Below, piece after piece: positions 1-64,000 of a stretch of 64,000 nucleotides of DNA. Made by a program: the position numbers and the translations under genes. A model generated the notes under the pieces. It did no database searches. It was not told the DNA's origin and saw only the letters and a program-made list of their open reading frames with translations. The stretch is from Asterochloris sp. CNOR1 (Eukaryota > Chlorophyta > Trebouxiophyceae > Trebouxiales > Trebouxiaceae): positions 4,213,001 to 4,277,000 of the forward strand of contig OZ017748.1 of NCBI GenBank assembly GCA_963969365.1. Reading direction: 5' to 3'. Each line of letters opens with the position of its first letter. Position 1 is the stretch's first letter.

Positions 1-480
1 GGCTGTCTCAGTGCATCCACAGGCTTGCTACCTTCAACTACCACATGCAGCTGGCAGGAGGAGGCTGCTCACATCAGGGCAGCCATATGTTGTCAGCAAC
101 AACAGAGCCGTGCCATCAGCGCCAGTTTCCCACCACACCAATGAGCCACTTTAGCCACCACCAGCACACAGCCATGTGGGGCACCCATGCACTGGCCTCT
201 GAAATCTGCAGCCCACTTGCCCAGACCCATCACAGGTTGATCGTGGCCAGGCCCAGCCATGACCTTTTACTGTGGGCCCGCCATCAAAAAGTATGCATGG
301 CTTGTCCAACTGACACAGCGTGGGCGGTGTGTTTGTAGGATGCAGGTGGATTTCGCTGGAGCATGATCTCACCTGAGGGCTCAGGCCATTGTTAGCCCGT
401 GCACACCCAAGCCCATGTGTCATCCAGGTAGTGCCCAGCACATGATTGCCATGACTGATCAGGACAAGCAGCTCAACCAC
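1..480 (-). repeat. Dispersed degenerate segment shared with 23.3-23.5 kb and 36.2-36.4 kb
   Basis: Two sub-blocks recur. The block at about 225-270 (ggccaggcccagccatgacc) is nearly repeated at 23328-23350. The block at about 410-450 (gtgtcatccagg...gcccagcacatgattgccatg) is nearly repeated at 36238-36275. All three places lie downstream of MADK-like exons on the minus strand, so this is probably the intron or 3' part of a duplicated gene rather than a transposon. Confidence 0.45.
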
Positions 481-509
481 AGCTACCACGCAGGGAACCG
501 GCTACACAC

Positions 510-695
510 CTCGGCGCTCAGACAGAAAGGCCCTGCTCCAGCCAGTGCAGGAGCATTGCGAAATCTCAGAACCAGGTTCTGCAGACGTTGACGAGCATCA
601 GCGCTTGCGCCATAGAGCACGCCAAGTGCGGCGTCCCTGGATTCATCCTCCAGCCCAGAAAGAGCATCTGCGGCCAGTCCTGTATCGTCCGCCAT
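510..695 (-). CDS. First exon of a small unknown gene (MADK-like family, copy A)
   Basis: Minus-strand open exon of 62 codons. It starts with ATG at 695 (MADDTGLAADALSGLEDE...) and ends exactly at a GT donor (low end 510). It is acidic and leucine-rich. Its pattern (MAD, a short leucine-rich helix, then a GA..D...RLQ.L element) resembles the exons at 35841 and 36695, so I treat it as a paralogue. Downstream (1-480) lies DNA related to 23280-23560 and 36180-36430, which supports a shared ancestry of these loci. The rest of the gene is not resolved and may run off the left edge. No function is assigned. Confidence 0.4.
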
Positions 696-1414
696 ATTCC
701 AGAGCAATTTACCCTGAGGGCAGGTGCAGCTGTGCGCTCAGAGCTCATCAAGAAGCCACATGAAATAGCAGACACTTGTTGTCAAGATGCTCACCGGCTT
801 ACTGAGAGTAAAGTGACGGAGAAATGGGCTGCTGAGCCTTACAGTCACCAGCAGTTAGGTTCGTCTCAGAATTGCCTCCCCGACCTAGTTACCACAAAAG
901 TCTCACATTCAATTCCAGGACGCACTTCATCAGCAGCACTCCACAGGCCATTTCAAGCAAGATCCAGGACGCACTCACATGCACCACAACCTCAAGCATC
1001 ATCTGGGCAAGACACACTGCCAACATCGTCATCATGGCTACCGTTGACCCACACGACACACCCGATTGCCAGCAGAAGGCCTACACATATGCAGGTGCCC
1101 CTGACGCAGATGGAAATCACCTTCTGCTCCCCTACACACAACCTCAGTATACACTGCAAGCAAGGGGAGCTGCTGCTCAACATGCTCTGCACCATAATCA
1201 GGCCTGTCCCTGGCAAGCAACTGCCTCACTTTGCAGCAAGGGGGCCGCGCCAGTACACACAACTGCTTCAAAACTGCAGAAAGGGGCAGCGCATGGCCCT
1301 TCACTCCACAGTCCGCCAGCGCAAGCTCTGCACGAGGAGGGGTTTGAAGCAGTCAGGATCTCACATGTAGGCCTGTGTACATTTGCTAAGCCCTCTCTGT
1401 AGAGATCTCCCGCG
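696..1414. other. No convincing gene
   Basis: Long ORFs are present on both strands, but none shows domain-like sequence, repeated phase-matched exons or a clear start. I see nothing supportable here apart from the upstream side of the minus-strand exon starting at 695. Confidence 0.4.
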
Positions 1415-1755
1415 GTGATGATGATTTAAATTTAAAGTCCGTAGCCTCAATGCACGGGCATAGGACTATGATCATTTCATCCTACCAATGAACTTTGCTG
1501 AAGGTGTAGGGGTACAAAAAGAAGCAGTACAGGCATATCAAGCAGGTCACTGTACTTGGCTGGTAAAGAGGGAGCCGGCGCTCATAGCAGGCCTTGGCAC
1601 TGTGCTGGGCTTCATCACCACGTTGGACTGCTAGCTGAGGTTGCTGCCCGAAATGCAAACACCCTGGATCCTGTATGGCGCAGGGGGGGGCCCAGCCCCC
1701 CTGATTGGCTTGCCACGCCCTCTCAGCTCGTAGTCTTCGCAGTCATGAGAGAGTT
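1415..1755 (-). mobile_element. LINE 3'-end fragment (copy 1)
   Basis: About 340 bp matching the 3' non-coding end of the LINE at 12050-17400 almost base for base. It begins on the plus strand with a GATGATGAT tail followed by TTTAAATTTAAAGTCC, and ends abruptly near 1755 where the full element continues. A 5' truncation next to a simple-sequence 3' tail is the normal product of target-primed reverse transcription. It is non-coding. Confidence 0.9.
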
Positions 1756-2925
1756 GTGCGCGGTAAGCTGCAAGCCCTAGCTAGGTCGCCACAGCTGTGG
1801 GCTTACTAAAGGAAACCTATAGGAAGCAGTGTGACGCCCCGCAGGCACTTATAGAGCCACGAAGACGCAACTGCGAGGTTTGGGACCTCCAGTACAGGCT
1901 GAGAAAGGTGCTGTTCAAGGCATTACCAGCTGGCACAGCTGCACACAAAATCGACTTGGTTCGCGTAGCTCTGGAGTTGTTTCTGACACCCACAAGAGGG
2001 CATGCTCTGGTGAGCAACTGCTAGCATCATGGCGAGTTGTGCATCATGGACAAAACGACATGCAGGTGTGGGTAGGCAGTCCCATTCCATCCCTGCTGAC
2101 ATGCTCGACGTGTCTGTGAGCCAGCGAAGATGGCCAGACGCTCCCAGCATATAGCAGATCAGCGCCCGCATCGTCCAGCCTGCACAAGACTCCACTGCAG
2201 CAGCACACTTCACCCCTGTGCGGCCGTCCACAGTAGACAGCAGGCCGCACGCCGGCAGTGCAGCTGGCGCAGCCATTGCTGCCTTGCTCAAACCAACTCT
2301 CCCTGCCTTCCATGAGGCACGGTGTCGGCAGGTCAGCAGTGGCCCAGACTGCGCATCGCATTGGCAATCCTCTACCAGTAGACTTTGTGCACAGCTTGCA
2401 GGACGCTTGCTGCTCTTTGTGTGGGCCGACGGGCTCACGGCTCTGTTTGTGCCCAAGCAACTTGCTCAGGGTCTAGCAGCCATGCCCTGTTGTGGTCTCC
2501 AACCTGCTGGGCCTGTGGGTGCAGGCGCAGGTGGTCTTGCACACCTCACCAGGCAGTGTGGGGCAGCACATGCTCCAAGACGAAGCGCAGAGCCGCTAGT
2601 GCGCACTGCACTGTGCAGCACCTGTGGCATTATGTGGCAGAGCACTTCCCTACCAAACGGGTCAACTGGGCACAGATACTCTGCCACAGGAGCTGTGCAC
2701 AGCCAGCATTCTTCACCAGCTTTTGCAGTGACAATGACATTGATGTCCTCCTGTAGCTGCTTAGGTCAGATCAACTGCTGCTGTCTGTCATACAAACCTA
2801 CCCGCCTTCCAGGTCAGCTGCCAAGGCTTCTATCAGCTGCATCCTGGACCAGAATCCTGGGCATTGTCCCTCCACAGTCTTGGATCCACAGTCACTTCAA
2901 CCCCAGGCTCAGCATCTGCCCCAGC
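1756..2925. other. Upstream region of the 2926 gene, no clear gene
   Basis: ORFs run through both strands, including a long plus-strand frame that leads into the signal peptide exon at 2926. The codons before 2926 are not protein-like, so I take this as 5' flank or UTR of the next gene. Confidence 0.4.
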
Positions 2926-4959
2926 ATGGCACCTCCAGGCTCAACCTTGCTCCAGGCCAGCTGCTTTGTCCTCTTGGCAGCAGCAGCTGTCTCAGGAAGA
3001 AGACAGCTGCTGACCACTGACCACACCTATGTCAACAACCAATCCTCAAGGCCAATCCGTGGGACAACCTTCTACCAGAACGGCAACTCCCAATTCGTCA
3101 ACAGGCTCATCGAGCCAGGAGCCCAGGGTAAGGTCCTGCCTGCTCCTTTGCTGCTTGCTGCAGCTCTGCTGCTCACCACCTCCAGTCCCTGGCACGTATT
3201 GGCGGAAGCCCCGCTTGCCTGTGCTTTGTGGGCCTGTAGTGTTGCTCATGCGCCGTTGAAGCATGTGCAGGCAGCTTCCATCAGCCTCTCAGCTGTGTCC
3301 GCTGCTCATCTAATTTTCCCAGTGGTACTGCAGATGGAGACGAGTACAGCTCTGGCTGGGGCAGCATCAAGCTGACGCTGGCCATCGATGGAGCCCCACG
3401 TGAGTATGCTGCACGCGCATGCCCAGGCGCCTCTGATTAGGCAGCGTTGGCCCCACAGAATGAGAATCCTTTGATGCCATGGGGGCAGTATCTGACTGGA
3501 CGGCCTTTCTCAGCCACATGCGTGCATGACTGACTGCAGCGGCGCCAACGATACAACTTGACCTGGACCGCTCTGTCATCCTGTTTGACAACGACAACAC
3601 CGGGGGCATCGACGTGTTCTACAGCGTCTATGGGCAGACGGGCCAGAAAGATGGGGACACTCCTCTCCAGAGCATTGCTGCTCCGCCCCCACCCCCAGGT
3701 GTGGGGAAGCTGGGTGCAGCCCACATGGCAGCCTGAGTAGTGTGTCCCTGATCACACAGCCTGGTTTGATATTCGTACAGCAGTGCCTGGCATGCACAAC
3801 AGAAGCATGGCTGGCACCTACCACAGTGTCAATGCAGCCTCACACAAGCCGTCTCAGTCTGCTGCTGTGCCGCCCTGCAGACGTGGATTTTGCGCTCTAT
3901 GTCCTGCCTGACTCCGACAACGATGACATCCAGATCATCACCGACCCCAGCGTCATCTCACAGTATCCAAACCTGAGCGACGAGGCAGCTTGCACCAGCA
4001 ACTGCCTTTTCAAGCGCAGCAAGGATGATATCCTCAACGTTGCCACCACCTCCCAGCTCTTCTCAGACTTCACCAATATTGTTGCGCTGTGGGGCCAGGA
4101 TAGTGTTGATACAGCTACTGGCGCTCAGTCAGTGAGTCGTTGGTCATCATCTGGCTGCTGGATGGACCAAATGTCAAGCTGGCTCGCCTTGCACAGCTGC
4201 CAGTGACTGGCCAGCATACTGGAGGTCATGCCGTCAAGCCCTGTTGCTTGTGCAGCTGTCGCCTGTCGCTGACAGCCGTACTGAGTCAGCGCTGTCGTTG
4301 CTCATCTGCGCACTGCCCTCACAGCCAAGGCACTCGACAAGATCAGCCTGGCACCATGCGGAAGCCGAGTGGCAATGTTTGGCATGCAGAACCTCGTCAC
4401 GTTTTCAGGCCGGGCTGCAAACCTGCGCATTGACAGGTCAGTCTCTGATGTGCAGCTGCTGCGTCTGCCACTGTTGTGTGGAAAGGGATGATCAGCATCA
4501 AAACATGTGTCTGACCCTGTTATGCAGACAGGCGGTGAACGTCCAGATCACCCAGCATGGTACAGCCTACAACTACAACCTGTATGCTGTGCAAGTCGGG
4601 GGCGAGACCCTGGCGTCTGTGCGCGTTCCCACAGGCAAGTCCTGCCATGCTGGCCCAGCGCTGAGCATGCATATACATCACTGCTACCAGCAGCTCAAGT
4701 TTTACAACCCCTTCAGCCTGCCAATGGCACCTGAGCCTAAGTGTCCTTGCCACACAACATTGCTTCTGTCTCAGGGTACAATGTCGGCACACGCCGCATC
4801 AGGAATGCGTTCCTGGAGTCGCAAAGGCGTGGAGGCACAACGACTATAGCTGTCCCTGCCAATGCACCACCGGCAGGCACTCAAGGAATGGGCCCAAGCG
4901 TTCGTGGCCTGGGATGGCTGCTCATTGCAGCCATAGCTGTGGTTGGCTCAGGTCTTTAG
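2926..4959 (+). CDS. Secreted, probably GPI-anchored protein of unknown function
   Basis: About 350 residues in seven exons: 2926-3127, 3334-3399, 3540-3698, 3881 to about 4102-4131, about 4286-4325 to 4436, 4528-4634 and 4775-4959. Phases agree at every junction except between exons 4 and 5, where the strong-looking GTGAGT donor at 4132 is out of phase and a weaker site must be used. Residues 1-24 are a signal peptide (MAPPGSTLLQASCFVLL...). The last 20 residues are hydrophobic and end at the stop, after a small-residue, proline-rich stretch, as in GPI-anchored precursors. The middle holds acidic DxDN segments (SDNDD, FDNDNT) that could bind calcium; that is inference. Intron 6 starts with GC (GCAAGT). 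No family is recognised. Confidence 0.75.
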
Positions 4960-5153
4960 CATCACCATCGATTTCTCAGGCGCTATGCGCCTCCGTCTGC
5001 CTGTGTCTTGAGTCCGTGACCACTGCACACTGTTGTGAATGTTAATTTAGTGCCCATAAACAATGTGTGACTTGTGTCAGACTTGACATGCATGCCAAGC
5101 TTGGATAAGATGTTAATGACCTCCCTTTGGGTAGCTATGTGCTGGGTTTAACC
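4960..5153. other. 3' flank of the 2926 gene
   Basis: AT-richer sequence follows the stop codon, as expected of a 3' UTR. I see no perfect TGTAA signal within the first 100 bases. Confidence 0.35.
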
Positions 5154-5432
5154 TCAAGGATGGCATAACACCCTTCTTCTCTGCTGTGAAGGCATGCCTC
5201 TCTGCAGATCCTGGCACATGAGCGGCAAGAACCTGTGGCTGCCCTCAGGGGCAACTTGCTGCACCTTGTGCTGCATTGGATGGTCACTCTTGATGCGTGG
5301 CACATAGTTGTGCAGCCTGAGTTGTGGGGTTGTTTGAGCAGCAGTGCTGATCGACTCTCCTGGCCGCTGACCCCGGCAGGAGACATGATGGTACTGGGAG
5401 CCGCTGTGCAGCTTTGTATGGTTCCTGAATGG
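5154..5432 (-). CDS. Possible last exon of a minus-strand gene
   Basis: The minus-strand frame from an acceptor-like CATTCAG at about 5430 to a stop at 5154 reads as mixed, basic, protein-like sequence (NYVPRIKSDHPMQHKVQQ, then LMCQDLQRGMPSQQRRR). It is convergent with the gene ending at 4959. No partner exon upstream could be chained, so it may be chance. No function is assigned. Confidence 0.25.
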   Translation of the reverse strand, partial: PFRNHTKLHSGSQYHHVSCRGQRPGESISTAAQTTPQLRLHNYVPRIKSDHPMQHKVQQVAPEGSHRFLPLMCQDLQRGMPSQQRRRVLCHP

Positions 5433-5469
5433 CAATGACAAGAGAGCAACACTGAGGGGGGCCAATATG

Positions 5470-6570
5470 AAAGCTCTACGCTTGAGAGCTTTTTAGCTGA
5501 CGGCTGCATTGAGGTAACATCCATATTAGCTCACGGCTGCATTGAGCTAACATCCATATCAGCTCAAGCTGCACTGAGCAAAAGACACACCAGTCTTGTC
5601 CAGTACACACACTGCATACCAGGGAACATCTTTAGTTGACAGAAGGTTGATTTATGCCTGCATTCATGCTGCAATGTGAGTGCGTCCTGAGGGCAGTAAA
5701 TATGAGTTTTGCGTGGTGCCTCCCGACCTGACCCACATTACTGTCTCACTTTCAGTATCCTCTGTCTCAACCACCTTGGAGCACAAAAATGTCTCATCAC
5801 TGTCTCAAGCACTTCATGGGTCTCACTCACTGTCTCTCACAAACATCACCACAAACACAGGTAGTAAGGAAAGGGCACAGGCATCCAACACACGCATGCA
5901 CATGTCCTGTCTGCAGTTCACTGTCTCACATCAGCAGATACTACAACATGTAACATCCCTGATCCTGATCACCACAAGCAATCTTAGCAGACAACAATGC
6001 AGGTCAGTGCTTTGCTGTCTCAAACAAGCTCTCACAGAGCATTGCCTGCAAGTAGCAGATCAAGCAGCAGGCAAGAATAAAAAGCAGGCGCGGTATCAGT
6101 ATTCTGACCCAAAGCATATAGCAGCGCCTGACTTTTGAGGGGTGCGCCCCAGCCAGCAGTGCACCCCAGCCAGCAGTGCGCCTCAGCAGGTGCCTTTCAG
6201 TACCTGCAGACACAGAGGACCATGAAAGCGTGCACTCTACCTGCTGAAATGTGCAACAGAAGTAATTCACCAGGGAAGCGCCGTACAAAGAAGTCAAGAC
6301 TGCATCTTAAGGTCTTTTGCCTACCTGCTGAACTCTCTCATAGTGTGCAACAGCCAGGTGCAACTGGAAGCAATTCTAGTGCCTGCAGCCACAAAGCGCC
6401 ATGATGGCATGCAGTTTACCTGCCAACGCTCATATGGGATGAGCATGGTAGGTCGGGTGCTTGTGGGCCTGCAGACCTTCAAGGCAGCGTCTGCACGAGG
6501 CAAGTGGTGTCATATGCAGTCAGGACCTCATCACTGGGCTTGTGTCCACCTACTAGGCCTTCTCTGCAAA
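5470..6570. other. Repeat-bearing region without a clear gene
   Basis: At 5486-5580 a unit of about 31 bp (core GCTGCATTGAG.TAACATCCATAT.AGCTCA) occurs two to three times. From 5736 to 6020 the 9-mer ACTGTCTCA and close variants (CTGTCTCA, GTCTCA) occur about ten times, irregularly spaced. No coding signal is convincing. Confidence 0.45.
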
Positions 6571-6580
6571 CATCTCTGAC

Positions 6581-6662
6581 GATGATGATTTAAATTTAAA
6601 GTCCGTAGCCTCAATGCACGGGCATAGGACTATGATCATTTCATCCTACCAATGAACTTTGC
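6581..6662 (-). mobile_element. Tiny LINE 3'-end fragment (copy 2)
   Basis: About 82 bp of the terminal LINE sequence (GAT tail, TTTAAATTTAAAGTCC, through GAACTTTGCT), directly abutting the tail of the next copy at 6664. It could be a separate, extremely truncated insertion or a tandem duplication of the 3' end made during reverse transcription. Confidence 0.85.
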
Positions 6663-6663
6663 T

Positions 6664-7350
6664 GATGATGATGATTTAAATTTAAAGTCCGTAGCCTCAA
6701 TGCACGGGCATAGGACTATGATCATTTCATCCTACCAATGAACTTTGCTGAAGGTGTAGGGGTACAAAAAGAAGCAGTACAGGCATATCAAGCAGGTCAC
6801 TGTACTTGGCTGGTAAAGAGGGAGCCGGCGCTCATAGCAGGCCTTGGCACTGTGCTGGGCTTCATCACCACGTTGGACTGCTAGCTGAGGTTGCTGCCCG
6901 AAATGCAAACACCCTGGATCCTGTATGGCGCAGGGGGGGCTTCAGCCCCCCTGACTGGCTTGCCACGCCCTCTCAGCTCGTAGACTTCGCAGTCATGAGA
7001 GAGTTATGCTTGGGTATGACTGTGACCAGCAGTCTTCCCCTCGCAGGGCACCAGGCTCCAAGGCGGCACACCCCAAGCAACAACTCAGCATGGGGACCTT
7101 AGGGGAAGACAATCATGTGATGAGTCTAGCGCATTGCTATGAAATTGGGGCTCTAATCAGCAGCTGGCGAGCTGGGGACACATCACGGCACATAGAGGGG
7201 TCACCCAGGGTGTCTGTTCCTCATTTAGGCCCAGATGTGCCCCGAGTGATGCCCAGCATATTTGCGTGCTGGAGCAGTGCTGCCCTGATGTATGTGGCCA
7301 CTCGGCTTGGTGGTTGTTCAAACAGCGTTGCCAACGACTGCTGCTGCTCC
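6664..7350 (-). mobile_element. LINE 3'-end fragment (copy 3)
   Basis: About 690 bp colinear with 12060-12740 of the full element: GATGATGATGAT tail, 3' non-coding region and the last codons of ORF2. It diverges abruptly at about 7350 (5' truncation). It shows only scattered substitutions relative to the full copy, so it is recent. It carries no intact gene. Confidence 0.92.
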
Positions 7351-7631
7351 TGCTGAAGGTGTCTCTTGCCAACAACCCTGGCCAGGGTTGCCACAGCTGT
7401 GGGATCGTGCTGTTGCTGTTGCTCCTGCTCTTGGAAGCCTGATGATGCGCTCTCTGGCTCATACTGAAATGCTCAACAACTGCAAAAGCTTTGCGCGTGA
7501 GGCTGTGTGATGGAAAGCAGCCCCGATCTGGCATGCACCACTGTTGAAATCAAGGCATCAAACTCCTCGGCAGCCTTGTATCTGCTGGCATCAGCTGAGT
7601 GCTGTATCAAAAGTGTGTCTGCGCTTTACCG

Positions 7632-10600
7632 ATGACCAAGCATCAAACTCCGGATGATCCAGGCAAGAAGAGGAAGCATAGTACCAGTGACAAGACCAGC
7701 AACAAGAGAAGCAAGGGTAGCACCAGCAAGGCTGGACAACAGAGCCAGGAGAAGCTTTTGAAGGTGTGCTGCCTTTTGGAACATTCTTCAGCAGCATCTG
7801 TGATCATGGGCTTCAAGACAGCCCTGCAATTTGTCTGTCTCAAGGATGTTGCTGTGAATGCAACACTCTACCATTGCTGCCCTTGTCCTCAGCCACCTTT
7901 CAATTTGCAGGTGAAGGGCTTTCTCTATGGACGCGGGGGTAAGACTCAACTGCCACTGTCGCCTGACATCAGCATGCCAGATGTGATCATGCACCTACAG
8001 CAGGACCTGGGACAGCACGACCCCAGCGTGCAAGTCATGGGGGTCTGGCTGGAGGGTGGGCCTATGAAGACAGAGCTTGAATCGGGGGCAGCAAGGGCTT
8101 GTCAGCTGCAGAATGCGACAATCTGCTTCGGCATAGACCAGGAGGAGGAGACAGCAGCAGTCAGGGAGGCGCAGCTCACCTTCCTGACTCAGCCAGAGCT
8201 CCCATTGTCTGCAGTGCCTGCCAGGCTGGTCCGGCTCTGGAACAGCCATCCTTTGCTGCAGCCCATCTGTGCACACAGTCTGGCCGTGGAAGGGGTTATA
8301 GTTGCAGACCACAATTCATCAACAGCTTCTCTGTGGCCCCTGTCACAGTGCTTCAATTTGTGCCCACAACCTTGCATTGCAGCCCTGCAAGTCGACGTTC
8401 ACCACCGCCAACGGGTTCTTTGTGACCTCCCCCCTGCCACGCCAGCAGACCACAAAGCTGTACTCATAACTGCCTCTTTCCTGACCAACTACCTGTCTTC
8501 TGAGAGCCATGTCAGCAGATAGCCCTTGCAGCAAGGCTGCACTAGTGCTGAAAGTCACAGATGGTGACCACAAACCGGGCCCCTGCGCTGCAGTGCGCTG
8601 CTGCACTTGCTCGTGGCGCTGCTGGTGGGTGCAGCAGCCTGCACGCTTTCCTGCCAATGTCCTGACTCACAGATAGCACCAGGCGTCAAGCAACCAGCCA
8701 GAGGCTTGTGAGCAGTGGTGCTCTGCCACCCGCAGTGCGCTTGGCAAGCTGGTCTTCAGGACATCCAACTGGCAGTTGGCACACGCTGCAGAGGCTGTGC
8801 AGATGTTGACTGGCATCGTCTGGGAGTTACAACTGCACTCTTTGCCCACAGCTGAGTTTCTGACATTTTGCATGCAGATAGCCCTCCTCTGTATAGACGC
8901 TCAACACTGGCCTGAATAAAGCGCTGGGACTTTGACAGATGATGCAAAGACAAGCCTTCGTAAGCTTTTGACTGCACCTGGCGCTCTTTCTTATTTTTGG
9001 TGTAACTAATAGCATGGCCTTCACTGGTGGACACATCTGAACGGGGCCACCGGCAAAGTTGATTGAGATCTTGGATCACACGCTGACTTTAGAAAGCGCA
9101 AGCAGCAGCAGTCATGCAACTCCGGCCAGCAGGCATGAGTTGAATAAACCAGCTGGCTCGTGAAGTGAGCCACCGAAAGCTTGGCTGAGCAACAATTTGA
9201 ATGTCTCTTCCCAGGCCATGGCGAGCTAGGCCTCTGTAGCGGGGGGAATCACAGTGGCAGATCACTGCTTCAGTCAGGCAAGAGCTGTGCCCCTGACTTC
9301 TCTGCAACACTGATTTCAGTTGGGTGCTGACAGGGCCTGCTAGAGGCTATCTGTTGGGTCACTCTGATTGAGTCTGGGCATGCTCTGCAGGGCTGGCAGT
9401 TCTTGCTGATGTCGCTAGCAGCAGCACGGCAGGCGTCAAAGCAGCATGTGAGCTCTCAAAGTTGAAGTGACACGCTTCCCAGCAGCTGTCCTCAGCAAGA
9501 TGTGGGTCCCAGCTGTGGCTTTGATCATGCTAATATCACCCTGTGGTGCACAGGTCTGCTACTGAGCTGGCCGCTATCTTGCAAGCAGTGGGCATTCCAG
9601 GCCACAAGCATGCAGACATTCGGCAACAGCTCAAGGACTCCCTATATGGTCTCACTGCTGGGGACGACTGGCTTGGACATGCAGTGCTGTGGGCAAACAT
9701 GAGCGGCCTCTGGCTGCAGCTGACATCACACAGCATCCCAACCGATGCCGTTATGCAGACGGTGCGGCGACCTGGTCAATTTGACTCAATGTCCTGTACA
9801 TGTTGCTGGCTGTCCTGACAAGGCTGCTTGTGTTGTGCCAGACGCTGGCTATCTCAGCAAAACGCTTTTTTGGCCCCATCTCGGGCGGCCACTGCAGGAG
9901 GTGGGGTTAGGGTCGCCATCTGACTGGCTCGTCCACTGATGGCTCAGAAAGGGCCAAAATGTCAGCTGCTGTCTGGCTTGTGCAGTTATCCTACATGCTC
10001 CAAAAGGGCCACCAGGTGGTAGGCACCTCAGACTGTGTGACTACGACTGCAAACTCCGAGTCATCAGCCCACCACATGAGGCCGCGCCAGGCACTACCTC
10101 GAGGACACCTGACGCAGCCATCCTCTTTGTGCCATGCGCTGACCCATCGCTCTTTGGGCAGGCGTCAAGTCTGTTGTTTGGCGAAGACCTGTTTATGTTG
10201 CCTGAGAACAAGAAGGAGCAGCTGGTACTGCACTACATGCCCAAGCGAGGGCGTTCATTTTCGGATGTGGTGGCAGACTACAATGCTGGACAGGTATGGT
10301 TGCAATCCTGTGCAGTGTATCCTCTGATCCTATCGTGCCTCTGGACATGTACAGGCTGCACAGTGGAGGGAGGGCCGTGCATGCTTGAAGGTTGCTCTGG
10401 ACCCGTAATGATGGGCAGCTTGGCTCAACACAACTTCGCCGCTGCATGAGCAAACGTTGTGCTGCTCGCAGGGAGACGCAGCAGACAGGGTCAGCGCAGA
10501 AGCTGAAACAGGCAGGGACCACTTACTGGGCAGGGGTGCTGCTCCTGCTGCTACTTGGGGGAAGTCAGGTGCTGCTGCCCATGGCCAGCCAGCCAGCATG

Positions 10601-13600
10601 ACAGCTGCCACTGCTGAGCCAGAGCAGTCTGCTGCCAAAGCTAGGCTGGCTGCCAGCACGGTGCCTGCTGGTGCTGGCCTGCTGGACCTCTTGGAACTGA
10701 CCTCCACAAAAGTCAGTGAGGTCCGCAAGCAGCCAACCAATAGCTGGGTGCAGCCATGCCATGCTGGCATGCATCCAGGCAGCTCAGGCGGGCCTGTCTT
10801 TACAGCGGCCAGGGACGCCCCTCAGCCTGTCGGCCTGACGGGCACTATGCTGGGGTGTCCAGAAGGCGCTGCAGACAGCGCCAGGCGATACCTGTTTGGC
10901 TACGTCAGCATCCGGTTGCTCTTCCATCACATTGCACAGGTGGACCTAGCAGAAAACATCCTGCAGTCACTGGGCATCCGAGGTAGTCTCTCTGAAGCTC
11001 AGCAGGACGTTGCCAAGGCAAAGGCTGCCCTACAGCAGCTGGTCGAGCCGCTGGAGGACAATGAGGAGATCACCCTCCCCTACAGCGGCATGTCTGTGGC
11101 CTCAACTGCCGACGCAGAGATGCTGCATTCCCTCTTGAAGCATGCCAGGCTGACAATACCACCTCGTGGTGCCACAATTACGCTGTATGAGGGCAAAGAC
11201 CACGAAGCCTTCTGGTGAGCATGCGGCACAAAGCTCGAGCTTGTCCTGGCCGTTGCCTTGCTGGCCATGCTGGCACAGTGTGTGGCACTGCTGGACTTCA
11301 AGGGCTTGTGTTTCTGCTGCAGAATGAAAACTCCACGCAGCACCAGGGCTACAGCAGCATCAGGATAGATCATGAGCGATACGTGAAAAACAGTAAGGGG
11401 GAGCTCTGTGCGCTGCTGCGCATTCACTTGACCCCCTATTCAAACAGAAGGGGCAGCAAGAAGCCTAGCACAACCAAAAAGAATGCCAGTCCTGTGTTTG
11501 GTTGCGCCAGGGTGCCTGCGCTTTGTACCCTTGAAGAATTCCAGAAGGCTGCAGTTGACTTGCTCTTCAGCAGCATTGTTAGTCACAAAGTGGAAGGATG
11601 AATTAATCTTGCACACATGCTCTCTCTTATTTTACTCCCATCTGGCAGCACCGCAAGTCAAATCGTTCGGCTAATTGTCTGGGACCGGAGCATCCATCAC
11701 CCCTCAGAGCAGGCCAGTCCAGCATGGCGCTTGCTGGGACTACTGGCGGCAGAAGCATCTGGCGAGGCCAGCGGGAGCCTGCCGAGCAGATCAAATGTGA
11801 GTCCTTCTTCCTTGGCGGATGGACTCAGCTTATGTTGGACAACAAATTATGTCGGCAGGCAGCCGGATTATGTCGGCAGGCAGTCCCTGCAATGTCTCAG
11901 AGGCCGTCAGGAATGTCTCAAGCAGGCATCTGCAGGCACCAGGGGAGTTTGACTTTTGCATGAGTGATGAAGGATGAGTCGCGCTTTGTAGTGCGTTAGT
12001 GGTGCGACGGTGGGGATGCCGAATGCGGCCAGTGGGGCCTCCCGACCTTGATTTGATTTGATTTGATTTAAATTTAAAGTCCGTAGCCTCAATGCACGGG
12101 CATAGGACTATGATCATTTCATCCTACCAATGAACTTTGCTGAAGGTGTAGGGGTACAAAAAGAAGCAGTACAGTCATATCAAGCAGGTCACTGTACTTG
12201 GCTGGTAAAGAGGGAGCCGGCGCTCATGGCAGGCCTTGGCACTGTGCTGGGCTTCATCACCACGTTGGACTGCTAGCTGAGGTTGCTGCCCGGAATGCAA
12301 ACACCCTGGATCCTGTATGGCGCAGGGGGGGGCCCAGCCCCCCTGATTGGCTTGCCACGCCCTCTCGAGACTTCGCAGTCATGAGAGAGTTATGCTTGGG
12401 TATGACTGTAGCCAGCAGTCTCTCCCTCGCAGGGCACCAGGCTCCAAGGCGGCACACCCCAAGCAACAACTCAGCATGGGGACCTTAGGGGAAGACAATC
12501 ATGTGATGAGTCTAGCGCATTGCTATGAAATTGGGGCTCTAATCAGCAGCTGGTGAGCTGGGGACACATCACGGCACATAGAGGGGTCACCCAGGGTGTC
12601 TGTTCCTCATTTAGGCCCAGATGTGCCCCCAGTGATGCCCAGCACGTTTGCGTGCTGGAGCAGTGCTGCCCTGATGTACGTGGCCACTCGGCTTGGTGGT
12701 TGTTTAAACAGCGTTGCCAACGACTGCTGCTGCTCCGCAAACAGGTGGCTGTGAGCAGACCGGAGGTCTGCAAGTCCTGGGCAGTGTAGCAGGATATGGC
12801 TTTCATCCTCAATCGCATTCGGTGACCCACAGATTCGGCATGTCCGGTCCTCTCGCTTGAGCTGGGGCAATAGGTATCGCCCAGTCTGTACGCGCAGCTG
12901 GTGGCTGCTGCACCTGATGCTGGCATAGGCTCTGCGTAGCCTGAAGCCTCTGATCCTGGTCAGGTATGTCTGCATGGCATAGGCCGTGTTGGGACCCCGC
13001 ATCTGCATGTAGGTGGCCACAGTGGCGGCCTGGCAGTCCCTGAAGCGCTGCTCATGCTGTTCCTTGCTAGGGGCTGTCTCTGCGCTGCCATGTGCCTGTA
13101 GTGCACAGAAGGGGGCCAAGAAGAGGTCGCGGTACAGCGGCAGGTAGCAGACGCCGTCATACATAGCCCATAGCAGGGGCTCCTTCTGAAGCTTCGGCTT
13201 GAAGCCCCAAATGCGTTGTCTGAACCTGTCCACTTGCCGCTGCCAATGCACTGCCAGGGGATATCTGCCAAACTCAGCAAGTGCAATCAGACTGTGTGTG
13301 TGGCAGTGGATGCCAAGCAATCTGCGCAAAAATTGTGCATGCAGAGTCTCAAGCTGCGCTGTGGCTTGTGTGCCTGCTCTGTGGTCCCAGAACCAGACCT
13401 CACAGCCATAGCTCAAATATGGCAGCACCAAGGCATCAAACATTTTGCAGATGCGGCGCGGGCACGTCAGACTGATCTGTGCACAGCGCCTGAGCATGTT
13501 GTTCATGGTTTTACGCGCAGCTTCCAGGTGCTCGCCAAGGGGTTTGGCAAAGCCCTCCTTGGTGGCTTCAAACCACAGGCCCAGGTACTTGAATGAATCT

Positions 13601-16600
13601 GAGCGCGTCAGGGGGTGCCCACTGTATGTGAAGGTGCTGCATTCTTGGCGCTGTGCCTCAAACACCACCACTTTCGTCTTGACCAAGCTGACTCTGAGCC
13701 GCCTGTTTTCACAGAATATCTGTAAAGCATTCAGCAATCGTTGCAGTCCTTCTTCACTTGTGCTCATGAGCACCAAATCGTCTGCGAAGAGCAGCAGCGG
13801 CACATCATGAAACATGAGCGTGGGTGCATGGTTTCCTTTAACTTTGCGCATGACCTTGTCCAGCACATCGATCAGCAGTCCAAAGAGGAGTGGGCTGAGG
13901 GGGCTACCTTGCTGCACTCCTTGCAGGCACCTGAATGCCTCAGATATGCCCCCTCCAGCCCTGACCGCTGCCGAGTCTTGGCCGTACATGCTTTGCAGGC
14001 AGCTCATGAAGTGTCCACACACCCCCAGGTTTTGTAGGACAGCCCACAGCACCCCGCGATCCACTGTGTCAAAGGCCTTCTCAAAATCAACAAAGCAGCA
14101 GAAAAGCTTGCTGTTGTGCCGCCTATATTTTCTTACCAGAATGTTCAGTGTGCTCAGCTGTCCAGCTGTGCTATGGCCCCTGCGGAAGCCAGCCTGCGGT
14201 GGTGCTCTGAGATTGAGCGCTTCCGCCCACCGGGTCATGCGCTGCTCCATCACTGTGGCAAATAGCTTGGCCAGCACAGGAACGACCGTGATTGGCCGGT
14301 AGCTGTTCATGTTGAGAGGATCCCTCCGTTTTCCCTTGTATACTGCAGTGACTAGGCCAGTGCTGAGCGACGTGGGATAGGTCCCCTTGAGCATGCTGGT
14401 GAAGAGCTTGGCTAGGCAGTGTTGCATGTGGAATGGCCCATGCTTCAGCAGCTCTGCAATCATGACATCGATGCCAGCTGCTTTGCCAGCACTCAGTTTC
14501 CGCAGACCAGCCCGCACATCAGAAACGGTGCAGTCAGCATTCAGGAAAGCATCTGTGCCAATATGTACTCCTGTGATGGTGTCTTCAGGGAGCAGCTTTG
14601 GGACGGCAGCAGATGCGGGATGGCTGCCCAGCACCTTCTGCATGTGCGCAGCCTGGATGGCACTGGACAGCGGGCACCCAGGGCGCCTGCGCCACCCTGC
14701 TACGCGATGAAGATCCGGCAATGAGAGGTGATCCATGCGGTGCATCTCGTTGGTCAGAAACTGTCGATATTTGCGGCGTCGGACAGCCCGGTGCCTGCAT
14801 CTTAAACTGGTAGCAGCAGCGTGGTGGGCAGTCAGCACAGGACCCCTTGCTGCTGCTTTCCACTCATGCCATGAGGCCCAGCATTCTGCATCAAACCACA
14901 CAGGAAACTGGTGGGGTTTCTGGCCCCTTCCCTTGTTCAGGGCAAAAGTCTGCACAGCAGCGTCAGCCAAGCGTCGTGTCATAGTCAGGACCCCAGCCTC
15001 TGGGTCTGCACAGGCCGCATCTAGCTGCTGCTGGTCTGCAGCACACAGAAAATGCTGCCAGTATTGCTCCTCCCTTTCGGCCTCAAACTTCACAGCAGGC
15101 ACTTGCAGACACCCTGCCTTTGAGTGGGCTGGCTGGTCAGCCTGGCCATTGTAGGCTGGGGGCTCCTGTGCAGCAGGCAGCCTGAACCGTGCCATCACAG
15201 GGTGGAGGTCTGAGCAGCTCATGTATGGTGTGCTCACTTTCTGCAGGACTTCAAGCCGCTCTGCCCAGGGGTAGAGGGCTGACGAGGCCATCTGGTAGTC
15301 CAGCGTGGTGCGCACCACACGCTTGCGGCCGCGAATGAAGGTGGTCCTGCCAGTTGGGTCGCCATGGACTCTGCCATTGAGGATGAGCAGGGAATTGTCC
15401 TTGCAGAACTGCAGTTGCTGGCGACCTCTCCTGTCTACTGCATGGGGGCACTCATTTCTTCTTTCTGGCATGTGCTCTGGCAGTTCATCTAGAGCCTGTA
15501 CAGCATCAGGGATTTCAGGGCCCTCCAGCATCACATGGTCTGGCAAGGTCCCCGTGTGGGCATTGGTGTCCCCACACACCCAGAAGTGAACACCTCTGGG
15601 CAACTCTTGTGAGAGTAACTTCATGTCTGCAGATAAATTCTTGAAAGTGGACAGATCTTTGTGCTTGTGGCCTGGGGGCATGTAGCATGTGGCAAAGGCA
15701 ACGTGCTGAGGGTGATCACCCCCCAGGCGAACATGCAGCCACAGGTAAGTGCCATCTGGAGCACATTTCCAAACAGAACAGCGGTCAGCCCACTCGCGCT
15801 TTATGTAGACAGCAATACCCCCATGCGGTACCTTGCCACTTTGTAGGTGGCTGGGGCGCACAAGGTCATGGTAAACATATCCTTGCATGTCAGGCAGGTG
15901 TTCGCCATCGGCGTGCCAGGTCTCTGTCAGGCAAATGAATGTGCAGTTCAGTGCCACCAAGTTCTGTAGTGCATCAGGCCTTGACAGGTGTGCTCTGCTG
16001 AGCCCCCCGCGCATGTTCCATAATACCGCGGATAGCTCGGCAGCATGGGTCCCCTCTCCCTAGCAGCTCCTATCCAGGAGCCACCGGCCGCTGTCGGTGC
16101 GGATCCAAATGCGGTCCAGTCGGAAGCAGCAGGTGATTGTCTGCTTGCGCAAGTCGCGAAAGCGGCCCATGGTCAGGCGCTTCCTCATCTGCTGCTCAGG
16201 GGTCAAATCTGGCTGCAGATAAACCTTGTTAATTGCTGGATGGTGCTTGAGCTGACTTGCAGCACGTAGTACACTGGCACATTGATCTTTGCGGGCAACC
16301 CGTATGCGCACAGGGGGAGTCTTCCCTGTCGCATTTCTCAGCTTGATGCGCTCTACCTTCAGCGCCTCAACACCCTCAAGGTGCAGGCCATCCTTCAGCA
16401 TGTCAGCAACCTGGTTCTGAAGCATGCCCACATCCTCAGTGCTGAAGTTCTGTGCATCAGGCCCCTCGCAAGTCATTCCATGTGCCACCACCACATCCTC
16501 ATTAGCAGGTACACTCTTATCTGCAGGCTCCGCCGCTCTGTCTGCATCACGCTCCTGAATCACCCGATCCAGTTGGGTCTGCTGCTCCTCAGTCCTCATT

Positions 16601-17610
16601 TGCGTCTGCCGCAGCCCTGCCTCTACTGCCTGCATTGCAGCCTGGCTTGGCCCACTGGTGGCTGCCGTGGTCTGTGCCTGCTCAAGCTGTTGCACCCGCT
16701 GTAAGGTGGCTGCCAGTTGCGTCTGGGTATCTGTCAGCTTTTGTTCTACTGCACTGAGCTTCTGCTCCAGTTGCTGGTCCCGGCCGCGAAGCATGTGCTG
16801 GACCATTGCCCTTATGTCTGCTTCTGATAAGATCTTTGCAGGCCTCATGTCTGCAGCGGCGTCGCTGGCTTCTGCAGCCTGTGGTGCAGGCGTCAGCAGC
16901 ACTGCGGGCCCCAACTCCCCCACCTCAAGGGCGGCAGGGGTGTTGTTACCAGCCTCAGCAGCCTCAGCTGCTGATGCTGGTGCCAACAGCCCAGTCTCAG
17001 CAGGTGCAGACACCAGCGCATCAGGGTCTGCAGTCGGTGCCAAAGGACCAACTACAGGCAATGGCGTCACGGCCATGCTGCCACCTGTCTTGCCACCTGC
17101 CCTGCCTCCTCTTGCATCAGGCAGGCGTGCCTGCTTGGTGAGTCTGCTGCTGTCTTGGCCTCCATCACATTCAATCAAATCATCGCTCTTGTCGGCCCAG
17201 CGGTTCACTTTTGTATCCTTGCCAGCCCTCCCAGGCTGCACCCTGCTCAAAACAGGCGGTGCTGCTGGTCGGCCAGGCTTTGGCGCCTCCCGGCCTGGGC
17301 TAGATCTGCGCTGTGCTGAGCTGAGCACCATGCGATCAGTGTGGTTTTGGACTGCCTCAGCTGGTCATCACGTTGGGAAAAAAGATCACAAATGCTGTGA
17401 CCTAATGTTTTATTGCTAGCTCAAATAACCCTAGCGCGCCAAACCAGATCAACCCACCCCTTCATGCAGCACTACCAGGTGCCATCTGCTGAGTACAGCA
17501 GCTACATCAACCATGTCATCAGTCTGGGGCTGGCTGGGGACTACATAGCACAACTGCATGGCAGTTGCTCCCCAGACAGCCCTCCTTCCCTCAGAGCGGC
17601 CATTGATTAA
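7632..17610 (+). CDS. Trypsin-like serine peptidase with basic N-terminus; hosts a LINE in its last intron
   Basis: Supported exons: 7632-7763, 7911 to about 8228, 9554-9774, 9986-10293, 10472-11214, one ending at 11589, 11649-11796 and 17420-17610. Exon 1 encodes a lysine-rich tract (KKRK, NKRSK) like a nuclear localisation signal. Exon 9986-10293 holds DAAILFVP, which fits the catalytic-Asp strand of chymotrypsin-fold peptidases. Exon 10472-11214 holds GMHPGSSGGPVF, the GxSGGP nucleophile motif. The catalytic His was not located; it should lie between 8229 and 9553, where exons are unresolved. The 11214 to 11323 junction is also out of phase with the obvious sites. The last intron (11797-17419) is phase-consistent and contains the LINE. 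The layout (basic N-terminus, C-terminal trypsin fold) recalls FAM111-type proteins, but that is only a guess. Confidence 0.62.
11797..12049. other. Intron segment before the LINE tail
   Basis: Begins with a good donor (GTGAGT) after 11796. A short direct repeat of TATGTCGGCAGGCAG occurs at about 11848 and 11873. The 90 bp next to the LINE tail (ending in GGGGCCTCCCGACCTTG) are unlike the rest of the intron and could be part of the LINE 3' end or of an older insertion. Confidence 0.35.
12607..16014 (-). CDS. LINE ORF2: AP endonuclease and reverse transcriptase
   Basis: 1135 residues, no internal stop. Order: apurinic/apyrimidinic-type endonuclease (LTETW near residue 30, CGDTNAH, SDLHPV); reverse transcriptase (AGIDVMIAELLK, FVDFEKAFDTVD with a catalytic Asp, GVQQGSPLSPLLF, and the FADD active site in LLLFADDLVLMS); C-terminal zinc knuckle CxxC...H...C (CRICG...HILLHC). 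These motifs identify a non-LTR element that nicks its target and primes reverse transcription there. The WNMRGG motif that usually opens the endonuclease fold overlaps the chosen ATG, so the true N-terminus may lie slightly upstream, reached by read-through of the ORF1 stop. Confidence 0.96.
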   Translation of the reverse strand: MRGGLSRAHLSRPDALQNLVALNCTFICLTETWHADGEHLPDMQGYVYHDLVRPSHLQSGKVPHGGIAVYIKREWADRCSVWKCAPDGTYLWLHVRLGGDHPQHVAFATCYMPPGHKHKDLSTFKNLSADMKLLSQELPRGVHFWVCGDTNAHTGTLPDHVMLEGPEIPDAVQALDELPEHMPERRNECPHAVDRRGRQQLQFCKDNSLLILNGRVHGDPTGRTTFIRGRKRVVRTTLDYQMASSALYPWAERLEVLQKVSTPYMSCSDLHPVMARFRLPAAQEPPAYNGQADQPAHSKAGCLQVPAVKFEAEREEQYWQHFLCAADQQQLDAACADPEAGVLTMTRRLADAAVQTFALNKGRGQKPHQFPVWFDAECWASWHEWKAAARGPVLTAHHAAATSLRCRHRAVRRRKYRQFLTNEMHRMDHLSLPDLHRVAGWRRRPGCPLSSAIQAAHMQKVLGSHPASAAVPKLLPEDTITGVHIGTDAFLNADCTVSDVRAGLRKLSAGKAAGIDVMIAELLKHGPFHMQHCLAKLFTSMLKGTYPTSLSTGLVTAVYKGKRRDPLNMNSYRPITVVPVLAKLFATVMEQRMTRWAEALNLRAPPQAGFRRGHSTAGQLSTLNILVRKYRRHNSKLFCCFVDFEKAFDTVDRGVLWAVLQNLGVCGHFMSCLQSMYGQDSAAVRAGGGISEAFRCLQGVQQGSPLSPLLFGLLIDVLDKVMRKVKGNHAPTLMFHDVPLLLFADDLVLMSTSEEGLQRLLNALQIFCENRRLRVSLVKTKVVVFEAQRQECSTFTYSGHPLTRSDSFKYLGLWFEATKEGFAKPLGEHLEAARKTMNNMLRRCAQISLTCPRRICKMFDALVLPYLSYGCEVWFWDHRAGTQATAQLETLHAQFLRRLLGIHCHTHSLIALAEFGRYPLAVHWQRQVDRFRQRIWGFKPKLQKEPLLWAMYDGVCYLPLYRDLFLAPFCALQAHGSAETAPSKEQHEQRFRDCQAATVATYMQMRGPNTAYAMQTYLTRIRGFRLRRAYASIRCSSHQLRVQTGRYLLPQLKREDRTCRICGSPNAIEDESHILLHCPGLADLRSAHSHLFAEQQQSLATLFKQPPSRVATYIRAALLQHANVLGITGGTSGPK
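16060..17331 (-). CDS. LINE ORF1 protein
   Basis: 423 residues from ATG at 17331 to a TAG at 16062-16060. The N-terminal half is low-complexity and rich in Pro, Ala and basic residues. A coiled coil (LEQKLSAVEQKLTDTQTQL, about residues 190-225) would drive multimerisation. The C-terminal 100 residues are basic and contain a VYLQPDLTPEQQMRKRL element typical of the RNA-binding C-terminal domain of LINE ORF1 proteins. By family precedent it is the nucleic-acid-binding component of the retrotransposition particle. The stop is in frame with ORF2, with only 15 sense codons before the ORF2 ATG. Confidence 0.85.
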   Translation of the reverse strand: MVLSSAQRRSSPGREAPKPGRPAAPPVLSRVQPGRAGKDTKVNRWADKSDDLIECDGGQDSSRLTKQARLPDARGGRAGGKTGGSMAVTPLPVVGPLAPTADPDALVSAPAETGLLAPASAAEAAEAGNNTPAALEVGELGPAVLLTPAPQAAEASDAAADMRPAKILSEADIRAMVQHMLRGRDQQLEQKLSAVEQKLTDTQTQLAATLQRVQQLEQAQTTAATSGPSQAAMQAVEAGLRQTQMRTEEQQTQLDRVIQERDADRAAEPADKSVPANEDVVVAHGMTCEGPDAQNFSTEDVGMLQNQVADMLKDGLHLEGVEALKVERIKLRNATGKTPPVRIRVARKDQCASVLRAASQLKHHPAINKVYLQPDLTPEQQMRKRLTMGRFRDLRKQTITCCFRLDRIWIRTDSGRWLLDRSC

Positions 17611-18005
17611 GCCTGCAGACACCTGTCTAACATAGTAAATGATCTCCAGCCAGTGCTGGTCTCTGCACCTGGTCTGCCCGATTTGGAGAGTTTGAGCCAG
17701 CAAAATGGAGCACCAGTCCCAGACGCAGCGATTTGGTTGACAACAATCTCAAGGTTGCGCTCTTGCCGCTTTCCGCTGCCCGGCTTAGACTTCATCCTAG
17801 CCTGCTTTCCTATGGATTGAAATTGAAAGCTTTCAGTAGGCACACAGTCCTAGGCTCATTTTGTAACTTCAACACTTTCATCAAGATGTCTTCCCGTGAG
17901 CATCAGCACCATGACCAGGCTCTGCCGTGGAGCAGGCCTCTACGCTTCGCGCTGTGCTGCAGGGTGTGACATGGTCAACTATAGGTCCTCTAGATTGGCG
18001 ACACA

Positions 18006-20930
18006 ATGGCAAACCGTTTGCAGGATCCGCCTTCGGATCTGAGGGATGATGCATCCACCTCGAGTGAAGCGGGGCACCCCAGCGATTTTGATGCTGCAGC
18101 TGACATGGTGGCAGTCCTGGCATCAGGAACCAGCCTTACCGATGGCCTCAAGCTGGAGCTGTATGGCCTGTACAAGCAGGCCATGTGTGGGCCATGCTGC
18201 AGCGGCAAGCCAGCTTTCTGGGACCGCAAGGGCAGGGCCAAGTGGTCAGGCAATGCTCATGTCCTGCTGCTCTGCACATCGCTCAAGCACAATAACTGTC
18301 GAAACAGTTTTGCACCTCATGTGAATATTGAAGGCCTCTCACGTCTCGAGTTGAGCAACATGTTGCTGTGGCAGCTCAGGTGCAGCTCAGGGATGGCATT
18401 TGAGTGGCAGGGATGACCGTCTCCCGCAATGCACTCTGCACTGACTGGAGTCCCAACCTGTGTTGGCAGGTCTGCCTGGGACAAATTGGGGAACCTGTCG
18501 CCAGAGGCAGCGAGGGAACAATATGTGGCCACCGTGAGGAGAGCAGTGCCTGAGTGGAGAAGCCAGGACGATGCAGAGGAGCGAGCACAACGGCCCAAGG
18601 CCGGGCAGCCCATGGGGCCGGTCATGAGCAGCCTGGCCCACAACACGGACGCAGCAGGCGGCACTGCGTCGGTGTGTGCCAGTTGGCCTCCTGCTCTACA
18701 TGGCATGTTGTCTGAGTGCAGACGGCCCATTCAGTGAAGTTGTGGCCTGCAGCAGACATGGCCGCGCCGGCGAGTGGTTGCTGGGCTGCAGGCCACAACC
18801 TGTCAGCGGCCCTCACTGCGCAGAGAGGACAGGCCATGCCCTGAGTCCCTGTCCCTGCAGCAGATGAGGGCTGCTGTGGTGGGGAGCCGGCTGCACACAT
18901 GCCGGCTTGTTGCCCATCTAGCTGGCTGCAGACAGCAACATGTGCCCCTGTAGTGCAGCAACCCTTCATCTGGCCCACAATAGGGATGCAGGAGCTGAAA
19001 CTGCGCCCGTGGGTGCTGGTCTCCGCCGCACCTTGTGGTGCAGGTTCTGATGAACGGCAATGCTCTGGGGGTTTGCACCCTGCAGTGCAGCAGGAGGCCA
19101 TGGCAGCGGGTGTTCGCTGCATAGGTGCCTGCAACTTTGGCGGTGCCCCTGGCTAGCCCAACAGCACAGACGCAGCACCGCTGCTCTGGTCGGTGCTGCT
19201 TGCTGCTCTCAGCAAACTCAGGACGGCGACCCCACAGCCTGCGCTCTCTTTTCTGGTTTTAGAAAGGCATGCAGGAGTCATCTAGGCATGGTAGGAGTCA
19301 TCCTGCTGCATGTGAAGCAGTGGCTGATGCAGCAAATGCAGGAAGGCCAGCCCGCAGCTGGCATGAAGATGCCATGGTGCCACATTGATAACCTGTGTGA
19401 GGTGCAGGTGGGCTGCAGCAGGGGAGGAGATCCCCCCCCCCCAGCTCAGCCTACCCCACAGCCTGCACCTCAAGCGTCTACCGCCGCTTCCCATGCAGCA
19501 TGATGACACATGCTGTGCCCTGCTGCAAGCTGTTGGCAGCCTTCCTGCATTTGCTTCGCCCACCACAGCTTCCCGTGCATATAAGCATGGTGACCCCTCT
19601 CATGCCCAGCTGCAGGATGTGGGCAGCCTGCATACGCTGGCGAGTGAGGGCGCGCTGGAACCACTGCGGCGCTGCTTGGCAGCAGGTGCAGACGTGAATG
19701 AGCGGGATGCTGAGGGGTGCACCGCTCTGCACTGGGCTGCTGACCGAGGACACCTACAAGTCAGTGCAACGCCCTCCGCCCTCTGATTCAACTGCTGTGC
19801 AGCCTCTCCTGCAGACTATGCAGGGCCGCACAGCTCAGCAGTGAACTGCAGACACAGAGGCAACCTTTGGCAGGCTAAGGGGATGTCTTCAAGTTGCTGC
19901 TGTGCAGGGCCACACAGCTGGACCACCGGCCTGCTTGAACAGGACACCTGCAGGTCTGTGCAGGCCCTCGCCTGCTCTCTCTGAAGATTTGGCTGTGCAC
20001 AGCCGGCGGCTCGATTGTTGCATGTGCAGCCTCTCCTGCAGATTGTGCAGCACGCTACATCTCAGTCAGTGGCCTGCTGGTCAAGGCCACCTGCAGGTCA
20101 ACTCGGGGTGCTTTCTGTAATGTGTTGTTGCTGTGCACAGCTCGTCCCTGTGCCACTGACGGAGGTCGCTTCCAAATCAGGCCCGATGTGACAGGCGCTT
20201 TGGTTGCGTGCAACTGCCTGCAGCTGAGAGCATGGCTGCAGCGTACAATGCAACAGCCGCTGGCAAATGACGCTGGTCTTGCACACAGAGGAAGGAGCGA
20301 CTTGCAGGTTGCCAGCTGTTCCTTGCGGCAGCAGCATCATGCCTTGGTCCCATGGCTATTCATAGCGCTCCATGCTTTGTTGCATGATGGGGCAATACAA
20401 GGCCATCGACAGACCAATCAAGTTGTTACCCATGCCTCAGACACAAGATACTTGATCTCTAAGTTTCTTGTCAGCTGCCTTCGTGGCTTGTCAATGGATG
20501 CAAGATGCCCAGATTGCGTTTGTGTCCCGCTCAGAGCTGTCATATGTCTGGCTGCACAGCAGTGCAAAGTACCTGCAGCTACCTGGCCCCTGACCTGCTT
20601 GTCAGCGCTCATAAAATCCGATAGTGATTGGGCGGCGCTAAATGCGTCAACCACTGTGATGCTCTGTCAAGTGCAGCCTCCTCATGGGCCTTTCTGCTGC
20701 TGCAGGCAGCTGAGGCATTGTGCGAGGCAGGCGCTGATGTGAACGCACGGGATGGTGATGGACAGACGCCCCTGCACTATGCAGCCCTGTGCGAGCAGCA
20801 GGCGATGTGCAGGTTCTTGTTAGGGCATGAGGCCAAGGCTAGCTGCCAAGACAGCTCCGGCCAGACAGCCCAAGACCTCGCGCCTGGCTCATGGACGTGC
20901 TGGCAGTCAGATCCTGAAGCCTCTCATTGA
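18006..20930 (+). CDS. ACBD6: Acyl-CoA-binding protein with ankyrin repeats (ACBD6 type)
   Basis: Four exons, 18006-18244, 18470-18671, 19616-19759 and 20706-20930, all phase-consistent, giving 269 residues (human ACBD6 is of similar size). Residues of about 43-117 form the acyl-CoA-binding domain: LKLELYGLYKQA, GKPAFWDRKGRAKWSAWD and the final REQYVATVRRAVPEW, with the Tyr and Lys residues that contact the CoA ligand. Two ankyrin repeats follow (GADVNERDAEGCTALHWAA, then GADVNARDGDGQTPLHYAA). By family the protein binds long-chain acyl-CoA esters in the cytosol and the repeats bind partner proteins. The intron after exon 3 carries degenerate copies of the exon 3 donor edge, and the intron before it carries a copy of the acceptor edge. 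Confidence 0.93.
19760..20110 (+). repeat. Donor-edge copies of ACBD6 exon 3
   Basis: The exon 3 end (GACCGAGGACACCTACAA then GT) recurs in decayed form at about 19935-19955 (aacaggacacctgcaggt) and 20075-20100 (aaggccacctgcaggt), each followed by intron-like sequence. An acceptor-edge copy lies at about 19520-19555, roughly 85 bp before the real exon 3. Confidence 0.6.
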
Positions 20931-21551
20931 CTTTCAAAGAGACCATTTCTGTCCCATGTCCTCAAACATGGTGCTGATGTCCTTTGTGCCACCATTGAAA
21001 AATGAGCTATTTGAACAATTGCCCAGTCCAGAGAGCGTCAGGACAGAAATGCAGTAGTCTCAAGGATGATGCTCTCATGGCACACTGTCATGATGCCACA
21101 AAGAGTGTCAACTCAACAATTGTGTCTCAATCAAGCCCCACCCTAGTCTGCTGCAGCCGCGATCCCGGCTTGTTACAGTGGCATGAGACTCACACATCTG
21201 AGGCTTCATAATCTGAAATTGAGCTTGCATCATGTGGCCTTTACCACATCAGCATTGACAGTTGCTGACAAGGTGTGAGGGACCTGTGCCGTTGCCGGCA
21301 TGCAATCAACTAAACCATCCAGGAGGCGAGCAGTGCCCGCCAAACAGGGCATAGCACAGACCATGCACCCATGTGCCCTTTGCTTGTCATGTCTGTCCAT
21401 ATGCAGCACCATGCCTGCGCTGTTGCAAGTTGTCACAACAGTGCAGACATGACGCTGCTGGCATCATTGATTGCCTGACACTTCTGTGCTCTCTACACAT
21501 GTGCTTACAATGTGCATTCGTGGTCATGGCTGGAGTGGCGCCGCACACAAC
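20931..21551. other. 3' flank of ACBD6, no gene seen
   Basis: No chainable exon or domain-like sequence was found between the ACBD6 stop and the minus-strand exon ending at 21552. Confidence 0.35.
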
Positions 21552-22010
21552 CTAGTCCATCGGCAGCACATGTGTTGGCAGGCAGACCTCTGCGCCATGC
21601 AGCAGCCGGTACAGGTTGATGGCGGCAATGATTGCCTCTGCACAGCCTTCTGTGGTCACGAGGTTCATCTGGTATGAGACTGGGGTGGGACTGCTCTGAG
21701 TGTCGCACTGAATGGCGTAGAATTGCAGCCTTCCCTCCCTCACTGAAGCCGCCATTAGGTAGGGCAGCGTCACATGGTGCAGAGGAGACCATTGCCCGAC
21801 TTTGGCTAGAAGCGCAGAACGCAGACAGGTGTGGGCTGTCAGTGCAGCACTGTTCAGAGGACATGCACGTCACATATAGCCAGCAATATTCTATGGCAGA
21901 CCTGGCTTGTTGCATGCAACCTGGCTTGATACAGCTTGCAGAGTTGCCTGACTCACCCCTGATGTCTTCCACTGCCAGCGGTCCTGAAGGTTCAACTTGA
22001 GCACATTATC
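21552..22010 (-). CDS. Unknown protein, C-terminal exons
   Basis: The exon from about 21830 to the stop at 21552 reads continuously as protein-like sequence (VTLPYLMAASVREGRLQFYA, then CAEAIIAAINLYRLLHG). A second candidate exon at about 21957-22010 (DNVLKLNLQDRWQWK) ends at a good GTGAGT donor. The phase between them does not fit the simplest junction, so the model is incomplete. No family is recognised. It is divergent from the plus-strand exon at 22039. Confidence 0.4.
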
Positions 22011-22038
22011 AGGCTCACTTTTCCATATAAAAAGTTAG

Positions 22039-22795
22039 CTGGAGCCCGCTCATGCTGCCCACCTGGCCGCAAGCTACGGCCTGTACCTGAGCGCTGAGTC
22101 ATTGACCCAGACCCCTGCAGGCGAGGGCATCACACTTATGTTTGCTCAGGTCCAAGGATTTTGAAGGCTGCAGGCTGGCAATGGAAGGCAGGCACAAGTT
22201 GCAGCCCATTGTGGCGACCAAGCAAGGAAGCAAGCTGCAGGCTCATACAGCTCCTGTGCAGTAATGCAGGCTGCTGACTTCGCCCCTGGTTGTGCTCATG
22301 TTGCAGGTGAAAACATTCGCGATGAGGCCACATGAGTCATCCGACAATGCGAATGCGGCTCTCTCCTCCGCGTGACCAGTGGCGCGCAGGGTGTGCAAGA
22401 TGAGATGGCTAACCGGTATTGGACAGAGCGGCTTGGCACGCAGAGCTTCAGCCAGCAGTCTGTTGTGCTGGGCAACTCCCTGATCGGCTCCAGCAGTTGC
22501 GCAGCCAGGGCAGCAGAGTCGTCAGGAGCACCTGCAGCATGGCATGAATGACTCAAGACTGCAGACATTGAGAGTGGCAGTATTTGCTCAGGAGAAGCAA
22601 AACACCCATGATCCATTGCCCCAGCAGGTGCGGCGGCAGTGGGAGGTCAGATGTGTGCTGGACACAGGGTGGTGGAGCTTGCGACAGCAGTGCAGCTCAT
22701 GCCCCAGCTGACCCCACCTCCAGGTCCGGCAGGCAAGGCGCTGGCTCCATGGCAGCCAACCACAGCAGCATGCCACACATGGTTTGTTCCTTAGC
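22039..22795 (+). CDS. Unknown protein, three candidate exons
   Basis: Candidate exons: 22039-22149 (LAASYGLYLSAESLTQ, then GEGITLMFAQ), one starting at 22390 in matching phase (GVQDEMANRYWTERLGTQSF, then SVVLGNSLIG), and a last exon starting near 22629 (GHRVVELATAVQLMPQL...) that reads open to a stop at about 22795. The composition is clearly protein-like, but I do not recognise the family. The 5' end and the junction between exons 2 and 3 are unresolved. Confidence 0.4.
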
Positions 22796-23529
22796 CAGCA
22801 TGGACGCCAAACATGCTCACCAGCTCGACGTAAGGCAACTCAGCAATGGCCAGCAGTGCAATGTGCTACCCAGCTGAGAATCATGCTGCCCCATGCAGAT
22901 CAATGGCACACAAATACATTGCATGGGTCGCCCACGTAAAGCAGGCACTGGGGTTTTGGCAGCCGCAGGCAACCCTGCGGGTTCAAGGCGCAGCTTGACT
23001 CCGAAATTTGGTGTGCACGCAGCTCGAGCGACTTGTGCAGCCGCTCACCACCATGCCACATATGCACTTGTCTGAGCGCAAAGCAAGCTTGCTAAATAAT
23101 AACACTACGCAGTCGGCAGCAATGAGCTGCTGCCACTGGACCAGCAAACAGACGTAAGGAACACCCATGCCCCTGTGATGACTGCACCAAGACTGGTGCA
23201 GCCACGCTTCCCACTGGACATGTTGCCCTGACACAAGGAGATGGGTTTAAATTGCAAAGGAAAGTATTTCCACCAGGTGAGGGAGCACAGAAGCCACAGC
23301 TCACTTGCCCAGACCAAAAGATGGTCAAGGCCAGGCCCAGCCATGACCTCTTGCTGGTGTCGCCTCAATCACAAAACAGTATGCCATGTGCATCACACAC
23401 GGGGGCACCAGTAAGCTTGTGGGCGTTGCAGGTGGATGCCCCTTGAGCAGCCACTTACGTGATGGCTCAGGCCATTGTGAACCAAGACCAGGTGCATCAT
23501 CCACATATTGCCTAGCAACTGAACCTCAC

Positions 23530-23701
23530 CTGATCTCTGACTGTCACACTCTGCAACCAGGTTTTCGACCTGCTCCTGGCGAAGCGCCACCTGCCCCCCA
23601 TTGCAGTCTGCGCCTTTGTCATTCTCCTCTTCTGCCAGCTTGTTGTACCTGTGCAGCCACACCCTGAGATCATCAGGTGTTGAGAGAGATGGCTCTGACA
23701 T
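23530..23701 (-). CDS. Exon of a small unknown gene (MADK-like family, copy B)
   Basis: Minus-strand exon from ATG at 23701 (MSEPSLSTPDDLRVWLHRYN, then EQVENLVAECDSQ) to a GTGAGG donor at its low end. It resembles the exon at 510-695 in length and layout, and both are followed by the same degenerate downstream DNA. A further exon at about 23880-23990 (ERLVRRLAEWDLLQIVGK) may belong to the same gene. No function is assigned. Confidence 0.4.
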
Positions 23702-24025
23702 GTTGGCATGGGCTGCAGGCAGTGAAGACACAGGAGTAGTCAGGACCAGGAGTAAACAGCAAATGAAATGGCACAGCTGAGCAGCAGGTGGTGCTTGAGC
23801 CTGCTGTCCTACATGGCCGCACACATGAGCTGCAGGTGCATGTGATACGTACAATATGTAAAGGCTCACCCACAGATACTTTTCCCACAATCTGCAGGAG
23901 GTCCCACTCTGCAAGACGCCTAACCAGCCTTTCTTCTGCTGTGTCCCGGCCATATATAAGACTAGGTCCAGGAGACGGTCGCAATGCACTTCCAAAAGGT
24001 TCGCAAGAGGTGTTCAGTCCTTAAA

Positions 24026-24574
24026 CTACAAGCTAGGGCATTCATGTTGCTCAAGTGAAAATTGGGGGTCTTTCTTCATGTCCTTCACTAAGCGTTCGAG
24101 GAAGCGACCCCCACTCACGCGACCGTTCGCAACTGCTGCACTCCTCAGGTGAGCAACAACCCGAGAGTGGTCGTCCTGTAGCTGCTTGACTGCGCTCTGG
24201 AGTAGCCCAGTCTCCCGAGAGTGGTCTTGCTGAAGCTGCTTGACTTCGCTCTGGACTAGCGCTGCATCCCGAGAGTGGTCTTGCTGAAGCTGCTCGACTG
24301 CGCTCTGGAGTGGCACTGTGTCCCAAGAGCGTTCCTGCTGAAGCTGCTTGACTGCGCTCTGGAAGGGCATCGCCTCCCGAGAGTGGTCCTGCTGAAGCTG
24401 CTTGACTGCGCTCTGGAGTAGCATCGCCTCCCGCGAGTGGTCTTGCTGAAGCTGCTTGACTGCGCTCTTGAGTAGCACCATCTCCATCTTGCTCTGCCTC
24501 TGCCTGAGAAGGCTGACGAGCAGGGAGATGAGCAGCAGCACCCAGGCATAGTCTGCAGGCAATTGGGAGAGCAT
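24026..24574 (-). CDS. Membrane-anchored coiled-coil protein with 18-residue repeats
   Basis: 182 residues, single open frame from ATG at 24574. Residues 9-24 are a hydrophobic anchor (YAWVLLLISLLVSLL), followed by basic residues, so the N-terminus is inserted in a membrane. Residues of about 32-145 are six tandem copies of an 18-residue unit (consensus LLQSAVKQLQQDHSREAM), encoded by 54-bp DNA repeats. The spacing of Leu and Val suggests an amphipathic helix or coiled coil. The C-terminus is charged (RFLERLVKDMKKDPQFSL). No homologous family is recognised. It could be a tether or spacer on an organelle membrane. Confidence 0.65.
   Translation of the reverse strand: MLSQLPADYAWVLLLISLLVSLLRQRQSKMEMVLLKSAVKQLQQDHSREAMLLQSAVKQLQQDHSREAMPFQSAVKQLQQERSWDTVPLQSAVEQLQQDHSRDAALVQSEVKQLQQDHSRETGLLQSAVKQLQDDHSRVVAHLRSAAVANGRVSGGRFLERLVKDMKKDPQFSLEQHECPSL
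24150..24480 (-). repeat. 54-bp coding minisatellite
   Basis: Six units of 54 bp within the coiled-coil gene, differing by a few substitutions each, with a core of GACTGCGCTCTGGAGTAGC (plus strand). Units differ mainly at the last four residues. Confidence 0.9.
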
Positions 24575-24679
24575 TTGGCGCGGTACAGCAGGTGGCAGGC
24601 GGGACAGTGCAGACCAGGCCCCACCTACTAATTAGTAGTCCCACATGCTGGCCAGGCTGTGTTGGCACACAGACAAGGT

Positions 24680-26217
24680 GTGTGTGAGTTTAAGTGAATG
24701 TGCACTTTGATTGCAGCCACTACTAGCCTGGTGGCCTGATACCCCATCTGAATTAGCAAAACCAACTGCTACAGTTGTTGGGTAACTTTAGTCACCTTTG
24801 GGGGCTTATGTCTGACTGCACTCGAAACAACTTTGATCTACATGGATGATGAAGTTCTGACCCCGCCTTGAGCAGACCTGCTCAGAGAGAACTTGCATTT
24901 CTGCGTAGTCCTTGTTGCTGGTGTATCATTTTGGCTGGCCATTGTCCAACAGAATTCCACCACACCTATACTCACTTGCAGATATGGAGTTCAGTAAGGT
25001 GGCCCGACCAACACATGTGGTCGTTTCTGGTGCCTGGCGCAACTGCAGTCTGCAACATTTTCCCTGGTTGCAACAGAGGTCTTGGGAATGAGTGCCCACA
25101 AATTGGCATTCGTGCAGTTCTCACAAAGTCTCAGTGTGACCATGCAAAGGCAACTGTAACACTGGCATTGAGGCATTGATTATGTTTGGGCCAGCCTGCC
25201 AATACATGTCTGGACTCCCTGCCTTTTATGTCTAGGGGGCGAAGCAGGATGCTGTCAGGCAGCATTTGTAAGTGGTACGATCCGTGCAGAAGGGTCTGTG
25301 GACGCGCCACCCTGCGCATGCTGGCTATTTGCGCAGAAGGGACTGTGCTAAGCGCTGGCTGGCCGCCTGCACACCCTGGCTGCTCAGCCTCATCATGACA
25401 TGGTATGACATGGCCTGAGCAGCTCCTTCAGTTGGTCATCCAGCTGACTGTGCTTCTCCCATTCTGCAGCAAGTTGCCAAGGCAGCCATTCTGGGTGTAC
25501 ACAACTGGGCGTCAGCCGTTGTGAGGGCCTTCTCACAGAAGGTGCCAAAGTCAATCTAGGCAGAGGTCTGGACACACACTTCCCAGTGGCACTTGAACAT
25601 GGGGGTCTGTCTGGCTGGACATGGACATCATCGCGCCACTGCAGTCCCCAAAGCCAAAACCACTAGAGGGGCGTTCATTCTCCCTGCAGAGCTGCTATAG
25701 CAACTAGAAGTCAGGGGTGGGCAGGCTCTCTGTCCACGGTGTGCAGCGGCTTTGCAAATGCTGTGAAGCAGCATGCACGCAGGCAGGCTAAGGGTTTACC
25801 ATGAGGCTGCACGGCTGAACAGCATGGAGAAGGGCTGATCATGCAGAGTCATGAAGGCCACTATCCAGAAGAAAATGCTATAGCTGTTGCAGGGAGGGTG
25901 TGGTCGTATGGGATGCAGCATGCAGGGGGACTTTCCAATTGCAATCCTGCACCGCGCTGCAGCCTGCCCATGTAATAGTACCATCTGTAGGCATTGCAAC
26001 AAAGGTAGCAACCTTTATCAGCTCCATACAGGTCATCGGACTGAGCAGCTCTGTCACACTGGTACAACACTGCATCTCCTCATCGGATGCCTACGAACAC
26101 TGGCCAACATTTTGCAAAAGACTCAAGATTGAGCCAAACTTTGGCGCTTAACCTACATTCGGTGTTGTCTCACCTGTGCAGCACGTAAACCTTGCAGAGT
26201 CTGCAAGCACAACAGCA
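24680..26217. other. Intergenic region, nothing supportable
   Basis: Short ORFs on both strands, none with domain-like sequence. The right end serves as the 5' flank of NCA1. Confidence 0.35.
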
Positions 26218-29200
26218 ATGGTCCAGGCACCTGAGGGCAGCGAGCCAGCGAGAAGCTGCCCCTTCAGTGGTAATAGACTGCCACCGGTGGCTGATCAGGG
26301 GCAGGCAGCTCATGATGCAGGTAGGACGTGACCTGAATCAGCGTGGGAGCATCCAACTTTTAGTTCGAGGCTCTGCCCCTATGCCCCTCTGTGCTTGTCA
26401 TCATGTGCACTGCTTCGAGAGAGAGCAGGGCTCCACTGACCATGTGATAACCCGCCTGCAACTTCAGGCATTGATGCCCCTTTGGATGCAACAGCAGAGG
26501 TCGTTGATGGCGCAGCAGTGCCTGGGCGTTGCCCCATGGGCTTTGCAGCAGGCAGTGCGCCAGCGGCAGGGCCTAGCAGCAGCAGTGGCCCCTCAGAAGA
26601 CACGCAGTACCCCACGGGTCCTGGAGTGGGGCAGTCTGGAGGCTGTCCTACGAGCTTTGGGGGTAGCGGCGCAACCAGCAGGTAGGCCCCAGTTTCACTT
26701 CAAACCCATGCAGGCAAGCTCTAACTTCACTCATGATTTGAGGCAGGCAAGCCTCCAGACACACAGCACAGAGGGTCATCACAGCAGAGTGGTGCCCAAA
26801 GGGCGTTGGGGGTGCGGCGCAACAGGGTGGCAAGCCTTGACGTCACTAAAAGGTCCAAATATGCAAGCCCACAGGACCGGTGGCTGTTGCAGTGGAGGGA
26901 CACCAGATGGGCTTTGGGGGCAGCGCCTTTGCAAGCAGGCGAGCCTGCGGCCACAGCTTGCTGTGACTTTGCCAGCCTAAATTGTGCCTGCAGGAGCCAG
27001 CCTGCTCAGAGCTGTGCGGTCAGGGCTACAATGTGTTGCTGCTCATGTCCAACTGGGGCAGCAGCGGCTTGCGGCATGGCAACCCTCGCAGTGCCTGCCA
27101 TTTGTGAAAGCTGTGCCTGCAGCGGTAGGCATGCGGCAGCTGTTGGACGTCGAACCTGCTTCTCTCAAGATCTCTGCAACCCCGACACAGCCGGCAAGCT
27201 GATTGCATGCAGCAGGCTCAACTACCCACTGTGCAGATAGGGGAGGACAGCTTTCTCCACATGTGCCCTCAGCATGCTGCAGCTGGCAAGCATGAATCGC
27301 AAAAGTAGGCAGCCTCCCACTGTGCGGGTCGTGCAGCGCAGCATTGCTGACACATTCACATAGCATAGCATTGCTGACACATTCACACAGCAGGATGCAG
27401 CCGGCAAGCTGACTGTGACAGGCACTGATCCTGCACTGTGCAGGTTTGGGGAGCACGGCATGCATGACACCTGACAAGCGTGATGCAGCCAGCAAGCAGA
27501 CTGCACAACAGACTTGGCTGCCCACCGTGTAGGTGCCGCAAAGCATGACACAGCCAACTCGCAGCCGTCAGATGTGCCCTCTACTCAGCAGGTCATGAAG
27601 CACAGCACCACTCACATGCGCTCTAAGTGAAGCACAGCCAGCAAGCTGACTACCCATCAGATTCGGCCTCCCACCATGCAAGTGGTGGAGCACCGCTGGT
27701 GCCCACACGTCAGTCATGACGCAGTCAACAAAGTGACCACAGCAAGCCCAGCTTCCTGCCATGCAGGTCTGGTGGGGCCAACAGCACCACACCAGATGGG
27801 GAGAGAGGTGGCCAGGACGCGCAGCGGAATGGGGCCAGCGCCGGGGGCAAATGCCCTTTCGGCTATGACCAGCCCAGTGGTCCCAAGATGACCCACCTGC
27901 ACTGCTCCCTGTGCAAGTCACTGCTGCACGACGTGGTGCTGCTGGGCTGCGGGTGCAGGTTCTGCAGGTCAGCAACATGGTACATACATCACATGAAAAG
28001 ATGTAAATGTATGAGCTGAGCTTGTGTGTGCTGGGAACCAGAAGGTGCTGCCTTTTATGTGTGCCCCTGCTGCATGATGTGGCTCAGCTCACCTCTGCTG
28101 CAGGCACAGTGTAGCGTGCCTCTTGGATGTCATTGCTTGCGCCGCCGGCTCAGCCAGCTGCAGCTACTGACTTGTGCAGTCCCTGCTTGGCTGCAGGCGC
28201 TGTGTGGCACATTTCAAGGAAAGCCCTGCCTGCGGCGCTGGCTGCAGTTCCTCACCTGTGCAGTCCACTTGTGCTGCAGGCACTGTGTGGCGCGCTTGCA
28301 GGACTGCCCTGTCTGCAGCACTGGCTGGGACAGCTTCACCTTATGACTTCTGCAGCCCCTGCTCTGCTGCAGGCACTGTGTGGCGCGCTTCCAGGACTGC
28401 CCTGTCTGCGGCGCTGACATCACGAGCCGGGAGCCTGATGCGGCGCTGCAAGGTGGGCAGCTCGTTCTGCTTGTTCTGTGCAGCGAGACATCGCTGCAAT
28501 GCACCACACAGCCTTCAGCCTCATTGCTTGTGGCCAGCGCCCACGCGGAGCTGCAAGGTGCGCACTTTGCTGTGCTTGGTCCTGTCACAGGGTGCCTGGA
28601 ATGTGGTTTGCCTCTGCATGGCGTCTTTCCTGGCCCTCATCTTTCCTGTCAGATTACAGCACAGTCAGACTTAGAGTTCCACTCCCCCTTCATTACCACC
28701 CTCATGCTGAAACGAGACATGCGTCAAGGGAAGCAGGCACTGCTCTGTACTGCACTGCGCGCGGTTGAGGGCAGCAGCGCAGCCATTGACGCTGCCCTGT
28801 AGCAGGCCTGCACCATCAAAAGGGTGATGCTGGGCACGGACAAGCACAAAGCTTGCACAGCCAGCAGGGAAGGCCATGGATGGTCACGCATGGACTGCAC
28901 CCCTTTATGCCCTGCACTTTGTTCCAGTGGGCAGGTCAGCAGCAGCAGCATCAGTGTATGGTGGTGTAGGGCAAGGGGCAGCCTTACATCTGGCCTTGCC
29001 TGTATGTGTATGCCTTACATCCTCTTCATGGCTGTGCAGGGTAGGTGGATGGCTACTTTGCTGCAGGCGAATTGTCAGCGAAGGGGGCGAGGTACAGTCT
29101 GCCTTTGCTATGGCTGGGTGTACCTGACATCCCCTTCCTTGGCCATGTAGGGCAGGTTGACGGCTTCATTGCGGCGCATGCCGGCAAGAGGTCGCTGCAG

Positions 29201-32200
29201 GAGCTGGACGACCCAAGGCTTGACCAGCAAGTGAGCGTGTGGGCAGCCTTTCTCCAGAGTGCCAAAGCTGCCCCTACAAAGTGGCTGGGACAGTTGCAGC
29301 TTTGTCCGGCTGGGATGGCCTTCTTCTACAGTGCTAGGCTGCCCTAGCAGCTGGGCAGGTCAGGTGCAGCTCTGGCCCGCGGGCAGCGTCCTAAGAGGCG
29401 CATGAGAGGCCTGTATAGTGCAATGCATCTTGGCTCATGATTGCAGCCCCATGGGGACAGTTGGCCATTGCAGCTGGCCCAGCTAGTTCAGGCCTTGGGG
29501 TTCTAGGCTATTTGACACCTATACCCTCAGCGACGCAGTCAGGCCACGTGGCTGCTGCAGCTGGCCCCCTTGGGCTATGGCTTCCCGCATGGGACTCACA
29601 CTCTCAGCGCTTCAATCACGTCCACTGGCCCCTTCCTGCAGGCGGGCGGCGACCTGACCGCCAGCCGGGCCACCTTCTTCCTGCAACTGGGCCTGCGCTC
29701 GGCGGCTGCCGGCAACTTCCCTGCTGCTCTGGACAGGTGACGTGCCTGCCAGCCTGCACAGCACCTGTACTTATGGGGGCCAGGGGCTGGAGCAGGCACC
29801 CTGAGTGGAGCCCTGAATGGGGTTGCAGTGCCCCCAGCCTGCTGTGCTCCTGGCTGCATTGGCATCAGACACCTTGCCGGAGAGTCCTGTGGCCAGGGGC
29901 GGAGCGCTTGGGCTGGTGCTGCTCTCTCAGGCAACCCTGCAAGGCTGCCCCACCAACTGCAGTGTGCAGCTGCAGTGTGCAGGACACCCACACTTCAGGG
30001 GCCAGGGGTTGGTGCCTGAGCTGGGCTGTTGCAGGTATCCCGCCCGGAGCAGGCTCACAGTGCCCCCAGCCTGTTGTGCCCTCGGCTGGACTGGCATCAG
30101 ACGCCTGCACAGAGCCTTCTGGCTGTATGCACTGTTGTTGGGGCATGACTGCTCTTGGGCAAACGAGTCTGCAGGCTGCATCAGCACCTGATGTAGCGCA
30201 TGCTGCTGGCTGATGGTGACTGGCATTGCACACCTTGACATATTCCCCCTGGTTTGAGGCGCAGGCCTTGCGCAGGGCTGCACTATGTCAGGCCCAAAGT
30301 GCCAGTCGCAGCACATGCGTCGGCTCCCTGAGGAAGTCGCGAGCGCATTGTGAGGCTGCACCACTGACTAGAGCTGTTGCTGCTGTCCGCAGGTTGGCAC
30401 AGTCCCGCCATGACCTGCTGTCGCAGGTGGAGGAGCAGGGGCAGACTGCAGAGCTGTGTTCTCAGGTGCGTCCTTGCAGCTGGGCCTGGTAGCACTGCAT
30501 TGCTTTGTCCCTCAGCAGTCTGCAGAGCTGTGTTTCCGAGTGCAGCCTCGCAGCTGGGCCTGTCAGCACTGCATCGGTTTGTCCCTCAGCAGTCCGCAGA
30601 GCCGTGTTTCCGAGTGCAGCCTCTCAACTGGGCCTGTCAGCACTGCATCGCTGTGTCCCTCAGCAGACCGCAGAGCCATGTTTCTGGGTGCATCCTCTCA
30701 ACTGGGCCTGTCAGCACTGCATCGCAATATCTCAAAAGCAGACTGCAGATCTTTGCTCCCACGTGCGTCCTCACACAATGGGGCCTGTTAGCACTGCACT
30801 GCTCGTCCCAGAGCAGGCTAACATAGTGGTCCTGCCAGCAGCGCAGCACACTGCACCCCGCAGTGGCAACATTGCACCGCATCATGTCACAGCAGGCATG
30901 GACTGTGGCAACACTGCACGGCAATTCACTCCTACAAGCACGTGCTATGGCAGCTTTGCATCACATTGCATCCCAGCAAGCACCTGCTGCGGGGCATCTT
31001 GCCCTAGCAGGCACCAGTTTGGGGCACCCTGCTGGAGGGCGCACCAATGAGCACCTGCTGTGGAGCACTCTGCCTATCAGGCACTTTGTTATAGGGCATC
31101 TCGCCTGCAGTGCATCATTCTGGCCCAGCTGGCATTTTCCATATTTCATCCTGCCGACATCGCATGCTGCGGCATGCATCTGCACAAGGGCATTGTGCTG
31201 GCAAAGCACCCTCCTGCTCCAGAGGAGCACTTGCCGGGCGGACACCCTGCCGGCAGCGCGTCCATCTTGCTGCGGAAGGCACTTGCTGTGGGGCCATGCC
31301 GCAGAACGAACAGTCCGTCGCCATGGCTGCGACGAATTACACTGGCAAGCTCTACGTGCACGGTCACCATCTCACCGAACGGGTCGGCATATCGTATGCA
31401 GCCGGACCCCCTGACTACATCGGCATGATTGCGAGCCGCCCGATGTCAGAAAACTGCAGTGGCATCCTGCTGGCAGCGTATCATTCTGCTTCGGCAGGCG
31501 CCTGCTGTGCAGCATCCTGCCGCCGGCTGCCAGTGGGGGACTGATGGCATGCCCCTTGCTCAGCGTTGTACCGCTGGCTGTAAGTGTCTGCTGCTGTGCT
31601 GCTGCTGCAGCTCGGCGCCGTCTGCGGTTCAGAGGGAGACTGCTGCCGCCGACTGGACGATCTGGCGGGGGCAGAGCAGCACTACCTGGCGGGCGTTGAG
31701 CATATGAAGAAGTGTGGAAGGTGGGCTCTGCTTTATCTTGCCATCTTTCTATGTGTGGCAGCACGAGGCAGCAGACAGACAGCATGACTAACCCTGGGGC
31801 AGCAGAGCAGCAACATCTGGCAGGCGCCTAGCACATGCAGACCTGTGAGAGGTGAGCAATGCATAGGGTCAACATTCTTCGCAAATGTTGCCGCAGGAAC
31901 ATGCAGCATGTAAACAACATGCATGGCTGGGTAGAGTAGAGTGCTATCTGGCAAGCGTTAAGCACATGCATGCTTGTGACAGGGGGCCCTTTGCGAACTT
32001 GATCTGGTCTGCTGCCACGCACTTGCAGACGTTGGTGCGTACCTGGCGGGCAGATGCTGCATGCATCCTGCTGCCTGCTTCTGCTAAGGGATGTCAAAAG
32101 ATGTCCGTCACGTCAGCGAACAACTTTTGCTTGCCAGCAACCAAGAGGTGCTGCAGGAGGCCACGCCGTGCTGTTGGCCATGAGCCTTCAGACGCATCCC

Positions 32201-33298
32201 AGGCAGCCGGGGGCTGTCATCGTCGTCATGCATGGTGCACAGCATCTTCAAGTGTCTGCCAGCTGGACACAGAGCTGAGCCCGACTCTCCCAGTCAGTGT
32301 GATCTCTCCGACACAACCCCGTTTGCAAAGCTGCAGGCTGGAGCCTGAACTGTGCAAGACCCGCTTGAATGCCACCAGTGCTCACAAAACCCTGTCACCC
32401 TGCAGGCCGGACCCTGAGCTGCGCAAAACCCTCTCAGTGGCCCTCAACAAGCTGGGCGACCTGCAGTACCTGCGGCAGAACCTGCCTGCTGCGCGGGACA
32501 GCTACTGCGAGGCCCTTGCTGTCAGGCGGGCTGCTCTGAGGGAGGCAGAGACATGCAGTCATGGGGAGGCTGCCCTAGCAGAGAGGCACGTGGACGTGGC
32601 CCTCTCGTTGGCCAAGGTGGCGGATATTGAGAAGGTGAGTTCATGAGTGTCTCGGGGTGCAGAAATGGGTAAGACAGGCGGGAGTGCTCTATGGAAGGCA
32701 AAACCAGGCAGCCATAGAGAGGCCAAAGAGCTACCTGATGTGGCTGCTCAAGGTGATAGATATGAACTTCTGTGGTCAGTTGAGAACAATGTGAGGGAGC
32801 CTTGCAGGCTTCTCTTACGGGATAGAAGCAGGCAGCCTCCTGAAGCTGCCTGCATTCAAAGGCATGTAGGCATGACCAAGTTGTTGGCCCCGTCAGCAGC
32901 TACTGCAAAGGTGCGGGCACATCTTAGTTTGAAGCGGTGAACTTGTCTCAGAGGGATCAGGAACCTCAAAGTCCTGGTCATGCCGAGGTACAAAAACACA
33001 TAAACATGTCAATAATTTGCAATATTGCTCCTCTGCCAGGCACTACGTCTAGCAGTGTGCACCAAGATGTCAGTGGTCGGTCTTGGCTGTGGTTTACATG
33101 CTGAGCTTCATAACTTTGGTTTAGAAATTACTTTTGGCGCTGTTTGTGCAGGCACTTGGCAATGAAGAGCATGCTCACAGCCTGTTCAGCGACGCTGCCA
33201 AGGAGGTTTCAGCAGCTGCAAAGCTGATGCCTGGTGATGCTGGGCCCCTGAAGTTCAAGGTGGAGAATGTGCAGGCCTTCATCTCACAATATGTCTGA
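26218..33298 (+). CDS. NCA1: NCA1-like catalase chaperone (RING plus TPR)
   Basis: Ten phase-consistent exons: 26218-26269, 26468-26681, 27767-27967, 28373-28452, 29151-29230, 29642-29736, 30393-30465, 31611-31720, 32406-32634 and 33152-33298, giving 426 residues. KCPFGYD (117-123) precedes a RING-like domain (135-168: CSLC, GCGCRFCRHC, DCPVCGAD). A helical TPR region follows (ELCSQLGAV, AEQHYLAGVEHM, TLSVALNKLGDLQYL, VALSLAKVADIEK). This order and these motifs match plant NO CATALASE ACTIVITY 1, which binds catalase and helps fold and activate it. The N-terminal extension repeats CP-x-F motifs (SCPFS, RCPMGF, GCPTSF), which is unusual. Where RING proteins have a His ligand this one has Cys152. 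A TGTAA poly(A) signal lies at 33320. Confidence 0.94.
27190..27790 (+). repeat. Acceptor-edge ladder before NCA1 exon 3
   Basis: At least five degenerate units of about 85-117 bp, each containing CAGCC.GCAAGCTGAC, a pyrimidine-rich stretch, an acceptor-like TGCAG and a start resembling exon 3 (GTTTGGGGAGC, GTGGTGGAGC, real GTCTGGTGGGGCC). Acceptor positions are near 27236, 27326, 27443, 27532, 27681 and 27766; only the last opens the real exon. Confidence 0.8.
28090..28452 (+). repeat. Fourfold tandem copy of NCA1 exon 4 (RING second half)
   Basis: Four units begin with CTGCAG followed by GCAC.GTGT at 28104, 28197, 28280 and 28373. Each reads like the exon that completes the RING finger. 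Units 1-3 are decayed by substitutions and small indels; unit 3 still encodes CVARLQDCPVC. Unit 4 is the in-phase exon. Confidence 0.88.
28930..29230 (+). repeat. Acceptor-edge copies before NCA1 exon 5
   Basis: The real junction GCCATGTAG / GGCAGGTTGACGGCTTCATTG at 29150-29151 has decayed copies at about 29040 (GCTGTGCAG / GGTAGGTGGATGGCTAC) and about 28970 (GGTGGTGTAG / GGCAAGGGG). Confidence 0.65.
29780..30110 (+). repeat. Direct repeat of about 232 bp in NCA1 intron 6
   Basis: TGCCCCCAGCCTG.TGTGC followed by TGGCATCAGAC occurs at about 29828 and 30060, with further matching flanks (GGGGCCAGGGG.TGG). Confidence 0.7.
30442..30812 (+). repeat. 74-bp donor-edge ladder after NCA1 exon 7
   Basis: Five units at an almost exact 74-bp period (starts 30442, 30516, 30590, 30664 and 30739). 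Each repeats the exon 7 end CAGACTGCAGAGCTGTGTT.T, the splice donor and the first 45 intron bases (GCTGGGCCTG..AGCACTGCAT). Only the first is spliced in phase. Beyond 30812 a weaker minisatellite (GCACCTGCTGTGGGGCA-like, about 30 bp) continues to about 31310. Confidence 0.9.
31650..31990 (+). repeat. Donor-edge copies after NCA1 exon 8
   Basis: The exon 8 end (CTGGCGGGGGCAGAGCAGCACTAC...) recurs decayed at about 31793-31850 (ctggggcagcagagcagcaac...) and about 31925-31985 (ctgggtagagtagagtgctat...). Another copy pair of the exon 9 acceptor edge (CTGGAGCCTGAACTGTGCAA) lies at about 32260-32360. Confidence 0.72.
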
Positions 33299-33319
33299 TG
33301 CAAAGCGCCAAAGGAGCAA

Positions 33320-33324
33320 TGTAA
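33320..33324 (+). terminator. TGTAA poly(A) signal of NCA1
   Basis: TGTAA, the usual green-algal polyadenylation signal, 22 bases after the NCA1 stop. A second one is near 33443. Confidence 0.6.
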
Positions 33325-33526
33325 TTACCTCACGGGCGACATACTTCACAAGAATTCGTCAATGAAATCCAATCAGTGGGTCAGAAGCAACAGACTATAC
33401 ATGCAGGCACTGAGGGTCGTATGTGTATGCCAGAAACTAAGCTGTAAATGCTGAGGTCCTTCCCAAAAAAGGTGACTGCAGCTCTCTGCCAGTCGCACAT
33501 GGCTCTGTCACATGCTGTGGTCCAGC

Positions 33527-34223
33527 TCAATCTCTTGCAGAAAAGCTTGGGCTGCATGCAGGCATTGCCAGAATCAGCCTTGATGCAGGCACATGCAGCA
33601 ACAGCCTGGTAGTGAGCACAATGGCCTGCACAACCAGGCCTGAGGTCTCACCAAGCACCTCCCTCTCATGGAAGGTGTACAGCCGTCTCAACTCCCTACA
33701 GGTACAGGCCAGTCCAGCTGCCACCGCAGGTGGCGCCAGCGCCATCAGCTCCTGCACCAGCAGACACCAGTGACAGCTAGTAGCACGCGAGCAGATGCAT
33801 GGCCACAGGGCCTCTGACAGGCAGGACAGCACCAGGCGTCAGACAAGCCTCCTTATACACTGGCACTATTATACAATGCATGCAGTACACCTGCTGTGTG
33901 GCACACTGCAGCTGCTTGCACACCTCGAGTACATTGGTTGGCAACTGCATGAGCTCAAAGACAGATGCAGGGGCACCTACATTGGCAGGAAAGCATTCTT
34001 TGGGCAGCGTGCCAACACACTCAGCTGCAGAATCACACAACATTGGCTGACCGTCAGACTGCCTGATGTGCACGATGTGAGTTGTGCTAGCTGCCTGAGG
34101 CTTCCTCCGCAATGGATGGGAGTGTGCATGCCGCAGCACGATTGTCACGCCCACTGCTGCTGCTGCCAGGCAGAGAATGAGAACAGTGCTAGGATCTGTT
34201 GTCAACAGCCCAAAGTGTTGCAT
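33527..34223 (-). CDS. Small membrane protein of unknown function
   Basis: Two exons, 34223-33861 and 33811-33527, with phase-consistent GT-AG ends, giving 215 residues. Residues of about 12-31 are one membrane span (TVLILCLAAAAVGVTIVL) followed by basic residues. Two soluble helical segments follow (SVFELMQLPTNVLEVCKQLQ and LVQELMALAPPAVAAGLACT), the second Cys/Leu-rich in a way that recalls F-box-type helices, though no family is certain. It is tail-to-tail with NCA1. Confidence 0.6.
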
Positions 34224-34817
34224 GCAATACGGGCAGACTAGTCAGGCACGCAGCCATCATTTCATGACACCTGTGCGGCTGTGCTCTCAAATCATGGTTT
34301 TGGCAGAAGGTTGACCAAGAACGAGGAATGTACCAGAGCACCCCTGCCGATGCCCATGCACCAGGTCACTCTTACTTCAGCAGCTTGCCGGACTCCGAGT
34401 TGCACTCGCCTGTGCTGCAGCCTGGTCTGCATGACAAGCTGACTGTGGCGCTGGCAAGCTGGGGTGCAAGGCTTCACCATTTTGGTGAATGACACATGCT
34501 GGCCCACTGCATCTCTTTGCACAGGACCCTGACAAAGCCTGCTGCAACATCAGGTTGCCATCTGTGCTTCCTGGCACCAGATGTTTCCTCTGAAGCTGGA
34601 AGAGAGTTGCTGCACGACTGAGATTTGATCTGTGGCTTCTCCTCCACAATTATTACATCAATGAACATGTACAAAAGCTGGACATGCAGTGCATGCTCCC
34701 AACTTGTCAGGCAGGCGATTCATTGGGTGGCTCAGAGGATGTTAAGCGCAGCCGTGACAGCACACGCAGGCCTGCCTTCACTGAAGTCAGGCATGCATGT
34801 GCTGTCATTGCTGCTGA

Positions 34818-35937
34818 TCACAAATTGCACAGTGCCAGTGATTGAGTTGAGCCAGGGGCACGTTCCCCAAGCTCAGTGTGGGAGAACTGAGTCATTGATT
34901 TCTGCTGCAAGGCTGGAGGCTGCCGCAACGCTGAGATGGGAGGCAGCTTGCTCCAGCCCCTGAGATGACCTGAAAGAACGCAACATACTGCTTCACTGAC
35001 ATCAAGTAATCACGCCACACTACTCAAAACTTGGGGCTTACCAAGTTTCAGGATGATTGGGCTCTCTCTGGACCGGCCTAGAACCCCGAGATTCTCCAAG
35101 ACCAACTGTGCAAAACCACCATGATCCACGTTAGCCACTTGCAAGAGCTTTAGTGGCCTGCAGAACCAAGATGTAGGGGAGTCTGAGGCAGCTTGCCAGG
35201 CAGCAAGGGGCAAAGCAATGCACCTTTCAGTGTCTGCTGCCAAACTGTACAGGCGCACAGCCGTGACCGGCAGCGAGCATGCCCAGTAGCCAAGCTTCAG
35301 CCCGGCTGAGACCCCTGTCCTCGCAACCTCGAGCTTCTTGCCTTGGAAGTGGACCTGGGTGGCCTCTGCTCCGGGAACCTTGAACCACAGACTGGTCTGC
35401 TTTGGTGGCTTTCATCCTGCAGCCGAGCGCAGCATCTGTGGGTGCATGAGTTGCTTGCGCAGCACCAGCTGCAGCACGATAACAGGAAGCCTGGCAACAA
35501 GGCAGCAGCTGCAGACTGCACCTGTGGCTTGAGGCTTCCATGAAGGCCCAGGGGACAATCGCATGGGCATGCATGCTATCGAAGCTGTTTAGCCTGGAGC
35601 AAGTGATGCTTGACAGCGCGTGCATCTGAGGGTGCTGCAAACACCCGCCGCCCAAGTGGGCCGATTGGAATCACATTGCCGGTCCGGTAGTGGTACAACC
35701 TGTTCGCCTGCCTGCATCCGCCTGTGGCAGCAGAGTCTGCAGCCTTTTCAAGACATCCATGGGCGCGCCATCGAAGAAGCGGGCAGCTTTGTTGTCTGGA
35801 AGCTGCAGCAACTTGCCCTCCAATGTAGGCTTGTCTGCCATAGTCAGGCCAGGAACCGCATTGTCTGGGATGTCGAGGGCCTCCAACTTGCATAGCCAGT
35901 CTGCCATGGCTCCTGTCGCATGGCCCAGGTGCAACAT
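34818..35937 (-). CDS. Unknown protein (MADK-like family, longest member)
   Basis: Resolved parts: first exon from ATG at 35937 (ALDIPDNAVPGLTMADKP, then FFDGAPMDVLKRLQTLLPQ), an exon of about 35042-35380 (WFKVPGAEATQVHFQGKKLE, then LAAWQAASDSPTSWFCR and ENLGVLGRSRESPIILKL), and a last exon 34969-34818 that is in phase and ends in a stop. The middle (35400-35700) contains frames that do not join cleanly, including VIPIGPLGRRVFAA, so the model is partial. No known domain is recognised. A tandem copy lies just upstream at 36.4-36.9 kb. Confidence 0.5.
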
Positions 35938-36535
35938 AACAGGAGCCAGCAGAGCTCAGCTACAGGCTCAAGTTGCTGGCAATGGCATGCTACAGGTAAG
36001 GGGTCTTGAAGGTGCTTGTTGAGCCTTCTCATGATGCTGCACCTTGGGAGAAGTGCACCTGCCTCACTGCACGCCAGACTTTGTTGTCAGGTGAACCGCT
36101 GGTGCCCTGTCTGCGGCAGCAAAGATGCCTTGTGCAGGGGGCAATACGGCTTGTGGGCGGTGCACGCGGCTGTCCCTGAAGCAGCATGTCACCTGCATGC
36201 TTGGACCACCTTCAGCCCTTGCAGACTCAGACCCAATGTGTCATCCAGGCACTGCCCAGCACATGATTGCCATGGTGGCCTTGACCACGACAAGCAGCCC
36301 AGCAATTGCAAATGTTTGTATTCACAAACCACCGCAGACAGCCATGCTTGGGCAGGGCCACAGCACCTGCACACCTCACTGGTGGCTTGAGGCCATAAAG
36401 CCCAGAGAATGATCTCATGAGTGTGCACGCTGAAGATGATGTTCAGGCTGGAGCAAATGAAGCTTGACAGTACATGCATCTAAGTGTACTGCAAACATCT
36501 GCTGTCGAGTGTGCTGATTTGGTTCCCAGTGGCAG

Positions 36536-36790
36536 TCAGGCAGTCATGCAACCAGTTGGCTTGCCTGGGTCTGCCCCCGGCAGCACAGTCCGCAGCATTT
36601 TCTGGACATCCATGTCCGCGCCGTTGAAGAAGCAGGCAGCTTTGTCACTTGGAAACTGCAGCAGCTTGCCCTTTAACGTAGACTTATCAGCCATAGTCAG
36701 GCCAGGAATCGCGTTTTCTGGGATGTCGAGGGCCTCCAATATGCCCAGCCAGTACGCCATGGCTCCTGCAGCATTGCCCACTTGCAACAT
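36536..36790 (-). CDS. Tandem copy of the MADK-like first exon
   Basis: Open frame homologous to the exon at 35937-35700 throughout (GAMAYWLGILEALDIPENA, then MADKSTLKGKLLQFPSDKAA). It lies about 852 bp from its partner, within a duplication of roughly 850 bp (35550-36080 against 36400-36920). No downstream exons equivalent to 35042-35380 are seen, so this copy is probably a truncated gene or relic. Confidence 0.55.
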   Translation of the reverse strand: MLQVGNAAGAMAYWLGILEALDIPENAIPGLTMADKSTLKGKLLQFPSDKAACFFNGADMDVQKMLRTVLPGADPGKPTGCMTA

Positions 36791-37250
36791 GATGTGAGCC
36801 AGCAGAGCTCAGCCACAGGCTCAAGTTCATGGCAGTAAGAGATCTTGAAGCTGCTTGTTGAGCCTTCTCATGATGCTGCACCTCCAAAGAAGAGGACCTG
36901 CTCAGTGCACGCCAAGCTGCACCTTCTTGGTTCATCCAGCTACTCTGGCCGATGCTGGTGAATGTCCCGCAACAACCAAAGCACCTATAGCTACTGATTA
37001 TGTCCCGTTCTATCTACGCTGCATAATCAGATCTGACAATTTCAGGGCACATTCACTCCTTCACGTTGCTTGGGATGCGATGGTGTGGCCATTGAGAGTG
37101 TTGACTGGTTTCACTGCCAGCAACCACTGTTTTCATGGGGTGCACCTGCTTTCTGACTGAGCCTAATTGCACACGTTCAGATTTTCCATCAATGGGAAGC
37201 AATTGCAAATGAAGAGCTGCAGAGAGTGTGGGTTTGGTTTGTCGACAAAG

Positions 37251-37255
37251 TTACA
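37251..37255 (-). terminator. TGTAA poly(A) signal, probably of PPP4R2
   Basis: TGTAA on the minus strand about 215 bases after the PPP4R2 stop. Confidence 0.4.
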
Positions 37256-37468
37256 CAAGAGCACAAGCAGCATCAGAACATGGCTTCTCTGCACGACAGC
37301 GGGGCCTCCACGGTGGCAGCCAGAGCCTGATCCTGTTTCAGGGAGCCTTTCACGCGCCCTTCTGCAGCGTCTAGCCCCTTCTGCATCAGCGAGCGGATGT
37401 CAGCAGCATGGTGAGGAGCAGACCATCTTCAAAGCAACATGTATGCTCGACGCAGGCACTTTGGACCA

Positions 37469-40400
37469 TCACACTGCGCTGACAGCCATGCTCACCAAGA
37501 CACCGTTGCTCGCCGCATGTAGTGCGCCGCTCCCATTCAGTGGGGCAGTCGTCAGGCCATTGTGGTGTGGCAGAGGCCCTGCTGGGGCATTTGCGCAGGG
37601 AAGCTGTGCCTGCTTCGGACTCTGGCCTGACTCATGCCTTGTAGGGCCATCGCTGAGTGCGGCCTGCTGCCCTGTGCGCACCTGCTCATCCTGCTTCCCC
37701 ATGGTATGAAGCAGGCTGCCCGGAGCAACACCTGCCTGGCCCTGCAGCTCCTGCGCTTGGAGGGGCTTTCTGCGAACAGGCTCAGCAGGTGCCCCCTCCG
37801 CACTGCCGCCATGCAGCGGGGGGCTTCCCGAGGGGGCTCCATCTGCAGCCGGTGGGCTGCCGCTGCCCAGATCAGCAGATGGCAGCAGAGTGCAGGAGCC
37901 TGCAGCCCCTGCGTGCTGCTGGCTGGGCCCCGGCCCTGCCCGGGTCTCCCCGCTCAGCTCGTCGAAGGCCTCCTGCTGCTGGCGGCTGGCAGGAGGGTGC
38001 ACTCGAGGGCCTGCTGGCTGCTGAGGAGGGCTGGGGCTCCGGCGGCCCCCCTCGCTTTCAGATTCTTCGCGCTGCTGCTTCGAGCCTGGCTGCTCCTCAT
38101 CTGCAGGTCAAGATGGTAAGTGTCAGTGCCACTGCAGAGCAGGAGCGGTGGTCCTGGCATGCAACCCACTGCAGCCAGCTGCACGCACTGCGGCTTGACC
38201 CCTTGCCATCTACCTCTGCAGGGAGCAGAGGAACATCAGCGCCAGTACAGGGCCGGCAGGCAGGCCATGTCTTTGACCTTCTTATACCGTGCTGCTGCTG
38301 GGAGCCTGCAGGCTCTTCTTGAACCGCAAAAGCAGGGTGGTGTGTTTTGTGGGTGAGCGCAAATGCATAAAAAGCCGGTCCATGCAGGTGCAGCCAGCGA
38401 CAGACCAGCCACATGGCTGCTGCGGGCCTGCCTGGTCTGCAAGAAGCAGAGAGAAGGTGAGCGTCAAGCAGGTCCAGACAAGGGCAGCCAGCGTGGTCAG
38501 CCACGCTGCTGCTTGTAGCCTGCGTGCTCCTGCTCATCTGCAGGTGGATAGTCATGCCACTGCAGGGCAAGAACAGGAACAGCGTACCTGTGTGCAGCCG
38601 CTACGGCCAGGCGCGCTCTGAAATTTGGGACCTGTCGGCCCCAGCACGTTCAAGTGCAAAGTCCTGGAAAAGCTCACCACCTACTTGCAGCACCGAGGAT
38701 CACCAAACTAGGCAGCAGGATGACGAGCACTGCATCCTGCCTACTTGGATGCACATCCCGCCATTTGCGGCCACGCCCCGCTGGCGGCCTGGCAGATCAA
38801 TTCATGTTGAGCACAAATGATCATGGCAGTCTGCAGCAGGACAGGGCGCACTGCATCCTGCCCACCTGGGTGCTGCTCAGCTTTCCGCTTGAGGCCGCGC
38901 CCAGCCGGGGCCTCGTTGACAGGACGTAGAGCTGCCAGGGCTGCCCTTGGGGGGGGCTGGGCGTCTGTTGGCTGCTCAGTCGTCACCAACAGGAGGCGCT
39001 CAAGTGCCAGCACCTGCAGGCGGCGCAGACAGGGTTTGCAGAGATGCAAGGCTCCATTAGGAGGATTGGGGGAAATGCACACTGCTCAATCGTCACCAGC
39101 AAGGAGCGCTCAAGTGCAAGCACCTGCAGGCGGCGCAGACAGGGCTTAAAGAGATACAGGGCTGCACCTGAGAAGAGGTTGGGTGTCTGCAGGCTGCTCA
39201 CTGGTCCACTGCAGCAGGAGCTAAAGTGCCAGCACCAAGCTGCAGGTGCTTCAAGTTCAAAGGTTGCAGGCCAGGACAGAAGCAGACAGCACAGCCAGGA
39301 ACTACAGATGCAAAATCCTGGGCTTGACAATGCAGGCTTGGCAGGCCAGTCGCACAGCAGAGCAGCCCTTTATGCAGTTGCCTTTTCTAAGGGGCATAGC
39401 TACAACCTGGTCTTTCTTCTTTGCAAGGTGGGTAAACCTCCATTTCCTGAACCCTTAAGCAAAGATCGAGCTGCACTGACGGCCACATGCGAAGCAAAGC
39501 TCTGCACACTCTGACAACTAGAGGCCCCCGCGCTGCCTGCTTCTGCTCCGCCATGGGCCCCTCGTGCGCCACGTATGCCCGTAGCTGTACACAACTAAGG
39601 TTGGGCTCAGAGCGGCCTCTGCAAGCTGAAAGAGCATGATTCCTCCACGACCTGGTGCCCTTTCCCTGTGCACTGCCGCGCTGAACCCAGCATCCGCACA
39701 GCAGTGGCTCACCAGCTTGTGCAGGCGCGCGTACTGCTTGTGAGGCTCCAGCAGCAGCTCGCACAGGCGCTGCAGGGTGAAGGGGGCATCCGTGAACTGG
39801 TCCAAGTGGCCTCGCAGCCGCTCCTGAAGGCTCAGCAACGAGTCTGCGCCTGGCAGGGGCAGCGAAGGCCCCACCTGCAGCATCGGCGCAAACCCTAGAA
39901 GCCTAGCATGGGCAGAACCCCTTTTCAGCTGATGTAACCGCTCTCAACGAAAGGTGCTCCCGCAAGCCTGGCAGCTTGTGTGCGGCTGGCCAAGTGCTAG
40001 GCAGTGCGGGCACTCACGTCCACTTGGGCCTCTGCCTCAAAGTCCTGCAGGACTGCATCCATCAGGTGTTCCACCAGGGGGCGCAGCGTTGGCCAAGGGT
40101 ACCTGCAGGTGCACTGGGGCATTTTGAGTGCAGAATTATAACTATTTCAAAGTTTGCACAACTTTGCAGCACGACTCTTTCATCCCCAGTCCTCGCGCGT
40201 GAGCCCTCCACATGTGGCCACCTGTCACCCAGGCCTGCCGTGCCTGCCAGGGGTTACCTGCAGCAGCCTTACATATAACAACAAGCAGCTCAGCTCACTG
40301 CCGTGTTCATTGCAGCACTTGCGGTGGCAACTCAGCAGCAACGAATACTGAGTCCTGATGTTAGCAGGCTTGTCTGGAATCTACAGATTGCATCAAGCAC

Positions 40401-40959
40401 TGCAACGGCGTCAGGGCAGATCAGTCCTGTGTCAGCAGCACCGTGTCCTCAGGCTTCATACTTCAAACACATGGTTTAGATTTAAGCCAGATAAGTTCAG
40501 CCAGATGCAGCTCACCGTGGATGCACATTGCTGTGCAGCTTCTGGGACACAGAAGGTTGCTGAGGTCCCAGACGGGGACGCTGCCCGGTGCAGAATGTCT
40601 CCACGGCAAACATGACTTGTGCCCTGCACCGCTGTCGAAACCTTACCTGATGATGCCTGCGGTGGCAGTCTCTGCCAGTACTCCGCGCAGCGCTTGCGTG
40701 ACACGCCTGTCCCTCTTGGGCAAGCTGCAGCAACAACAGCATTGACTTGCATTCATGTTCCCTTCGAACCACGCTGCATGCATCCTGTCTGGGAGCTGTT
40801 TGCCTGTCATAAGCAAGGCTTTGCACGGGCAAGGCAAGAGGAGGCCATGCTTTGCAGCAAAGCGCATTGCACCCAGTCGCACATCGCATGGGACAAGCAG
40901 TGGAGCTACCTGGCAAACTTGAGCAGCTCCTCCTCATCTGCCACCAGCTCTGCAGCCAT
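37469..40959 (-). CDS. PPP4R2: Protein phosphatase 4 regulatory subunit 2
   Basis: Six phase-consistent exons (40959-40910, 40724-40647, 40102-40018, 39874-39713, 39013-38866, 38100-37469), 384 residues. The conserved core reads TATAGIIRYPWPTLRPLVEH, then FTDAPFTLQRLCELLLEPHKQ, YARLHKL and LALERLLLVTT, which match the PPP4R2 family in order and spacing. The C-terminal 210 residues are disordered, acidic near the start (DEEQPG, REESESEG) and Pro/Gln/Ser-rich later. By family it binds the PP4 catalytic subunit and directs it in DNA repair and RNP assembly, in nucleus and cytosol. Introns 4 and 5 are built of degenerate exon-edge copies. Confidence 0.88.
38470..39245 (-). repeat. Exon-edge ladders in PPP4R2 introns 4 and 5
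   Basis: The exon 5 acceptor edge (CTGCAG / GTGCTGGCACTTGAGCG) at 39013 is copied at 39122 and, weaker, near 39240 (period about 110 bp). The exon 5 donor edge (AGCACCCAG / GTGGGCAGGATGCAGTG) is copied about 120 bp downstream near 38745. The exon 6 acceptor edge (CTGCAG / ATGAGGAGCAGCCAGGC) at 38100 is copied at about 38545. Confidence 0.8.
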
Positions 40960-41388
40960 GGCCGCTGCAGGCTGCTGATTCCAGCAGGGTCCTCACTAGG
41001 CCGAGCAACTAGTTTACGGTCTGAGTGTCAATCTATTCTTGTCAAGCCACCAACTGCCAGATCTGATGGAGAACAGTGAGGCCTGAGACCAGAGTTCTGT
41101 GACGATGTGATATTTTGCTTGTGACGTCCAGTGTGTTCTAAACTGAGTTGTAGCTGTCCTAGATGGAGGGGTGGAATGTGCTCAGCTGCTCTCGTTGCTG
41201 CAGTTCTGCACGTGACTGCTTCCCTTCCAGGGGTTCTGGTCTGCATGCTGCCAGACTCAGAGTTCACAGACTGCCATGTCAATGTGCAAACCCATGCATG
41301 AACTGTGTGGCAGAATCATGGTGGATACAGCAGGTGATCCAGAGGCCTAGCAGCAGGCTGAACATTGGCTAAGACTGACGGCTTCACA

Positions 41389-41493
41389 GAACGCACCCAG
41401 CAAGGCATCAAGCTTGTGCTCTGGCCAGACTACAACAGTCCTGAGCACGAGCTGTATGCAACAGGCTTGGACGCCATGAGTGCGTGCCAATGA
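41389..41493 (+). CDS. Possible terminal exon of a plus-strand gene
   Basis: A short plus-strand frame (TERTQQGIKLVLWPDYNS, then ELYATGLDAMSACQ, stop) is protein-like but no upstream exon could be chained. It may be part of an unresolved gene in 41.0-41.65 kb. Confidence 0.25.
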   Translation, partial: ERTQQGIKLVLWPDYNSPEHELYATGLDAMSACQ

Positions 41494-41815
41494 CAGGTAT
41501 CCCAGCAAGTCAGGCATGCCATCTCGTACCCACACGCGCTTCACATTGCTGCAGTGCACAGGCTGCCAGCTTTGCTTCCTACCACCCTAGTCCGCTCCCA
41601 GCATGAGCTGCGCTGTGACTGGGCTAAGGTAGGCTTGTGCCCTTCAGCACTGTGCAACTGCGATGCACGCAATGTTTGAGCAACCTGCACCCGTCACAGC
41701 CTCACAGCACCTCCCCGCTGAATGAACTGCAAACAGCGCTGTGTCCCTGCGCTCCATAAAAACTCAATGCGGCCGCCCATCTGTGGTGTAGCTTGAGGGC
41801 TTGTGGTAGAACAGC

Positions 41816-42110
41816 TCAGCCTTGCGTCCCAAGTGGCACGGACTCTGTACAGTGCTCGTCGCACTTGCACTCATGCCGCCCCTGCTCTGCAAGATTCGAC
41901 TGCAGCTCCTGGTCTCTGCAGCGAGCCTCCTCTGCAATCTTTGACTGCAGCTTCTGGTCCCTGCAGGCCTGCTCTGCAATCTTGGACTGCAGCTTCTGGT
42001 CCCTGCAGGCCTGCTCTGCGATCTTGAACTGCAGCTTCTGGTGCCTGCAGTCTGCAATCTTGGACTGCAGCTTCTGGTGCCAGCAGCCCTGCCTGGCTAT
42101 GGTCACTGCA
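41816..42110 (-). CDS. 14-residue-repeat coiled coil, C-terminal part
   Basis: The minus-strand frame contains four to five copies of a 14-residue unit (consensus QKLQSKIAEQACRD), then RHECKCDEHCTESVPL and a stop at 41816. The units are 42 bp and each contains CTGCAG, so they could also be multiplied splice-acceptor edges rather than a translated repeat. The 5' end is unknown. Confidence 0.4.
41900..42100 (-). repeat. 42-bp tandem repeat
   Basis: Units of 42 bp with plus-strand core GCAATCTTGGACTGCAGCTT and CTGGT.CCTGCAGGCC, nearly identical in the centre and decaying at both ends. Confidence 0.88.
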
Positions 42111-42365
42111 CCTCTAACAAACATGTAGCATAATGTGGCTGGCTGCAGCCGACATGACCTGTGCTCACAAAGCAGCCATGCAGGCACAGCCTCCAGTATG
42201 GCACACTTTCAGACAGCCCAGTGTGGGTGGTCAACCTTTGACCGGTCTGGGGTACAGTCAGCACCCTGTTAGCACTGGCAGTACATGAGCCTTTGTGTGC
42301 CCCACAGCACTCCCCAGACACAGACAGCAGGGGCCCCTCCACAGCAGACAGGCTCCTCCACCACC

Positions 42366-44422
42366 ATGGCTCAGGAACATATGGGCGAGTGGCTGAGGAA
42401 GAACCGGGGCCCGGGTGAGCGGTTTCAGCAGTTGTGCATGTGTGCAGCCTGCCTCTGAGGCAGTGGACTGCCTAGCATGGGACCGTTGGTGTCAGAGGGC
42501 TGCCCAGCATGGCGCCCACTGCACCTGCACATAGATCCATGCCTGATACTGTGGGCACTGCATGCTGTAGGCATGCATGCCTGCGCAGGGATTTGCGAGT
42601 TGGCTGGTTGGCTACTGTGTGTGTGAGTGGGTCTGGTGGGGCCTTGCGTGCCCAGACCACCCATCAGCGTGCACTTACCAGTAAGGTGCGCGGGTCCTGC
42701 AGACCTACTGAAAGCTATGAAGCAGCTCGTCGGAGCCTTGTGGAGTCTGCTGGGTGGCCTCAGTGCCGCAGTGTGCAGTGCGCTGCTGAATGCTCCTACC
42801 GGTGAATGGCAACGGCTGTAGGGGGCCTTGAGCGCCAGCACACAGGCCTGCCACCACATCTTGCAAAAGCTCTGCTGCACTGGCGATAGTGGTGATGTCT
42901 GAGGCAGCTTGCGTCTTGCATCCATTTTCTGTTATCATTTACCTCCCCCGCCTTTGTTGCTGCAGATATGGCAGCGGCTGTGGCGGCTTGAGCGTCAAAC
43001 CACAAGGCCTGCCACCATCCTTGCTGCCTGTGCCGCTGCATTGAAAACTCTGCCTGTGCTGCTGCAGTGATGGTGGAGGTGCAGTGGCTAGATTTGGGGA
43101 GGCTGGGTTCCACACGCTTGTAGTATCCTTCACATTCACTGCCTGTGCTGAAGCATGCATGGTGGCGGCAGCAGCTGTGTGACCTGATGGCCGCCACCTC
43201 CCTGAGGTTAGCAGTGCCTGCACTGCTGCTGCAGTCATGACGGCGGCGCTCATGGGCGGCCTCGGCATGTACTACTTCATTAGGCGGGATGAACAGAGGC
43301 GCCACGAGGCGCAGCATCACGGCCACACAGGTGGGGACAGCCGCTGCTGGGCTGCCTGACATTTGCACTCTGACGTGGGCCTGCAAGTGACGCAATGATG
43401 CAAAGGACGGCCACACAGGTGGGGCCACCTGCCTGCTGGGCTGCCTCAACTTGTGTATTCCAGCGGGGGCTGCTGTGATGCAAAGCAGGCCACCCCACAC
43501 AGCGGCCTCCTGGGTTATCTGGACGGTACACTAGGTCCCAGAGGCCGGCGAAGGAGACGATGCACGATCTGTGAACAGGTGTGGAGGGGGCATGCTGCTG
43601 AGTTCCACGGGAGGGACAGCAGCAAGCCTGACCGGGGTAAGAGTAGCAGTTGCCTGGCTGCGTGAAGGCGTGCAGGCTGGCTTGGCGTTGCTCTGGCGGA
43701 TGAGATGCAGAGCATCAAGGCATCAACTGCCCATTACAAGCATGAATATTCACTGTTTGTTGCCGGCCGCATGCTGCTTGCTTCATGACAAGGGACACCC
43801 ACAGGGCTTGCCAGGGGTAGCAGCAGGGTCACGCATGTGTGCAGCCGACTGCTGCTGGTTTCAGGTGCGCGGGTGCTAGTTGGCTGCCCCCGGTGTTCCA
43901 GTTGTAGGCACCATTTAGGTGACAGTGCTGTAACATACCGGCCGCTGGCCCCTGGCTGCAGGGCAGCAGAGGGACCAGACCTGACGGGCTATTATGCTGC
44001 TGCCTAGCTGTACGGTCGCTGTCTTGCTCCGATGTCGATCCTGAAGACAGCCTGGCTGCGCAAAGCGTCCTGTGATTCACACTGTGATTCACTGTCATGG
44101 TCTCCAAAGCTCCAGAAGGTTTGATCCCTGGTTGTCCGTCTGGTGGGAGCCCTGCAGGCTGGCTTAGCGCACAGCGTGCTGGCTGCCCACCGGTGGCTGC
44201 CCGGCCCGGCTGGGGGCGCTGAGATCTGGTGCTGCCTAAGGCAGGCATGCCTGCAGGTGTGCAAGGGGCCTCCAAGATCCCATCAAGCATCAAGGGATGC
44301 AGCCTTTGATCAGTTGCACAATGTGTCTCACTTGTTGCAGAGTAAGCATTCATGAGCTGCTGCTGAGTGTGCTGCTGTGATGTGCAGGTGGGTCGGGCTC
44401 TGGGAGCCCCCAGCACCACTGA
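42366..44422 (+). CDS. 59-residue single-span membrane protein
   Basis: Three exons (42366-42414, 43235-43330, 44388-44422), all phase-consistent. The start sits in a strong initiation context (CCACCATGG). The sequence is MAQEHMGEWLRKNRGP, then one short hydrophobic span (VMTAALMGGLGMYYFI), then RRDEQRRHEAQHHGH and a Gly/Ser tail. Size and topology fit a small subunit of an organelle membrane complex, but no family is recognised. Both sides of exon 2 are surrounded by degenerate copies of its own edges. Confidence 0.55.
42950..43510 (+). repeat. Exon 2 edge ladders of the 59-residue protein gene
   Basis: Acceptor-edge copies (GCTGCAG followed by an ATG..GGCGGC-like stretch) lie near 42965, 43068 and 43150 before the real one at 43235. 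Donor-edge copies (GGCCACACAG / GTGGGG) lie near 43422 and 43500 after the real one at 43330. Period about 80-100 bp. Confidence 0.75.
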
Positions 44423-44948
44423 GCAGCAGAAGACAGGCCACCTGTGGGAAGGCACTGCCATAGCCTGTCTGGTTTCAAAAACAACAAGGCATGGCCAGAC
44501 GACACTGCTGCATGCCCGCCAACTCAGGGGACCAGCAGCGGCGCCATAGTTCAGGAAGCCTGTCATCAAGTGCCTGTGTCCTGTCCTTGCATCTGGTTGA
44601 GCGGCAAGGCAGGGCAGGACAGAGCCTTAGGCTAGGGAATGAACGCTGCACTGCCTGCATTACCTGCTGGGGTTGTCGCGGCCCGTCACGTTGAGCAGAT
44701 TGTTGCTTTCAAGTCCCAGATTTTAATCTCAATGAGTCACATGCAAGACTGTCAGAATTCAGCTTTGTGTGTGTGAAGTGTACAGTCAATGAGTCCACGC
44801 TGCAAGGGGGAACTTCTGACAATTTCAGAAGCCAAAGAGCATCAACTGAATAAGCTACAAGACATGCAGAGGAACGGGCCACCTCTCTTCTTGAGGAGGA
44901 GGTTGATGTAACCCATTCAGATGCTGAGGCAACTGCTACAAAATGACC
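44423..44948. other. Intergenic, convergent 3' ends
   Basis: Lies between the plus-strand stop at 44422 and the M1 stop at 44949. No gene was seen. It contains a relatively AT-rich stretch at 44700-44900. Confidence 0.4.
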
Positions 44949-47900
44949 CTAAGGCGATGAATGTTCAAGGTGCTGGGACAGCCATGCACACACCGCTGCT
45001 GTGCTCTCCTGCTGCCAGTGGACATTGTGCCGTTGCTGCAACAGAACACGCTGCCTGCTCTGAGTCAGGATGTTGGACTCATCTGGTGCTGGCTGACCCA
45101 CCAGCGCTTCCAGCTGCTCTAGCTGGGTCTGCGTGGGCTCCATGGGCATGCCCTCGAGCAGGGCCATCATGCTGCAGGGCAAGACCAGGCTGTGTCTGAA
45201 CATCAGGCATGACACCTTAACCGCCGGTTGGCAAGAACATGGAGCATGGAGCACACCCAACACGCAAACATCCTGGAGAATCAGCAGTAGTTTGGCAAGA
45301 ACACGGGGCATGGTGCAGGACACCATCATTGTGAGTGGAGACATTGAGCACAGCAGCAGGGGCAAATGTTCGCCAGGGCTCTGATGGCTCATCCTCGAGC
45401 ATAGACACCGCTGCTTCTGGGCAGGGTGGCATCACACGGTGGACGGAAGGTACAACCGCAGGAGCACACATGTTGTGTGTGTGAGCTCTCAAAGCTCAAG
45501 CAGGGTCATGCTGCTGCAGGCAGCATCAACATGCATGTGAGCATCTGGTTGGGGACATATGCGGCTGATTTGCCCAAAAGCGCCGTCGCTCTGCGCGCAT
45601 AGCACGCCTGTGAGTGAAGTGCGGCGCAGCAGCCAAGCTGATGTCTCCTGCGTTCTCCACTGGCATCTACACCAAGTCTTCGTTACCAGGCACTCCCTTT
45701 CCCAGACGGTGCCAAGCATCCAACTCTGAGGCCCATGTTTCCTGTCTCATCACGTGTTCATGCATGTGAGTCACCTGCCTGCTCCCTGTGCTTGCACTAA
45801 GCCCTCTCCAACCCTAGATAATGGCCACCATTCCCAGGTGTTGCATGGGATTGCATCACCAACCCCGGCATGCAGCTGAGCTGCCGGCCCCCTGCGCCAG
45901 CACCAGGCAGCAATGCCTGCCAGAGACCAGAGCACCCAGTCCCAGGTGGTGTGCATTTGCTTTGGCTCCAAGTGCATGTGGTTCTCCATGCCTGCTCACG
46001 GTGCTTGCACCAGGCCCTCCCGTCCCCTGAAAACATGGCAACCATCCCCAAGCGTTACATCAGCCACATCACAAGCCCCAGCAAGCAGCTGACCTGCCTG
46101 CCACAGGCACTGCCTGCGCAAGACCAGGGCACCCCTTCCTATCTGGTGTGCATCAATCTGGCGCCAAGTTCATGCCAGTGATTCACCTGCCAACCCCCTG
46201 TGCCTGCACCAGGCGCCCCCAGTGCTCCCTCAAGTACTGCCAGGCCAGGCTGGCTCCGCCCTGAGGGTTGCCTGCCACCAGGCGCACCAGGTCCGCACTC
46301 CTCCTGCCAGCTCGGCTGACGGGGCTGACAGGCGCAAATGCCAGATCCAGCACCTCCTGCAGCACAGCAGGCATCGTGGGTCGGCTGATTGGTGAACCTG
46401 GCTCGAAACAGTTGTGAGACTGTGTCGACCTGACAAGCTCAGTGCACAGCAGCAGTGAGTGAGTGTGCAATTGCCAGATGCAGCACCTCCTGCAGCACGG
46501 CTGTGTACCTGCAGCTGCTGGCTCTGAGTGGCCGCTGGCAGTGCGTACAGGGCCTCCCTGGCAGTGGAGATGTCTGGACTGCTCTCCCATTGGCGCCTCA
46601 AGTCCTTGAACATTAAAGCGCGGTCTGCACATGCAGGGGCAGTCTGTCAGCAGCTGGCCAGAGGCAATCCTAAGGAGGTCACATGTGAGTGGTCCCCTCA
46701 ACTCCTGTCTTACCTTGCTTGCTGCTACAGCAGCATTCAGCGTGACCTGACTGCGACATCTTCATGCCTCACATGGCAGCCTCACATGGCAGCATCACAT
46801 GGCTTCGCATGGCAAGACGGCTTTGCACACACACTGGCCAGCCCATGTCTGGGCTAGTGCCTCAACCTGAGGCATGGCACAGCCCCAGCTGCGGAGCAAT
46901 GCAAATGCAGCCCTGCTCAGGAGCAGGCAGGCCTCATCATGCAGCAGCTTTGGCGCGGCTGGACAGCCCCTCTGATGGTGGGAGCTGTTTCTCTTATGCA
47001 GTCATGGGTCCAACCTTCGCGCAACACAGCTCCTGAGCCAGATTGGTGGTTGTGCAAGCAGCTCATGGGCGCCAGCGCAGACAGCTGCTGTGGCAGCAGA
47101 GCCCACCTGCTTCCAATCTGCACCCACGGGGCTGCGCCACAGCTGCCATGGCGGCAGCCGGCTGCCAGTCTGCCGAGCCTGGCTGCATCTCAAACTGTGC
47201 GCACAGGAAGGCTGCTGCATCCTCGTCTCCTGCCTGCGCAGCTGCCCACATGACCTGGCCCTGCAGCAAGAAGGACACAGAATGACACAAGGACTGAACA
47301 CAATCTGACTGAACCCCTCTTGGTGCACTTGCGGTCCATTGCCTTTGCAGCAGCCCAAGCAAGGTTGGCATACGCTGAGTGCTCACCCCTGCCAGCGCAG
47401 CAGCCTTCTGTCACTCTGGCCTGCGATGGAGAGGACACAAACTGTCTGAATTCTGGTCCTACGTCCCTGAGCTTTGCAGCAGCCCACATCCTGGCCTTGC
47501 AGCAGCAAGGGCACCACTTACCTGAATGTTGAAACACTTGCGGTTCCCTTTTCAGCAGGTAATGTAGATTGTTATTGCGTCTGAACATGCTCTGAGGCCA
47601 TGCCATGCAACCCCGTACACGATCTGGCCCAGCAGCAGCATAGGAGGCCAGAGCAGGACTCTTTGAACATGTACTGAGTCTGAGTTCCCTGCCTGCTTAG
47701 TGGCTCAATGAAAAATGAGACAAAGACACCTTGGGGGTTCCCCCGCATAGGAGAGCTGTCATGCATGCTGAGCTACACGCACCTTGCTGAGATCATACAG
47801 AAAGACGTCCTGGGGGTTGCCCTGGTGCGCTGAAGCCTCCCACTGCAAGGCAGCTGCTGTGTGGTTGCCCAACAGGCGCAGCTTGAAAGCCCCCAGGTCG

Positions 47901-50900
47901 GCCCTGCAACGCAGCTGCCTAGGCTCAGAAGCAGCAGGACTGCATCAGGCGCAGGCCGCTGCGGGAGGGTGGCAGCAGCAGCAGCTCCTGCCGAACGCCC
48001 CTTGCATTAGGGTGTGCAGTAGCACTAGGGGCAAGCAGTAACCCTACTCCTCCTTGGCTGATGTGAAACCAAACGGGCCCTCGCTGATTGAGCTGAGGGA
48101 TATTCCGATGGCCATCCGATTGTTGTGCACCAGCAGACCCATGCAGTGAGCCCACTGATGCATGGGTCGTATGACACTGAACAAGCCTTGCTCACTGAGC
48201 TTACGGATGCAGTACATGGGTTGCGGAGACCTGTCAGTCTGCCTGTGGCTGCCAGCAGCATGATTGGCAATGCAGCGGCATGGGTGTTGGCAGGGGCTCC
48301 AGCAGGCCCAAGCAGACACCACAGACGCTTGGATGGTGTGACGCCAATCAGAGATTGCTGCCTGAGCTTAGGAACTTAGTATCAGGCTGCGGAGCCCTGT
48401 CAGCCTGCCTGTGGCTGCCAGCAGCATGACTGGCAATGCAGCAACATGGGTGTTGGCAAAAGGCCAGCAGTAGGGACCAGCCCTGCAATGGCTGGCACAG
48501 CAAGCCGACAGACTGGTGAGCAAGACATAGGTTTGCAAGGTAAGGCGGTTACTGACCGGCAGGGTCACGTGTAGGCAGCACCAGCACAGCCAGTGCATCC
48601 AACACCAGGCAGCAGCAGCAGGAATAAGCCAAGCTCATGGGCAATGTTCAGGGCTGTGACTGAGTTAGCACAAGACAGCAGCATGCAGGACACAGCCTTC
48701 ACTGACCTGCAGGGTTCAGGTGCCGCCAGCAGCAGCGTAGCCAGCGCCTCCAGGTGGTGGACCACCGGCAGCAACAGCAGGAACCAGCCCAGGCCTGTGG
48801 CAGCCGCAGGGGCAGCTGCTGCAGCTGCTGCGGTCTCCAGCATGGCAGCAGGCAGCAGGTGCCCCGCAAAACCCAGCGCGCAGGCGTCACCGAGGAGAGC
48901 TGAGCCGCCCAGCACTTCAGTGAGCTGGGCGTCAGATAGGGCGCTGGAGTTGGCCGGGGTGGGGAGTGTCAGCTGGGCCAGCGCTGCTGTCAGATTAGCC
49001 TGCATGAAAGAAGGATGAGATCTGCAGCAGAACAGGTGGCCTCGAGCATGTCAGCAGCTGCTGTGCTTCTGTTGACACTTCTGGGTTGTAGGCTGCTGAG
49101 TGTGAGGTGACTTCTGGGCACACCAGGTAGAGAATGTGCAAACAAGACAAAAGCAATGAGAAGTGGTACGAGTGAAGTGAAGGCATTTGATGGCCAACAG
49201 CAGAGCTGGCAAACAGCGCAGAAGCGACAGCAGACAGCAGAGCTGCATGCAGAACAGGCGGGGCTGCACTGACTGGCCACTGGGGCGTTGCAGTACCACA
49301 ATCGGCTATGCATAGCAAAATGGTGGTGCAGGGCTGGCCTGCTGTTCTTCGGGATAGAGAGCGCAAAAAAGTCCCGTCGCCCCAATGTTGATCACCCACT
49401 GGGGCGTTTCTAGGGCGGCAACTGCCTGCAGGCACCAATGATGAGCTCAAAAGACAAGCCGTGCAAAAGGGTCGTGCAGAAGGTCTGCTGTTGGCTGGCA
49501 ATCATAAACTGACAGAGCCGATTAGGTGCCTCACACTGCAAGGGAGGCGCTTGAAAAGACCCAGGGATGGAGCCCAGGATGTTTGTTTTTGCATTTATTT
49601 CAGCAAGGCAGGCATGAACGAGCGGGCACAGCAGCTCTGTCCATGCTTGCTGCTGCATGAGCCTTACATGTGAGCTCATGGGCTCCGCAGCAGAATGGAC
49701 AAGAGCCATGCAGCTGCAGGCCTCGGCAGCTCTGAGAGCAACCTTCACCCTGCAGGCAACTCAGCATTGGGCAGCTCGGGAGGCATGCTCTTGCTCATTT
49801 GTGCTACCATGACTAGCTAAGGTGATGCTAATGCATGCCCCAGAGCAACCACCTGCAGACTCAGTCTCCACTTTGGCGCAGAAGTTAGGCAACCATTTGC
49901 CTATGGCAGACGCAACTGTTGCCTTAAGCATGGAAAAGGTAGGCCGGCAGAGGGTATATCCTGACGTCACTTTGCTAGACCTAATGAGGAAAGGACATGC
50001 AGGATGCTATACTTTCCATCATACGAGGGCTCCTGCCAACTTGCCTGGGGGGGCAGCACAGTGCTGGAGTCCGCCAGCCCCAGCCATACGCTGTCTCCAG
50101 CCTGCTGACCAGGCTCATCTGCAATTGCACCATCCTGCCCAGCGGAAAAGTGCCCCAAGCGCAGCGGCACAAACCACACCGGCTGCTCAGCTGTCGCGTT
50201 GGCTTCGTCGCCGTATGCCAGGAAGCGCCGCTGGTGCAGGTACAGGCCGCTGTCTGGAGCCCCTTCTCTGCAGCAGACAGTGTGCCTGTGCTTAGAGGGC
50301 AGAGACAGATCAGAAGCAGGCCGATGCCGCCGCAGCTGCAGGCCACTGCCCCATGCACGCTGCCTGCAGCAGACAGGCGGGCTGTGATCGAGGGGTAGGG
50401 ACACAGCAGCAGCATGCCAATGCTGCTGCAGCTGCAGGCCGCTGCCTTGCACACCTTCCCCACACCAAGGACGCCTGATTTGAGTGGCAGGGACAGGGCC
50501 GGCAAGAGACAGCGCATGCCGCACGTGCTGACCGCAGCCTGGCTTGCCCTCATTGCAGCAGAGAGATTGTCTCAATGTGCAGCGTGGACACAGCACAAGG
50601 AAAGCTTCTGTTGAGCGCTGCTGCTGCAGCAGACAGCATGAAGTCAGTGTTGGCAGTGCACGAGGAAGAGGCACCGCGTGACTGCAGCTGCAGTCAGCTG
50701 CCTTGAGGCCCCTCCCTGCAACAGATGTGAGCGTGAGAGTGAGCAGGTTAACCCTGGCAGCTCAAAGCCCAAAGCTGCTGCGTGTGCCTAGGACTTCTAG
50801 CTCTGCTGCAGATGGGTTTTGCTGAAAGAGCGGACGAGACCTGGGGCTGCAGGCACGCTGTAGAAGCAAGACAAACTCAACTGCAGGTGTAGGCTGCCTC

Positions 50901-53900
50901 CAGCATCAGTCCTGCAGCACAGCACACATGGTTGCAACCTGCCCCTTTCCCTCCTGGAGCTGAGCAGTTCCTGCTGCAGCAGAACCTTTCTCTCGAGTGG
51001 AATTGACTCGGGATTAAGCTGTTGAGTGTAGGCTCGGGCAGGATGGCAGCAGAGGTCCAGGACTGCAGCAGCTGCAGGGCGCTGAAGATGAGACCACATC
51101 CCTCAGCCAGGACGGCAGAGCCAGAGGAGACAGATGCAGCTGGGATGCTAAAAGGACAATACAGTGCTTGCCACTTGCTTCAATGCTGCCAACAGGCCAA
51201 ATCGGTCACCAGGTTTTGCATGATCAAGGCAGATGGCCAAGCACCAACTCCCCCATCTTGATCCCAAATGAAGCACTTCATGTAGCATTTGACCAACCAC
51301 CTTTCAACTTATACCGAAGACTGCTCTGAGACCAGCCATGCAGTCCCCCAGAACCTCATGAAAACAACAGAATGTCACCTACCCGGGCTGGTCAGCTGAC
51401 ACTTGAACGAGGGGGTAGCCTGGCTCGTTTATCCAGGCGCTCAGTTGAGCCAGGATGCCGGCAGCCTGACCCTCAGCCAGCCAGGCCGTGGCGTTGCCTG
51501 GGAGGAGTGCAGGGGCACCCGCATTGCTGCTGCCAAACACGCTGAGCAGAGCTGCCAAAACGTCCTCCATGCTGGCGTTGCCAAGGGCGTGGGCTTGCAG
51601 CAGTGAACGCATCCCATCCTGCATGACAGGCAAGGGGAAGTGATTGTGAGTCCCAGCGCAGGCGCTCTAATACCACCAAGATCCCCTGTCAGTGCCCTGG
51701 ACAATCAGAGAAAGCTGCAATGGCACATGAGCCCAGTCTTGTGCCTGGGCAGGCTAATGACTAATACCTCAAAACTTGGATGATGAGTTATGGAAACAAC
51801 TCATGACCCCCCCAGAGATTTGGCCTCCACCAGCAGCTCACCCTGAAGGACCCCCTGGTGAATAGCATTCCAGAAGGCCCCCAGCATGTGCAGGCAGGCA
51901 CAGCTGTGCTGCGGCATCTGAGCCCTCTGCCTGGGCATTGACACTGAGTCCCCTCCACCAGCACCTCACCCTGACGGCCCCCTGGTGACCAGCATTCCAG
52001 AAGGCCGCCAGCATGTGCAGGCAGGCACAGCTGTGCTGCGGCATCCGAGCCCTCTGCCTTAACGCTGAGTCCCCCGGAGTCTCAGCCCCTCCACCGGCAG
52101 CTCACCCTGAAGGCCCCCTCGTGAGCAGCATCCCAGTAGGCCTCCAGCATCTGCAGGACAGCTGCCCCCTTGGAGTAGATGATCTCTCCCTTGGCTGAAA
52201 ACGGCGTCTCCCCGGCGCCCTCTGTGTCGGGGACGATGCTGGGCATGGGACTGCCGCCGTCCACTTGCAGGGCCAGCTCTCTGGGGCCTTCGTGAACTCC
52301 GATGGCCTGGCCTGCAGCAGTAGGACCCCAGTTGCTGGATGTCTAAGCCCCTCCCATGCACTGCTGTGGCCTGGCCTGCACTGGTGGTTGCTGGTCACAG
52401 CCTCATCCATCAAGCTGGTCCCAAGTGTCATCGGTCGGGACCCTGGCCGGCACAGCTACAGAGAGTAGTGCTACACCCAGAATTGAGCGATGCTGAGCAA
52501 GGCAGCAGCAGCCACCTTGTAAACTATGATGCCAAAGGCTACATGCAGCCTGTAGTCCGCGAAACCTGCCCTGAAGGTAGGTCCAGGCATTGAACAGTGG
52601 GCCATGGGGAGCACAGCAGCAATAGCACTTGGAGTCAAAAAGTCAAAGGCTCTGTGGACTCCACAAAAGCTGTCTTCAAGGTGGTCCCTGCCTGCAATGG
52701 TGGGCCATCCTGAGCAAGCAGCAGGAGCCATTATGCAGTCATGATGCCAAAGGCCTATGCAGTCCACAGGTAAAGACCGCAGGCAGGGATGTAGCTTGAG
52801 GGGAGATGGCCCTGCTGAACAGGCCTGGGCGGGCATGTCTGCGGCTGAAGATACCTACACTTGCTCCACAAACTTGACCACAGGCATGGACCCAGTGTGG
52901 CTTGAGGGGTATAATTTCTCACTGTTGCCAGCAGGCATGACCCCACCTTGTGGGGTGGTGGCCCTGCTAAACAGGGCCGGGGCAGGCATGTCTGGGAACG
53001 CTGCCGCCAGGCACTTGTACTCCACAAAGCTCGCCAGCGCCTCATTAACTGCAGGGCAGCAGGGGCCGTGGCACGTGTAGTGCTGCTGGTCACAGCTTTG
53101 CTGATGACCAGAGCAGGCGTGCACATGGTGATGTGTGCAAGTAGCACAATGAGCCTGTGCTTGTGGGGCATCACAAAAAGGACTCCTCATGTTCCACAAA
53201 TCAGATTGCTGGCAAGGGCGCCCCGCACGTGGTCAGTGGCAGCTTTGCTTCTGGCCAGTGCTCGGCCTTGCCAAGCTCATGCGCTGCTCTGCACCTTGTT
53301 CAGAAGACTGGGGCCTGCCAAGTGATGCAGAAGGGCAGGCTGGACTGCCAAGTTCAGGCAGACCTCAGCTCAGCGGATTGGTGCGCAGCTCAGGGATCAG
53401 TGCGCTGCCCACCTGCCACGTTTGACCAGTCCAAGCAGGTCACATAGTTTCCAAACCACTGGTGCCCCAGCTCATGGCACACAACATCAGCACTGCGCCA
53501 CCGGTTGTAAGCTGATGCCTGCAGGGCACACAGCTGATATGCTTATATGCATTGGGTGGGTGACACAACTCAACTTGTGTAAGCTCCTACCTTATTGACC
53601 AGCATGCGCTCCTCATCAAATTGCAGCAGACCCCAATGCTCAACTGCCCCCCTTTTTCCAGGTATGGCCACCATGTCCAACTTGGGCAGGGGCAGCCTGA
53701 CTCCTGTGTAATCCTCATAGAAGTCCGTGCCTGCCACAGCAGCCTGCAGCAAGTCATGGTGGGTTTTTTTGTCAGTCTGCCATCTCATGCATGTGCAGGC
53801 CTGCATTGCCTCAAGGTGTGTAGCTGCCGCTGCAGCCTGCATCAGGGCACAGCAGCCTTGGGATACACCTTGTCCGACTTGGACAGGGGGACAGCGCTTC

Positions 53901-56900
53901 CACTGCAATGCAGTCTCCTGAACAAATGCACTTTGGTGCCTGCTGCTGCAGCCTGCAGGGGGGCTTCTGCAGGTTTTGGCAGGTGCACATTTCCAGCCAA
54001 GCCTTGCTGGCAGCTCCAGCTGCCTCTGCAGGCATAAGACTACCCACAGGATCACTTTGAATGCTTTGGACCACCAGGCTGCCAGAACTGCTGGCCCTGT
54101 GGCCCTGAGACTGCCCACATGGTCACGTTTGTAGACCTTGAACTATTAGGCTGCCAGATATGCAGCGAGGGCTTAACCTGCGGAGCCAACTTCGCTGAGC
54201 CCTGCAGAAGCCTTTTGCTCTGTACTGTACCACACCTCTTCTGTCAGCCAGAGCGGAGCCCTGACACCTCAAGCTAACCCTCCAGCATATGCCAAGAACC
54301 TCACCTGTAGCGCCACCCCGAGCTGGCCCTGCAGTCCTGGGACTGCCCACATGGTGACGTTCATGCCGCTGGAGCTCTGCTGGGTGACACCTTCCAGGCG
54401 CCCAATTGTCACTGCCAGAAGGTAAGTCGACATGGGCGGCCCCATCTCGAACTGCACAAGCAGTAGGAAGTGAGCCAAAGGGGCACCGCTTCTGCACAGC
54501 AGTGCAGGAGACGCCGCACAGATGAGGTACAGAGGGGAAGACAGCACCCGCCTCCTGTGCAGCTGTGCAGGAGGCGCTGCGCAAGTCTGCTGCGATGGGA
54601 GATTCTGCACAAGTGAACGACAGAAGTGAATGAAATCTGCGCAGATCAGCTGCAGGGGAAAAGACAGCGCCGGCCTTTTGCGCAACTGCAGAGCAGAATC
54701 CGTGGAGATGAGCTACAGAGGGAAGCCACCGCCCGCCTTGTGTGCAATTGTGCAGAAGCATCTCAGCAAATGAGCTGTTGTAAAGGGAATGCAGATGGTG
54801 TAGCTCAGCTGCTTGGACCGTATGCAGGCACACTCCTATTGGATGCAGGCATGCACAGAAGCAGTTTGCAGGAACTGGTTAAAAGTAAAGCAAAATCTAA
54901 AACTTGTGATTATGATATCATAAAATTTTTGTGCAGGTGGGAAGGAGCAGCCATGCATATTCACGATGAGCAGGAGGCAGCCTGCAGGCCGGGGTGGCAG
55001 CAGTTACAGCGCTGGTCTCTTGCCTTCACACACATTGTTTAGGGTCCCATGGCATAGCACTGCACCAGCGCCTCCTGCAGGTGTGGTCACTTTTACAACA
55101 GGCCTGCGTCGAGCAGTACCCTCCTATCTAGCATGGATTAATGAACAGAGGTGCCCCCGAGTCTCCTGGAAAGTTTTCTGAGGGACTGAACCCAATGCAG
55201 CCTACCTGAGTCTCCTGCAGACCTTCCCCCAGGGGGCTGGGTCCAGTGCTGCTGGCAGCAGTGTTGGCCAGGGCCACTGCCCCTACTGGGTGGCTCAGGG
55301 TGAAGCTGAAGTTGGCTTTGTAGGCGGGCAGGTCAAAGCAGGGCAGGATGGCTCGTGCCCCGAACGTCTCGGTGCTGACCGTGATCAGCACCTGCCGCTG
55401 TGCTGCGGGCTGGCTGCCTGCCTCAGCTGGTGCCTCATCTGCTACTGGCTCGGGGCTGAATGGCAGGGACCTGCGCCAAGACATCATAAGAACTCATTTA
55501 GATCATGTACAGTGACTTCCAGGCCAAGGGCCTGCAGTTGGCTTGAGGCTGGATGGCAGGGACCTGCTCCAAGACATGAGACATGTTTTACCTCAGGTTC
55601 TAAGCGTTGACCCCAGGCCCCATTGGCTTGAGGCTGGATGTCAGGGACTTGCAAGTCTGCGCAACTACGCAGAGACAGGCAGTGTGCCAAGTCCAAGGGA
55701 CAGAGACGGATTGAAGTCTCACAGATCAGCAACACCTGCATTATCCCTTTTTGATGGTGACAAGGACGTCCTCAGTGTGTGGCTGAAGTTGCAACATCTG
55801 TTGTTCTGGGGGTTATCTCGAGGGTGCTCAGCTCCACAAGAGAAGCATGTTCGCTCACAAGCAGCAGCGGCGCTGCTGACTCTCACCTGCACAGGCCTGG
55901 GGCCCCGCCGCTGGCCAAGTCGCACAGGGTCGCGACATAGGTGAAGTTGATGGCGAGAGTGCTCCCAGCAGGGACGTCATTGCCCAGGTTCAGAACCATC
56001 AAGTCGGGGTCCACCTCTGGGGATGGCAGTGGTGCTGGCGGTGGGGCAGCGCCTCTCACTGCAGGCACTGAGGGAGGCGCCGGCCTGCAGGACAAGACAG
56101 GATGTCTGTGCATGGCAACCCCTTTGTCAAGAAAGCTGGCACCGTACAGATGAATGCTATGAGTACGAAAGGCTTGTGTAAAGCTGCTTGTGTAAAGCTG
56201 TTGTTAGGTGCGTTGTTAGTAACTTGTTTGAAGCGATCAGCCAGCTGTGCCCCTCACAGTGAGGACTGAGAGAGCGTACGCACTGCACTGATAAAAGAAG
56301 GTTGCAAGATCAGGGTGTCATCCATGCCACAAAGCACAGCTGCGAACCCTACCAAGGGTTGCCTGCCAGTGCACAAGCATGCAGCAGGAGCAGGACCAGC
56401 AGCAGCAAACTCTCACAGGCAGGCTGTGAGAGCTACAGGTGGCCCGAGCAGGGCTGCAGCAGCATGAAATGCAGTGAGATAGGCAAAACACTGATTCAGT
56501 CACGAGATAAACCCACTCCTGCTAGGCCTGACCTGCACTCACAGGCCCATGTGCTGCCTCATGCAGCACGTCCAAGAAAATGACAAGTCTGTCCAGCTCA
56601 AGTACCGGCAGTGCCTCCCGCAACACGCACCTGGCCGCCTGCAGCGTCTCACTGCAGCTGCGCGCTGAGCAGTCGGCCTCTGGACCGCACAGGCAGCTCT
56701 CCTGTGCGGGGGTGCTGGTGGTCTGCAGCAACAGAGCACCCGACAGTCAGGCACAGGCATGCTGGATGTGGGAACAGGCTGGGGGCAGCACAGCAGCGCT
56801 CCTGTTGGATGTGGACTGCTGGTCTCCAGCCACACAGCAGGCAGCAGTCAGGCACAGGCAGGCGGGATGTGGGCCAGGCCGACGGCAGCACAGCAGCGCC

Positions 56901-59730
56901 CCTGTTGGGGGCGCACTGCTGACCTGCAGATGTGGAGGAGCCAGCACTGAGGCACAGGCAAGCTGGTGTGCAAAGCAGCTGCATAGCGCTTTCAAGCATG
57001 AATCTCCCCTTGCTAAACATCTCCATCTGCTAGAGCACCACCCTGGCACTGCACATGAATAACGGTAGGAAAGGAGCTAGAGATTCCAAGATGTTGAAAC
57101 CTCCATGCAGATGCTCACCTACCATGCGCTGTAGTGCTGAAATGTACACTCTGCCAGCCTTTCAAACATGAACTTTGCATGCAGCTGATCACCAACTATG
57201 TGCTGTATGCTGAACTCAGCCTCTGCAGGGTGTACCCAACATGAAGGTTCCATGCAGCTGCTCACCTACTGGGCGCTGTAGTGCTAACTGTGGCAAAGGG
57301 AGCTTTGAAAATGCTGTCACACAGTCTACGCTTATGTTCTCAGAGTCCCATGCAGATAGCAAGTCCCCAGCGGTGCAGCAGTCCTGAGAGTGCACAGAAG
57401 TGCTCTGGCTCAGCTCTCTCTATAGCATGAGTATGGCTTGCAACCCAGCCAGTCCGACGCACCAAGCTGATGCGCGTGTAGGTCAGGCCCTTGGAATGGA
57501 ACAGGACCCTGGAGGTCGTCTGCTGTGCACGCAGCTGCATCAGGCTCTGTGCCCCAACAGCCAGAGCAGCACTGCTGCCCACGGCCAGGTGGGAGGTGTT
57601 GAAGTGGAGGGTCAGGGCGTATGCCTCAGGCAGGGCAGAGTTGTCGGCCAGGGAGGTGCCTGCACAGACAATCTACTGTCAGGGGTGTCTTGTGAAAATG
57701 AAAGCCACGGCCAGGTGGGAGCTGTTGCAGTGGACGGTGAGGGCGTATGCCTCAGGCGGGGCTGAGTTGTTGCCCAGGCACCAGAGGTGCCTGCACACAC
57801 GAAACATGGTCAAAGGTGTTCATGCTCTGGCTGGAGACCGGGCTTGTTGCTGCTTACAGGCACAGGCCTAGCTCATCTGCAGAGGCTGCATGCCATGCAG
57901 TCAAGGCCGCCATTAAGCTGGCTGGGTACTTGACCGCATGATGACTTGTGGCACAATCACTCAACACCATGATCACATCACTTGTGGGGGCCGCCACCAC
58001 CACCCTGCCCATGCGCTCTGGTGTGTGCTGCGACGCCAGCACCCAGCACAACATGTGCACGGATGCTGTTGTACCCAGCTGAACCAGACAGGCCATCAGC
58101 CCTGTTGACATACGGCCCGGCAAGATCACAATCTTTGCCTTTGGCGACATCTCCAAGCTATATGTAGAAAATCTGACTTGTAAGGTCTTCCAGCCAGCAC
58201 GCCAGCCTGAGGTGGAGACACTTGGAGAAGGTTGCTGGCAGACCCTGAACCAGGCACATGTGCCTGTTTCAGCCATGTATACATGACTACGCCATGACAG
58301 CAAGCTGCAATTTTGTCCTGTGTATGTGCACCAGCCGTGAGCACACTGCTGTTGAGCCTCAGATGAGCCATGTGCCATTTTGGGGCACGCATGGCGTCCC
58401 AGGCCAGGTCGGGCGTCACGTGCCGTGGCTGCATGCACAGCAATGTAGGTTGCAGAACAGCAGGGTGCACCCCAAGCCCCACACCACAAGCCAAGCAACC
58501 TCACCTTGCACCTGCACCTGCGGGGGCGCACGGGGCTGCGCCCCCCTCAGCCGCGCCACCAAGCTGACCAGCAGGATCACCAAAATGACGATGATCCCCA
58601 GCAGAGTCCAGCGCTGCAGGTCAACGCCCAGGATCTGCCTGTTCCTGGACCTGCAGGCCACAGTGCAGCACTCACTGCGGGGGCTGCAGCTCTGCTACAG
58701 CCCTGGTCGTGTCGTAGTGTGCCAGCGCTGCGCCTGGACATCTGTCCTGGGACCTGATCCACACCTCTGCGTCTGGGGGCAGGTCTGCTGTCTGATGCGG
58801 ACGGCCCTGAACCAGGCTCTGCTGTGAGCAGGTGCAGAGCTCGGCATCCCGAGCAGGTGCAGTCAGCTTGTCACGAGCCACAGCAACCCATCCGGCACCA
58901 GGCAGGGAGACTCTCATCATGTCCACCAAAGCGAATCCCCAACTCTGGTGGCTCTTGAGGAATAGCAACCAGAATCAGGGAGGCCATGGGCAAGGCCATG
59001 CCCATGAAAGCTCAGGGCATTCTTCGGCATACTCAAGCTCCACAGTACTGGCGGCACTGAGCGCTCGCATCAGGCGCGGTGCTGGCTATCCAGAGCAGCA
59101 GCCCCAGATCCCAGGCTCTGTCCTGCCCCAATCCTGCCAGCACTGAGCACTCGCATCAAGCACGCTACAGGCCACCCAGAGCAGCAGCCCCAGATCCCTA
59201 TCTTGTACTAAGCGCTTGCAGCTGTGCACTCAGTGTCAGTCGCTTTTTTCAAAATGCGGCCCCCACCCATCAATGGTCAGCACCCCGTCGGTGAGCTCGA
59301 CTGGGTTCCCGGGCGCCAGCCCATGCACCTTTGGTAAAGCTGCCATGCTCCTGTCCTGGCACCAGGAGGCCTTGCCCTCACCTCCCCAGACCTACCTGTC
59401 ATAGATCAGCGCCCCCTTTAGTGAGCGTGACTGAGTCCCTGGGCGCCACCAGCCCATGCACCTTTGGTAAAGCTGCCATGCTCCTGCCCTGGCACCAGGA
59501 GGCCTGGCCTCACCTCCCCAGACCCACCTGTCATAGATCAGCGCCCCCTTTGGTGAGCTTGACTGCATCCCGGGTGCCACCAGCCCCTGCACCTCCAGCG
59601 AGGCTGTGGTGCCCCCCTCCTGGTCATCGTCCAGGTCCTCCAGACTGCAGAAGGAGAGGCAGGCGCGGTGGAGCAGCTGTGGCTGAGCAGCCTCTTCAGC
59701 TCGGTACAGGGTGCCTGGCTCTGTCGACAT
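44949..59730 (-). CDS. Type II membrane M1-family zinc aminopeptidase
   Basis: Twenty phase-consistent exons (from 59730-59528 and 58650-58505 to 46356-46187 and 45171-44949), 1151 residues. Cytosolic N-terminus of about 80 residues, one membrane anchor (82-100, LLGIIVILVILLVSL), then the M1 ectodomain. ETFGARAILPCFD and MSTYLLAV mark the N-terminal domain. HELGH (488-492) with NEALA (Glu511) gives the exact HEXXH-X18-E zinc site. Tyr588 in IIYSKGA is the transition-state tyrosine. The substrate-recognition motif is GAVEH (454-458) instead of GAMEN. An ERAP1-like helical C-terminal domain follows (WVINIGATG, LVRLVAGNPQGGASLAW). It removes N-terminal residues from peptides outside the cell or in the secretory lumen. 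An insertion of 60 residues with six Cys (exon 4) is unusual. Confidence 0.95.
45500..46200 (-). repeat. Edge ladders in the last M1 intron
   Basis: The donor edge of exon 19 (GCGCCTGGTGCAGGCACAGG...GGCAG / GTGA) near 46187 recurs near 46005 (GGGCCTGGTGCAAGCACCGTGAGCAGGC) and near 45790 (GGGCTTAGTGCAAGCACAGGGAGCAGGC), period about 200-220 bp. The acceptor edge of the final exon (CTGCAGCATGATGGCCCTGCT) recurs near 45515 (CTGCAGCAGCATGACCCTGCT). Confidence 0.75.
47261..47500 (-). repeat. Acceptor-edge copies before M1 exon 17
   Basis: The junction at 47260 (CTGCAG / GGCCAGGTCATGTGGGCAGC) is echoed near 47365 (GCTTGGGCTGCTGC) and 47500 (CTGCAAGGCCAGGATGTGGGC). Confidence 0.65.
48200..48720 (-). 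repeat. Units of about 165 bp in the M1 intron after exon 15
   Basis: TCAG.CTGCCTGTGGCTGCC followed by AGCAGCATGA.TGGCAATGCAGC occurs at 48235 and 48401, and the exon 15 donor edge (CTGGTTCCTGCTGTTGCTGC...CCCTGCAG / GTCAGTGA) is copied at about 48552-48650. Confidence 0.75.
50240..50650 (-). repeat. Acceptor-edge ladder before M1 exon 13
   Basis: Four to five units of about 95-130 bp, each with TCTGCTGCAG followed by a GC-rich stretch and GGCAGTGGCCTGCAGCTGC (real exon: CCAGACAGCGGCCTGTACC). Only the one at 50267 leads into the exon. Confidence 0.82.
51838..52160 (-). repeat. Donor-edge ladder after M1 exon 11
   Basis: Three units at 128-136 bp spacing (CACCCTGA marks at 51839, 51967 and 52103). 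Each repeats the exon end (plus-strand AGCATCCCAGTAGGCCTCCA) and the donor. Copies 2 and 3 retain about 80 percent of the bases by eye. A shorter acceptor-edge copy of the same exon lies near 52370. Confidence 0.85.
52780..53048 (-). repeat. Partial copy of M1 exon 10
   Basis: The plus-strand segment around 52830-52880 (GATGGCCCTGCTGAACAGGC, then GGGCGGGCATGTCTG) is a decayed copy of 52960-53000 within exon 10, offset about 150 bp. Confidence 0.7.
53744..54090 (-). repeat. Acceptor-edge copies before M1 exon 8
   Basis: Copies of GCCTGC.ACAGCAGCCTGCAG occur near 53830, 53950 and 54020 upstream of the real acceptor at 53743. Confidence 0.6.
54452..54770 (-). repeat. Acceptor-edge ladder before M1 exon 7
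   Basis: Three to four units of about 60-90 bp sharing GATGAG.TACAGAGGGGAAGAC (plus strand) and C.GCC..TTGTGCAA.TGTGCAG. Confidence 0.7.
55460..55660 (-). repeat. Acceptor-edge copies before M1 exon 6
   Basis: The exon 6 junction (plus-strand GGGCTGAATGGCAGGGACCTGCG at 55455-55475) is copied near 55548 (GAGGCTGGATGGCAGGGACC) and 55632 (GAGGCTGGATGTCAGGGAC). Confidence 0.75.
56720..56960 (-). repeat. Acceptor-edge ladder before M1 exon 4
   Basis: Three units of about 95-105 bp, each with ACTGTC/GCAG sequence, a Leu/Cys-rich stretch (CTGCCTGTGCCTGACTG) and an AACAGG.GCGCTGCTGTGCTGC block. Confidence 0.72.
57106..57300 (-). repeat. 72-bp tandem repeat in M1 intron 3
   Basis: Three units with plus-strand core CATGCAGCTGCTCACCTAC..GCGCTGTAGTGCT. 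On the minus strand each carries a GTGAGCAG donor-like site. A separate partial copy of the exon 3 start lies at about 57700-57795 (GAGGCATACGCCCTCACCGTC against CCTGACCCTC in the exon). Confidence 0.75.
59040..59610 (-). repeat. Donor-edge ladder after M1 exon 1
   Basis: The end of exon 1 (plus-strand CACCTGTCATAGATCAGCGC, then CCCCTTTGGTGAGC) at 59525 is repeated at about 59393 and, weaker, 59268, period about 130 bp. A further pair of about 92-bp units (GAGCAGCAGCCCCAGATCCC) lies at 59090-59200. Confidence 0.85.
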
Positions 59731-60292
59731 CTGGCACAGACTGAAGCCAGAGGCATGGCAGCTTCAGGCGCGCATGTGAAACCCTGCTGTGTGTATGTGT
59801 GGGCAAAGCGCTGCCACAGCCAGCTGGCCAGGTCGCTCGATCTCTTACTGTCGCCGTCAAGCCACCAAATTGCCAACCCCCAAAGGCCACCAAAGAGGCA
59901 GCAGACCTCAGGCCAGGTAGCCAAGTGCACTCACAAGACTTCAGTGGATTTGGATGCCTTGATGTGGGCCTGAGTGTGCCTATAATTGTCCAAGAAGTTC
60001 ATTGCAGTGGCTGAGGGACCGACTGAAAGCCTCCAGATGTGCTGCTGTGCTGCTTCAACCCTAGATCTGGCTCCAGCAGCAGGAAGCGGGCTCCTGCTGT
60101 CTGTGTCATTTTCAAGGCACCAGCACTCATGAAATGATGTGGTTAAGCCTGAGAAAGTTGGCCACCAGGATTTGATTGAAGGGTTAGCCTGAACTGAATT
60201 TGGCAACGTGATGGTGCAAGAAAGCGAAGTTGAAGACTCATTGTTTGCCGGTGAGCCGCGCCTGCAGGAGCCGCTGTGCAATGCAGCCCAAT
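59731..60292. promoter_or_regulatory. Divergent intergenic region between M1 aminopeptidase and secreted protein gene
   Basis: 562 bp between two ATGs pointing away from each other. No TATA box or named motif stands out, so it is assigned as a shared promoter region only from gene layout. Confidence 0.45.
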
Positions 60293-63200
60293 ATGAAGGC
60301 ACTCGCGGCATTGATCACATGCCTATCAGTCCACACGTATGCCCTGCCGGACATCCAAGTGCCGCACATTGAGCTCCCCCAGGTACAGAAGAGCTGAGAT
60401 CAGCAGCATTGCCTGCATGCTTCTCGTGCCGGTCGGCTGGGGGAGGTGGACTTCAACCACATGTCAACTGCCCCCATGCATCCAGTCTCACTGCAGGGGT
60501 GCTTTGACGTGCTCCCTGGCTCCCCACCGCCAGGCTGGACAGGCAATGGCGACTGGAAGGCCAGCGGCCTCACATTCACGTGCGTCGCGCCGTACAGACA
60601 GTGCTGTGCTGCTGCCTGTCTTGCCCCGGCTGTTGCCAGCTCCACCTGCGGGAAGCCCCCTGAACCTCAGTCAGGGCATGGGCTCTTTTGCTGGGAGATT
60701 CCCAGCTTCTCTTGCCCCTCCACCAATGCATGGCTCACCAAACCTGCTGTGTGGCAGATGAGTGTGCTGCATGTGTGTGCTGCCCTTGTGCTGGGGTCAC
60801 CTGGGTCGCCTGAGGCTGCCGCTGCAGACAGACGCTTCTCAGCTCTGCGCCACTCAGCTGTGGCCATACTGTGCCCTGCAGCAACTGGGAGGTCATGGGC
60901 TCCCAGATCTCACTCAGTCCAAGCCGGTTGTCCAAGATCTCTGTAGTCCAGAGCCTGCTGATCGTCACAGTGACCTTTCAGGTGCCCACCTCGTGTGATG
61001 GCAGCAAGATGCTCACAGTGGGCCTTGGAGGTCAGTGCTCTACAGTATGGTCTGCGTTGGACGACATGTTGCACCATGGCATGGTGCTTGCATCCTGGCT
61101 GAAAGCCACAGCATAGCCCAACTCCAGCCTCCAGTGGTCTGCCCGATTGCCTGGCTGCTTGGCCCCCAGCTGCCTGAAGCTCAAGGATTGCAGGCGTACC
61201 TGCCACTGGCAGATGTGGCTGCATGCTGTTGTGTCGGCGGTGAGCAGCGCTTGAGTTTTGCTCGCTGAGCCTGCACATGCCGCACCCTCTGGTAGGGCAC
61301 TGTCCCTCCTGCCCGCCTCTCTATGCTGCCTGATGTTCACTGCACCGCTGCAGATGTCTTTCGCCCCGTACTCCCCTGATGTACTTGCTTTAGACCTTTC
61401 TCCCTTTTGGCATGCTGGTGCAACATGTGTCACAGCCTGTCCCCACCATGTCCCTCTCTACTATGCCCACTCCTCATCTGCAGCACATTGCCTGCTGATG
61501 TGGGTTGTCTTGACTGGTGCCCAGATCGGGCAGCGCCAGAAACCCTCAGTCACACGCGTCAGGCACCCAACACCTAGTTCCAGGCAGCCACCAAGCCACT
61601 TTCTCTGCAGCTTCAACACTGGCTTGTGCAGTGACCTGACCCATGCCTCCCCAAGTTGAAGCTCTGCCAGCTTCAAGCTCTCCCCTGCAGCACTTGTTCT
61701 GCCAAGACTTGTTACTCGCTGTCGCAGACAGCGCCTGGATGCAACTACAACCCAGCCCCGGCAGTTTCAAGCTGACATGCGGCTCATATGGGGTGGACCA
61801 CCTCCTCTTTCAGCCAGCCCCCGTTGCTGGCCTGGTGCTGCAGTCCATCCAGCTGTGCCCTGCAAGCGGGCCCGGCCACTGGCACCCCGAGGGCATCCCA
61901 GAGCCCAGCTGCCATGGGTAGGCTGTGCATGGTGCCCTCTTTCACACCTGTATTGTGCAGGCAGACTCCCTGTAGGGTTCTTCTTGTTTGGAGAACTGCC
62001 AGTGCTGTTTCGATGTACATGCACAGGCAGGCAGTGCTGCCAGGCATGACCAAGCCCCTGTTGCCCAGGGTGTGCTTGCTGCTTGGGCCCTTACATGCTG
62101 CTGGCTTTGCTTGAACCGCAGCCTGACCGCAGGCTGGCAGCAGGCCGCGCAGCCCAATCTGGCTGCCCCTCACAGCCAAGTTGGGCTGTGAAAGATAAGA
62201 GAAATATGCCCCTCACAGCCCAACAGGGCTGCCCATCACAGCTGATTTGGGCAGCTCCTTGGGCTCAATATGGCTGCCCGTTGAGTCCAATATGACCTGC
62301 AGGCACAGCTGCGGCAAGCACCACGTGATCATGGCTGAGTCCTACTATGAGGAGACCACAGAGGCTGGCTGTGACACCTGCCATAAGGGAGACCACCCCT
62401 CCGGCCCATCTGCGGCTGCTCCCAGCACAGGCACCAAGGCACACAAGGGGACGCCCGCTCCCATTACCACACAACTGTGGGCCACCACTGCAGTCCCCGC
62501 CACTACTACAGGCAAGCCCACCACTGCTGTCACGACCCCAGGTGTGGCTTGTGCACCATATGCACCCGACGTTGGCAGACTGAGCACCCGTCAGTGCCGT
62601 GAAAACTTGCAGCTCCAGTCTCAGCTGCTACCAGCTTGCCGTGGTCTCAACAGCAGCTCAGCCCCTGCAGCCCTGCTGTCAGCATACCTGTCAGCTTGCT
62701 CAGCTTCCAGCAGGGGCACCTCAACGTCGCATTGGTCTAGGCTGAGCCAAACTCAGATTTGCAGCTGTCTCCACAACCACCCAACAGCTATGCAACTTTG
62801 GGCCAACTCACCCCGCTCCAGCCTTCCCACAGCTGTGCAGAGCGCCACAGGGCTGCATGTGAGCACAGTCCACAGCTGCTGTCAGCTTTCCCCTTGCCAC
62901 TGCAGGTCCACCGCCTGGTCCCAAAAAGACTGTCGATGTCAGTGAGTCATGCTCCTGACAATGCTGCTATCAGCCTGCCAACGTGCTCTGGCACCACCAA
63001 GATGCATGGCAGTGAGGCCAATTTCAGCCATGTGGTTCAGCCATATGGTTGAAGCATACCTTGCCAGACACTTGCTGCAGACATTGTGCCATGGGCAGCA
63101 GCCAATGAAGCCGCCCTTCCTGCTTGCACTGTGCTAGTCTTTTTCTTGGCAACCTAATGGCGTCCTCGACTACCGCCCCTGTTGCGGTGTGCCCACAATG

Positions 63201-63953
63201 CCTCTCAGCCACTGACGCACGCAGACCACCTCTGCTTGCAGCTCTTTATATGGAATGTGGCACAGACTCACATGGCAACCAAGTTCTTTGGGACAGCCTG
63301 TCCACCACTGTGGCCGTCCCCACAAACTGCACGTGAGGCTGAGATGCATGTGTTTGACTGCTGTGGCATCCACACTGCGGCAAATTTCACATGTCAGGCT
63401 TTAAACTCCAGCTGAGCTGCAACTCTGTCATTTGCAACATGAGCTTTACTGAATTTCCTCCTTGCCGTGTTGGCCAAATTTTGCAAACTGGCCGCCTGTC
63501 TGGGAGCACTGATTGACCTCCTTGCAGCCACCCACAGCTACAAAATGCTCTGCAGATGCACCGATGTGAGCCAATTTCCTGGTCTGAGTGGCATGTCAGC
63601 CAATGTGAGCCTCGACCACCACGTGGTGCAGCTGTTCGATGACAATCAGTGCCAGAGCAGCCCTCTTGAGTTGGATTTCTTTCTCTCAGCTGAGCAGTGC
63701 CAGAAGAGCTCGACACCAGCGGTTCCCAGTCCAACAACTGATCCTAATGAGGTGAGCTGGGGATGCACCCCTTTGCCTAACCCATTGTAGGCCCTGCTGT
63801 GAGTGGCTCTGCAGTTGTGTCACATGGTGGAGGCATGCCTTACCTAAATGTTTGTCTTGCTGTATGCAGATATGTGAGTCCTTCTGCCTGCCTGACGGCT
63901 CTGGATTTGAAGTTGCTTCAGTCTCTGCCATTAAGATCTGCTCCAATGAGTGA
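60293..63953 (+). CDS. Secreted cysteine-rich protein of unknown function
   Basis: Nine phase-consistent exons (60293-60382, 60446-60600, 60882-61030, 61728-61917, 62303-62541, 62906-62941, 63242-63332, 63556-63751, 63870-63953), 409 residues. Residues 1-17 are a signal peptide (MKALAALITCLSVHTYA). The mature part has about 18 cysteines in scattered pairs (HSCGKHH, AGCDTCHKGD, ESFCLPDG) and a Thr/Pro/Ala linker (about 240-275) that is probably O-glycosylated. No membrane span or GPI signal follows, so it is likely released or wall-bound. The start of exon 2 (acceptor GGGGGAG) is the weakest junction. It is divergent from the M1 gene with 562 bp between the two starts, which must hold both promoters. 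No family is recognised. Confidence 0.78.
62140..62300 (+). repeat. Short degenerate repeats in an intron of the secreted protein gene
   Basis: Five units of about 28-40 bp built on GGCTGCCC.TCACAGCC.A..TGGGCT lie directly before the acceptor of exon 5 (62302). Confidence 0.65.
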
Positions 63954-64000
63954 CCGCGTCTGGGCCATTTCCCACCAGCCCCCCCTTCCCCCCTTGGGAT

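Follow-up and report, generated by a model that had tools for sequence, protein, structure and literature searches.

The window analysed here, a 64,000-nt stretch of the Asterochloris sp. CNOR1 genome, holds four genes in which we modelled 20 introns, with homology backing for most: ACBD6, an NCA1-like gene, PPP4R2 and an M1 aminopeptidase. Pfam matches back the gene models (PPP4R2 itself, and Ank in the exons flanking an ACBD6 intron), and the M1 aminopeptidase aligns with ERAP1 (E=4.6e-48, query 91-466), a span that supports M1 junctions 2 to 7. Introns in the window contain tandem arrays whose neighbouring units are similar in length, as in minisatellite-like repeats (TRF, shift spectrum), and two further arrays lie in open reading frames and serve as contrast cases (Table 1).

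Table 1. Arrays and exon-edge copies in the window, with strand and supporting evidence
Position	Strand	Feature	Evidence
19760..20705	+	ACBD6 intron in ankyrin part; upstream-exon 3' edge and donor repeated in decayed copies starting at 19924, 20061, 20133	edge test score 23, control max 17; flanking exons Ank
24160..24478	-	54-bp array in open reading frame, contrast case	TRF; all counted shifts multiples of 3; presumed coding from open frame
27968..28372	+	NCA1-like intron 1; acceptor and RING-exon start copied three times upstream (28093, 28182, 28272), at about 90-bp spacing	score 46, control max 19
28453..29150	+	NCA1-like intron 2; donor-edge copy 28545, acceptor-edge copy 29029	edge test
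30441..30895	+	74-bp array that begins 25 nt within NCA1-like exon 5 and runs over donor 30465/30466 into intron 5	TRF 30441-30798, 4.8 copies; self-BLAST; edge test
31721..32405	+	NCA1-like intron 6; donor-edge copies 31807, 31944, acceptor-edge copy 32331	edge test
38866..39712	-	PPP4R2 intron 3 (39712-39014) with exon 4 (39013-38866); acceptor and exon start copied twice upstream (39138, 39246)	score 46, control max 15; self-BLAST 38689-39236; Pfam PPP4R2
41881..42092	-	42-bp array in open reading frame, contrast case	TRF; in-frame periods only; predicted exon 41865-42044; presumed coding
43235..43330	+	59-residue protein, predicted exon; donor-edge copy starting 43386	exon prediction; score 21, control max 15
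45687..46220	-	about 212-bp array across donor 46187, predicted M1 C-terminal exon	self-BLAST; exon prediction; score 26, control max 15; weak match to the ERAP1 C-terminal part, E=0.021
48127..48792	-	about 169-bp array across donor 48707, predicted M1 exon 10	self-BLAST; exon prediction; score 28, control max 19
50268..51382	-	M1 intron 8 (position of exon 9 set by eye); acceptor edge copied at 50376, 50467, 50565, 50725	score 25, control max 15
51619..52157	-	M1 intron 7; 127-bp array extending back into exon 7; two donor-edge copies, GT kept	TRF 51824-52157; score 44, control max 16
52312..52946	-	M1 intron 6; one copy of the donor edge (GT lost), one of the acceptor edge	edge test
53744..54304	-	M1 intron 3; donor edge repeated about 232 nt further on, acceptor edge repeated 93 and 207 nt ahead of it	edge test
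55471..55886	-	M1 intron 1; acceptor and exon 2 start repeated in two copies at about 93-bp spacing	score 32, control max 16; self-BLAST

The strong intron periods measured 74, 93, 110, 127, 136, 148, 176 and 232 bp, with some weaker ones outside that range, in agreement with the locus-specific periods of 74 to about 230 bp given in the first-pass annotation. In the two open-frame arrays every counted shift is divisible by three (54, 108, 162 and 216 in one; 42, 78, 120, 84, 45, 87, 36 and 129 in the other), whereas the intron periods are not so limited. Self-BLAST of the window found no repeats linking these genes, which upholds the earlier claim that the copies are not one transposon or introner family, and no inverted pairs at E<=1e-4.

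Whole-frame Pfam scans returned PPP4R2 as the sole match on both strands of 33.5-43.5 kb, no match on both strands of 43.5-49.5 and 60-64 kb, and one sub-threshold match only on the minus strand of 21-27.7 and 57-60 kb; they also took in the minus strand of 49-58 kb and the plus strand of 17.9-21.2 and 28-33.5 kb, and in 0-17 kb eight chosen ORFs were scanned. With Pfam coverage of this extent, a stretch with no modelled gene is not equivalent to a gene-free one. Rfam and tRNA searches (the latter with the bacterial code) gave no matches, and scans of viral_contigs that used the NCA1-like protein and the LINE ORF as queries yielded no relatives.

Exon-edge copies within introns

Each edge query, comprising 45 nt of exon and 15 nt of intron, was aligned to its own intron and compared with 1000 equal-length stretches from other introns. 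The test covered 38 edges of 19 of the 20 introns, the 72-nt M1_i4 being too short. At 15 of the 38 edges the own-intron match exceeded all 1000 controls and at 23 it failed to do so; reverse-complemented edges beat all controls in 1/38 cases and reversed edges in 0/38. All 15 passing matches sit in the intron half adjoining their own edge. With dinucleotide shuffling, the control that the first-pass annotation had proposed, an excess is likewise seen: against 200 shuffles, 15/38 edges reached p<0.05, nine of them at the minimum p, in a set of 38 that included M1_i4 and left out M1_i8.

Exon-edge copies in introns, which had been described for at least six genes, are real in five of the six named: ACBD6, the NCA1-like gene, PPP4R2, the M1 aminopeptidase and the gene for a 59-residue protein, whose donor edge at 43330 passes (p=0.001) and whose acceptor edge fails (p=0.08). 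The gene of the sixth, a secreted Cys-rich protein, was not located. The copied units had been said to span the splice junction with exon and intron bases on either side, and 14 of the 15 passing matches do cross it, yet intron interiors hold copies as often. Copies at both ends of an intron were also recovered, with both edges passing in 4 of the 19 tested introns (NCA1_i2, NCA1_i6, M1_i3 and M1_i6). ACBD6 carries copies only in its ankyrin part, the edge test finding none in the ACBP intron. Introns with copies tend to be longer than those without (708 vs 439 nt, p=0.034, but only p=0.064 when the untested 72-nt intron is removed). The copies found are edge fragments, with an exon part of up to about 90 nt; in listing them we ignored self-matches at shift 0, an artefact of the reference overlapping its target, and low-scoring rows may be chance.

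Nine further predicted exons, including that of the 59-residue protein, passed at 9/18 edges, a result that is not blind because these exons were picked from the prediction candidates once the self-BLAST arrays were known, the 59-residue donor copy having been seen by eye beforehand. The other 25 exon candidates, most of which are probably false or transposon exons, passed at 2/50 edges. The acceptor of M1 exon 9 passes in the modelled-gene test and fails in the 25-candidate test, most likely because the control pool of the latter includes its own intron.

It is extremely unlikely that these matches reflect an assembly artefact or chance similarity in low-complexity, CAG/TGC-rich sequence. In 17.5-64 kb CTGCAG and GCAGCA occur about 12-14 times more often than expected, which would favour such an origin, but the stretches from other introns have the same composition and yet lose, reversed edges never won, and the copies diverge from the edge by about 5-31%, which excludes duplicated reads or misjoins. 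As for the CTGCAG richness itself, derivation from copied acceptors was considered and rejected, since CTGCAGG and CCTGCAG occur equally often (16 each). Very unlikely, too, is intron creation of the Rogers type, in which an AGGT-bearing exon segment is tandemly duplicated and the copies would be relics of intron birth. The copies are indeed tandem and some edges have AG/GT, but that mechanism would leave the upstream exon end duplicated at the intron's 3' end, and the downstream exon start at its 5' end, in conflict with the own-edge position of 15/15 passing copies, and 14 of these also contain intron bases.

Copies at edges, in interiors and outside modelled genes

Local copies are as common in intron interiors (105/284 windows) as at exon edges (15/38; odds ratio 1.1, p=0.86). 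A sliding test gave the same picture, with copies at 17/52 junction positions and, in introns by distance, at 40/115, 34/98 and 32/103. We therefore reject junction enrichment; splice junctions are not special for the location of copies. Several introns have no interior copies (for example PPP4R2_i1, 0/21, and NCA1_i7, 0/12). In stretches without a modelled gene only 20/720 windows held local copies, against the 105/284 in introns, a comparison in which windows overlap, genes are few and the stretches are not proven gene-free.

These counts bear on the mechanism put forward in the first-pass annotation, whereby splice junctions or their surroundings set off duplication and introns extend outward from their exon edges. 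Local tandem duplication survives from that proposal, and the junction as its focus does not. Copies do occur at donor and acceptor edges alike (15/38 modelled and 9/18 further edges), and in Chlamydomonas reinhardtii and Volvox carteri, according to a survey of units of 1-50 bp, tandem repeats are densest in introns, then in CDS, and are commoner near intron-exon junctions (PMC3887541). Against it stand the lack of any excess at edges over interiors and the absence of a clear sign that introns were extended step by step: among the 12 edges with two or more copies, as counted from the copy alignments, the one closest to the exon is the most similar in only 7. We thus regard junction-focused growth as rather unlikely.

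Decay of the copies and a proposed model of intron growth

The extra copies decay, as had been claimed, and do so like non-coding DNA, with mismatches flat over codon positions (0.208/0.183/0.206; 18 nominal copies from 11 edges, some of which may be one copy picked up by neighbouring search windows). GT or AG is kept in 30 of the 37 copies that cover the site, where 66% would be expected from the rest of the copy (binomial p=0.035); among the further exons this count used 8 of the 9 passing edges, M1_e11 D being omitted as weak (score 14) and without junction crossing. Such retention, together with acceptor-like sites of a longer motif in intron interiors (10 sense vs 5 antisense), could indicate that selection maintains the copied splice sites as decoys or regulatory alternatives. 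We find this improbable, however, given that the GT/AG excess is small and of a kind that local alignment favours, that other positions decay evenly over codon positions, that the site is lost in some copies (M1_i6 D, one of M1_e14 D, M1_e12 A), and that interior donor-like sites show no sense bias (4 sense, 5 antisense). Cryptic splice sites among the copies are plausible from their sequence.

Intron growth is often ascribed to transposons. Many introns of the window seem, from their sequence, to have grown by repeated local duplication hidden by splicing, and we consider it probable that tandem duplication of roughly 70-230 bp is blind and frequent in genes, is kept where splicing hides it, and is followed by decay. 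Segments of this size would be duplicated repeatedly inside genes regardless of exon limits. When a duplication fell within an intron or over an intron-exon boundary, the mature mRNA would stay the same provided that the splice site nearest the exon body were used, and the extra copy, hidden by splicing, could mutate freely; a duplication within an exon would survive only with a length that is a multiple of three. The expected outcome would be introns made largely of decayed tandem copies that hold exon-edge fragments and old splice sites. We infer the duplication process, the neutral fate of the copies and the use of the exon-proximal site in genes that are themselves modelled by homology.

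Some results count against this explanation. With the exon frozen and the intron free to change, the exon part of a copy should match better than its intron part, and the two are close (770/950 = 0.81 vs 712/896 = 0.79, four intron self-match rows dropped). Furthermore, a uniform blind process should leave copies in gene-free DNA as well, and the 20/720 windows outside modelled genes run counter to this. Their scarcity there may reflect transcription-linked duplication or a faster transposon turnover of intergenic DNA. Along these lines, it is conceivable, though doubtful, that a process confined to genes, and perhaps tied to transcription or splicing, duplicates units of 70-230 bp often enough to be the main route of intron growth, with about two fifths of exon edges becoming tandem ladders built from old splice sites.

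If blind duplication hidden by splicing is the correct account, the length of an intron here can be taken to record its local tandem duplications, for which the exon edges serve as built-in markers. The difference between intron windows and those with no modelled gene makes gene-linked duplication testable, and the retained GT/AG sites raise the question of how splicing selects the right copy.

Relation to known systems

The phenomenon is a variant of known tandem-duplication and intron-repeat phenomena, new in its form; in the literature searched, where subscription journals were thinly covered, we found no description of intron growth by tandem exon-edge copies. A close parallel is the potato RdRp gene, which has a tandem duplication across an intron-exon boundary and an 83-bp duplication inside the intron (Ma et al. 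2016, PMC4974935). As there, a tandem copy with exon and intron bases lies over the splice site (14/15 matches), but the potato event yielded a new intron and an inserted exon in one gene, whereas here the process is recurrent, affects many introns and lengthens existing ones. Tandem duplication is also reported to give rise to new introns (Hellsten et al. 2011; Gao & Lynch 2009, as cited in PMC4974935), again locally and with the extra DNA spliced out; there the intron forms within an exon, unlike the present copies, which adjoin their own existing splice site.

The richness of intron windows relative to stretches without a modelled gene, which are not proven gene-free, recalls Chlamydomonas and Volvox, where tri- and hexanucleotide motifs dominate the CDS repeats. 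Compared with the repeats of that survey (PMC3887541), the units here are longer (about 70-230 bp), include exon edges and splice sites, have decayed strongly and do not favour edges. Introners, which are common in aquatic lineages, likewise affect many introns of one genome, but they share sequence across introns (PMC9860276), whereas in this one window similarity is seen within each intron only. The green alga Haematococcus lacustris also has abundant tandem repeats, its nuclear genome consisting of 47.3% repeats that are mostly short and tandem-organised; exon-edge copies in introns are not mentioned in the extracts of that account (PMC7617258). Finally, duplicated alternative exons comprise a whole exon with both splice sites and an open frame; the copies picked up here by the edge queries are edge fragments with flat decay over codon positions.

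Exon-edge copies within introns

Many exon edges, the exon ends at splice sites, recur as decayed tandem copies within neighboring introns. Each edge, taken as 45 exonic and 15 intronic nt, was aligned both with the intron that it borders and with 1000 control stretches of the same length from other introns. Of 38 edges from 19 introns, one 72-nt intron having been left out, 15 scored above all 1000 controls. The exon-edge copies reported in the first-pass annotation are real. Of the 15 matches, 14 cross the splice junction. The 15 come from 11 of the 19 introns, and the controls passed in 1/38 (reverse complement) and 0/38 (reversed edge) cases. When the number of controls was 300, in a preceding version of the test, 14/36 edges passed, with 1/36 for reverse complements and 4/40 for exon-interior windows. 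Dinucleotide shuffling, suggested in the first-pass annotation as a check, was also carried out: with 200 shuffles and a slightly different set of 38 edges, 15 reached p<0.05, nine of them at the minimum p. Self-BLAST of the window returned 34 repeat pairs, every one direct, and all pairs that lie entirely between 18 and 63 kb are local, with offsets of 93 to 858 bp.

The position of the copies bears on their origin. Intron birth by tandem duplication of an AGGT-bearing exon segment (the Rogers type) should leave copies at the opposite intron end, whereas all 15 passing matches sit in the intron half closest to their own edge. Introners, which are dispersed intron-generating elements, predict likeness between different introns; we found none within this window, in agreement with the earlier view that the copies are not a shared introner family.

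Junctions, intron interiors and the rest of the window

The first-pass annotation had further proposed that introns lengthen by repeated duplication across splice junctions, the copies being hidden by splicing and then decaying. Edges show no excess of the kind this predicts: a test similar in design to the edge test, run on 17 introns of at least 250 nt with 300 controls instead of 1000, found same-intron copies for 105 of 284 windows from intron interiors, against 15/38 edges (odds ratio 1.1, p=0.86). A sliding test found local copies in 17/52 junction windows, in 40/115, 34/98 and 32/103 intron windows grouped by distance from the junction, and in 14/59 exon windows. Splice junctions are not special; genes are. 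Only 20 of 720 windows contain a copy in stretches without a modeled gene; gene scans covered part of these stretches, in which a few ORFs and weakly predicted exons occur. The Fisher p of 1.5e-44 for introns versus these stretches overstates the evidence because windows half-overlap and the genes number four or five. Two initially unannotated stretches, 42.3-49.8 kb (33/180) and 57-60 kb (18/75), were later found to carry predicted exons of the M1 aminopeptidase or the 59-residue gene; their rates are not independent support because the gene assignment was made after the rates were known. Among extra exons proposed by a small coding and splice-site scan, 9/18 edges pass for the nine that we attributed to M1, PPP4R2 or the 59-residue protein, which were picked with arrays already known rather than blind. 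The remaining 25, located mainly in transposons or in DNA with no gene assignment, give 2/50.

The simplest account is that tandem duplication would be frequent within genes and that duplications would be retained where splicing conceals them. The junction-driven growth of the first-pass annotation is not needed. Copies may be rare in the 0.5-17.4 kb part because it is young, as the presence of a LINE and repeated elements suggests; alternatively, copy-poor stretches may reflect duplication tied to transcription. Frequent intragenic duplication has ingredients that are already known. A survey of plants and green algae reports that in Chlamydomonas and Volvox tandem-repeat density is highest in introns and greater near intron-exon junctions, but there the units reach 50 bp only (PMC3887541). 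Ma et al. describe one duplication spanning an intron-exon boundary in potato (PMC4974935), and the Haematococcus lacustris genome paper gives 47.3% repeats, short and tandem (PMC7617258). The literature searched yielded no description of the density, unit size and exon-edge inclusion seen here.

Form, decay and reading frame of the copies

Exon-bearing copies include 11 to ~90 nt of exon. The GT or AG is covered by 37 of 41 tabulated copies and retained in 30 of these 37, compared with 66% expected from identity elsewhere in the copy (p=0.035), a difference toward which local alignment is itself biased. Acceptor-like sites in intron interiors number 10 sense versus 5 antisense. Copy-versus-exon mismatches are flat across codon positions (0.208, 0.183, 0.206), as expected if change occurred in the copy and not in the exon. 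The similarity of exon parts (0.81) and intron parts (0.79, after dropping four intron self-match rows) barely differs, however, which points the other way. Introns with and without copies do not differ significantly in length once the 72-nt intron is removed, and we therefore count this comparison as evidence against the account by frequent tandem duplication.

In two arrays within open, putatively coding frames, all counted repeat shifts are multiples of three; intron repeat shifts fall in all three classes (138, 256 and 380 counts, with few arrays dominating). The in-frame-only shifts fit blind duplication followed by selection.

Gene models and neighboring repeated DNA

To judge by its gene content and splice sites, the window (57% GC) is eukaryotic DNA, probably green-algal. 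Gene models were drawn by eye and then checked by homology. The spliced M1 model matches Peptidase_M1 (1.7e-34) and Peptidase_M1_N (4.9e-15) in Pfam, and human ERAP1 aligns with query positions 91-466 (4.6e-48), spanning junctions 2 to 7 of seven. Exon 9, positioned by visual inspection, gave no match of its own in homology searches; its end (50041, minus) may be a GC-AG donor (CAG/GCAAGT) instead of GT. M1 likely reaches to ~46 kb, with a weak ERAP1 match for the C-terminal part at ~46.2-46.6 kb (E=0.021); the N-terminal exons placed at 56.5-59.6 kb are predicted. Pfam also matched the PPP4R2 model (4e-19), the ACBP domain (1.9e-23) and ankyrin repeats of ACBD6 and, just over the cut-off, a RING domain in the NCA1-like protein (1.9e-06), whose TPR match is sub-threshold. 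The latter we take to resemble Arabidopsis NCA1, and the ACBD6 label is likewise our assumption. Neither the NCA1-like protein nor the LINE ORF had relatives in the viral_contigs collection.

Features, arrays and copy rates in the window
Feature	Position	Strand	Details	Windows with copy
M1 aminopeptidase, spliced	56084-51383	minus	eight exons, 470 aa	
Acceptor and RING-exon start	NCA1-like intron 1		three copies	
74-bp array	starts 25 nt within NCA1-like exon 5			
127-bp array	M1 exon 7 into intron 7			
Acceptor and exon-4 start of PPP4R2	upstream of exon 4		two copies	
Open-frame array	24160-24478		shift divisible by three in 660/660 window counts	
Open-frame array	41881-42092		shift divisible by three in 193/193 window counts	
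LINE-type retrotransposon	12610-17364	minus	1150-aa ORF, endonuclease and reverse transcriptase domains	0/120
No modeled gene	0.5-12 kb			11/285
No modeled gene	21.3-23.5 kb			2/45
No modeled gene	24.9-27.4 kb			0/60
No modeled gene	33.6-38.4 kb		predicted PPP4R2 exon at end	3/120
No modeled gene	60.2-63.9 kb			4/90
Dispersed copies	1416-1759, 6666-7364, 12064-12750		three, 96-98% identical	
Fresh 86-bp tandem duplication	6576-6751		98%; beside or within middle dispersed copy	
ORF	10412-11215	plus	weak sub-threshold Trypsin_2 match (1.5e-4)	
Repeat pair	35503-36076, 36361-36914	minus (peptide)	77% identical, 858 bp apart	

The LINE ORF matches RVT_1 (2.3e-33) and Exo_endo_phos (4.5e-09) in Pfam and is adjoined by a 434-aa ORF without a Pfam match. 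The two members of the 77% pair encode a similar peptide that belongs to no Pfam family. Parts of 209-475 are similar to 23297-23522 (68%) and 36161-36301 (74%), and to judge by sequence the three are perhaps one dispersed element. The motif CTGCAG is over-represented ~13.6x in 17.5-64 kb and 6.6x in the first 17.5 kb.
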